This document shows, piece by piece, positions 1 through 64,000 of a stretch of 64,000 bases of DNA. The notes below the pieces were generated by a model that saw nothing but the letters and a program-made list of their open reading frames with translations, was not told the origin of the DNA and did not search any database. Numbering within the stretch: the stretch's first letter is position 1; each line of letters starts with the position of its first letter. The stretch is taken from assembly GCA_030272585.1 (NCBI GenBank), contig BSYQ01000013.1, positions 1-64,000 on the forward strand, given 5' to 3'. A program made the position numbers and the translations under genes. This stretch comes from Bryopsis sp. KO-2023 (Eukaryota; Chlorophyta; Ulvophyceae; Bryopsidales; Bryopsidaceae).

Positions 1-14
1 GGTATGAGGGCAAC
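1..14 (-). rRNA. 5S rRNA, 5' end only (cut by window edge)
   Basis: The first 14 bases are gene positions 14-1, the 5' strand of helix I and the start of CATACCA. The rest of this copy lies left of the window. Confidence 0.9.
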
Positions 15-88
15 ACGTTTGAATGCCTCCGTCGAGGGCTTTTGTACTCGTCCATCAAGCACATCCAACCTCCAAATCGAAAATAATC

Positions 89-204
89 AAGTTGCCCCGC
101 CGGATTTCCTGAGACATCCCTGATCTCGGTACTGATCGGCCCAATCGTGCTTGATTGGCGAGTTCGGAAGGGATCGCATGTTTTCACGATGGTATGAGGG
201 CAAC
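89..204 (-). pseudogene. 5S copy with two 1-bp losses
   Basis: One G is missing from the 3' strand of helix I and one from the run at p63-66, giving 116 nt. The unit (1-190) also has the T68 spacer deletion. Reduced stem pairing makes it a doubtful functional copy. Confidence 0.6.
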
Positions 205-464
205 ACGTTTGAATGCCTCCGTCGAGGGGCTTTTGTACTCGTCCATCAAGCACATCCATACCTCCAAATCGAAAATAATCAAGTTGCCCCCGCCGGATTT
301 CCTGAGACATCCCTGATCTCGGTACTGATCGGCCCCAATCGTGCTTGATTGGCGAGTTCGGAAGGGATCGCATGTTTTCACGATGGTATGAGGGCAACAC
401 GTTTGAATGCCTCCGTCGAGGGCTTTTGTACTCGTCCATCAAGCACATCCATACCTCCAAATCG

Positions 465-468
465 AAAA
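465..468 (-). terminator. RNA polymerase III T4 terminator (reference copy)
   Basis: On the transcribed strand four T residues (unit positions 84-81) follow the helix I 3' end by eight nucleotides (the intervening bases are TTGATTAT). A T-run of four or more just past the gene is the standard Pol III stop. The short gap implies a few 3' nucleotides are trimmed. It is lost in the unit at 12356 and lengthened to T5 or T8 in a few others. Confidence 0.8.
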
Positions 469-495
469 TAATCAAGTTGCCCCCGCCGGATTTCC

Positions 496-513
496 TGAGA
501 CATCCCTGATCTC
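496..513 (-). promoter_or_regulatory. internal control region, box C-like (reference copy)
   Basis: Gene positions 79-96 align with the 5S box C. GAT and the following GGGA are kept, but the animal GATGGGAGACC is loosened to GATCAGGGATGTC. The right end of this box coincides with the edge of the variable zone of the unit, at about p92. Function is inferred from position only. Confidence 0.5.
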
Positions 514-528
514 GGTACTGATCGGCCC

Positions 529-543
529 CAATCGTGCTTGATT
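529..543 (-). promoter_or_regulatory. internal control region, box A-like (reference copy)
   Basis: Gene positions 49-63 contain AATCAAGCA, in the place where 5S genes carry the box A of the TFIIIA-bound internal promoter (animal form has AAGCTAAGC). Only the AAGCA core is shared. Placement by alignment is firm; binding by a TFIIIA homologue is inferred. The same site occurs in every unit. Confidence 0.6.
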
Positions 544-615
544 GGCGAGTTCGGAAGGGATCGCATGTTTTCACGATGGTATGAGGGCAACACGTTTGAA
601 TGCCTCCGTCGAGGG

Positions 616-623
616 CTTTTGTA
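616..623 (-). promoter_or_regulatory. possible TATA-like upstream element (reference copy)
   Basis: TACAAAAG lies at -32 to -25 relative to the 5S 5' end at 591. This is the distance at which plant and some fungal 5S genes carry an AT-rich TATA-like box. It sits in the 48 bp directly upstream of the gene, which is nearly invariant across the array, in contrast to the variable downstream flank. The element is only weakly TATA-like, so function is a guess supported by position and conservation. Confidence 0.4.
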
Positions 624-1051
624 CTCGTCCATCAAGCACATCCATACCTCCAAATCGAAAATAATCAAGTTGCCCCCGCCGGATTTCCTGAGACATCCCT
701 GATCTCGGTACTGATCGGCCCCAATCGTGCTTGATTGGCGAGTTCGGAAGGGATCGCATGTTTTCACGATGGTATGAGGGCAACACGTTTGAATGCCTCC
801 GTCGAGGGCTTTTGTACTCGTCCATCAAGCACATCCATACCTCCAAATCGAAAATAATCAAGTTGCCCCGCCGGATTTCCTGAGACATCCCTGATCTCGG
901 TACTGATCGGCCCCAATCGTGCTTGATTGGCGAGTTCGGAAGGGATCGCATGTTTTCACGATGGTATGAGGGCAACACGTTTGAATGCCTCCGTCGAGGG
1001 CTTTTGTACTCGTCCATCAAGCACATCCATACCTCCAAATCGAAAATAATC

Positions 1052-1183
1052 AAGTTGCCCCCGCCGGATTTCCTGAGACATCCCTGATCTCGGTACTGAT
1101 CGGCCCAATCGTGCTTGATTGGCGAGTTCGGAATCGGGATCGGATGTGGTTGATCGCATGTTTCACGATGGTATGAGGGCAAC
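1052..1183 (-). pseudogene. 5S rRNA pseudogene with 16-bp insertion
   Basis: This is the longest unit in the window (963-1169, 207 bp). The gene carries a 16-bp insertion (plus-strand segment around 1134-1150) between the helix III 5' strand and loop C. It also has one base fewer in the run at p63-66 and one A fewer at p21-24. The insert contains echoes of its neighbourhood (GGGATCGG, TTGATCG), so it may be a scrambled local duplication. At 132 nt the product could not make a normal loop C, so the copy is very probably non-functional. Confidence 0.85.
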
Positions 1184-2994
1184 ACGTTTGAATGCCTCCG
1201 TCGAGGGCTTTTGTACTCGTCCATCAAGCACATCCATACCTCCAAATCGAAAATAATCAAGTTGCCCCCGCCGGATTTCCTGAGACATCCCTGATCTCGG
1301 TACTGATCGGCCCCAATCGTGCTTGATTGGCGAGTTCGGAAGGGATCGCATGTTTTCACGATGGTATGAGGGCAACACGTTTGAATGCCTCCGTCGAGGG
1401 CTTTTGTACTCGTCCATCAAGCACATCCATACCTCCAAATCGAAAATAATCAAGTTGCCCCCGCCGGATTTCCTGAGACATCCCTGATCTCGGTACTGAT
1501 CGGCCCCAATCGTGCTTGATTGGCGAGTTCGGAAGGGATCGCATGTTTTCACGATGGTATGAGGGCAACACGTTTGAATGCCTCCGTCGAGGGCTTTTGT
1601 ACTCGTCCATCAAGCACATCCATACCTCCAAATCGAAAATAATCAAGTTGCCCCCGCCGGATTTCCTGAGACATCCCTGATCTCGGTACTGATCGGCCCC
1701 AATCGTGCTTGATTGGCGAGTTCGGAAGGGATCGCATGTTTTCACGATGGTATGAGGGCAACACGTTTGAATGCCTCCGTCGAGGGCTTTTGTACTCGTC
1801 CATCAAGCACATCCAACCTCCAAATCGAAAATAATCAAGTTGCCCCCGCCGGATTTCCTGAGACATCCCTGATCTCGGTACTGATCGGCCCCAATCGTGC
1901 TTGATTGGCGAGTTCGGAAGGGATCGCATGTTTTCACGATGGTATGAGGGCAACACGTTTGAATGCCTCCGTCGAGGGCTTTTGTACTCGTCCATCAAGC
2001 ACATCCCACACCTCCAAATCGAAAATAATCAAGTTGCCCCCGCCGGATTTCCTGAGACATCCCTGATCTCGGTACTGATCGGCCCCAATCGTGCTTGATT
2101 GGCGAGTTCGGAAGGGATCGCATGTTTTCACGATGGTATGAGGGCAACACGTTTGAATGCCTCCGTCGAGGGCTTTTGTACTCGTCCATCAAGCACATCC
2201 ATACCTCCAAATCGAAAATAATCAAGTTGCCCCCGCCGGATTTCCTGAGACATCCCTGATCTCGGTACTGATCGGCCCCAATCGTGCTTGATTGGCGAGT
2301 TCGGAAGGGATCGCATGTTTTCACGATGGTATGAGGGCAACACGTTTGAATGCCTCCGTCGAGGGCTTTTGTACTCGTCCATCAAGCACATCCATACCTC
2401 CAAATCGAAAATAATCAAGTTGCCCCCGCCGGATTTCCTGAGACATCCCTGATCTCGGTACTGATCGGCCCCAATCGTGCTTGATTGGCGAGTTCGGAAG
2501 GGATCGCATGTTTTCACGATGGTATGAGGGCAACACGTTTGAATGCCTCCGTCGAGGGCTTTTGTACTCGTCCATCAAGCACATCCATACCTCCAAATCG
2601 AAAATAATCAAGTTGCCCCCGCCGGATTTCCTGAGACATCCCTGATCTCGGTACTGATCGGCCCCAATCGTGCTTGATTGGCGAGTTCGGAAGGGATCGC
2701 ATGTTTTCACGATGGTATGAGGGCAACACGTTTGAATGCCTCCGTCGAGGGCTTTTGTACTCGTCCATCAAGCACATCCAACCTCCAAATCTAAAATAAT
2801 CAAGTTGCCCCCGCCGGATTTCCTGAGACATCCCTGATCTCGGTACTGATCGGCCCCAATCGTGCTTGATTGGCGAGTTCGGAAGGGATCGCATGTTTTC
2901 ACGATGGTATGAGGGCAACACGTTTGAATGCCTCCGTCGAGGGCTTTTGTACTCGTCCATCAAGCACATCCATACCTCCAAATCGAAAATAATC

Positions 2995-3113
2995 AAGTTG
3001 CCCCCGCCGGATTTCCTGAGACATCCCTGATCTCGGTACTGATCGGCCCCAATCGTGCTTGATTGGCGAGTTCGGAAGGGATCGCATGTTTTCACGATGG
3101 TATGAGGGCAAAC
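2995..3113 (-). pseudogene. 5S copy with an extra base in the 5' strand of helix I
   Basis: The unit starting at 3099 has GGCAAACACG in place of GGCAACACG. In the RNA, helix I then opens with GTTTGCCC and needs a bulged U to pair. It is the only change of the 5' gene end in the window. The copy may still work. Confidence 0.5.
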
Positions 3114-5696
3114 ACGTTTGAATGCCTCCGTCGAGGGCTTTTGTACTCGTCCATCAAGCACATCCAAACCTCCAAATCGAAAATAATCAAGTTGCCCCCG
3201 CCGGATTTCCTGAGACATCCCTGATCTCGGTACTGATCGGCCCCAATCGTGCTTGATTGGCGAGTTCGGAAGGGATCGCATGTTTTCACGATGGTATGAG
3301 GGCAACACGTTTGAATGCCTCCGTCGAGGGCTTTTGTACTCGTCCATCAAGCACATCCATACCTCCAAATCGAAAATAATCAAGTTGCCCCCGCCGGATT
3401 TCCTGAGACATCCCTGATCTCGGTACTGATCGGCCCCAATCGTGCTTGATTGGCGAGTTCGGAAGGGATCGCATGTTTTCACGATGGTATGAGGGCAACA
3501 CGTTTGAATGCCTCCGTCGAGGGCTTTTGTACTCGTCCATCAAGCACATCCATACCTCCAAATCGAAAATAATCAAGTTGCCCCCGCCGGATTTCCTGAG
3601 ACATCCCTGATCTCGGTACTGATCGGCCCCAATCGTGCTTGATTGGCGAGTTCGGAAGGGATCGCATGTTTTCACGATGGTATGAGGGCAACACGTTTGA
3701 ATGCCTCCGTCGAGGGCTTTTGTACTCGTCCATCAAGCACATCCATACCTCCAAATCGAAAATAATCAAGTTGCCCCCGCCGGATTTCCTGAGACATCCC
3801 TGATCTCGGTACTGATCGGCCCCAATCGTGCTTGATTGGCGAGTTCGGAAGGGATCGCATGTTTTCACGATGGTATGAGGGCAACACGTTTGAATGCCTC
3901 CGTCGAGGGCTTTTGTACTCGTCCATCAAGCACATCCATACCTCCAAATCGAAAATAATCAAGTTGCCCCCGCCGGATTTCCTGAGACATCCCTGATCTC
4001 GGTACTGATCGGCCCCAATCGTGCTTGATTGGCGAGTTCGGAAGGGATCGCATGTTTTCACGATGGTATGAGGGCAACACGTTTGAATGCCTCCGTCGAG
4101 GGCTTTTGTACTCGTCCATCAAGCACATCCATACCTCCAAATCGAAAATAATCAAGTTGCCCCCGCCGGATTTCCTGAGACATCCCTGATCTCGGTACTG
4201 ATCGGCCCCAATCGTGCTTGATTGGCGAGTTCGGAAGGGATCGCATGTTTTCACGATGGTATGAGGGCAACACGTTTGAATGCCTCCGTCGAGGGCTTTT
4301 GTACTCGTCCATCAAGCACATCCATACCTCCAAATCGAAAATAATCAAGTTGCCCCCGCCGGATTTCCTGAGACATCCCTGATCTCGGTACTGATCGGCC
4401 CCAATCGTGCTTGATTGGCGAGTTCGGAAGGGATCGCATGTTTTCACGATGGTATGAGGGCAACACGTTTGAATGCCTCCGTCGAGGGCTTTTGTACTCG
4501 TCCATCAAGCACATCCATACCTCCAAATCGAAAATAATCAAGTTGCCCCCGCCGGATTTCCTGAGACATCCCTGATCTCGGTACTGATCGGCCCCAATCG
4601 TGCTTGATTGGCGAGTTCGGAAGGGATCGCATGTTTTCACGATGGTATGAGGGCAACACGTTTGAATGCCTCCGTCGAGGGCTTTTGTACTCGTCCATCA
4701 AGCACATCCATACCTCCAAATCGAAAATAATCAAGTTGCCCCCGCCGGATTTCCTGAGACATCCCTGATCTCGGTACTGATCGGCCCCAATCGTGCTTGA
4801 TTGGCGAGTTCGGAAGGGATCGCATGTTTTCACGATGGTATGAGGGCAACACGTTTGAATGCCTCCGTCGAGGGCTTTTGTACTCGTCCATCAAGCACAT
4901 CCATACCTCCAAATCGAAAATAATCAAGTTGCCCCCGCCGGATTTCCTGAGACATCCCTGATCTCGGTACTGATCGGCCCCAATCGTGCTTGATTGGCGA
5001 GTTCGGAAGGGATCGCATGTTTTCACGATGGTATGAGGGCAACACGTTTGAATGCCTCCGTCGAGGGCTTTTGTACTCGTCCATCAAGCACATCCATACC
5101 TCCAAATCGAAAATAATCAAGTTGCCCCCGCCGGATTTCCTGAGACATCCCTGATCTCGGTACTGATCGGCCCCAATCGTGCTTGATTGGCGAGTTCGGA
5201 AGGGATCGCATGTTTTCACGATGGTATGAGGGCAACACGTTTGAATGCCTCCGTCGAGGGCTTTTGTACTCGTCCATCAAGCACATCCATACCTCCAAAT
5301 CGAAAATAATCAAGTTGCCCCCGCCGGATTTCCTGAGACATCCCTGATCTCGGTACTGATCGGCCCCAATCGTGCTTGATTGGCGAGTTCGGAAGGGATC
5401 GCATGTTTTCACGATGGTATGAGGGCAACACGTTTGAATGCCTCCGTCGAGGGCTTTTGTACTCGTCCATCAAGCACATCCAACCTCCAAATCGAAAATA
5501 ATCAAGTTGCCCCCGCCGGATTTCCTGAGACATCCCTGATCTCGGTACTGATCGGCCCCAATCGTGCTTGATTGGCGAGTTCGGAAGGGATCGCATGTTT
5601 TCACGATGGTATGAGGGCAACACGTTTGAATGCCTCCGTCGAGGGCTTTTGTACTCGTCCATCAAGCACATCCATACCTCCAAATCGAAAATAATC

Positions 5697-5816
5697 AAGT
5701 TGTTGCCCCGCCGGATTTCCTGAGACATCCCTGATCTCGGTACTGATCGGCCCCAATCGTGCTTGATTGGCGAGTTCGGAAGGGATCGCATGTTTTCACG
5801 ATGGTATGAGGGCAAC
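5697..5816 (-). pseudogene. 5S copy with a 3-bp duplication at the 3' end
   Basis: The plus strand reads AAGTTGTTGCCCCGCC: GTT is duplicated and one C is lost. The RNA would end in GGGGCAACAAC, a shorter G-run with a duplicated tail. The unit is 195 bp (5608-5802). The duplication looks like replication slippage at the gene end. Confidence 0.6.
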
Positions 5817-8800
5817 ACGTTTGAATGCCTCCGTCGAGGGCTTTTGTACTCGTCCATCAAGCACATCCATACCTCCAAATCGAAAATAATCAAGTTGCCC
5901 CCGCCGGATTTCCTGAGACATCCCTGATCTCGGTACTGATCGGCCCCAATCGTGCTTGATTGGCGAGTTCGGAAGGGATCGCATGTTTTCACGATGGTAT
6001 GAGGGCAACACGTTTGAATGCCTCCGTCGAGGGCTTTTGTACTCGTCCATCAAGCACATCCATACCTCCAAATCTAAAATAATCAAGTTGCCCCCGCCGG
6101 ATTTCCTGAGACATCCCTGATCTCGGTACTGATCGGCCCCAATCGTGCTTGATTGGCGAGTTCGGAAGGGATCGCATGTTTTCACGATGGTATGAGGGCA
6201 ACACGTTTGAATGCCTCCGTCGAGGGCTTTTGTACTCGTCCATCAAGCACATCCATACCTCCAAATCGAAAATAATCAAGTTGCCCCCGCCGGATTTCCT
6301 GAGACATCCCTGATCTCGGTACTGATCGGCCCCAATCGTGCTTGATTGGCGAGTTCGGAAGGGATCGCATGTTTTCACGATGGTATGAGGGCAACACGTT
6401 TGAATGCCTCCGTCGAGGGCTTTTGTACTCGTCCATCAAGCACATCCAAACCTCCAAATCGAAAATAATCAAGTTGCCCCCGCCGGATTTCCTGAGACAT
6501 CCCTGATCTCGGTACTGATCGGCCCCAATCGTGCTTGATTGGCGAGTTCGGAAGGGATCGCATGTTTTCACGATGGTATGAGGGCAACACGTTTGAATGC
6601 CTCCGTCGAGGGCTTTTGTACTCGTCCATCAAGCACATCCATACCTCCAAATCGAAAATAATCAAGTTGCCCCCGCCGGATTTCCTGAGACATCCCTGAT
6701 CTCGGTACTGATCGGCCCCAATCGTGCTTGATTGGCGAGTTCGGAAGGGATCGCATGTTTTCACGATGGTATGAGGGCAACACGTTTGAATGCCTCCGTC
6801 GAGGGCTTTTGTACTCGTCCATCAAGCACATCCATACCTCCAAATCGAAAATAATCAAGTTGCCCCCGCCGGATTTCCTGAGACATCCCTGATCTCGGTA
6901 CTGATCGGCCCCAATCGTGCTTGATTGGCGAGTTCGGAAGGGATCGCATGTTTTCACGATGGTATGAGGGCAACACGTTTGAATGCCTCCGTCGAGGGCT
7001 TTTGTACTCGTCCATCAAGCACATCCAAACCTCCAAATCAAAAATAATCAAGTTGCCCCGCCGGATTTCCTGAGACATCCCTGATCTCGGTACTGATCGG
7101 CCCCAATCGTGCTTGATTGGCGAGTTCGGAAGGGATCGCATGTTTTCACGATGGTATGAGGGCAACACGTTTGAATGCCTCCGTCGAGGGCTTTTGTACT
7201 CGTCCATCAAGCACATCCATACCTCCAAATCAAAAATAATCAAGTTGCCCCCGCCGGATTTCCTGATACATCCCTGATCTCGGTACTGATCGGCCCCAAT
7301 CGTGCTTGATTGGCGAGTTCGGAAGGGATCGCATGTTTTCACGATGGTATGAGGGCAACACGTTTGAATGCCTCCGTCGAGGGCTTTTGTACTCGTCCAT
7401 CAAGCACATCCATACCTCCAAATCAAAAATAATCACGTTGCCCCGCCGGATTTCCTGAGACATCCCTGATCTCGGTACTGATCGGCCCCAATCGTGCTTG
7501 ATTGGCGAGTTCGGAAGGGATCGCATGTTTTCACGATGGTATGAGGGCAACACGTTTGAATGCCTCCGTCGAGGGCTTTTGTACTCGTCCATCAAGCACA
7601 TCCATACCTCCAAATCGAAAATAATCAAGTTGCCCCCGCCGGATTTCCTGAGACATCCCTGATCTCGGTACTGATCGGCCCCAATCGTGCTTGATTGGCG
7701 AGTTCGGAAGGGATCGCATGTTTTCACGATGGTATGAGGGCAACACGTTTGAATGCCTCCGTCGAGGGCTTTTGTACTCGTCCATCAAGCACATCCAAAC
7801 CTCCAAATCGAAAATAATCAAGTTGCCCCCGCCGGATTTCCTTGAGACATCCCTGATCTCGGTACTGATCGGCCCCAATCGTGCTTGATTGGCGAGTTCG
7901 GAAGGGATCGCATGTTTTCACGATGGTATGAGGGCAACACGTTTGAATGCCTCCGTCGAGGGCTTTTGTACTCGTCCATCAAGCACATCCATACCTCCAA
8001 ATCGAAAATAATCAAGTTGCCCCCGCCGGATTTCCTGAGACATCCCTGATCTCGGTACTGATCGGCCCCAATCGTGCTTGATTGGCGAGTTCGGAAGGGA
8101 TCGCATGTTTTCACGATGGTATGAGGGCAACACGTTTGAATGCCTCCGTCGAGGGCTTTTGTACTCGTCCATCAAGCACATCCATACCTCCAAATCGAAA
8201 ATAATCAAGTTGCCCCCGCCGGATTTCCTGAGACATCCCTGATCTCGGTACTGATCGGCCCCAATCGTGCTTGATTGGCGAGTTCGGAAGGGATCGCATG
8301 TTTTCACGATGGTATGAGGGCAACACGTTTGAATGCCTCCGTCGAGGGCTTTTGTACTCGTCCATCAAGCACATCCATACCTCCAAATCGAAAATAATCA
8401 AGTTGCCCCCGCCGGATTTCCTGAGACATCCCTGATCTCGGTACTGATCGGCCCAATCGTGCTTGATTGGCGAGTTCGGAAGGGATCGCATGTTTTCACG
8501 ATGGTATGAGGGCAACACGTTTGAATGCCTCCGTCGAGGGCTTTTGTACTCGTCCATCAAGCACATCCAACCTCCAAATCGAAAATAATCAAGTTGCCCC
8601 CGCCGGATTTCCTGAGACATCCCTGATCTCGGTACTGATCGGCCCCAATCGTGCTTGATTGGCGAGTTCGGAAGGGATCGCATGTTTTCACGATGGTATG
8701 AGGGCAACACGTTTGAATGCCTCCGTCGAGGGCTTTTGTACTCGTCCATCAAGCACATCCATACCTCCAAATCGAAAATAATCAAGTTGCCCCCGCCGGA

Positions 8801-10905
8801 TTTCCTGAGACATCCCTGATCTCGGTACTGATCGGCCCCAATCGTGCTTGATTGGCGAGTTCGGAAGGGATCGCATGTTTTCACGATGGTATGAGGGCAA
8901 CACGTTTGAATGCCTCCGTCGAGGGCTTTTGTACTCGTCCATCAAGCACATCCATACCTCCAAATCGAAAATAATCAAGTTGCCCCCGCCGGATTTCCTG
9001 AGACATCCCTGATCTCGGTACTGATCGGCCCCAATCGTGCTTGATTGGCGAGTTCGGAAGGGATCGCATGTTTTCACGATGGTATGAGGGCAACACGTTT
9101 GAATGCCTCCGTCGAGGGCTTTTGTACTCGTCCATCAAGCACATCCATACCTCCAAATCGAAAATAATCAAGTTGCCCCCGCCGGATTTCCTGAGACATC
9201 CCTGATCTCGGTACTGATCGGCCCCAATCGTGCTTGATTGGCGAGTTCGGAAGGGATCGCATGTTTTCACGATGGTATGAGGGCAACACGTTTGAATGCC
9301 TCCGTCGAGGGCTTTTGTACTCGTCCATCAAGCACATCCATACCTCCAAATCGAAAATAATCAAGTTGCCCCCGCCGGATTTCCTGAGACATCCCTGATC
9401 TCGGTACTGATCGGCCCCAATCGTGCTTGATTGGCGAGTTCGGAAGGGATCGCATGTTTTCACGATGGTATGAGGGCAACACGTTTGAATGCCTCCGTCG
9501 AGGGCTTTTGTACTCGTCCATCAAGCACATCCAACCTCCAAATCGAAAATAATCAAGTTGCCCCCGCCGGATTTCCTGAGACATCCCTGATCTCGGTACT
9601 GATCGGCCCCAATCGTGCTTGATTGGCGAGTTCGGAAGGGATCGCATGTTTTCACGATGGTATGAGGGCAACACGTTTGAATGCCTCCGTCGAGGGCTTT
9701 TGTACTCGTCCATCAAGCACATCCATACCTCCAAATCGAAAATAATCAAGTTGCCCCCGCCGGATTTCCTGAGACATCCCTGATCTCGGTACTGATCGGC
9801 CCCAATCGTGCTTGATTGGCGAGTTCGGAAGGGATCGCATGTTTTCACGATGGTATGAGGGCAACACGTTTGAATGCCTCCGTCGAGGGCTTTTGTACTC
9901 GTCCATCAAGCACATCCATACCTCCAAATCGAAAATAATCAAGTTGCCCCCGCCGGATTTCCTGAGACATCCCTGATCTCGGTACTGATCGGCCCCAATC
10001 GTGCTTGATTGGCGAGTTCGGAAGGGATCGCATGTTTTCACGATGGTATGAGGGCAACACGTTTGAATGCCTCCGTCGAGGGCTTTTGTACTCGTCCATC
10101 AAGCACATCCATACCTCCAAATCGAAAATAATCAAGTTGCCCCCGCCGGATTTCCTGAGACATCCCTGATCTCGGTACTGATCGGCCCCAATCGTGCTTG
10201 ATTGGCGAGTTCGGAAGGGATCGCATGTTTTCACGATGGTATGAGGGCAACACGTTTGAATGCCTCCGTCGAGGGCTTTTGTACTCGTCCATCAAGCACA
10301 TCCATACCTCCAAATCGAAAATAATCAAGTTGCCCCCGCCGGATTTCCTGAGACATCCCTGATCTCGGTACTGATCGGCCCCAATCGTGCTTGATTGGCG
10401 AGTTCGGAAGGGATCGCATGTTTTCACGATGGTATGAGGGCAACACGTTTGAATGCCTCCGTCGAGGGCTTTTGTACTCGTCCATCAAGCACATCCAAAC
10501 CTCCAAATCGAAAATAATCAAGTTGCCCCCGCCGGATTTCCTGAGACATCCCTGATCTCGGTACTGATCGGCCCCAATCGTGCTTGATTGGCGAGTTCGG
10601 AAGGGATCGCATGTTTTCACGATGGTATGAGGGCAACACGTTTGAATGCCTCCGTCGAGGGCTTTTGTACTCGTCCATCAAGCACATCCATACCTCCAAA
10701 TCGAAAATAATCAAGTTGCCCCCGCCGGATTTCCTGAGACATCCCTGATCTCGGTACTGATCGGCCCCAATCGTGCTTGATTGGCGAGTTCGGAAGGGAT
10801 CGCATGTTTTCACGATGGTATGAGGGCAACACGTTTGAATGCCTCCGTCGAGGGCTTTTGTACTCGTCCATCAAGCACATCCATACCTCCAAATCGAAAA
10901 TAATC

Positions 10906-11021
10906 AAGTTGCCCCCCGGATTTCCTGAGACATCCCTGATCTCGGTACTGATCGGCCCCAATCGTGCTTGATTGGCGAGTTCGGAAGGGATCGCATGTTT
11001 TCACGATGGTATGAGGGCAAC
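10906..11021 (-). pseudogene. 5S copy lacking two bases in the terminal stem junction
   Basis: The plus strand reads GTTGCCCCCCGGA; two bases of CCCCCGCCGG are gone. This alters the helix I/helix V junction at p103-112. The same allele recurs in the gene at 53520-53635, 42 kb away. Confidence 0.6.
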
Positions 11022-11200
11022 ACGTTTGAATGCCTCCGTCGAGGGCTTTTGTACTCGTCCATCAAGCACATCCATACCTCCAAATCGAAAATAATCAAGT
11101 TGCCCCCGCCGGATTTCCTGAGACATCCCTGATCTCGGTACTGATCGGCCCCAATCGTGCTTGATTGGCGAGTTCGGAAGGGATCGCATGTTTTCACGAT

Positions 11201-11392
11201 GGTATGAGGGCAACACGTTTGAATGCCTCCGGCTCGGGCTTTTGTACGCTGCCATCAAGCACAGCCAACCTCCAAATCGAAAATAATCAAGTTGCCCCCG
11301 CCGGATTTCCTGAGACATCCCTGATCTCGGTACTGATCGGCCCCAATCGTGCTTGATTGGCGAGTTCGGAAGGGATCGCATGTTTTCACGAT
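11201..11392 (-). promoter_or_regulatory. unit with divergent upstream flank
   Basis: Plus-strand changes at unit positions 31-35 (GTCGA to GGCTC), 48-51, and 64 (T to G), plus the position-68 deletion, all fall in the upstream flank of the gene whose 5' end is at 11214. The TACAAAAG element itself is replaced only at its distal side. It is the most altered upstream flank in the window. The T64G plus deletion combination is shared with the unit at 28355. Confidence 0.7.
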
Positions 11393-11584
11393 GGTATGAG
11401 GGCAACACGTTTGAATGCCTCCGTCGAGGGCTTTTGTACTCGTCCATCAAGCACATCCAACCTCCAAATCGAAAATAATCAAGTTGCCCCCGCCGGATTT
11501 CCTGAGACATCCCTGATCTCGGTACTGATCGGCCCCAATCGTGCTTGATTGGCGAGTTCGGAAGGGATCGCATGTTTTCACGAT

Positions 11585-11776
11585 GGTATGAGGGCAACAC
11601 GTTTGAATGCCTCCGTCGAGGGCTTTTGTACTCGTTCATCAAGCACATCCATCCTCCAAATCGAAAATAATCAAGTTGCCCCCGCCGGATTTCCTGAGAC
11701 ATCCCTGATCTCGGTACTGATCGGCCCCAATCGTGCTTGATTGGCGAGTTCGGAAGGGATCGCATGTTTTCACGAT
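11585..11776. repeat. 192-bp unit with C52T and A69 deletion
   Basis: The plus strand reads CTCGTTCATC and CATCCATCCTCC. Exactly the same two-marker combination occurs only once more, in the unit at 28740, 17155 bp away. The 5S gene in it is unchanged. Confidence 0.9.
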
Positions 11777-12355
11777 GGTATGAGGGCAACACGTTTGAAT
11801 GCCTCCGTCGAGGGCTTTTGTACTCGTCCATCAAGCACATCCATACCTCCAAATCGAAAATAATCAAGTTGCCCCCGCCGGATTTCCTGAGACATCCCTG
11901 ATCTCGGTACTGATCGGCCCCAATCGTGCTTGATTGGCGAGTTCGGAAGGGATCGCATGTTTTCACGATGGTATGAGGGCAACACGTTTGAATGCCTCCG
12001 TCGAGGGCTTTTGTACTCGTCCATCAAGCACATCCATACCTCCAAATCTAAAATAATCAAGTTGCCCCCGCCGGATTTCCTGAGACATCCCTGATCTCGG
12101 TACTGATCGGCCCCAATCGTGCTTGATTGGCGAGTTCGGAAGGGATCGCATGTTTTCACGATGGTATGAGGGCAACACGTTTGAATGCCTCCGTCGAGGG
12201 CTTTTGTACTCGTCCATCAAGCACATCCATACCTCCAAATCGAAAATAATCAAGTTGCCCCCGCCGGATTTCCTGAGACATCCCTGATCTCGGTACTGAT
12301 CGGCCCCAATCGTGCTTGATTGGCGAGTTCGGAAGGGATCGCATGTTTTCACGAT

Positions 12356-12547
12356 GGTATGAGGGCAACACGTTTGAATGCCTCCGTCGAGGGCTTTTGT
12401 ACTCGTCCATCAAGCACATCCAACCCTCCATAGCCAACATAATTAAGTTGCCCCGCCGGATTTCCTGAGACATCCCTGATCTCGGTACTGATCGGCCCCA
12501 ATCGTGCTTGATTGGCGAGTTCGGAAGGGATCGCATGTTTTCACGAT
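12356..12547 (-). pseudogene. 5S unit with degraded terminator region
   Basis: The spacer between unit positions 68 and 89 carries seven substitutions (68, 69, 76, 78, 80, 83 and 89), the densest cluster in the window. The change at 83 breaks the A4 run on the plus strand, so the gene at 12445-12561 has no T4 terminator. It also has the C4 stem run. Pol III might read through into the next unit downstream, at 12163. It is probably a decayed copy. Confidence 0.65.
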
Positions 12548-15500
12548 GGTATGAGGGCAACACGTTTGAATGCCTCCGTCGAGGGCTTTTGTACTCGTCC
12601 ATCAAGCACATCCATACCTCCAAATCGAAAATAATCAAGTTGCCCCCGCCGGATTTCCTGAGACATCCCTGATCTCGGTACTGATCGGCCCCAATCGTGC
12701 TTGATTGGCGAGTTCGGAAGGGATCGCATGTTTTCACGATGGTATGAGGGCAACACGTTTGAATGCCTCCGTCGAGGGCTTTTGTACTCGTCCATCAAGC
12801 ACATCCATACCTCCAAATCGAAAATAATCAAGTTGCCCCCGCCGGATTTCCTGAGACATCCCTGATCTCGGTACTGATCGGCCCCAATCGTGCTTGATTG
12901 GCGAGTTCGGAAGGGATCGCATGTTTTCACGATGGTATGAGGGCAACACGTTTGAATGCCTCCGTCGAGGGCTTTTGTACTCGTCCATCAAGCACATCCA
13001 TACCTCCAAATCGAAAATAATCAAGTTGCCCCGCCGGATTTCCTGAGACATCCCTGATCTCGGTACTGATCGGCCCCAATCGTGCTTGATTGGCGAGTTC
13101 GGAAGGGATCGCATGTTTTCACGATGGTATGAGGGCAACACGTTTGAATGCCTCCGTCGAGGGCTTTTGTACTCGTCCATCAAGCACATCCATACCTCCA
13201 AATCGAAAATAATCAAGTTGCCCCCGCCGGATTTCCTGAGACATCCCTGATCTCGGTACTGATCGGCCCCAATCGTGCTTGATTGGCGAGTTCGGAAGGG
13301 ATCGCATGTTTTCACGATGGTATGAGGGCAACACGTTTGAATGCCTCCGTCGAGGGCTTTTGTACTCGTCCATCAAGCACATCCAACCTCCAAATCGAAA
13401 ATAATCAAGTTGCCCCCGCCGGATTTGCTGAGACATCCCTGATCTCGGTACTGATCGGCCCCAATCGTGCTTGATTGGCGAGTTCGGAAGGGATCGCATG
13501 TTTTCACGATGGTATGAGGGCAACACGTTTGAATGCCTCCGTCGAGGGCTTTTGTACTCGTCCATCAAGCACATCCATACCTCCAAATCGAAAATAATCA
13601 AGTTGCCCCCGCCGGATTTTGAGACATCCCTGATCTCGGTACTGATCGGCCCCAATCGTGCTTGATTGGCGAGTTCGGAAGGGATCGCATGTTTTCACGA
13701 TGGTATGAGGGCAACACGTTTGAATGCCTCCGTCGAGGGCTTTTGTACTCGTCCATCAAGCACATCCATACCTCCAAATCGAAAATAATCAAGTTGCCCC
13801 CGCCGGATTTCCTGAGACATCCCTGATCTCGGTACTGATCGGCCCCAATCGTGCTTGATTGGCGAGTTCGGAAGGGATCGCATGTTTTCACGATGGTATG
13901 AGGGCAACACGTTTGAATGCCTCCGTCGAGGGCTTTTGTACTCGTCCATCAAGCACATCCAAACCTCCAAATCGAAAATAATCAAGTTGCCCCCGCCGGA
14001 TTTCTGAGACATCCCTGATCTCGGTACTGATCGGCCCCAATCGTGCTTGATTGGCGAGTTCGGAAGGGATCGCATGTTTTCACGATGGTATGAGGGCAAC
14101 ACGTTTGAATGCCTCCGTCGAGGGCTTTTGTACTCGTCCATCAAGCACATCCAAACCTCCAAATCGAAAATAATCAAGTTGCCCCGCCGGATTTCCTGAG
14201 ACATCCCTGATCTCGGTACTGATCGGCCCCAATCGTGCTTGATTGGCGAGTTCGGAAGGGATCGCATGTTTTCACGATGGTATGAGGGCAACACGTTTGA
14301 ATGCCTCCGTCGAGGGCTTTTGTACTCGTCCATCAAGCACATCCATACCTCCAAATCGAAAATAATCAAGTTGCCCCCGCCGGATTTCCTGAGACATCCC
14401 TGATCTCGGTACTGATCGGCCCCAATCGTGCTTGATTGGCGAGTTCGGAAGGGATCGCATGTTTTCACGATGGTATGAGGGCAACACGTTTGAATGCCTC
14501 CGTCGAGGGCTTTTGTACTCGTCCATCAAGCACATCCATACCTCCAAATCGAAAATAATCAAGTTGCCCCCGCCGGATTTCCTGAGACATCCCTGATCTC
14601 GGTACTGATCGGCCCCAATCGTGCTTGATTGGCGAGTTCGGAAGGGATCGCATGTTTTCACGATGGTATGAGGGCAACACGTTTGAATGCCTCCGTCGAG
14701 GGCTTTTGTACTCGTCCATCAAGCACATCCACACCTCCAAATCGAAAATAATCAAGTTGCCCCCGCCGGATTTCCTGAGACATCCCTGATCTCGGTACTG
14801 ATCGGCCCCAATCGTGCTTGATTGGCGAGTTCGGAAGGGATCGCATGTTTTCACGATGGTATGAGGGCAACACGTTTGAATGCCTCCGTCGAGGGCTTTT
14901 GTACTCGTCCATCAAGCACATCCAATACCTCCAAATCGAAAATAATCAAGTTGCCCCCGCCGGATTTCCTGAGACATCCCTGATCTCGGTACTGATCGGC
15001 CCCAATCGTGCTTGATTGGCGAGTTCGGAAGGGATCGCATGTTTTCACGATGGTATGAGGGCAACACGTTTGAATGCCTCCGTCGAGGGCTTTTGTACTC
15101 GTCCATCAAGCACATCCACACCTCCAAATCGAAAATAATCAAGTTGCCCCCGCCGGATTTCCTGAGACATCCCTGATCTCGGTACTGATCGGCCCCAATC
15201 GTGCTTGATTGGCGAGTTCGGAAGGGATCGCATGTTTTCACGATGGTATGAGGGCAACACGTTTGAATGCCTCCGTCGAGGGCTTTTGTACTCGTCCATC
15301 AAGCACATCCATACCTCCAAATCGAAAATAATCAAGTTGCCCCCGCCGGATTTCCTGAGACATCCCTGATCTCGGTACTGATCGGCCCCAATCGTGCTTG
15401 ATTGGCGAGTTCGGAAGGGATCGCATGTTTTCACGATGGTATGAGGGCAACACGTTTGAATGCCTCCGTCGAGGGCTTTTGTACTCGTCCATCAAGCACA

Positions 15501-15911
15501 TCCATACCTCCAAATCGAAAATAATCAAGTTGCCCCCGCCGGATTTCCTGAGACATCCCTGATCTCGGTACTGATCGGCCCCAATCGTGCTTGATTGGCG
15601 AGTTCGGAAGGGATCGCATGTTTTCACGATGGTATGAGGGCAACACGTTTGAATGCCTCCGTCGAGGGCTTTTGTACTCGTCCATCAAGCACATCCATAC
15701 CTCCAAATCGAAAATAATCAAGTTGCCCCCGCCGGATTTCCTGAGACATCCCTGATCTCGGTACTGATCGGCCCCAATCGTGCTTGATTGGCGAGTTCGG
15801 AAGGGATCGCATGTTTTCACGATGGTATGAGGGCAACACGTTTGAATGCCTCCGTCGAGGGCTTTTGTACTCGTCCATCAAGCACATCCAACCTCCAAAT
15901 CGAAAATAATC

Positions 15912-16027
15912 AAGTTGCCCCGCCGGATTTCTGAGACATCCCTGATCTCGGTACTGATCGGCCCCAATCGTGCTTGATTGGCGAGTTCGGAAGGGATCGC
16001 ATGTTTTCACGATGGTATGAGGGCAAC
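15912..16027 (-). pseudogene. 5S copy with two separate 1-bp losses
   Basis: The unit 15824-16013 is only 190 bp, the equal shortest. It combines the T68 deletion, the C4 stem run and loss of one C at unit position 110-111 (p97-98, helix IV). The terminal stem and helix IV are both affected. Confidence 0.65.
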
Positions 16028-18225
16028 ACGTTTGAATGCCTCCGTCGAGGGCTTTTGTACTCGTCCATCAAGCACATCCATACCTCCAAATCGAAAATAA
16101 TCAAGTTGCCCCCGCCGGATTTCCTGAGACATCCCTGATCTCGGTACTGATCGGCCCCAATCGTGCTTGATTGGCGAGTTCGGAAGGGATCGCATGTTTT
16201 CACGATGGTATGAGGGCAACACGTTTGAATGCCTCCGTCGAGGGCTTTTGTACTCGTCCATCAAGCACATCCAAACCTCCAAATCGAAAATAATCAAGTT
16301 GCCCCCGCCGGATTTCCTGAGACATCCCTGATCTCGGTACTGATCGGCCCCAATCGTGCTTGATTGGCGAGTTCGGAAGGGATCGCATGTTTTCACGATG
16401 GTATGAGGGCAACACGTTTGAATGCCTCCGTCGAGGGCTTTTGTACTCGTCCATCAAGCACATCCATACCTCCAAATCGAAAATAATCAAGTTGCCCCCG
16501 CCGGATTTCCTGAGACATCCCTGATCTCGGTACTGATCGGCCCCAATCGTGCTTGATTGGCGAGTTCGGAAGGGATCGCATGTTTTCACGATGGTATGAG
16601 GGCAACACGTTTGAATGCCTCCGTCGAGGGCTTTTGTACTCGTCCATCAAGCACATCCATACCTCCAAATCGAAAATAATCAAGTTGCCCCCGCCGGATT
16701 TCCTGAGACATCCCTGATCTCGGTACTGATCGGCCCCAATCGTGCTTGATTGGCGAGTTCGGAAGGGATCGCATGTTTTCACGATGGTATGAGGGCAACA
16801 CGTTTGAATGCCTCCGTCGAGGGCTTTTGTACTCGTCCATCAAGCACATCCAAACCTCCAAATCGAAAATAATCAAGTTGCCCCCGCCGGATTTCCTGAG
16901 ACATCCCTGATCTCGGTACTGATCGGCCCCAATCGTGCTTGATTGGCGAGTTCGGAAGGGATCGCATGTTTTCACGATGGTATGAGGGCAACACGTTTGA
17001 ATGCCTCCGTCGAGGGCTTTTGTACTCGTCCATCAAGCACATCCATACCTCCAAATCGAAAATAATCAAGTTGCCCCCGCCGGATTTCCTGAGACATCCC
17101 TGATCTCGGTACTGATCGGCCCCAATCGTGCTTGATTGGCGAGTTCGGAAGGGATCGCATGTTTTCACGATGGTATGAGGGCAACACGTTTGAATGCCTC
17201 CGTCGAGGGCTTTTGTACTCGTCCATCAAGCACATCCATACCTCCAAATCGAAAATAATCAAGTTGCCCCCGCCGGATTTCCTGAGACATCCCTGATCTC
17301 GGTACTGATCGGCCCCAATCGTGCTTGATTGGCGAGTTCGGAAGGGATCGCATGTTTTCACGATGGTATGAGGGCAACACGTTTGAATGCCTCCGTCGAG
17401 GGCTTTTGTACTCGTCCATCAAGCACATCCATACCTCCAAATCGAAAATAATCAAGTTGCCCCCGCCGGATTTCCTGAGACATCCCTGATCTCGGTACTG
17501 ATCGGCCCCAATCGTGCTTGATTGGCGAGTTCGGAAGGGATCGCATGTTTTCACGATGGTATGAGGGCAACACGTTTGAATGCCTCCGTCGAGGGCTTTT
17601 GTACTCGTCCATCAAGCACATCCATACCTCCAAATCGAAAATAATCAAGTTGCCCCCGCCGGATTTCCTGAGACATCCCTGATCTCGGTACTGATCGGCC
17701 CCAATCGTGCTTGATTGGCGAGTTCGGAAGGGATCGCATGTTTTCACGATGGTATGAGGGCAACACGTTTGAATGCCTCCGTCGAGGGCTTTTGTACTCG
17801 TCCATCAAGCACATCCAAACCTCCAAATCGAAAATAATCAAGTTGCCCCCGCCGGATTTCCTGAGACATCCCTGATCTCGGTACTGATCGGCCCCAATCG
17901 TGCTTGATTGGCGAGTTCGGAAGGGATCGCATGTTTTCACGATGGTATGAGGGCAACACGTTTGAATGCCTCCGTCGAGGGCTTTTGTACTCGTCCATCA
18001 AGCACATCCACACCTCCAAATCGAAAATAATCAAGTTGCCCCCGCCGGATTTCCTGAGACATCCCTGATCTCGGTACTGATCGGCCCCAATCGTGCTTGA
18101 TTGGCGAGTTCGGAAGGGATCGCATGTTTTCACGATGGTATGAGGGCAACACGTTTGAATGCCTCCGTCGAGGGCTTTTGTACTCGTCCATCAAGCACAT
18201 CCATACCTCCAAATCGAAAATAATC

Positions 18226-18344
18226 AAGTTGCCCCCCGCCGGATTTCCTGAGACATCCCTGATCTCGGTACTGATCGGCCCCAATCGTGCTTGATTGGCG
18301 AGTTCGGAAGGGATCGCATGTTTTCACGATGGTATGAGGGCAAC
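18226..18344 (-). rRNA. 5S copy with an expanded stem G-run
   Basis: There are six plus-strand C residues in place of five, the only expansion of this run with the rest of the stem intact; all other length changes here are losses. The extra G could bulge at the base of helix I. Confidence 0.6.
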
Positions 18345-21311
18345 ACGTTTGAATGCCTCCGTCGAGGGCTTTTGTACTCGTCCATCAAGCACATCCACAC
18401 CTCCAAATCGAAAATAATCAAGTTGCCCCCGCCGGATTTCCTGAGACATCCCTGATCTCGGTACTGATCGGCCCCAATCGTGCTTGATTGGCGAGTTCGG
18501 AAGGGATCGCATGTTTTCACGATGGTATGAGGGCAACACGTTTGAATGCCTCCGTCGAGGGCTTTTGTACTCGTCCATCAAGCACATCCAACCTCCAAAT
18601 CGAAAATAATCAAGTTGCCCCCGCCGGATTTCCTGAGACATCCCTGATCTCGGTACTGATCGGCCCCAATCGTGCTTGATTGGCGAGTTCGGAAGGGATC
18701 GCATGTTTTCACGATGGTATGAGGGCAACACGTTTGAATGCCTCCGTCGAGGGCTTTTGTACTCGTCCATCAAGCACATCCATACCTCCAAATCGAAAAT
18801 AATCAAGTTGCCCCCGCCGGATTTCCTGAGACATCCCTGATCTCGGTACTGATCGGCCCCAATCGTGCTTGATTGGCGAGTTCGGAAGGGATCGCATGTT
18901 TTCACGATGGTATGAGGGCAACACGTTTGAATGCCTCCGTCGAGGGCTTTTGTACTCGTCCATCAAGCACATCCATACCTCCAAATCGAAAATAATCAAG
19001 TTGCCCCCGCCGGATTTCCTGAGACATCCCTGATCTCGGTACTGATCGGCCCCAATCGTGCTTGATTGGCGAGTTCGGAAGGGATCGCATGTTTTCACGA
19101 TGGTATGAGGGCAACACGTTTGAATGCCTCCGTCGAGGGCTTTTGTACTCGTCCATCAAGCACATCCAAACCTCCAAATCGAAAATAATCAAGTTGCCCC
19201 CGCCGGATTTCCTGAGACATCCCTGATCTCGGTACTGATCGGCCCCAATCGTGCTTGATTGGCGAGTTCGGAAGGGATCGCATGTTTTCACGATGGTATG
19301 AGGGCAACACGTTTGAATGCCTCCGTCGAGGGCTTTTGTACTCGTCCATCAAGCACATCCAAACCTCCAAATCGAAAATAATCAAGTTGCCCCCGCCGGA
19401 TTTCCTGAGACATCCCTGATCTCGGTACTGATCGGCCCCAATCGTGCTTGATTGGCGAGTTCGGAAGGGATCGCATGTTTTCACGATGGTATGAGGGCAA
19501 CACGTTTGAATGCCTCCGTCGAGGGCTTTTGTACTCGTCCATCAAGCACATCCATACCTCCAAATCGAAAATAATCAAGTTGCCCCCGCCGGATTTCCTG
19601 AGACATCCCTGATCTCGGTACTGATCGGCCCCAATCGTGCTTGATTGGCGAGTTCGGAAGGGATCGCATGTTTTCACGATGGTATGAGGGCAACACGTTT
19701 GAATGCCTCCGTCGAGGGCTTTTGTACTCGTCCATCAAGCACATCCATACCTCCAAATCGAAAATAATCAAGTTGCCCCCGCCGGATTTCCTGAGACATC
19801 CCTGATCTCGGTACTGATCGGCCCCAATCGTGCTTGATTGGCGAGTTCGGAAGGGATCGCATGTTTTCACGATGGTATGAGGGCAACACGTTTGAATGCC
19901 TCCGTCGAGGGCTTTTGTACTCGTCCATCAAGCACATCCATACCTCCAAATCGAAAATAATCAAGTTGCCCCCGCCGGATTTCCTGAGACATCCCTGATC
20001 TCGGTACTGATCGGCCCCAATCGTGCTTGATTGGCGAGTTCGGAAGGGATCGCATGTTTTCACGATGGTATGAGGGCAACACGTTTGAATGCCTCCGTCG
20101 AGGGCTTTTGTACTCGTCCATCAAGCACATCCATACCTCCAAATCGAAAATAATCAAGTTGCCCCGCCGGATTTCCTGAGACATCCCTGATCTCGGTACT
20201 GATCGGCCCCAATCGTGCTTGATTGGCGAGTTCGGAAGGGATCGCATGTTTTCACGATGGTATGAGGGCAACACGTTTGAATGCCTCCGTCGAGGGCTTT
20301 TGTACTCGTCCATCAAGCACATCCATACCTCCAAATCGAAAATAATCAAGTTGCCCCCGCCGGATTTCCTGAGACATCCCTGATCTCGGTACTGATCGGC
20401 CCCAATCGTGCTTGATTGGCGAGTTCGGAAGGGATCGCATGTTTTCACGATGGTATGAGGGCAACACGTTTGAATGCCTCCGTCGAGGGCTTTTGTACTC
20501 GTCCATCAAGCACATCCATACCTCCAAATCGAAAATAATCAAGTTGCCCCCGCCGGATTTCCTGAGACATCCCTGATCTCGGTACTGATCGGCCCCAATC
20601 GTGCTTGATTGGCGAGTTCGGAAGGGATCGCATGTTTTCACGATGGTATGAGGGCAACACGTTTGAATGCCTCCGTCGAGGGCTTTTGTACTCGTCCATC
20701 AAGCACATCCATACCTCCAAATCGAAAATAATCAAGTTGCCCCCGCCGGATTTCCTGAGACATCCCTGATCTCGGTACTGATCGGCCCCAATCGTGCTTG
20801 ATTGGCGAGTTCGGAAGGGATCGCATGTTTTCACGATGGTATGAGGGCAACACGTTTGAATGCCTCCGTCGAGGGCTTTTGTACTCGTCCATCAAGCACA
20901 TCCATACCTCCAAATCGAAAATAATCAAGTTGCCCCCGCCGGATTTCCTGAGACATCCCTGATCTCGGTACTGATCGGCCCCAATCGTGCTTGATTGGCG
21001 AGTTCGGAAGGGATCGCATGTTTTCACGATGGTATGAGGGCAACACGTTTGAATGCCTCCGTCGAGGGCTTTTGTACTCGTCCATCAAGCACATCCATAC
21101 CTCCAAATCGAAAATAATCAAGTTGCCCCGCCGGATTTCCTGAGACATCCCTGATCTCGGTACTGATCGGCCCCAATCGTGCTTGATTGGCGAGTTCGGA
21201 AGGGATCGCATGTTTTCACGATGGTATGAGGGCAACACGTTTGAATGCCTCCGTCGAGGGCTTTTGTACTCGTCCATCAAGCACATCCATACCTCCAAAT
21301 CGAAAATAATC

Positions 21312-21430
21312 AAGTTGCCCCCGCCGGATTTCCTGAGACATCCCTGATCTCGGTACTGATCGGCCCCAATCGTGCTTGATTGGGCGAGTTCGGAAGGGAT
21401 CGCATGTTTTCACGATGGTATGAGGGCAAC
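21312..21430 (-). pseudogene. 5S copy with an extra base between helix III and helix II
   Basis: The plus strand reads GATTGGGCGAG for GATTGGCGAG, adding one C at p47-48. It is one of the few changes in the otherwise invariant 5' two thirds of the gene. Confidence 0.5.
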
Positions 21431-24400
21431 ACGTTTGAATGCCTCCGTCGAGGGCTTTTGTACTCGTCCATCAAGCACATCCAAACCTCCAAATCGAAAA
21501 TAATCAAGTTGCCCCCGCCGGATTTCCTGAGACATCCCTGATCTCGGTACTGATCGGCCCCAATCGTGCTTGATTGGCGAGTTCGGAAGGGATCGCATGT
21601 TTTCACGATGGTATGAGGGCAACACGTTTGAATGCCTCCGTCGAGGGCTTTTGTACTCGTCCATCAAGCACATCCATACCTCCAAATCGAAAATAATCAA
21701 GTTGCCCCCGCCGGATTTCCTGAGACATCCCTGATCTCGGTACTGATCGGCCCCAATCGTGCTTGATTGGCGAGTTCGGAAGGGATCGCATGTTTTCACG
21801 ATGGTATGAGGGCAACACGTTTGAATGCCTCCGTCGAGGGCTTTTGTACTCGTCCATCAAGCACATCCATACCTCCAAATCGAAAATAATCAAGTTGCCC
21901 CCGCCGGATTTCCTGAGACATCCCTGATCTCGGTACTGATCGGCCCCAATCGTGCTTGATTGGCGAGTTCGGAAGGGATCGCATGTTTTCACGATGGTAT
22001 GAGGGCAACACGTTTGAATGCCTCCGTCGAGGGCTTTTGTACTCGTCCATCAAGCACATCCAAACCTCCAAATCGAAAATAATCAAGTTGCCCCGCCGGA
22101 TTTCCTGAGACATCCCTGATCTCGGTACTGATCGGCCCCAATCGTGCTTGATTGGCGAGTTCGGAAGGGATCGCATGTTTTCACGATGGTATGAGGGCAA
22201 CACGTTTGAATGCCTCCGTCGAGGGCTTTTGTACTCGTCCATCAAGCACATCCATACCTCCAAATCGAAAATAATCAAGTTGCCCGCCGGATTTCCTGAG
22301 ACATCCCTGATCTCGGTACTGATCGGCCCCAATCGTGCTTGATTGGCGAGTTCGGAAGGGATCGCATGTTTTCACGATGGTATGAGGGCAACACGTTTGA
22401 ATGCCTCCGTCGAGGGCTTTTGTACTCGTCCATCAAGCACATCCATACCTCCAAATCGAAAATAATCAAGTTGCCCCCGCCGGATTTCCTGAGACATCCC
22501 TGATCTCGGTACTGATCGGCCCCAATCGTGCTTGATTGGCGAGTTCGGAAGGGATCGCATGTTTTCACGATGGTATGAGGGCAACACGTTTGAATGCCTC
22601 CGTCGAGGGCTTTTGTACTCGTCCATCAAGCACATCCATACCTCCAAATCGAAAATAATCAAGTTGCCCCCGCCGGATTTCCTGAGACATCCCTGATCTC
22701 GGTACTGATCGGCCCCAATCGTGCTTGATTGGCGAGTTCGGAAGGGATCGCATGTTTTCACGATGGTATGAGGGCAACACGTTTGAATGCCTCCGTCGAG
22801 GGCTTTTGTACTCGTCCATCAAGCACATCCATACCTCCAAATCGAAAATAATCAAGTTGCCCCCGCCGGATTTCCTGAGACATCCCTGATCTCGGTACTG
22901 ATCGGCCCCAATCGTGCTTGATTGGCGAGTTCGGAAGGGATCGCATGTTTTCACGATGGTATGAGGGCAACACGTTTGAATGCCTCCGTCGAGGGCTTTT
23001 GTACTCGTCCATCAAGCACATCCAAACCTCCAAATCGAAAATAATCAAGTTGCCCCCGCCGGATTTCCTGAGACATCCCTGATCTCGGTACTGATCGGCC
23101 CCAATCGTGCTTGATTGGCGAGTTCGGAAGGGATCGCATGTTTTCACGATGGTATGAGGGCAACACGTTTGAATGCCTCCGTCGAGGGCTTTTGTACTCG
23201 TCCATCAAGCACATCCATACCTCCAAATCGAAAATAATCAAGTTGCCCCCGCCGGATTTCCTGAGACATCCCTGATCTCGGTACTGATCGGCCCCAATCG
23301 TGCTTGATTGGCGAGTTCGGAAGGGATCGCATGTTTTCACGATGGTATGAGGGCAACACGTTTGAATGCCTCCGTCGAGGGCTTTTGTACTCGTCCATCA
23401 AGCACATCCATACCTCCAAATCGAAAATAATCAAGTTGCCCCCGCCGGATTTCCTGAGACATCCCTGATCTCGGTACTGATCGGCCCCAATCGTGCTTGA
23501 TTGGCGAGTTCGGAAGGGATCGCATGTTTTCACGATGGTATGAGGGCAACACGTTTGAATGCCTCCGTCGAGGGCTTTTGTACTCGTCCATCAAGCACAT
23601 CCATACCTCCAAATCGAAAATAATCAAGTTGCCCCCGCCGGATTTCCTGAGACATCCCTGATCTCGGTACTGATCGGCCCCAATCGTGCTTGATTGGCGA
23701 GTTCGGAAGGGATCGCATGTTTTCACGATGGTATGAGGGCAACACGTTTGAATGCCTCCGTCGAGGGCTTTTGTACTCGTCCATCAAGCACATCCATACC
23801 TCCAAATCGAAAATAATCAAGTTGCCCCCGCCGGATTTCCTGAGACATCCCTGATCTCGGTACTGATCGGCCCCAATCGTGCTTGATTGGCGAGTTCGGA
23901 AGGGATCGCATGTTTTCACGATGGTATGAGGGCAACACGTTTGAATGCCTCCGTCGAGGGCTTTTGTACTCGTCCATCAAGCACATCCATACCTCCAAAT
24001 CGAAAATAATCAAGTTGCCCCCGCCGGATTTCCTGAGACATCCCTGATCTCGGTACTGATCGGCCCCAATCGTGCTTGATTGGCGAGTTCGGAAGGGATC
24101 GCATGTTTTCACGATGGTATGAGGGCAACACGTTTGAATGCCTCCGTCGAGGGCTTTTGTACTCGTCCATCAAGCACATCCATACCTCCAAATCGAAAAT
24201 AATCAAGTTGCCCCCGCCGGATTTCCTGAGACATCCCTGATCTCGGTACTGATCGGCCCCAATCGTGCTTGATTGGCGAGTTCGGAAGGGATCGCATGTT
24301 TTCACGATGGTATGAGGGCAACACGTTTGAATGCCTCCGTCGAGGGCTTTTGTACTCGTCCATCAAGCACATCCAACCTCCAAATCGAAAATAATCAAGT

Positions 24401-27400
24401 TGCCCCGCCGGATTTCCTGAGACATCCCTGATCTCGGTACTGATCGGCCCCAATCGTGCTTGATTGGCGAGTTCGGAAGGGATCGCATGTTTTCACGATG
24501 GTATGAGGGCAACACGTTTGAATGCCTCCGTCGAGGGCTTTTGTACTCGTCCATCAAGCACATCCATACCTCCAAATCGAAAATAATCAAGTTGCCCCCG
24601 CCGGATTTCCTGAGACATCCCTGATCTCGGTACTGATCGGCCCCAATCGTGCTTGATTGGCGAGTTCGGAAGGGATCGCATGTTTTCACGATGGTATGAG
24701 GGCAACACGTTTGAATGCCTCCGTCGAGGGCTTTTGTACTCGTCCATCAAGCACATCCAAACCTCCAAATCGAAAATAATCAAGTTGCCCCCGCCGGATT
24801 TCCTGAGACATCCCTGATCTCGGTACTGATCGGCCCCAATCGTGCTTGATTGGCGAGTTCGGAAGGGATCGCATGTTTTCACGATGGTATGAGGGCAACA
24901 CGTTTGAATGCCTCCGTCGAGGGCTTTTGTACTCGTCCATCAAGCACATCCATACCTCCAAATCGAAAATAATCAAGTTGCCCCCGCCGGATTTCCTGAG
25001 ACATCCCTGATCTCGGTACTGATCGGCCCCAATCGTGCTTGATTGGCGAGTTCGGAAGGGATCGCATGTTTTCACGATGGTATGAGGGCAACACGTTTGA
25101 ATGCCTCCGTCGAGGGCTTTTGTACTCGTCCATCAAGCACATCCATACCTCCAAATCGAAAATAATCAAGTTGCCCCCGCCGGATTTCCTGAGACATCCC
25201 TGATCTCGGTACTGATCGGCCCCAATCGTGCTTGATTGGCGAGTTCGGAAGGGATCGCATGTTTTCACGATGGTATGAGGGCAACACGTTTGAATGCCTC
25301 CGTCGAGGGCTTTTGTACTCGTCCATCAAGCACATCCAACCTCCAAATCGAAAATAATCAAGTTGCCCCCGCCGGATTTCCTGAGACATCCCTGATCTCG
25401 GTACTGATCGGCCCCAATCGTGCTTGATTGGCGAGTTCGGAAGGGATCGCATGTTTTCACGATGGTATGAGGGCAACACGTTTGAATGCCTCCGTCGAGG
25501 GCTTTTGTACTCGTCCATCAAGCACATCCATACCTCCAAATCGAAAATAATCAAGTTGCCCCCGCCGGATTTCCTGAGACATCCCTGATCTCGGTACTGA
25601 TCGGCCCCAATCGTGCTTGATTGGCGAGTTCGGAAGGGATCGCATGTTTTCACGATGGTATGAGGGCAACACGTTTGAATGCCTCCGTCGAGGGCTTTTG
25701 TACTCGTCCATCAAGCACATCCATACCTCCAAATCGAAAATAATCAAGTTGCCCCCGCCGGATTTCCTGAGACATCCCTGATCTCGGTACTGATCGGCCC
25801 CAATCGTGCTTGATTGGCGAGTTCGGAAGGGATCGCATGTTTTCACGATGGTATGAGGGCAACACGTTTGAATGCCTCCGTCGAGGGCTTTTGTACTCGT
25901 CCATCAAGCACATCCATACCTCCAAATCGAAAATAATCAAGTTGCCCCCGCCGGATTTCCTGAGACATCCCTGATCTCGGTACTGATCGGCCCCAATCGT
26001 GCTTGATTGGCGAGTTCGGAAGGGATCGCATGTTTTCACGATGGTATGAGGGCAACACGTTTGAATGCCTCCGTCGAGGGCTTTTGTACTCGTCCATCAA
26101 GCACATCCATACCTCCAAATCGAAAATAATCAAGTTGCCCCCGCCGGATTTCCTGAGACATCCCTGATCTCGGTACTGATCGGCCCCAATCGTGCTTGAT
26201 TGGCGAGTTCGGAAGGGATCGCATGTTTTCACGATGGTATGAGGGCAACACGTTTGAATGCCTCCGTCGAGGGCTTTTGTACTCGTCCATCAAGCACATC
26301 CAAACCTCCAAATCGAAAATAATCAAGTTGCCCCGCCGGATTTCCTGAGACATCCCTGATCTCGGTACTGATCGGCCCCAATCGTGCTTGATTGGCGAGT
26401 TCGGAAGGGATCGCATGTTTTCACGATGGTATGAGGGCAACACGTTTGAATGCCTCCGTCGAGGGCTTTTGTACTCGTCCATCAAGCACATCCATACCTC
26501 CAAATCGAAAATAATCAAGTTGCCCCCGCCGGATTTCCTGAGACATCCCTGATCTCGGTACTGATCGGCCCCAATCGTGCTTGATTGGCGAGTTCGGAAG
26601 GGATCGCATGTTTTCACGATGGTATGAGGGCAACACGTTTGAATGCCTCCGTCGAGGGCTTTTGTACTCGTCCATCAAGCACATCCATACCTCCAAATCG
26701 AAAATAATCAAGTTGCCCACGCCGGATTTCCTGAGACATCCCTGATCTCGGTACTGATCGGCCCCAATCGTGCTTGATTGGCGAGTTCGGAAGGGATCGC
26801 ATGTTTTCACGATGGTATGAGGGCAACACGTTTGAATGCCTCCGTCGAGGGCTTTTGTACTCGTCCATCAAGCACATCCATACCTCCAAATCGAAAATAA
26901 TCAAGTTGCCCCCGCCGGATTTCCTGAGACATCCCTGATCTCGGTACTGATCGGCCCCAATCGTGCTTGATTGGCGAGTTCGGAAGGGATCGCATGTTTT
27001 CACGATGGTATGAGGGCAACACGTTTGAATGCCTCCGTCGAGGGCTTTTGTACTCGTCCATCAAGCACATCCATACCTCCAAATCGAAAATAATCAAGTT
27101 GCCCCCGCCGGATTTCATGAGACATCCCTGATCTCGGTACTGATCGGCCCCAATCGTGCTTGATTGGCGAGTTCGGAAGGGATCGCATGTTTTCACGATG
27201 GTATGAGGGCAACACGTTTGAATGCCTCCGTCGAGGGCTTTTGTACTCGTCCATCAAGCACATCCATACCTCCAAATCAAAAATAATCAAGTTGCCCCCG
27301 CCGGATTTCCTGAGACATCCCTGATCTCGGTACTGATCGGCCCCAATCGTGCTTGATTGGCGAGTTCGGAAGGGATCGCATGTTTTCACGATGGTATGAG

Positions 27401-27969
27401 GGCAACACGTTTGAATGCCTCCGTCGAGGGCTTTTGTACTCGTCCATCAAGCACATCCATACCTCCAAATCGAAAATAATCAAGTTGCCCCCGCCGGATT
27501 TCCTGAGACATCCCTGATCTCGGTACTGATCGGCCCCAATCGTGCTTGATTGGCGAGTTCGGAAGGGATCGCATGTTTTCACGATGGTATGAGGGCAACA
27601 CGTTTGAATGCCTCCGTCGAGGGCTTTTGTACTCGTCCATCAAGCACATCCATACCTCCAAATCAAAAATAATCAAGTTGCCCCGCCGGATTTCCTGAGA
27701 CATCCCTGATCTCGGTACTGATCGGCCCCAATCGTGCTTGATTGGCGAGTTCGGAAGGGATCGCATGTTTTCACGATGGTATGAGGGCAACACGTTTGAA
27801 TGCCTCCGTCGAGGGCTTTTGTACTCGTCCATCAAGCACATCCAAACCTCCAAATCAAAAATAATCAAGTTGCCCCGCCGGATTTCCTGAGACATCCCTG
27901 ATCTCGGTACTGATCGGCCCCAATCGTGCTTGATTGGCGAGTTCGGAAGGGATCGCATGTTTTCACGAT

Positions 27970-28161
27970 GGTATGAGGGCAACACGTTTGAATGCCTCCG
28001 TCGAGGGCTTTTGTACTCGTCCATCAAGCACATCCATACCTCCAAATCAAAAAAAACCAAGTGCCCCCGCCGGATTTCCTGAGACATCCCTGATCTCGGT
28101 ACTGATCGGCCCCAATCGTGCTTGATTGGCGAGTTCGGAAGGGATCGCATGTTTTCACGAT
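27970..28161 (-). pseudogene. 5S unit with T8 terminator and damaged 3' end
   Basis: Unit positions 80, 85 and 88 are changed so the plus strand has a run of eight A residues, and one T of GTTG is lost (GTGCCCCC). The transcript strand thus has a T8 stop, and the gene (28059-28175) has a one-base gap in helix I. It is the end member of a cluster of units at 27200-27970 with G80 changed to A. Confidence 0.65.
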
Positions 28162-28354
28162 GGTATGAGGGCAACACGTTTGAATGCCTCCGTCGAGGGC
28201 TTTTGTACTCGTCCATCAAGCACATCCATACCTCCAAATCGAAAATAATCAAGTTGCCCCCGCCGGATTTCCTGAGACATCCCTGATCTCGGTACTGATC
28301 GGCCCCAATCGTGCTTGATTGGCGAGTTCGGAAGGGATCGCATGTTTTCACGAT

Positions 28355-28546
28355 GGTATGAGGGCAACACGTTTGAATGCCTCCGTCGAGGGCTTTTGTA
28401 CTCGTGCATCAAGCACAGCCAACCTCCAAATCGAAAATAATCAAGTTGCCCCCGCCGGATTTCCTGAGACATCCCTGATCTCGGTACTGATCGGCCCCAA
28501 TCGTGCTTGATTGGCGAGTTCGGAAGGGATCGCATGTTTTCACGAT
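28355..28546. repeat. unit with C52G, T64G and position-68 deletion
   Basis: The plus strand reads CTCGTGCATC and CACAGCCAACC. The T64G plus deletion pair matches the unit at 11201. It lies two units left of the unit at 28740, just as 11201 lies two units left of 11585. Confidence 0.85.
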
Positions 28547-28739
28547 GGTATGAGGGCAACACGTTTGAATGCCTCCGTCGAGGGCTTTTGTACTCGTCCA
28601 TCAAGCACATCCATACCTCCAAATCGAAAATAATCAAGTTGCCCCCGCCGGATTTCCTGAGACATCCCTGATCTCGGTACTGATCGGCCCCAATCGTGCT
28701 TGATTGGCGAGTTCGGAAGGGATCGCATGTTTTCACGAT

Positions 28740-28931
28740 GGTATGAGGGCAACACGTTTGAATGCCTCCGTCGAGGGCTTTTGTACTCGTTCATCAAGCA
28801 CATCCATCCTCCAAATCGAAAATAATCAAGTTGCCCCCGCCGGATTTCCTGAGACATCCCTGATCTCGGTACTGATCGGCCCCAATCGTGCTTGATTGGC
28901 GAGTTCGGAAGGGATCGCATGTTTTCACGAT
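28740..28931. repeat. second copy of the C52T / A69-deletion unit
   Basis: Identical in its markers to the unit at 11585. Its 5S gene is unchanged. It is evidence for a long-range copy event inside the array. Confidence 0.9.
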
Positions 28932-29123
28932 GGTATGAGGGCAACACGTTTGAATGCCTCCGTCGAGGGCTTTTGTACTCGTCCATCAAGCACATCCATA
29001 CCTCCAAATCGAAAATAATCAAGTTGCCCCGCCGGATTTCCTGAGACATCCCTGATCTCGGTACTGATCGGCCCCAATCGTGCTTGATTGGCGAGTTCGG
29101 AAGGGATCGCATGTTTTCACGAT

Positions 29124-32100
29124 GGTATGAGGGCAACACGTTTGAATGCCTCCGTCGAGGGCTTTTGTACTCGTCCATCAAGCACATCCATACCTCCAAA
29201 TCGAAAATAATCAAGTTGCCCCCGCCGGATTTCCTGAGACATCCCTGATCTCGGTACTGATCGGCCCCAATCGTGCTTGATTGGCGAGTTCGGAAGGGAT
29301 CGCATGTTTTCACGATGGTATGAGGGCAACACGTTTGAATGCCTCCGTCGAGGGCTTTTGTACTCGTCCATCAAGCACATCCATACCTCCAAATCGAAAA
29401 TAATCAAGTTGCCCCCGCCGGATTTCCTGAGACATCCCTGATCTCGGTACTGATCGGCCCCAATCGTGCTTGATTGGCGAGTTCGGAAGGGATCGCATGT
29501 TTTCACGATGGTATGAGGGCAACACGTTTGAATGCCTCCGTCGAGGGCTTTTGTACTCGTCCATCAAGCACATCCATACCTCCAAATCGAAAATAATCAA
29601 GTTGCCCCCGCCGGATTTCCTGAGACATCCCTGATCTCGGTACTGATCGGCCCCAATCGTGCTTGATTGGCGAGTTCGGAAGGGATCGCATGTTTTCACG
29701 ATGGTATGAGGGCAACACGTTTGAATGCCTCCGTCGAGGGCTTTTGTACTCGTCCATCAAGCACATCCATACCTCCAAATCGAAAATAATCAAGTTGCCC
29801 CCGCCGGATTTCCTGAGACATCCCTGATCTCGGTACTGATCGGCCCCAATCGTGCTTGATTGGCGAGTTCGGAAGGGATCGCATGTTTTCACGATGGTAT
29901 GAGGGCAACACGTTTGAATGCCTCCGTCGAGGGCTTTTGTACTCGTCCATCAAGCACATCCATACCTCCAAATCGAAAATAATCAAGTTGCCCCCGCCGG
30001 ATTTCCTGAGACATCCCTGATCTCGGTACTGATCGGCCCCAATCGTGCTTGATTGGCGAGTTCGGAAGGGATCGCATGTTTTCACGATGGTATGAGGGCA
30101 ACACGTTTGAATGCCTCCGTCGAGGGCTTTTGTACTCGTCCATCAAGCACATCCATACCTCCAAATCGAAAATAATCAAGTTGCCCCCGCCGGATTTCCT
30201 GAGACATCCCTGATCTCGGTACTGATCGGCCCCAATCGTGCTTGATTGGCGAGTTCGGAAGGGATCGCATGTTTTCACGATGGTATGAGGGCAACACGTT
30301 TGAATGCCTCCGTCGAGGGCTTTTGTACTCGTCCATCAAGCACATCCATACCTCCAAATCGAAAATAATCAAGTTGCCCCCGCCGGATTTCCTGAGACAT
30401 CCCTGATCTCGGTACTGATCGGCCCCAATCGTGCTTGATTGGCGAGTTCGGAAGGGATCGCATGTTTTCACGATGGTATGAGGGCAACACGTTTGAATGC
30501 CTCCGTCGAGGGCTTTTGTACTCGTCCATCAAGCACATCCATACCTCCAAATCGAAAATAATCAAGTTGCCCCCGCCGGATTTCCTGAGACATCCCTGAT
30601 CTCGGTACTGATCGGCCCCAATCGTGCTTGATTGGCGAGTTCGGAAGGGATCGCATGTTTTCACGATGGTATGAGGGCAACACGTTTGAATGCCTCCGTC
30701 GAGGGCTTTTGTACTCGTCCATCAAGCACATCCATACCTCCAAATCGAAAATAATCAAGTTGCCCCCGCCGGATTTCCTGAGACATCCCTGATCTCGGTA
30801 CTGATCGGCCCCAATCGTGCTTGATTGGCGAGTTCGGAAGGGATCGCATGTTTTCACGATGGTATGAGGGCAACACGTTTGAATGCCTCCGTCGAGGGCT
30901 TTTGTACTCGTCCATCAAGCACATCCATACCTCCAAATCGAAAATAATCAAGTTGCCCCCGCCGGATTTCCTGAGACATCCCTGATCTCGGTACTGATCG
31001 GCCCCAATCGTGCTTGATTGGCGAGTTCGGAAGGGATCGCATGTTTTCACGATGGTATGAGGGCAACACGTTTGAATGCCTCCGTCGAGGGCTTTTGTAC
31101 TCGTCCATCAAGCACATCCATACCTCCAAATCGAAAATAATCAAGTTGCCCCCGCCGGATTTCCTGAGACATCCCTGATCTCGGTACTGATCGGCCCCAA
31201 TCGTGCTTGATTGGCGAGTTCGGAAGGGATCGCATGTTTTCACGATGGTATGAGGGCAACACGTTTGAATGCCTCCGTCGAGGGCTTTTGTACTCGTCCA
31301 TCAAGCACATCCATACCTCCAAATCGAAAATAATCAAGTTGCCCCCGCCGGATTTCCTGAGACATCCCTGATCTCGGTACTGATCGGCCCCAATCGTGCT
31401 TGATTGGCGAGTTCGGAAGGGATCGCATGTTTTCACGATGGTATGAGGGCAACACGTTTGAATGCCTCCGTCGAGGGCTTTTGTACTCGTCCATCAAGCA
31501 CATCCATACCTCCAAATCGAAAATAATCAAGTTGCCCCCGCCGGATTTCCTGAGACATCCCTGATCTCGGTACTGATCGGCCCCAATCGTGCTTGATTGG
31601 CGAGTTCGGAAGGGATCGCATGTTTTCACGATGGTATGAGGGCAACACGTTTGAATGCCTCCGTCGAGGGCTTTTGTACTCGTCCATCAAGCACATCCAT
31701 ACCTCCAAATCGAAAATAATCAAGTTGCCCCCGCCGGATTTCCTGAGACATCCCTGATCTCGGTACTGATCGGCCCCAATCGTGCTTGATTGGCGAGTTC
31801 GGAAGGGATCGCATGTTTTCACGATGGTATGAGGGCAACACGTTTGAATGCCTCCGTCGAGGGCTTTTGTACTCGTCCATCAAGCACATCCATACCTCCA
31901 AATCGAAAATAATCAAGTTGCCCCCGCCGGATTTCCTGAGACATCCCTGATCTCGGTACTGATCGGCCCCAATCGTGCTTGATTGGCGAGTTCGGAAGGG
32001 ATCGCATGTTTTCACGATGGTATGAGGGCAACACGTTTGAATGCCTCCGTCGAGGGCTTTTGTACTCGTCCATCAAGCACATCCATACCTCCAAATCGAA

Positions 32101-35100
32101 AATAATCAAGTTGCCCCCGCCGGATTTCCTGAGACATCCCTGATCTCGGTACTGATCGGCCCCAATCGTGCTTGATTGGCGAGTTCGGAAGGGATCGCAT
32201 GTTTTCACGATGGTATGAGGGCAACACGTTTGAATGCCTCCGTCGAGGGCTTTTGTACTCGTCCATCAAGCACATCCATACCTCCAAATCGAAAATAATC
32301 AAGTTGCCCCCGCCGGATTTCCTGAGACATCCCTGATCTCGGTACTGATCGGCCCCAATCGTGCTTGATTGGCGAGTTCGGAAGGGATCGCATGTTTTCA
32401 CGATGGTATGAGGGCAACACGTTTGAATGCCTCCGTCGAGGGCTTTTGTACTCGTCCATCAAGCACATCCATACCTCCAAATCGAAAATAATCAAGTTGC
32501 CCCCGCCGGATTTCCTGAGACATCCCTGATCTCGGTACTGATCGGCCCCAATCGTGCTTGATTGGCGAGTTCGGAAGGGATCGCATGTTTTCACGATGGT
32601 ATGAGGGCAACACGTTTGAATGCCTCCGTCGAGGGCTTTTGTACTCGTCCATCAAGCACATCCATACCTCCAAATCGAAAATAATCAAGTTGCCCCCGCC
32701 GGATTTCCTGAGACATCCCTGATCTCGGTACTGATCGGCCCCAATCGTGCTTGATTGGCGAGTTCGGAAGGGATCGCATGTTTTCACGATGGTATGAGGG
32801 CAACACGTTTGAATGCCTCCGTCGAGGGCTTTTGTACTCGTCCATCAAGCACATCCATACCTCCAAATCGAAAATAATCAAGTTGCCCCCGCCGGATTTC
32901 CTGAGACATCCCTGATCTCGGTACTGATCGGCCCCAATCGTGCTTGATTGGCGAGTTCGGAAGGGATCGCATGTTTTCACGATGGTATGAGGGCAACACG
33001 TTTGAATGCCTCCGTCGAGGGCTTTTGTACTCGTCCATCAAGCACATCCATACCTCCAAATCGAAAATAATCAAGTTGCCCCCGCCGGATTTCCTGAGAC
33101 ATCCCTGATCTCGGTACTGATCGGCCCCAATCGTGCTTGATTGGCGAGTTCGGAAGGGATCGCATGTTTTCACGATGGTATGAGGGCAACACGTTTGAAT
33201 GCCTCCGTCGAGGGCTTTTGTACTCGTCCATCAAGCACATCCATACCTCCAAATCGAAAATAATCAAGTTGCCCCCGCCGGATTTCCTGAGACATCCCTG
33301 ATCTCGGTACTGATCGGCCCCAATCGTGCTTGATTGGCGAGTTCGGAAGGGATCGCATGTTTTCACGATGGTATGAGGGCAACACGTTTGAATGCCTCCG
33401 TCGAGGGCTTTTGTACTCGTCCATCAAGCACATCCATACCTCCAAATCGAAAATAATCAAGTTGCCCCCGCCGGATTTCCTGAGACATCCCTGATCTCGG
33501 TACTGATCGGCCCCAATCGTGCTTGATTGGCGAGTTCGGAAGGGATCGCATGTTTTCACGATGGTATGAGGGCAACACGTTTGAATGCCTCCGTCGAGGG
33601 CTTTTGTACTCGTCCATCAAGCACATCCATACCTCCAAATCGAAAATAATCAAGTTGCCCCCGCCGGATTTCCTGAGACATCCCTGATCTCGGTACTGAT
33701 CGGCCCCAATCGTGCTTGATTGGCGAGTTCGGAAGGGATCGCATGTTTTCACGATGGTATGAGGGCAACACGTTTGAATGCCTCCGTCGAGGGCTTTTGT
33801 ACTCGTCCATCAAGCACATCCAAACCTCCAAATCGAAAATAATCAAGTTGCCCCCGCCGGATTTCCTGAGACATCCCTGATCTCGGTACTGATCGGCCCC
33901 AATCGTGCTTGATTGGCGAGTTCGGAAGGGATCGCATGTTTTCACGATGGTATGAGGGCAACACGTTTGAATGCCTCCGTCGAGGGCTTTTGTACTCGTC
34001 CATCAAGCACATCCATACCTCCAAATCGAAAATAATCAAGTTGCCCCCGCCGGATTTCCTGAGACATCCCTGATCTCGGTACTGATCGGCCCCAATCGTG
34101 CTTGATTGGCGAGTTCGGAAGGGATCGCATGTTTTCACGATGGTATGAGGGCAACACGTTTGAATGCCTCCGTCGAGGGCTTTTGTACTCGTCCATCAAG
34201 CACATCCATACCTCCAAATCGAAAATAATCAAGTTGCCCCCGCCGGATTTCCTGAGACATCCCTGATCTCGGTACTGATCGGCCCCAATCGTGCTTGATT
34301 GGCGAGTTCGGAAGGGATCGCATGTTTTCACGATGGTATGAGGGCAACACGTTTGAATGCCTCCGTCGAGGGCTTTTGTACTCGTCCATCAAGCACATCC
34401 ATACCTCCAAATCGAAAATAATCAAGTTGCCCCCGCCGGATTTCCTGAGACATCCCTGATCTCGGTACTGATCGGCCCCAATCGTGCTTGATTGGCGAGT
34501 TCGGAAGGGATCGCATGTTTTCACGATGGTATGAGGGCAACACGTTTGAATGCCTCCGTCGAGGGCTTTTGTACTCGTCCATCAAGCACATCCATACCTC
34601 CAAATCGAAAATAATCAAGTTGCCCCCGCCGGATTTCCTGAGACATCCCTGATCTCGGTACTGATCGGCCCCAATCGTGCTTGATTGGCGAGTTCGGAAG
34701 GGATCGCATGTTTTCACGATGGTATGAGGGCAACACGTTTGAATGCCTCCGTCGAGGGCTTTTGTACTCGTCCATCAAGCACATCCATACCTCCAAATCG
34801 AAAATAATCAAGTTGCCCCCGCCGGATTTCCTGAGACATCCCTGATCTCGGTACTGATCGGCCCCAATCGTGCTTGATTGGCGAGTTCGGAAGGGATCGC
34901 ATGTTTTCACGATGGTATGAGGGCAACACGTTTGAATGCCTCCGTCGAGGGCTTTTGTACTCGTCCATCAAGCACATCCATACCTCCAAATCGAAAATAA
35001 TCAAGTTGCCCCCGCCGGATTTCCTGAGACATCCCTGATCTCGGTACTGATCGGCCCCAATCGTGCTTGATTGGCGAGTTCGGAAGGGATCGCATGTTTT

Positions 35101-38100
35101 CACGATGGTATGAGGGCAACACGTTTGAATGCCTCCGTCGAGGGCTTTTGTACTCGTCCATCAAGCACATCCATACCTCCAAATCGAAAATAATCAAGTT
35201 GCCCCCGCCGGATTTCCTGAGACATCCCTGATCTCGGTACTGATCGGCCCCAATCGTGCTTGATTGGCGAGTTCGGAAGGGATCGCATGTTTTCACGATG
35301 GTATGAGGGCAACACGTTTGAATGCCTCCGTCGAGGGCTTTTGTACTCGTCCATCAAGCACATCCATACCTCCAAATCGAAAATAATCAAGTTGCCCCCG
35401 CCGGATTTCCTGAGACATCCCTGATCTCGGTACTGATCGGCCCCAATCGTGCTTGATTGGCGAGTTCGGAAGGGATCGCATGTTTTCACGATGGTATGAG
35501 GGCAACACGTTTGAATGCCTCCGTCGAGGGCTTTTGTACTCGTCCATCAAGCACATCCATACCTCCAAATCGAAAATAATCAAGTTGCCCCCGCCGGATT
35601 TCCTGAGACATCCCTGATCTCGGTACTGATCGGCCCCAATCGTGCTTGATTGGCGAGTTCGGAAGGGATCGCATGTTTTCACGATGGTATGAGGGCAACA
35701 CGTTTGAATGCCTCCGTCGAGGGCTTTTGTACTCGTCCATCAAGCACATCCATACCTCCAAATCGAAAATAATCAAGTTGCCCCCGCCGGATTTCCTGAG
35801 ACATCCCTGATCTCGGTACTGATCGGCCCCAATCGTGCTTGATTGGCGAGTTCGGAAGGGATCGCATGTTTTCACGATGGTATGAGGGCAACACGTTTGA
35901 ATGCCTCCGTCGAGGGCTTTTGTACTCGTCCATCAAGCACATCCATACCTCCAAATCGAAAATAATCAAGTTGCCCCCGCCGGATTTCCTGAGACATCCC
36001 TGATCTCGGTACTGATCGGCCCCAATCGTGCTTGATTGGCGAGTTCGGAAGGGATCGCATGTTTTCACGATGGTATGAGGGCAACACGTTTGAATGCCTC
36101 CGTCGAGGGCTTTTGTACTCGTCCATCAAGCACATCCATACCTCCAAATCGAAAATAATCAAGTTGCCCCCGCCGGATTTCCTGAGACATCCCTGATCTC
36201 GGTACTGATCGGCCCCAATCGTGCTTGATTGGCGAGTTCGGAAGGGATCGCATGTTTTCACGATGGTATGAGGGCAACACGTTTGAATGCCTCCGTCGAG
36301 GGCTTTTGTACTCGTCCATCAAGCACATCCATACCTCCAAATCGAAAATAATCAAGTTGCCCCCGCCGGATTTCCTGAGACATCCCTGATCTCGGTACTG
36401 ATCGGCCCCAATCGTGCTTGATTGGCGAGTTCGGAAGGGATCGCATGTTTTCACGATGGTATGAGGGCAACACGTTTGAATGCCTCCGTCGAGGGCTTTT
36501 GTACTCGTCCATCAAGCACATCCAACCTCCAAATCGAAAATAATCAAGTTGCCCCCGCCGGATTTCCTGAGACATCCCTGATCTCGGTACTGATCGGCCC
36601 CAATCGTGCTTGATTGGCGAGTTCGGAAGGGATCGCATGTTTTCACGATGGTATGAGGGCAACACGTTTGAATGCCTCCGTCGAGGGCTTTTGTACTCGT
36701 CCATCAAGCACATCCATACCTCCAAATCGAAAATAATCAAGTTGCCCCCGCCGGATTTCCTGAGACATCCCTGATCTCGGTACTGATCGGCCCCAATCGT
36801 GCTTGATTGGCGAGTTCGGAAGGGATCGCATGTTTTCACGATGGTATGAGGGCAACACGTTTGAATGCCTCCGTCGAGGGCTTTTGTACTCGTCCATCAA
36901 GCACATCCATACCTCCAAATCGAAAATAATCAAGTTGCCCCCGCCGGATTTCCTGAGACATCCCTGATCTCGGTACTGATCGGCCCCAATCGTGCTTGAT
37001 TGGCGAGTTCGGAAGGGATCGCATGTTTTCACGATGGTATGAGGGCAACACGTTTGAATGCCTCCGTCGAGGGCTTTTGTACTCGTCCATCAAGCACATC
37101 CATACCTCCAAATCGAAAATAATCAAGTTGCCCCCGCCGGATTTCCTGAGACATCCCTGATCTCGGTACTGATCGGCCCCAATCGTGCTTGATTGGCGAG
37201 TTCGGAAGGGATCGCATGTTTTCACGATGGTATGAGGGCAACACGTTTGAATGCCTCCGTCGAGGGCTTTTGTACTCGTCCATCAAGCACATCCATACCT
37301 CCAAATCGAAAATAATCAAGTTGCCCCCGCCGGATTTCCTGAGACATCCCTGATCTCGGTACTGATCGGCCCCAATCGTGCTTGATTGGCGAGTTCGGAA
37401 GGGATCGCATGTTTTCACGATGGTATGAGGGCAACACGTTTGAATGCCTCCGTCGAGGGCTTTTGTACTCGTCCATCAAGCACATCCATACCTCCAAATC
37501 GAAAATAATCAAGTTGCCCCCGCCGGATTTCCTGAGACATCCCTGATCTCGGTACTGATCGGCCCCAATCGTGCTTGATTGGCGAGTTCGGAAGGGATCG
37601 CATGTTTTCACGATGGTATGAGGGCAACACGTTTGAATGCCTCCGTCGAGGGCTTTTGTACTCGTCCATCAAGCACATCCATACCTCCAAATCGAAAATA
37701 ATCAAGTTGCCCCCGCCGGATTTCCTGAGACATCCCTGATCTCGGTACTGATCGGCCCCAATCGTGCTTGATTGGCGAGTTCGGAAGGGATCGCATGTTT
37801 TCACGATGGTATGAGGGCAACACGTTTGAATGCCTCCGTCGAGGGCTTTTGTACTCGTCCATCAAGCACATCCATACCTCCAAATCGAAAATAATCAAGT
37901 TGCCCCCGCCGGATTTCCTGAGACATCCCTGATCTCGGTACTGATCGGCCCCAATCGTGCTTGATTGGCGAGTTCGGAAGGGATCGCATGTTTTCACGAT
38001 GGTATGAGGGCAACACGTTTGAATGCCTCCGTCGAGGGCTTTTGTACTCGTCCATCAAGCACATCCATACCTCCAAATCGAAAATAATCAAGTTGCCCCC

Positions 38101-41100
38101 GCCGGATTTCCTGAGACATCCCTGATCTCGGTACTGATCGGCCCCAATCGTGCTTGATTGGCGAGTTCGGAAGGGATCGCATGTTTTCACGATGGTATGA
38201 GGGCAACACGTTTGAATGCCTCCGTCGAGGGCTTTTGTACTCGTCCATCAAGCACATCCATACCTCCAAATCGAAAATAATCAAGTTGCCCCCGCCGGAT
38301 TTCCTGAGACATCCCTGATCTCGGTACTGATCGGCCCCAATCGTGCTTGATTGGCGAGTTCGGAAGGGATCGCATGTTTTCACGATGGTATGAGGGCAAC
38401 ACGTTTGAATGCCTCCGTCGAGGGCTTTTGTACTCGTCCATCAAGCACATCCATACCTCCAAATCGAAAATAATCAAGTTGCCCCCGCCGGATTTCCTGA
38501 GACATCCCTGATCTCGGTACTGATCGGCCCCAATCGTGCTTGATTGGCGAGTTCGGAAGGGATCGCATGTTTTCACGATGGTATGAGGGCAACACGTTTG
38601 AATGCCTCCGTCGAGGGCTTTTGTACTCGTCCATCAAGCACATCCATACCTCCAAATCGAAAATAATCAAGTTGCCCCCGCCGGATTTCCTGAGACATCC
38701 CTGATCTCGGTACTGATCGGCCCCAATCGTGCTTGATTGGCGAGTTCGGAAGGGATCGCATGTTTTCACGATGGTATGAGGGCAACACGTTTGAATGCCT
38801 CCGTCGAGGGCTTTTGTACTCGTCCATCAAGCACATCCATACCTCCAAATCGAAAATAATCAAGTTGCCCCCGCCGGATTTCCTGAGACATCCCTGATCT
38901 CGGTACTGATCGGCCCCAATCGTGCTTGATTGGCGAGTTCGGAAGGGATCGCATGTTTTCACGATGGTATGAGGGCAACACGTTTGAATGCCTCCGTCGA
39001 GGGCTTTTGTACTCGTCCATCAAGCACATCCATACCTCCAAATCGAAAATAATCAAGTTGCCCCCGCCGGATTTCCTGAGACATCCCTGATCTCGGTACT
39101 GATCGGCCCCAATCGTGCTTGATTGGCGAGTTCGGAAGGGATCGCATGTTTTCACGATGGTATGAGGGCAACACGTTTGAATGCCTCCGTCGAGGGCTTT
39201 TGTACTCGTCCATCAAGCACATCCAACCTCCAAATCGAAAATAATCAAGTTGCCCCCGCCGGATTTCCTGAGACATCCCTGATCTCGGTACTGATCGGCC
39301 CCAATCGTGCTTGATTGGCGAGTTCGGAAGGGATCGCATGTTTTCACGATGGTATGAGGGCAACACGTTTGAATGCCTCCGTCGAGGGCTTTTGTACTCG
39401 TCCATCAAGCACATCCATACCTCCAAATCGAAAATAATCAAGTTGCCCCCGCCGGATTTCCTGAGACATCCCTGATCTCGGTACTGATCGGCCCCAATCG
39501 TGCTTGATTGGCGAGTTCGGAAGGGATCGCATGTTTTCACGATGGTATGAGGGCAACACGTTTGAATGCCTCCGTCGAGGGCTTTTGTACTCGTCCATCA
39601 AGCACATCCATACCTCCAAATCGAAAATAATCAAGTTGCCCCCGCCGGATTTCCTGAGACATCCCTGATCTCGGTACTGATCGGCCCCAATCGTGCTTGA
39701 TTGGCGAGTTCGGAAGGGATCGCATGTTTTCACGATGGTATGAGGGCAACACGTTTGAATGCCTCCGTCGAGGGCTTTTGTACTCGTCCATCAAGCACAT
39801 CCATACCTCCAAATCGAAAATAATCAAGTTGCCCCCGCCGGATTTCCTGAGACATCCCTGATCTCGGTACTGATCGGCCCCAATCGTGCTTGATTGGCGA
39901 GTTCGGAAGGGATCGCATGTTTTCACGATGGTATGAGGGCAACACGTTTGAATGCCTCCGTCGAGGGCTTTTGTACTCGTCCATCAAGCACATCCATACC
40001 TCCAAATCGAAAATAATCAAGTTGCCCCCGCCGGATTTCCTGAGACATCCCTGATCTCGGTACTGATCGGCCCCAATCGTGCTTGATTGGCGAGTTCGGA
40101 AGGGATCGCATGTTTTCACGATGGTATGAGGGCAACACGTTTGAATGCCTCCGTCGAGGGCTTTTGTACTCGTCCATCAAGCACATCCAAACCTCCAAAT
40201 CGAAAATAATCAAGTTGCCCCCGCCGGATTTCCTGAGACATCCCTGATCTCGGTACTGATCGGCCCCAATCGTGCTTGATTGGCGAGTTCGGAAGGGATC
40301 GCATGTTTTCACGATGGTATGAGGGCAACACGTTTGAATGCCTCCGTCGAGGGCTTTTGTACTCGTCCATCAAGCACATCCATACCTCCAAATCGAAAAT
40401 AATCAAGTTGCCCCCGCCGGATTTCCTGAGACATCCCTGATCTCGGTACTGATCGGCCCCAATCGTGCTTGATTGGCGAGTTCGGAAGGGATCGCATGTT
40501 TTCACGATGGTATGAGGGCAACACGTTTGAATGCCTCCGTCGAGGGCTTTTGTACTCGTCCATCAAGCACATCCAACCTCCAAATCGAAAATAATCAAGT
40601 TGCCCCCCGGGATTTCCTGAGACATCCCTGATCTCGGTACTGATCGGCCCCAATCGTGCTTGATTGGCGAGTTCGGAAGGGATCGCATGTTTTCACGATG
40701 GTATGAGGGCAACACGTTTGAATGCCTCCGTCGAGGGCTTTTGTACTCGTCCATCAAGCACATCCATACCTCCAAATCGAAAATAATCAAGTTGCCCCCG
40801 CCGGATTTCCTGAGACATCCCTGATCTCGGTACTGATCGGCCCCAATCGTGCTTGATTGGCGAGTTCGGAAGGGATCGCATGTTTTCACGATGGTATGAG
40901 GGCAACACGTTTGAATGCCTCCGTCGAGGGCTTTTGTACTCGTCCATCAAGCACATCCATACCTCCAAATCGAAAATAATCAAGTTGCCCCCGCCGGATT
41001 TCCTGAGACATCCCTGATCTCGGTACTGATCGGCCCCAATCGTGCTTGATTGGCGAGTTCGGAAGGGATCGCATGTTTTCACGATGGTATGAGGGCAACA

Positions 41101-44100
41101 CGTTTGAATGCCTCCGTCGAGGGCTTTTGTACTCGTCCATCAAGCACATCCATACCTCCAAATCGAAAATAATCAAGTTGCCCCCGCCGGATTTCCTGAG
41201 ACATCCCTGATCTCGGTACTGATCGGCCCCAATCGTGCTTGATTGGCGAGTTCGGAAGGGATCGCATGTTTTCACGATGGTATGAGGGCAACACGTTTGA
41301 ATGCCTCCGTCGAGGGCTTTTGTACTCGTCCATCAAGCACATCCATACCTCCAAATCGAAAATAATCAAGTTGCCCCCGCCGGATTTCCTGAGACATCCC
41401 TGATCTCGGTACTGATCGGCCCCAATCGTGCTTGATTGGCGAGTTCGGAAGGGATCGCATGTTTTCACGATGGTATGAGGGCAACACGTTTGAATGCCTC
41501 CGTCGAGGGCTTTTGTACTCGTCCATCAAGCACATCCATACCTCCAAATCGAAAATAATCAAGTTGCCCCCGCCGGATTTCCTGAGACATCCCTGATCTC
41601 GGTACTGATCGGCCCCAATCGTGCTTGATTGGCGAGTTCGGAAGGGATCGCATGTTTTCACGATGGTATGAGGGCAACACGTTTGAATGCCTCCGTCGAG
41701 GGCTTTTGTACTCGTCCATCAAGCACATCCATACCTCCAAATCGAAAATAATCAAGTTGCCCCCGCCGGATTTCCTGAGACATCCCTGATCTCGGTACTG
41801 ATCGGCCCCAATCGTGCTTGATTGGCGAGTTCGGAAGGGATCGCATGTTTTCACGATGGTATGAGGGCAACACGTTTGAATGCCTCCGTCGAGGGCTTTT
41901 GTACTCGTCCATCAAGCACATCCATACCTCCAAATCGAAAATAATCAAGTTGCCCCCGCCGGATTTCCTGAGACATCCCTGATCTCGGTACTGATCGGCC
42001 CCAATCGTGCTTGATTGGCGAGTTCGGAAGGGATCGCATGTTTTCACGATGGTATGAGGGCAACACGTTTGAATGCCTCCGTCGAGGGCTTTTGTACTCG
42101 TCCATCAAGCACATCCATACCTCCAAATCGAAAATAATCAAGTTGCCCCCGCCGGATTTCCTGAGACATCCCTGATCTCGGTACTGATCGGCCCCAATCG
42201 TGCTTGATTGGCGAGTTCGGAAGGGATCGCATGTTTTCACGATGGTATGAGGGCAACACGTTTGAATGCCTCCGTCGAGGGCTTTTGTACTCGTCCATCA
42301 AGCACATCCATACCTCCAAATCGAAAATAATCAAGTTGCCCCCGCCGGATTTCCTGAGACATCCCTGATCTCGGTACTGATCGGCCCCAATCGTGCTTGA
42401 TTGGCGAGTTCGGAAGGGATCGCATGTTTTCACGATGGTATGAGGGCAACACGTTTGAATGCCTCCGTCGAGGGCTTTTGTACTCGTCCATCAAGCACAT
42501 CCATACCTCCAAATCGAAAATAATCAAGTTGCCCCCGCCGGATTTCCTGAGACATCCCTGATCTCGGTACTGATCGGCCCCAATCGTGCTTGATTGGCGA
42601 GTTCGGAAGGGATCGCATGTTTTCACGATGGTATGAGGGCAACACGTTTGAATGCCTCCGTCGAGGGCTTTTGTACTCGTCCATCAAGCACATCCATACC
42701 TCCAAATCGAAAATAATCAAGTTGCCCCCGCCGGATTTCCTGAGACATCCCTGATCTCGGTACTGATCGGCCCCAATCGTGCTTGATTGGCGAGTTCGGA
42801 AGGGATCGCATGTTTTCACGATGGTATGAGGGCAACACGTTTGAATGCCTCCGTCGAGGGCTTTTGTACTCGTCCATCAAGCACATCCATACCTCCAAAT
42901 CGAAAATAATCAAGTTGCCCCCGCCGGATTTCCTGAGACATCCCTGATCTCGGTACTGATCGGCCCCAATCGTGCTTGATTGGCGAGTTCGGAAGGGATC
43001 GCATGTTTTCACGATGGTATGAGGGCAACACGTTTGAATGCCTCCGTCGAGGGCTTTTGTACTCGTCCATCAAGCACATCCATACCTCCAAATCGAAAAT
43101 AATCAAGTTGCCCCCGCCGGATTTCCTGAGACATCCCTGATCTCGGTACTGATCGGCCCCAATCGTGCTTGATTGGCGAGTTCGGAAGGGATCGCATGTT
43201 TTCACGATGGTATGAGGGCAACACGTTTGAATGCCTCCGTCGAGGGCTTTTGTACTCGTCCATCAAGCACATCCATACCTCCAAATCGAAAATAATCAAG
43301 TTGCCCCCGCCGGATTTCCTGAGACATCCCTGATCTCGGTACTGATCGGCCCCAATCGTGCTTGATTGGCGAGTTCGGAAGGGATCGCATGTTTTCACGA
43401 TGGTATGAGGGCAACACGTTTGAATGCCTCCGTCGAGGGCTTTTGTACTCGTCCATCAAGCACATCCATACCTCCAAATCGAAAATAATCAAGTTGCCCC
43501 CGCCGGATTTCCTGAGACATCCCTGATCTCGGTACTGATCGGCCCCAATCGTGCTTGATTGGCGAGTTCGGAAGGGATCGCATGTTTTCACGATGGTATG
43601 AGGGCAACACGTTTGAATGCCTCCGTCGAGGGCTTTTGTACTCGTCCATCAAGCACATCCATACCTCCAAATCGAAAATAATCAAGTTGCCCCCGCCGGA
43701 TTTCCTGAGACATCCCTGATCTCGGTACTGATCGGCCCCAATCGTGCTTGATTGGCGAGTTCGGAAGGGATCGCATGTTTTCACGATGGTATGAGGGCAA
43801 CACGTTTGAATGCCTCCGTCGAGGGCTTTTGTACTCGTCCATCAAGCACATCCAACCTCCAAATCGAAAATAATCAAGTTGCCCCCGCCGGATTTCCTGA
43901 GACATCCCTGATCTCGGTACTGATCGGCCCCAATCGTGCTTGATTGGCGAGTTCGGAAGGGATCGCATGTTTTCACGATGGTATGAGGGCAACACGTTTG
44001 AATGCCTCCGTCGAGGGCTTTTGTACTCGTCCATCAAGCACATCCATACCTCCAAATCGAAAATAATCAAGTTGCCCCCGCCGGATTTCCTGAGACATCC

Positions 44101-46102
44101 CTGATCTCGGTACTGATCGGCCCCAATCGTGCTTGATTGGCGAGTTCGGAAGGGATCGCATGTTTTCACGATGGTATGAGGGCAACACGTTTGAATGCCT
44201 CCGTCGAGGGCTTTTGTACTCGTCCATCAAGCACATCCATACCTCCAAATCGAAAATAATCAAGTTGCCCCCGCCGGATTTCCTGAGACATCCCTGATCT
44301 CGGTACTGATCGGCCCCAATCGTGCTTGATTGGCGAGTTCGGAAGGGATCGCATGTTTTCACGATGGTATGAGGGCAACACGTTTGAATGCCTCCGTCGA
44401 GGGCTTTTGTACTCGTCCATCAAGCACATCCATACCTCCAAATCGAAAATAATCAAGTTGCCCCCGCCGGATTTCCTGAGACATCCCTGATCTCGGTACT
44501 GATCGGCCCCAATCGTGCTTGATTGGCGAGTTCGGAAGGGATCGCATGTTTTCACGATGGTATGAGGGCAACACGTTTGAATGCCTCCGTCGAGGGCTTT
44601 TGTACTCGTCCATCAAGCACATCCATACCTCCAAATCGAAAATAATCAAGTTGCCCCCGCCGGATTTCCTGAGACATCCCTGATCTCGGTACTGATCGGC
44701 CCCAATCGTGCTTGATTGGCGAGTTCGGAAGGGATCGCATGTTTTCACGATGGTATGAGGGCAACACGTTTGAATGCCTCCGTCGAGGGCTTTTGTACTC
44801 GTCCATCAAGCACATCCATACCTCCAAATCGAAAATAATCAAGTTGCCCCCGCCGGATTTCCTGAGACATCCCTGATCTCGGTACTGATCGGCCCCAATC
44901 GTGCTTGATTGGCGAGTTCGGAAGGGATCGCATGTTTTCACGATGGTATGAGGGCAACACGTTTGAATGCCTCCGTCGAGGGCTTTTGTACTCGTCCATC
45001 AAGCACATCCATACCTCCAAATCGAAAATAATCAAGTTGCCCCCGCCGGATTTCCTGAGACATCCCTGATCTCGGTACTGATCGGCCCCAATCGTGCTTG
45101 ATTGGCGAGTTCGGAAGGGATCGCATGTTTTCACGATGGTATGAGGGCAACACGTTTGAATGCCTCCGTCGAGGGCTTTTGTACTCGTCCATCAAGCACA
45201 TCCATACCTCCAAATCGAAAATAATCAAGTTGCCCCCGCCGGATTTCCTGAGACATCCCTGATCTCGGTACTGATCGGCCCCAATCGTGCTTGATTGGCG
45301 AGTTCGGAAGGGATCGCATGTTTTCACGATGGTATGAGGGCAACACGTTTGAATGCCTCCGTCGAGGGCTTTTGTACTCGTCCATCAAGCACATCCATAC
45401 CTCCAAATCGAAAATAATCAAGTTGCCCCCGCCGGATTTCCTGAGACATCCCTGATCTCGGTACTGATCGGCCCCAATCGTGCTTGATTGGCGAGTTCGG
45501 AAGGGATCGCATGTTTTCACGATGGTATGAGGGCAACACGTTTGAATGCCTCCGTCGAGGGCTTTTGTACTCGTCCATCAAGCACATCCATACCTCCAAA
45601 TCGAAAATAATCAAGTTGCCCCCGCCGGATTTCCTGAGACATCCCTGATCTCGGTACTGATCGGCCCCAATCGTGCTTGATTGGCGAGTTCGGAAGGGAT
45701 CGCATGTTTTCACGATGGTATGAGGGCAACACGTTTGAATGCCTCCGTCGAGGGCTTTTGTACTCGTCCATCAAGCACATCCATACCTCCAAATCGAAAA
45801 TAATCAAGTTGCCCCCGCCGGATTTCCTGAGACATCCCTGATCTCGGTACTGATCGGCCCCAATCGTGCTTGATTGGCGAGTTCGGAAGGGATCGCATGT
45901 TTTCACGATGGTATGAGGGCAACACGTTTGAATGCCTCCGTCGAGGGCTTTTGTACTCGTCCATCAAGCACATCCATACCTCCAAATCGAAAATAATCAA
46001 GTTGCCCCCGCCGGATTTCCTGAGACATCCCTGATCTCGGTACTGATCGGCCCCAATCGTGCTTGATTGGCGAGTTCGGAAGGGATCGCATGTTTTCACG
46101 AT
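29124..46102 (-). rRNA. homogenised 5S gene block, 88 units
   Basis: Of 88 units, 82 match the consensus. The exceptions start at 33756 (T68 to A), 36458, 39159 and 43788 (T68 deleted), 40123 (T68 to A) and 40509 (T68 deleted plus a changed stem run). Units 29124-33755 are 24 consecutive identical copies, about 4.6 kb. Only one gene in this block is altered. This is the part of the window most likely to consist almost wholly of functional 5S genes. Confidence 0.92.
40597..40713 (-). pseudogene. only altered 5S gene inside the homogenised block
   Basis: The plus strand reads GTTGCCCCCCGGG where consensus has CCCCCGCCGG, together with the T68 deletion. The junction of helix I and helix V is changed and the gene is 117 nt. 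The allele is unique in the window. Confidence 0.6.
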
Positions 46103-49100
46103 GGTATGAGGGCAACACGTTTGAATGCCTCCGTCGAGGGCTTTTGTACTCGTCCATCAAGCACATCCAAACCTCCAAATCGAAAATAATCAAGTTGCCC
46201 CCGCCGGATTTCCTGAGACATCCCTGATCTCGGTACTGATCGGCCCCAATCGTGCTTGATTGGCGAGTTCGGAAGGGATCGCATGTTTTCACGATGGTAT
46301 GAGGGCAACACGTTTGAATGCCTCCGTCGAGGGCTTTTGTACTCGTCCATCAAGCACATCCATACCTCCAAATCGAAAATAATCAAGTTGCCCCCGCCGG
46401 ATTTCCTGAGACATCCCTGATCTCGGTACTGATCGGCCCCAATCGTGCTTGATTGGCGAGTTCGGAAGGGATCGCATGTTTTCACGATGGTATGAGGGCA
46501 ACACGTTTGAATGCCTCCGTCGAGGGCTTTTGTACTCGTCCATCAAGCACATCCATACCTCCAAATCGAAAATAATCAAGTTGCCCCCGCCGGATTTCCT
46601 GAGACATCCCTGATCTCGGTACTGATCGGCCCCAATCGTGCTTGATTGGCGAGTTCGGAAGGGATCGCATGTTTTCACGATGGTATGAGGGCAACACGTT
46701 TGAATGCCTCCGTCGAGGGCTTTTGTACTCGTCCATCAAGCACATCCATACCTCCAAATCGAAAATAATCAAGTTGCCCCGCCGGATTTCCTGAGACATC
46801 CCTGATCTCGGTACTGATCGGCCCCAATCGTGCTTGATTGGCGAGTTCGGAAGGGATCGCATGTTTTCACGATGGTATGAGGGCAACACGTTTGAATGCC
46901 TCCGTCGAGGGCTTTTGTACTCGTCCATCAAGCACATCCATACCTCCAAATCGAAAATAATCAAGTTGCCCCCGCCGGATTTCCTGAGACATCCCTGATC
47001 TCGGTACTGATCGGCCCCAATCGTGCTTGATTGGCGAGTTCGGAAGGGATCGCATGTTTTCACGATGGTATGAGGGCAACACGTTTGAATGCCTCCGTCG
47101 AGGGCTTTTGTACTCGTCCATCAAGCACATCCAAACCTCCAAATCGAAAATAATCAAGTTGCCCCCGCCGGATTTCCTGAGACATCCCTGATCTCGGTAC
47201 TGATCGGCCCCAATCGTGCTTGATTGGCGAGTTCGGAAGGGATCGCATGTTTTCACGATGGTATGAGGGCAACACGTTTGAATGCCTCCGTCGAGGGCTT
47301 TTGTACTCGTCCATCAAGCACATCCATACCTCCAAATCGAAAATAATCAAGTTGCCCCCGCCGGATTTCCTGAGACATCCCTGATCTCGGTACTGATCGG
47401 CCCCAATCGTGCTTGATTGGCGAGTTCGGAAGGGATCGCATGTTTTCACGATGGTATGAGGGCAACACGTTTGAATGCCTCCGTCGAGGGCTTTTGTACT
47501 CGTCCATCAAGCACATCCATACCTCCAAATCGAAAATAATCAAGTTGCCCCCGCCGGATTTCCTGAGACATCCCTGATCTCGGTACTGATCGGCCCCAAT
47601 CGTGCTTGATTGGCGAGTTCGGAAGGGATCGCATGTTTTCACGATGGTATGAGGGCAACACGTTTGAATGCCTCCGTCGAGGGCTTTTGTACTCGTCCAT
47701 CAAGCACATCCATACCTCCAAATCGAAAATAATCAAGTTGCCCCCGCCGGATTTCCTGAGACATCCCTGATCTCGGTACTGATCGGCCCCAATCGTGCTT
47801 GATTGGCGAGTTCGGAAGGGATCGCATGTTTTCACGATGGTATGAGGGCAACACGTTTGAATGCCTCCGTCGAGGGCTTTTGTACTCGTCCATCAAGCAC
47901 ATCCAAACCTCCAAATCGAAAATAATCAAGTTGCCCCCGCCGGATTTCCTGAGACATCCCTGATCTCGGTACTGATCGGCCCCAATCGTGCTTGATTGGC
48001 GAGTTCGGAAGGGATCGCATGTTTTCACGATGGTATGAGGGCAACACGTTTGAATGCCTCCGTCGAGGGCTTTTGTACTCGTCCATCAAGCACATCCATA
48101 CCTCCAAATCGAAAATAATCAAGTTGCCCCCGCCGGATTTCCTGAGACATCCCTGATCTCGGTACTGATCGGCCCCAATCGTGCTTGATTGGCGAGTTCG
48201 GAAGGGATCGCATGTTTTCACGATGGTATGAGGGCAACACGTTTGAATGCCTCCGTCGAGGGCTTTTGTACTCGTCCATCAAGCACATCCATACCTCCAA
48301 ATCGAAAATAATCAAGTTGCCCCCGCCGGATTTCCTGAGACATCCCTGATCTCGGTACTGATCGGCCCCAATCGTGCTTGATTGGCGAGTTCGGAAGGGA
48401 TCGCATGTTTTCACGATGGTATGAGGGCAACACGTTTGAATGCCTCCGTCGAGGGCTTTTGTACTCGTCCATCAAGCACATCCATACCTCCAAATCGAAA
48501 ATAATCAAGTTGCCCCCGCCGGATTTCCTGAGACATCCCTGATCTCGGTACTGATCGGCCCCAATCGTGCTTGATTGGCGAGTTCGGAAGGGATCGCATG
48601 TTTTCACGATGGTATGAGGGCAACACGTTTGAATGCCTCCGTCGAGGGCTTTTGTACTCGTCCATCAAGCACATCCATACCTCCAAATCGAAAATAATCA
48701 AGTTGCCCCCGCCGGATTTCCTGAGACATCCCTGATCTCGGTACTGATCGGCCCCAATCGTGCTTGATTGGCGAGTTCGGAAGGGATCGCATGTTTTCAC
48801 GATGGTATGAGGGCAACACGTTTGAATGCCTCCGTCGAGGGCTTTTGTACTCGTCCATCAAGCACATCCAAACCTCCAAATCGAAAATAATCAAGTTGCC
48901 CCCCCGGATTTCCTGAGACATCCCTGATCTCGGTACTGATCGGCCCCAATCGTGCTTGATTGGCGAGTTCGGAAGGGATCGCATGTTTTCACGATGGTAT
49001 GAGGGCAACACGTTTGAATGCCTCCGTCGAGGGCTTTTGTACTCGTCCATCAAGCACATCCAAACCTCCAAATCGAAAATAATCAAGTTGCCCCCGCCGG

Positions 49101-52100
49101 ATTTCCTGAGACATCCCTGATCTCGGTACTGATCGGCCCCAATCGTGCTTGATTGGCGAGTTCGGAAGGGATCGCATGTTTTCACGATGGTATGAGGGCA
49201 ACACGTTTGAATGCCTCCGTCGAGGGCTTTTGTACTCGTCCATCAAGCACATCCAAACCTCCAAATCGAAAATAATCAAGTTGCCCCCCCGGATTTCCTG
49301 AGACATCCCTGATCTCGGTACTGATCGGCCCCAATCGTGCTTGATTGGCGAGTTCGGAAGGGATCGCATGTTTTCACGATGGTATGAGGGCAACACGTTT
49401 GAATGCCTCCGTCGAGGGCTTTTGTACTCGTCCATCAAGCACATCCATACCTCCAAATCGAAAATAATCAAGTTGCCCCCGCCGGATTTCCTGAGACATC
49501 CCTGATCTCGGTACTGATCGGCCCCAATCGTGCTTGATTGGCGAGTTCGGAAGGGATCGCATGTTTTCACGATGGTATGAGGGCAACACGTTTGAATGCC
49601 TCCGTCGAGGGCTTTTGTACTCGTCCATCAAGCACATCCATACCTCCAAATCGAAAATAATCAAGTTGCCCCCGCCGGATTTCCTGAGACATCCCTGATC
49701 TCGGTACTGATCGGCCCCAATCGTGCTTGATTGGCGAGTTCGGAAGGGATCGCATGTTTTCACGATGGTATGAGGGCAACACGTTTGAATGCCTCCGTCG
49801 AGGGCTTTTGTACTCGTCCATCAAGCACATCCATACCTCCAAATCGAAAATAATCAAGTTGCCCCCGCCGGATTTCCTGAGACATCCCTGATCTCGGTAC
49901 TGATCGGCCCCAATCGTGCTTGATTGGCGAGTTCGGAAGGGATCGCATGTTTTCACGATGGTATGAGGGCAACACGTTTGAATGCCTCCGTCGAGGGCTT
50001 TTGTACTCGTCCATCAAGCACATCCAAACCTCCAAATCGAAAATAATCAAGTTGCCCCCGCCGGATTTCCTGAGACATCCCTGATCTCGGTACTGATCGG
50101 CCCCAATCGTGCTTGATTGGCGAGTTCGGAAGGGATCGCATGTTTTCACGATGGTATGAGGGCAACACGTTTGAATGCCTCCGTCGAGGGCTTTTGTACT
50201 CGTCCATCAAGCACATCCTTACCTCCAAATCGAAAATAATCAAGTTGCCCCCGCCGGATTTCTGAGACATCCCTGATCTCGGTACTGATCGGCCCCAATC
50301 GTGCTTGATTGGCGAGTTCGGAAGGGATCGCATGTTTTCACGATGGTATGAGGGCAACACGTTTGAATGCCTCCGTCGAGGGCTTTTGTACTCGTCCATC
50401 AAGCACATCCATACCTCCAAATCGAAAATAATCAAGTTGCCCCCGCCGGATTTCCTGAGACATCCCTGATCTCGGTACTGATCGGCCCCAATCGTGCTTG
50501 ATTGGCGAGTTCGGAAGGGATCGCATGTTTTCACGATGGTATGAGGGCAACACGTTTGAATGCCTCCGTCGAGGGCTTTTGTACTCGTCCATCAAGCACA
50601 TCCATACCTCCAAATCGAAAATAATCAAGTTGCCCCCGCCGGATTTCCTGAGACATCCCTGATCTCGGTACTGATCGGCCCCAATCGTGCTTGATTGGCG
50701 AGTTCGGAAGGGATCGCATGTTTTCACGATGGTATGAGGGCAACACGTTTGAATGCCTCCGTCGAGGGCTTTTGTACTCGTCCATCAAGCACATCCATAC
50801 CTCCAAATCGAAAATAATCAAGTTGCCCCCGCCGGATTTCCTGAGACATCCCTGATCTCGGTACTGATCGGCCCCAATCGTGCTTGATTGGCGAGTTCGG
50901 AAGGGATCGCATGTTTTCACGATGGTATGAGGGCAACACGTTTGAATGCCTCCGTCGAGGGCTTTTGTACTCGTCCATCAAGCACATCCAAACCTCCAAA
51001 TCGAAAATAATCAAGTTGCCCCCGCCGGATTTCCTGAGACATCCCTGATCTCGGTACTGATCGGCCCCAATCGTGCTTGATTGGCGAGTTCGGAAGGGAT
51101 CGCATGTTTTCACGATGGTATGAGGGCAACACGTTTGAATGCCTCCGTCGAGGGCTTTTGTACTCGTCCATCAAGCACATCCATACCTCCAAATCGAAAA
51201 TAATCAAGTTGCCCCCGCCGGATTTCCTGAGACATCCCTGATCTCGGTACTGATCGGCCCCAATCGTGCTTGATTGGCGAGTTCGGAAGGGATCGCATGT
51301 TTTCACGATGGTATGAGGGCAACACGTTTGAATGCCTCCGTCGAGGGCTTTTGTACTCGTCCATCAAGCACATCCATACCTCCAAATCGAAAATAATCAA
51401 GTTGCCCCCGCCGGATTTCCTGAGACATCCCTGATCTCGGTACTGATCGGCCCCAATCGTGCTTGATTGGCGAGTTCGGAAGGGATCGCATGTTTTCACG
51501 ATGGTATGAGGGCAACACGTTTGAATGCCTCCGTCGAGGGCTTTTGTACTCGTCCATCAAGCACATCCAACCTCCAAATCGAAAATAATCAAGTTGCCCC
51601 CGCCGGATTTCCTGAGACATCCCTGATCTCGGTACTGATCGGCCCCAATCGTGCTTGATTGGCGAGTTCGGAAGGGATCGCATGTTTTCACGATGGTATG
51701 AGGGCAACACGTTTGAATGCCTCCGTCGAGGGCTTTTGTACTCGTCCATCAAGCACATCCAACCTCCAAATCGAAAATAATCAAGTTGCCCCCGCCGGAT
51801 TTCCTGAGACATCCCTGATCTCGGTACTGATCGGCCCCAATCGTGCTTGATTGGCGAGTTCGGAAGGGATCGCATGTTTTCACGATGGTATGAGGGCAAC
51901 ACGTTTGAATGCCTCCGTCGAGGGCTTTTGTACTCGTCCATCAAGCACATCCATACCTCCAAATCGAAAATAATCAAGTTGCCCCCGCCGGATTTCCTGA
52001 GACATCCCTGATCTCGGTACTGATCGGCCCCAATCGTGCTTGATTGGCGAGTTCGGAAGGGATCGCATGTTTTCACGATGGTATGAGGGCAACACGTTTG

Positions 52101-55100
52101 AATGCCTCCGTCGAGGGCTTTTGTACTCGTCCATCAAGCACATCCATACCTCCAAATCGAAAATAATCAAGTTGCCCCCGCCGGATTTCCTGAGACATCC
52201 CTGATCTCGGTACTGATCGGCCCCAATCGTGCTTGATTGGCGAGTTCGGAAGGGATCGCATGTTTTCACGATGGTATGAGGGCAACACGTTTGAATGCCT
52301 CCGTCGAGGGCTTTTGTACTCGTCCATCAAGCACATCCATACCTCCAAATCGAAAATAATCAAGTTGCCCCCGCCGGATTTCCTGAGACATCCCTGATCT
52401 CGGTACTGATCGGCCCCAATCGTGCTTGATTGGCGAGTTCGGAAGGGATCGCATGTTTTCACGATGGTATGAGGGCAACACGTTTGAATGCCTCCGTCGA
52501 GGGCTTTTGTACTCGTCCATCAAGCACATCCAAACCTCCAAATCGAAAATAATCAAGTTGCCCCCGCCGGATTTCCTGAGACATCCCTGATCTCGGTACT
52601 GATCGGCCCCAATCGTGCTTGATTGGCGAGTTCGGAAGGGATCGCATGTTTTCACGATGGTATGAGGGCAACACGTTTGAATGCCTCCGTCGAGGGCTTT
52701 TGTACTCGTCCATCAAGCACATCCACACCTCCAAATCGAAAATAATCAAGTTGCCCCCGCCGGATTTCCTGAGACATCCCTGATCTCGGTACTGATCGGC
52801 CCCAATCGTGCTTGATTGGCGAGTTCGGAAGGGATCGCATGTTTTCACGATGGTATGAGGGCAACACGTTTGAATGCCTCCGTCGAGGGCTTTTGTACTC
52901 GTCCATCAAGCACATCCATACCTCCAAATCGAAAATAATCAAGTTGCCCCCGCCGGATTTCCTGAGACATCCCTGATCTCGGTACTGATCGGCCCCAATC
53001 GTGCTTGATTGGCGAGTTCGGAAGGGATCGCATGTTTTCACGATGGTATGAGGGCAACACGTTTGAATGCCTCCGTCGAGGGCTTTTGTACTCGTCCATC
53101 AAGCACATCCATACCTCCAAATCGAAAATAATCAAGTTGCCCCCGCCGGATTTCCTGAGACATCCCTGATCTCGGTACTGATCGGCCCCAATCGTGCTTG
53201 ATTGGCGAGTTCGGAAGGGATCGCATGTTTTCACGATGGTATGAGGGCAACACGTTTGAATGCCTCCGTCGAGGGCTTTTGTACTCGTCCATCAAGCACA
53301 TCCATACCTCCAAATCGAAAATAATCAAGTTGCCCCCGCCGGATTTCCTGAGACATCCCTGATCTCGGTACTGATCGGCCCCAATCGTGCTTGATTGGCG
53401 AGTTCGGAAGGGATCGCATGTTTTCACGATGGTATGAGGGCAACACGTTTGAATGCCTCCGTCGAGGGCTTTTGTACTCGTCCATCAAGCACATCCAAAC
53501 CTCCAAATCGAAAATAATCAAGTTGCCCCCCGGATTTCCTGAGACATCCCTGATCTCGGTACTGATCGGCCCCAATCGTGCTTGATTGGCGAGTTCGGAA
53601 GGGATCGCATGTTTTCACGATGGTATGAGGGCAACACGTTTGAATGCCTCCGTCGAGGGCTTTTGTACTCGTCCATCAAGCACATCCATACCTCCAAATC
53701 GAAAATAATCAAGTTGCCCCCGCCGGATTTCCTGAGACATCCCTGATCTCGGTACTGATCGGCCCCAATCGTGCTTGATTGGCGAGTTCGGAAGGGATCG
53801 CATGTTTTCACGATGGTATGAGGGCAACACGTTTGAATGCCTCCGTCGAGGGCTTTTGTACTCGTCCATCAAGCACATCCAAACCTCCAAATCGAAAATA
53901 ATCAAGTTGCCCCCGCCGGATTTCCTGAGACATCCCTGATCTCGGTACTGATCGGCCCCAATCGTGCTTGATTGGCGAGTTCGGAAGGGATCGCATGTTT
54001 TCACGATGGTATGAGGGCAACACGTTTGAATGCCTCCGTCGAGGGCTTTTGTACTCGTCCATCAAGCACATCCATACCTCCAAATCGAAAATAATCAAGT
54101 TGCCCCCGCCGGATTTCCTGAGACATCCCTGATCTCGGTACTGATCGGCCCCAATCGTGCTTGATTGGCGAGTTCGGAAGGGATCGCATGTTTTCACGAT
54201 GGTATGAGGGCAACACGTTTGAATGCCTCCGTCGAGGGCTTTTGTACTCGTCCATCAAGCACATCCATACCTCCAAATCGAAAATAATCAAGTTGCCCCG
54301 CCGGATTTCCTGAGACATCCCTGATCTCGGTACTGATCGGCCCCAATCGTGCTTGATTGGCGAGTTCGGAAGGGATCGCATGTTTTCACGATGGTATGAG
54401 GGCAACACGTTTGAATGCCTCCGTCGAGGGCTTTTGTACTCGTCCATCAAGCACATCCAACCTCCAAATCGAAAATAATCAAGTTGCCCCCGCCGGATTT
54501 CCTGAGACATCCCTGATCTCGGTACTGATCGGCCCCAATCGTGCTTGATTGGCGAGTTCGGAAGGGATCGCATGTTTTCACGATGGTATGAGGGCAACAC
54601 GTTTGAATGCCTCCGTCGAGGGCTTTTGTACTCGTCCATCAAGCACATCCATACCTCCAAATCGAAAATAATCAAGTTGCCCCCGCCGGATTTCCTGAGA
54701 CATCCCTGATCTCGGTACTGATCGGCCCCAATCGTGCTTGATTGGCGAGTTCGGAAGGGATCGCATGTTTTCACGATGGTATGAGGGCAACACGTTTGAA
54801 TGCCTCCGTCGAGGGCTTTTGTACTCGTCCATCAAGCACATCCATACCTCCAAATCGAAAATAATCAAGTTGCCCCCGCCGGATTTCCTGAGACATCCCT
54901 GATCTCGGTACTGATCGGCCCCAATCGTGCTTGATTGGCGAGTTCGGAAGGGATCGCATGTTTTCACGATGGTATGAGGGCAACACGTTTGAATGCCTCC
55001 GTCGAGGGCTTTTGTACTCGTCCATCAAGCACATCCATACCTCCAAATCGAAAATAATCAAGTTGCCCCCGCCGGATTTCCTGAGACATCCCTGATCTCG

Positions 55101-58053
55101 GTACTGATCGGCCCCAATCGTGCTTGATTGGCGAGTTCGGAAGGGATCGCATGTTTTCACGATGGTATGAGGGCAACACGTTTGAATGCCTCCGTCGAGG
55201 GCTTTTGTACTCGTCCATCAAGCACATCCATACCTCCAAATCGAAAATAATCAAGTTGCCCCCGCCGGATTTCCTGAGACATCCCTGATCTCGGTACTGA
55301 TCGGCCCCAATCGTGCTTGATTGGCGAGTTCGGAAGGGATCGCATGTTTTCACGATGGTATGAGGGCAACACGTTTGAATGCCTCCGTCGAGGGCTTTTG
55401 TACTCGTCCATCAAGCACATCCAACCTCCAAATCGAAAATAATCAAGTTGCCCCCGCCGGATTTCCTGAGACATCCCTGATCTCGGTACTGATCGGCCCC
55501 AATCGTGCTTGATTGGCGAGTTCGGAAGGGATCGCATGTTTTCACGATGGTATGAGGGCAACACGTTTGAATGCCTCCGTCGAGGGCTTTTGTACTCGTC
55601 CATCAAGCACATCCATACCTCCAAATCGAAAATAATCAAGTTGCCCCCGCCGGATTTCCTGAGACATCCCTGATCTCGGTACTGATCGGCCCCAATCGTG
55701 CTTGATTGGCGAGTTCGGAAGGGATCGCATGTTTTCACGATGGTATGAGGGCAACACGTTTGAATGCCTCCGTCGAGGGCTTTTGTACTCGTCCATCAAG
55801 CACATCCATACCTCCAAAGCGAAAATAATCAAGTTGCCCCGCCGGATTTCCTGAGACATCCCTGATCTCGGTACTGATCGGCCCCAATCGTGCTTGATTG
55901 GCGAGTTCGGAAGGGATCGCATGTTTTCACGATGGTATGAGGGCAACACGTTTGAATGCCTCCGTCGAGGGCTTTTGTACTCGTCCATCAAGCACATCCA
56001 TACCTCCAAATCGAAAATAATCAAGTTGCCCCCGCCGGATTTCCTGAGACATCCCTGATCTCGGTACTGATCGGCCCCAATCGTGCTTGATTGGCGAGTT
56101 CGGAAGGGATCGCATGTTTTCACGATGGTATGAGGGCAACACGTTTGAATGCCTCCGTCGAGGGCTTTTGTACTCGTCCATCAAGCACATCCATACCTCC
56201 AAATCGAAAATAATCAAGTTGCCCCCGCCGGATTTCCTGAGACATCCCTGATCTCGGTACTGATCGGCCCCAATCGTGCTTGATTGGCGAGTTCGGAAGG
56301 GATCGCATGTTTTCACGATGGTATGAGGGCAACACGTTTGAATGCCTCCGTCGAGGGCTTTTGTACTCGTCCATCAAGCACATCCATACCTCCAAATCGA
56401 AAATAATCAAGTTGCCCCCGCCGGATTTCCTGAGACATCCCTGATCTCGGTACTGATCGGCCCCAATCGTGCTTGATTGGCGAGTTCGGAAGGGATCGCA
56501 TGTTTTCACGATGGTATGAGGGCAACACGTTTGAATGCCTCCGTCGAGGGCTTTTGTACTCGTCCATCAAGCACATCCATACCTCCAAATCGAAAATAAT
56601 CAAGTTGCCCCCGCCGGATTTCCTGAGACATCCCTGATCTCGGTACTGATCGGCCCCAATCGTGCTTGATTGGCGAGTTCGGAAGGGATCGCATGTTTTC
56701 ACGATGGTATGAGGGCAACACGTTTGAATGCCTCCGTCGAGGGCTTTTGTACTCGTCCATCAAGCACATCCAAACCTCCAAATCGAAAATAATCAAGTTG
56801 CCCCGCCGGATTTCCTGAGACATCCCTGATCTCGGTACTGATCGGCCCCAATCGTGCTTGATTGGCGAGTTCGGAAGGGATCGCATGTTTTCACGATGGT
56901 ATGAGGGCAACACGTTTGAATGCCTCCGTCGAGGGCTTTTGTACTCGTCCATCAAGCACATCCATACCTCCAAATCGAAAATAATCAAGTTGCCCCCCCG
57001 GATTTCCTGAGACATCCCTGATCTCGGTACTGATCGGCCCCAATCGTGCTTGATTGGCGAGTTCGGAAGGGATCGCATGTTTTCACGATGGTATGAGGGC
57101 AACACGTTTGAATGCCTCCGTCGAGGGCTTTTGTACTCGTCCATCAAGCACATCCATACCTCCAAATCGAAAATAATCAAGTTGCCCCCGCCGGATTTCC
57201 TGAGACATCCCTGATCTCGGTACTGATCGGCCCCAATCGTGCTTGATTGGCGAGTTCGGAAGGGATCGCATGTTTTCACGATGGTATGAGGGCAACACGT
57301 TTGAATGCCTCCGTCGAGGGCTTTTGTACTCGTCCATCAAGCACATCCATACCTCCAACTCGAAAATAATCAAGTTGCCCCCGCCGGATTTCCTGAGACA
57401 TCCCTGATCTCGGTACTGATCGGCCCCAATCGTGCTTGATTGGCGAGTTCGGAAGGGATCGCATGTTTTCACGATGGTATGAGGGCAACACGTTTGAATG
57501 CCTCCGTCGAGGGCTTTTGTACTCGTCCATCAAGCACATCCATACCTCCAAATCGAAAATAATCAAGTTGCCCCCGCCGGATTTCCTGAGACATCCCTGA
57601 TCTCGGTACTGATCGGCCCCAATCGTGCTTGATTGGCGAGTTCGGAAGGGATCGCATGTTTTCACGATGGTATGAGGGCAACACGTTTGAATGCCTCCGT
57701 CGAGGGCTTTTGTACTCGTCCATCAAGCACATCCAACCTCCAAATCGAAAATAATCAAGTTGCCCCCGCCGGATTTCCTCAGACATCCCTGATCTCGGTA
57801 CTGATCGGCCCCAATCGTGCTTGATTGGCGAGTTCGGAAGGGATCGCATGTTTTCACGATGGTATGAGGGCAACACGTTTGAATGCCTCCGTCGAGGGCT
57901 TTTGTACTCGTCCATCAAGCACATCCATACCTCCAAATCGAAAATAATCAAGTTGCCCCCGCCGGATTTCTTGAGACATCCCTGATCTCGGTACTGATCG
58001 GCCCCAATCGTGCTTGATTGGCGAGTTCGGAAGGGATCGCATGTTTTCACGAT
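46103..58053 (-). rRNA. second diversified 5S gene block, 62 units
   Basis: About 25 of 62 units are variant and 11 genes are altered. Stem-run losses to C4 affect the genes at 46771-46887, 54290-54406, 55831-55947 and 56795-56911. Loss of the base at p107, giving seven plus-strand C residues, affects 48893-49009, 49278-49394 and 56987-57103. A two-base loss affects 53520-53635. A one-base loss near p98 affects 50242-50358. Substitutions lie in 57757-57874 (p95) and 57950-58067 (p97). Confidence 0.9.
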
Positions 58054-61000
58054 GGTATGAGGGCAACACGTTTGAATGCCTCCGTCGAGGGCTTTTGTAC
58101 TCGTCCATCAAGCACATCCATACCTCCAAATCGAAAATAATCAAGTTGCCCCCGCCGGATTTCCTGAGACATCCCTGATCTCGGTACTGATCGGCCCCAA
58201 TCGTGCTTGATTGGCGAGTTCGGAAGGGATCGCATGTTTTCACGATGGTATGAGGGCAACACGTTTGAATGCCTCCGTCGAGGGCTTTTGTACTCGTCCA
58301 TCAAGCACATCCATACCTCCAAATCGAAAATAATCAAGTTGCCCCCGCCGGATTTCCTGAGACATCCCTGATCTCGGTACTGATCGGCCCCAATCGTGCT
58401 TGATTGGCGAGTTCGGAAGGGATCGCATGTTTTCACGATGGTATGAGGGCAACACGTTTGAATGCCTCCGTCGAGGGCTTTTGTACTCGTCCATCAAGCA
58501 CATCCATACCTCCAAATCGAAAATAATCAAGTTGCCCCCGCCGGATTTCCTGAGACATCCCTGATCTCGGTACTGATCGGCCCCAATCGTGCTTGATTGG
58601 CGAGTTCGGAAGGGATCGCATGTTTTCACGATGGTATGAGGGCAACACGTTTGAATGCCTCCGTCGAGGGCTTTTGTACTCGTCCATCAAGCACATCCAT
58701 ACCTCCAAATCGAAAATAATCAAGTTGCCCCCGCCGGATTTCCTGAGACATCCCTGATCTCGGTACTGATCGGCCCCAATCGTGCTTGATTGGCGAGTTC
58801 GGAAGGGATCGCATGTTTTCACGATGGTATGAGGGCAACACGTTTGAATGCCTCCGTCGAGGGCTTTTGTACTCGTCCATCAAGCACATCCATACCTCCA
58901 AATCGAAAATAATCAAGTTGCCCCCGCCGGATTTCCTGAGACATCCCTGATCTCGGTACTGATCGGCCCCAATCGTGCTTGATTGGCGAGTTCGGAAGGG
59001 ATCGCATGTTTTCACGATGGTATGAGGGCAACACGTTTGAATGCCTCCGTCGAGGGCTTTTGTACTCGTCCATCAAGCACATCCATACCTCCAAATCGAA
59101 AATAATCAAGTTGCCCCCGCCGGATTTCCTGAGACATCCCTGATCTCGGTACTGATCGGCCCCAATCGTGCTTGATTGGCGAGTTCGGAAGGGATCGCAT
59201 GTTTTCACGATGGTATGAGGGCAACACGTTTGAATGCCTCCGTCGAGGGCTTTTGTACTCGTCCATCAAGCACATCCATACCTCCAAATCGAAAATAATC
59301 AAGTTGCCCCCGCCGGATTTCCTGAGACATCCCTGATCTCGGTACTGATCGGCCCCAATCGTGCTTGATTGGCGAGTTCGGAAGGGATCGCATGTTTTCA
59401 CGATGGTATGAGGGCAACACGTTTGAATGCCTCCGTCGAGGGCTTTTGTACTCGTCCATCAAGCACATCCATACCTCCAAATCGAAAATAATCAAGTTGC
59501 CCCCGCCGGATTTCCTGAGACATCCCTGATCTCGGTACTGATCGGCCCCAATCGTGCTTGATTGGCGAGTTCGGAAGGGATCGCATGTTTTCACGATGGT
59601 ATGAGGGCAACACGTTTGAATGCCTCCGTCGAGGGCTTTTGTACTCGTCCATCAAGCACATCCAACCTCCAAATCGAAAATAATCAAGTTGCCCCCGCCG
59701 GATTTCCTGAGACATCCCTGATCTCGGTACTGATCGGCCCCAATCGTGCTTGATTGGCGAGTTCGGAAGGGATCGCATGTTTTCACGATGGTATGAGGGC
59801 AACACGTTTGAATGCCTCCGTCGAGGGCTTTTGTACTCGTCCATCAAGCACATCCATACCTCCAAATCGAAAATAATCAAGTTGCCCCCGCCGGATTTCC
59901 TGAGACATCCCTGATCTCGGTACTGATCGGCCCCAATCGTGCTTGATTGGCGAGTTCGGAAGGGATCGCATGTTTTCACGATGGTATGAGGGCAACACGT
60001 TTGAATGCCTCCGTCGAGGGCTTTTGTACTCGTCCATCAAGCACATCCATACCTCCAAATCGAAAATAATCAAGTTGCCCCCGCCGGATTTCCTGAGACA
60101 TCCCTGATCTCGGTACTGATCGGCCCCAATCGTGCTTGATTGGCGAGTTCGGAAGGGATCGCATGTTTTCACGATGGTATGAGGGCAACACGTTTGAATG
60201 CCTCCGTCGAGGGCTTTTGTACTCGTCCATCAAGCACATCCATACCTCCAAATCGAAAATAATCAAGTTGCCCCCGCCGGATTTCCTGAGACATCCCTGA
60301 TCTCGGTACTGATCGGCCCCAATCGTGCTTGATTGGCGAGTTCGGAAGGGATCGCATGTTTTCACGATGGTATGAGGGCAACACGTTTGAATGCCTCCGT
60401 CGAGGGCTTTTGTACTCGTCCATCAAGCACATCCATACCTCCAAATCGAAAATAATCAAGTTGCCCCCGCCGGATTTCCTGAGACATCCCTGATCTCGGT
60501 ACTGATCGGCCCCAATCGTGCTTGATTGGCGAGTTCGGAAGGGATCGCATGTTTTCACGATGGTATGAGGGCAACACGTTTGAATGCCTCCGTCGAGGGC
60601 TTTTGTACTCGTCCATCAAGCACATCCATACCTCCAAATCGAAAATAATCAAGTTGCCCCCGCCGGATTTCCTGAGACATCCCTGATCTCGGTACTGATC
60701 GGCCCCAATCGTGCTTGATTGGCGAGTTCGGAAGGGATCGCATGTTTTCACGATGGTATGAGGGCAACACGTTTGAATGCCTCCGTCGAGGGCTTTTGTA
60801 CTCGTCCATCAAGCACATCCATACCTCCAAATCGAAAATAATCAAGTTGCCCCCGCCGGATTTCCTGAGACATCCCTGATCTCGGTACTGATCGGCCCCA
60901 ATCGTGCTTGATTGGCGAGTTCGGAAGGGATCGCATGTTTTCACGATGGTATGAGGGCAACACGTTTGAATGCCTCCGTCGAGGGCTTTTGTACTCGTCC

Positions 61001-63840
61001 ATCAAGCACATCCATACCTCCAAATCGAAAATAATCAAGTTGCCCCCGCCGGATTTCCTGAGACATCCCTGATCTCGGTACTGATCGGCCCCAATCGTGC
61101 TTGATTGGCGAGTTCGGAAGGGATCGCATGTTTTCACGATGGTATGAGGGCAACACGTTTGAATGCCTCCGTCGAGGGCTTTTGTACTCGTCCATCAAGC
61201 ACATCCATACCTCCAAATCGAAAATAATCAAGTTGCCCCCGCCGGATTTCCTGAGACATCCCTGATCTCGGTACTGATCGGCCCCAATCGTGCTTGATTG
61301 GCGAGTTCGGAAGGGATCGCATGTTTTCACGATGGTATGAGGGCAACACGTTTGAATGCCTCCGTCGAGGGCTTTTGTACTCGTCCATCAAGCACATCCA
61401 TACCTCCAAATCGAAAATAATCAAGTTGCCCCCGCCGGATTTCCTGAGACATCCCTGATCTCGGTACTGATCGGCCCCAATCGTGCTTGATTGGCGAGTT
61501 CGGAAGGGATCGCATGTTTTCACGATGGTATGAGGGCAACACGTTTGAATGCCTCCGTCGAGGGCTTTTGTACTCGTCCATCAAGCACATCCATACCTCC
61601 AAATCGAAAATAATCAAGTTGCCCCCGCCGGATTTCCTGAGACATCCCTGATCTCGGTACTGATCGGCCCCAATCGTGCTTGATTGGCGAGTTCGGAAGG
61701 GATCGCATGTTTTCACGATGGTATGAGGGCAACACGTTTGAATGCCTCCGTCGAGGGCTTTTGTACTCGTCCATCAAGCACATCCATACCTCCAAATCGA
61801 AAATAATCAAGTTGCCCCCGCCGGATTTCCTGAGACATCCCTGATCTCGGTACTGATCGGCCCCAATCGTGCTTGATTGGCGAGTTCGGAAGGGATCGCA
61901 TGTTTTCACGATGGTATGAGGGCAACACGTTTGAATGCCTCCGTCGAGGGCTTTTGTACTCGTCCATCAAGCACATCCATACCTCCAAATCGAAAATAAT
62001 CAAGTTGCCCCGCCGGATTTCCTGAGACATCCCTGATCTCGGTACTGATCGGCCCCAATCGTGCTTGATTGGCGAGTTCGGAAGGGATCGCATGTTTTCA
62101 CGATGGTATGAGGGCAACACGTTTGAATGCCTCCGTCGAGGGCTTTTGTACTCGTCCATCAAGCACATCCATACCTCCAAATCGAAAATAATCAAGTTGC
62201 CCCCGCCGGATTTCCTGAGACATCCCTGATCTCGGTACTGATCGGCCCCAATCGTGCTTGATTGGCGAGTTCGGAAGGGATCGCATGTTTTCACGATGGT
62301 ATGAGGGCAACACGTTTGAATGCCTCCGTCGAGGGCTTTTGTACTCGTCCATCAAGCACATCCATACCTCCAAATCGAAAATAATCAAGTTGCCCCCGCC
62401 GGATTTCCTGAGACATCCCTGATCTCGGTACTGATCGGCCCCAATCGTGCTTGATTGGCGAGTTCGGAAGGGATCGCATGTTTTCACGATGGTATGAGGG
62501 CAACACGTTTGAATGCCTCCGTCGAGGGCTTTTGTACTCGTCCATCAAGCACATCCATACCTCCAAATCGAAAATAATCAAGTTGCCCCCGCCGGATTTC
62601 CTGAGACATCCCTGATCTCGGTACTGATCGGCCCCAATCGTGCTTGATTGGCGAGTTCGGAAGGGATCGCATGTTTTCACGATGGTATGAGGGCAACACG
62701 TTTGAATGCCTCCGTCGAGGGCTTTTGTACTCGTCCATCAAGCACATCCATACCTCCAAATCGAAAATAATCAAGTTGCCCCCGCCGGATTTCCTGAGAC
62801 ATCCCTGATCTCGGTACTGATCGGCCCCAATCGTGCTTGATTGGCGAGTTCGGAAGGGATCGCATGTTTTCACGATGGTATGAGGGCAACACGTTTGAAT
62901 GCCTCCGTCGAGGGCTTTTGTACTCGTCCATCAAGCACATCCATACCTCCAAATCGAAAATAATCAAGTTGCCCCCGCCGGATTTCCTGAGACATCCCTG
63001 ATCTCGGTACTGATCGGCCCCAATCGTGCTTGATTGGCGAGTTCGGAAGGGATCGCATGTTTTCACGATGGTATGAGGGCAACACGTTTGAATGCCTCCG
63101 TCGAGGGCTTTTGTACTCGTCCATCAAGCACATCCATACCTCCAAATCGAAAATAATCAAGTTGCCCCCGCCGGATTTCCTGAGACATCCCTGATCTCGG
63201 TACTGATCGGCCCCAATCGTGCTTGATTGGCGAGTTCGGAAGGGATCGCATGTTTTCACGATGGTATGAGGGCAACACGTTTGAATGCCTCCGTCGAGGG
63301 CTTTTGTACTCGTCCATCAAGCACATCCATACCTCCAAATCGAAAATAATCAAGTTGCCCCCGCCGGATTTCCTGAGACATCCCTGATCTCGGTACTGAT
63401 CGGCCCCAATCGTGCTTGATTGGCGAGTTCGGAAGGGATCGCATGTTTTCACGATGGTATGAGGGCAACACGTTTGAATGCCTCCGTCGAGGGCTTTTGT
63501 ACTCGTCCATCAAGCACATCCATACCTCCAAATCGAAAATAATCAAGTTGCCCCCGCCGGATTTCCTGAGACATCCCTGATCTCGGTACTGATCGGCCCC
63601 AATCGTGCTTGATTGGCGAGTTCGGAAGGGATCGCATGTTTTCACGATGGTATGAGGGCAACACGTTTGAATGCCTCCGTCGAGGGCTTTTGTACTCGTC
63701 CATCAAGCACATCCAACCTCCAAATCGAAAATAATCAAGTTGCCCCCGCCGGATTTCCTGAGACATCCCTGATCTCGGTACTGATCGGCCCCAATCGTGC
63801 TTGATTGGCGAGTTCGGAAGGGATCGCATGTTTTCACGAT
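58054..63840 (-). rRNA. right-hand homogenised 5S gene block, 30 units
   Basis: Only the units starting at 59598 and 63649 (T68 deleted) and 61913 (C4 stem run, gene 62002-62118) differ from consensus. The remaining 27 units are identical. Confidence 0.92.
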
Positions 63841-63928
63841 GGTATGAGGGCAACACGTTTGAATGCCTCCGTCGAGGGCTTTTGTACTCGTCCATCAAGC
63901 ACATCCAACCTCCAAATCGAAAATAATC

Positions 63929-64000
63929 AAGTTGCCCCCGCCGGATTTCCTGAGACATCCCTGATCTCGGTACTGATCGGCCCCAATCGTGCTTGATTGG
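63929..64000 (-). rRNA. 5S rRNA, 3' part only (cut by window edge)
   Basis: Gene positions 118-47 are present with consensus sequence. The 5' 46 nt lie to the right of the window. The unit carries the one-base spacer deletion at unit position 68. Confidence 0.9.

Follow-up and report, generated by a model that had tools for sequence, protein, structure and literature searches.

Tandem arrays of eukaryotic 5S rDNA consist of near-identical genes in head-to-tail order, with short spacers, a T-run, and divergent copies toward the edge. The array described here has all of these features. It differs in its 74-bp spacer and in sharing its genome with two further 5S classes that have other neighbours.

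In zebrafish, the maternal 5S genes are reported to stand in tandem, several thousand of them with small intergenic regions between, and the somatic genes to be few and to have long ones (PMC12953832). The two organisms are alike in having a large array class with short spacers, a few-copy class with long spacers, and two versions of the RNA. They differ in that ours is an alga, in which the two versions (classes A and C, below) differ at 12 of 119 sites and class A also lies in tRNA arrays. In Entamoeba, tRNA genes are reported to form long tandem arrays in which some of the units include 5S, and E. invadens also to have a 5S-only array (PMC2652664). Tandem tRNA arrays with 5S, seen where 63 of 8630 first-look tRNA candidates were scored, and a 5S-only array like that of E. 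invadens occur here too. The units are larger here (2.8–11 kb), and they occur in a genome with TTTAGGG telomere repeats and chlorophyll a/b-binding proteins. Pike 5S rDNA is reported (PMC5437419) likewise to form an amplified array in which the genes are conserved in fold and the spacers are more variable; far fewer copies are counted in Bryopsis sp. KO-2023.

Among the papers listed in a literature search, none reports tRNA/5S tandem arrays in green algae, judged by titles and abstract openings. The tRNA/5S arrays described below are mixed tandem arrays outside Entamoeba, in which a 5S-only array stands beside mixed units of the same kind. The window is the whole stretch of DNA that was analysed, 64,000 nucleotides corresponding to bases 1–64,000 of contig C13 in a eukaryotic assembly of 91.1 Mb and 28 contigs.

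A 193-bp repeat matches 5S rRNA throughout the window

The whole window (positions 1–64,000) is reported by Tandem Repeats Finder in a single row, as one tandem repeat with a period of 193, 331.8 copies and 99% matches. An earlier reading of the letters of the window, hereafter the sequence-only reading, proposed that this apparent satellite is an array of 5S rRNA genes and that the Rfam model RF00001 be used to check it. That search, run as proposed, supports the claim. At Rfam curated thresholds, the window contains 331 matches, the best 150 of which are all to RF00001, on the minus strand, at 82.9–83.5 bits where the cut-off is 38. Within the first 6,000 bases, all 31 of the 31 Rfam matches are to RF00001 on the minus strand (59–83.5 bits, gathering score 38), mostly at 82.9 bits over the full model. 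The consensus unit scores 82.9 bits against 38 and covers positions 1–120 of the 120 in the model. An anchor count independent of Rfam also finds 331 genes in the window.

A period of 193 bp, high homogeneity, and 276 ORFs of at least 90 aa are features that a centromeric or structural satellite unrelated to 5S rRNA could present, as could tandem genes for small proteins. Set against the 331 covariance matches and the three compensated helix pairs described below, such a reading retains almost no probability. A satellite without a tie to 5S is ruled out by the covariance matches. The ORFs (97–322 aa, all on the minus strand) follow the frame of the repeat, because 193 is not a multiple of three and the period therefore opens them in rotating frames. 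The sequence-only reading had warned that the stretch would be easy to mislabel as many small proteins. A stretch that looks like a satellite or like small ORFs is in this case a ribosomal RNA gene array, and should be annotated accordingly.

The same reading had placed a complete 5S gene on the minus strand of every unit. The strand and the 331 genes stand; some units hold an imperfect gene. Of 330 whole units in the window, 286 carry a gene identical to the commonest one, and the copy at positions 1,052–1,184 on the minus strand (RF00001, 133 nt, 59 bits) has an insertion within the gene's 5' half, which makes it either a damaged gene or a local consensus error. The best-scoring copy in the window, at positions 5,700–5,817 on the minus strand (RF00001, 118 nt, 83.5 bits), has one base fewer in the G run near its 3' end.

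The array continues past the window. It runs from the start of contig C13 to about C13:117,300, and C13:1–164,000 contains 609 anchor matches, the last of which is a separate copy at 118,874 with tRNA-Glu(ctc) and tRNA-Gly(tcc) immediately before it. The contig begins within the array, so the full array may be longer than its assembled part.

Architecture of the 193-bp unit

Each unit consists of a 119-nt gene followed by GATTATTTTCG, and the spacer between genes of this class is 74 bp. A representative consensus gene occupies positions 281–399 on the minus strand, with its 5' end at 399 (RF00001, 82.9 bits). In the commonest unit, TTTT begins at the sixth base past the gene; in the representative unit, read directly from the sequence, it lies at positions 272–275 (minus strand, unit positions 125–128). 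TTTT is present near the 3' end in 606 of the 609 array copies and in 329 of the 331 window copies, consistent with the earlier description of a Pol III T-run. Upstream, the element TACAAAAG is present in 608 of 609 copies and starts at −31 in 605 of 609; in the representative unit it spans −31 to −24 (positions 423–430, minus strand). A match to TACRAAAG within −45 to −1 is found in 609 of 609 copies. The unit thus described would be a compact RNA polymerase III gene, with a putative TATA-like promoter element near −31, the 119-nt 5S gene, and a T-run as the probable terminator. A scan for bacterial promoters and terminators is not meaningful here.

The fold of the gene agrees with that of 5S rRNA. 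In the consensus gene, all 30 pairs assigned to the five 5S helices are intact, as the sequence-only reading had stated for the helices. RNAalifold, unaided, predicts 34 pairs, among them all 30 assigned. The helix II strands of the gene, ATCGTG and CACGAT, have the letters and the pairing given in the sequence-only reading. The gap-free match to human 5S, put there at about 58%, is 66 of 118 positions (56%), where the best of 500 shuffles reaches 47. When each is folded by itself, the consensus genes of the three classes described below are only slightly more stable than shuffled sequences (z of −1.91 for C, −1.51 for A, and −0.85 for B); helix IV is missing from the best single fold of class A.

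The window is a true 5S rRNA gene array, part of a longer 5S rDNA array. Its RNA is most likely made, shortened at the 3' end by a few bases, and then employed in ribosomes; we consider this explanation as a whole probable.

Variation among the copies

We analyse 607 units, that is, the 609 anchors minus two without a next anchor within 260 bp. The gene is identical to the commonest gene in 458 of the 607, and the whole unit is identical in 335. Gene substitutions per unit are 0.00–0.12 in each 10-kb bin over the first 70 kb and 0.67–0.84 in the last three bins, at the edge of the array on C13. That the copies are so homogeneous, and diverge more near the edge, suggests that they are kept alike by unequal exchange and conversion.

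Over the 607 units, there are 140 substitution events in the 119 sites of the gene and 247 in the 74 sites of the spacer, a contrast due in large part to one hotspot, unit positions 141–142, which accounts for 137 of the 247 spacer events. The recurrent spacer changes are A141T in 97, A141G in 28, and C129T in 35 of the 607 units. Distinct substitution types are distributed unevenly along the unit: 15 over the 93 sites of positions 1–93 (0.16 per site), 19 over the 26 sites of 94–119 (0.73), 30 over the 43 spacer sites of 120–162 (0.70), and 9 over the 31 spacer sites of 163–193 (0.29), in a four-part division made post hoc and with positions 1–21 belonging to the anchor. The distribution fits constraint on a stretch that begins with the upstream element and reaches across the internal promoter; mutation hotspots could produce the same picture.

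At paired sites, 19 of the 21 substitution types break a pair, and no double changes are seen in the 607 units. Single copies therefore appear weakly constrained, as expected for redundant genes.

The genes of the 607 units also contain 87 indels, 57 of which are deletions at positions 107–110, in or beside the G run (47 of them at 109). Such deletions, together with a contig that starts inside the array and another, C16, that ends in the same repeat, are what would be seen if the array were real and its length and some unit variants were effects of assembly (collapse, expansion, or homopolymer consensus errors). The divergent edge copies, the variants that recur in many units, and the mixed tRNA/5S units look instead like a real array, and we consider assembly effects of this kind quite improbable. 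The identity of the genes as 5S is independent of copy number.

Three classes of 5S genes in the genome

A whole-genome RF00001 search gives 4213 first-look candidates, 47 of which were scored; all 47 of the 47 match the model. The 5S genes of this genome fall into three classes. Class A lies in tRNA repeats of about 11 kb and as single copies, class B in tRNA repeats of 2.8–3.3 kb, and class C, the window type, on contigs C13 and C16. Because the array is one of three classes, calling it "the" 5S genes of the organism would be too simple.

The tRNA-array form of class A scores 86.4 bits, is found close to contig ends on C5, C9 and C10, and has TTTT directly after the gene. Most neighbouring copies on C5 and C9 are about 11–11.5 kb apart, and the one full repeat read, on C5, has 26 tRNA genes from one 5S gene to the next. 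Single class A copies occur on C1, C4 (two), C5, C6, C7 and C9 at 76.6–91.1 bits. Seven single class A loci, at unrelated sites, have a run of 3–5 T at the end of the gene and may be either retro-inserted copies or working genes. A further single 5S copy lies on C3, outside the set of genes read. Class B repeats are 2.8–3.3 kb long, with some longer gaps, carry Gly, Lys, Ser and Leu tRNAs, and begin at about 5.73 Mb on C5. At the two class B loci on C5 (5.73 Mb and 6.00 Mb), which belong to two arrays in opposite directions, loop A has CAAA in place of CAUA, and positions 8 and 111 are mismatched. Some class C copies on C13 beyond the window reach 88.1–89.3 bits, so that scores overlap between the classes (A arrays 86.4, A singles 76.6–91.1, commonest C 82.9, some C 88.1–89.3 bits).

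With at most 3 mismatches, pattern counts give 1018 for the class A core, which admits B and C too, 777 for the class C 3' flank, and 242 for the class B 5' part, which admits A too; exact class A cores number 31 in the pattern list. Together, these counts suggest gene numbers of roughly 30 for A, 210 for B and 780 for C.

As a gene array, the 5S array is of an ordinary kind. More interest attaches to the 5S classes, which have diverged yet preserve the fold and which stand next to large tRNA/5S arrays. With three such classes, the genome also offers natural, nearby controls for the exchangeability of 5S in ribosomes.

Compensated helix changes between classes A and C

Between the consensus genes of classes A and C, 12 of the 119 sites differ. 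Six of the differing sites are helix positions, and together they make up three compensated pairs: G8–C111 becomes C–G, C17–G61 becomes U–A, and G81–C95 becomes A–U. None of the 30 helix pairs is broken between the two consensus genes. When 12 changes are placed at random, with sites taken as equal and independent, the probability of three or more compensated pairs is 7e-5, and that of no broken pair is 0.0016. Pair 81–95 is absent from the Rfam model structure and is taken from RNAalifold and from the eukaryotic helix IV.

Class B keeps C17–G61 and has A8 opposite C111, a mismatch; pair 8–111 is thus paired in C and unpaired in B. When the outgroups are human 5S, Arabidopsis 5S and the Rfam consensus, 81–95 changed on the B/C side and 17–61 in C alone, which indicates that structural selection acted in the very lineage of the window array. 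Class C has drifted in sequence from another 5S class, with compensated pairs wherever the two consensus genes differ in a helix. The comparison provides good evidence, at the level of sequence, for structural selection on the array RNA after its split from class A. The sequence-only reading had drawn a similar argument for selection on the RNA from helix II against human 5S. The argument holds against the other 5S genes of the same genome, which are a better yardstick.

A wider set comprises 24 genes, 23 of them distinct: 7 of 11 class A genes read (four identical ones omitted), all 4 class B genes read, and 13 class C genes picked by hand, mostly variants. In this set, 98.0% of 690 cells pair, and 30–42% do so when the partner is slid by 1–3 columns. 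Cells changed on both sides number 25; shuffles average 9.1, and none of 500 reaches 25. Two of the five measures fail to exceed the shuffles: the pairs changed on both sides in this set (4; 118 of 500 as high) and its further pair types, which are fewer than in shuffles (500 of 500 as high). The 24-gene count adds little beyond the class comparison, because related rows are counted many times.

Sites 53 and 73 are C in classes C and B, and T in main class A, in human and Arabidopsis 5S, and in the Rfam consensus. Among the class A singles, one copy, on C6, also has C at 53. These sites fall at the internal promoter and at loop E. In sequence terms, they would count against full equivalence of class C with class A.

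These sites bear on the possibility that the array is a 5S-derived satellite, in which class A, perhaps with B, makes the ribosomal 5S, and the class C array is silent or rarely read and keeps its shape from an earlier functional period. Other 5S genes do exist, the class A form in tRNA arrays stands slightly closer to the Rfam model (86.4 bits, with 82.9 for the commonest class C gene), class C differs from main class A at two sites common to all outgroups used, and single copies tolerate helix-breaking changes. Large 5S arrays can, moreover, be heavily methylated and are thought to be silenced, as reported for pikes (PMC5437419). An unread satellite, however, should break helices. Pair 17–61 changed in the class C lineage alone and is still paired, 8–111 is paired in C, the consensus has no broken helix pair, and the upstream element and the T-run are near universal in the array copies. 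The compensated changes are, among the sequence arguments, the strongest evidence against a dead satellite. Class A could serve as the main ribosomal 5S with class C as a reserve or silenced set, and we regard the satellite explanation as a whole as unlikely.

If the class C array is transcribed, as we prefer, the alga may make two ribosomal 5S RNAs, C from the 5S-only array and A from the tRNA arrays and single genes, serving different life stages or ribosome pools and diverging by compensated helix changes. Judged by their sequences, two classes do lie in separate gene sets, as in the dual 5S system of zebrafish and Xenopus. We put this idea forward tentatively, as somewhat unlikely in its full form; stage-specific use in this genome is a guess.

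Mixed tRNA/5S repeats and the probable origin of the array

On C16, the stretch read contains groups of 5S genes at 193-bp spacing, separated by about 1.5 kb with tRNA-Glu and tRNA-Gly. It shows 96.7% identity over 2540 bases to the array edge on C13. A 3.2-kb piece near the end of C16 carries 16 consecutive 5S copies, and the last 800 bases of the contig are the same mixed tRNA/5S spacer. The genes have the same direction on the C13 and C16 stretches read. The right end of C16 and the left end of C13 may be one locus, split in the assembly.

The spacer of the class B repeat and the mixed spacer of class C are 66% identical over 884 bases, from which B and C likely descend from one mixed repeat. 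The array probably grew from a mixed tRNA-Glu/tRNA-Gly/5S repeat of the kind still found at its edge and on C16; the order of events suggested here is the one that this arrangement makes plausible.

Long tandem arrays of tRNA genes lie on C5 at about 2.78–3.77 Mb and 5.73–6.18 Mb. Genome-wide, there are 8630 first-look tRNA candidates; 63 were scored, 49 of these on C5. Four loci on C5, C9 and C10, toward the contig ends, have repeats with many different tRNA genes and class A 5S.

Genomic surroundings

Two loci on contig C24 belong to a 45S rDNA repeat of about 12.45 kb. No linkage of 5S to 45S rDNA is found in the readable 7.5 kb of 12.5 kb from this repeat, the rest being N. Searches for elicitin (PF00964) and cryptophyte phycoerythrin (PF02972) give no match in the genome; the control genomes are silent too, so these results carry little weight. 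Among 10 ORFs chosen from 5S loci and the C13 flank, 4 have ordinary Pfam domains. Three features suggest a siphonous green alga. TTTAGGG repeats are present in 5 of 11 contig-end pieces. The chlorophyll a/b-binding domain (PF00504) has 107 matches in the genome. Among the best 60 PDB matches of an LHC exon, the first is 9vfj_2, named LHCI-2, and siphonaxanthin LHCs named "Bry-Lhcb" stand at ranks 3, 6, 7 and 8.
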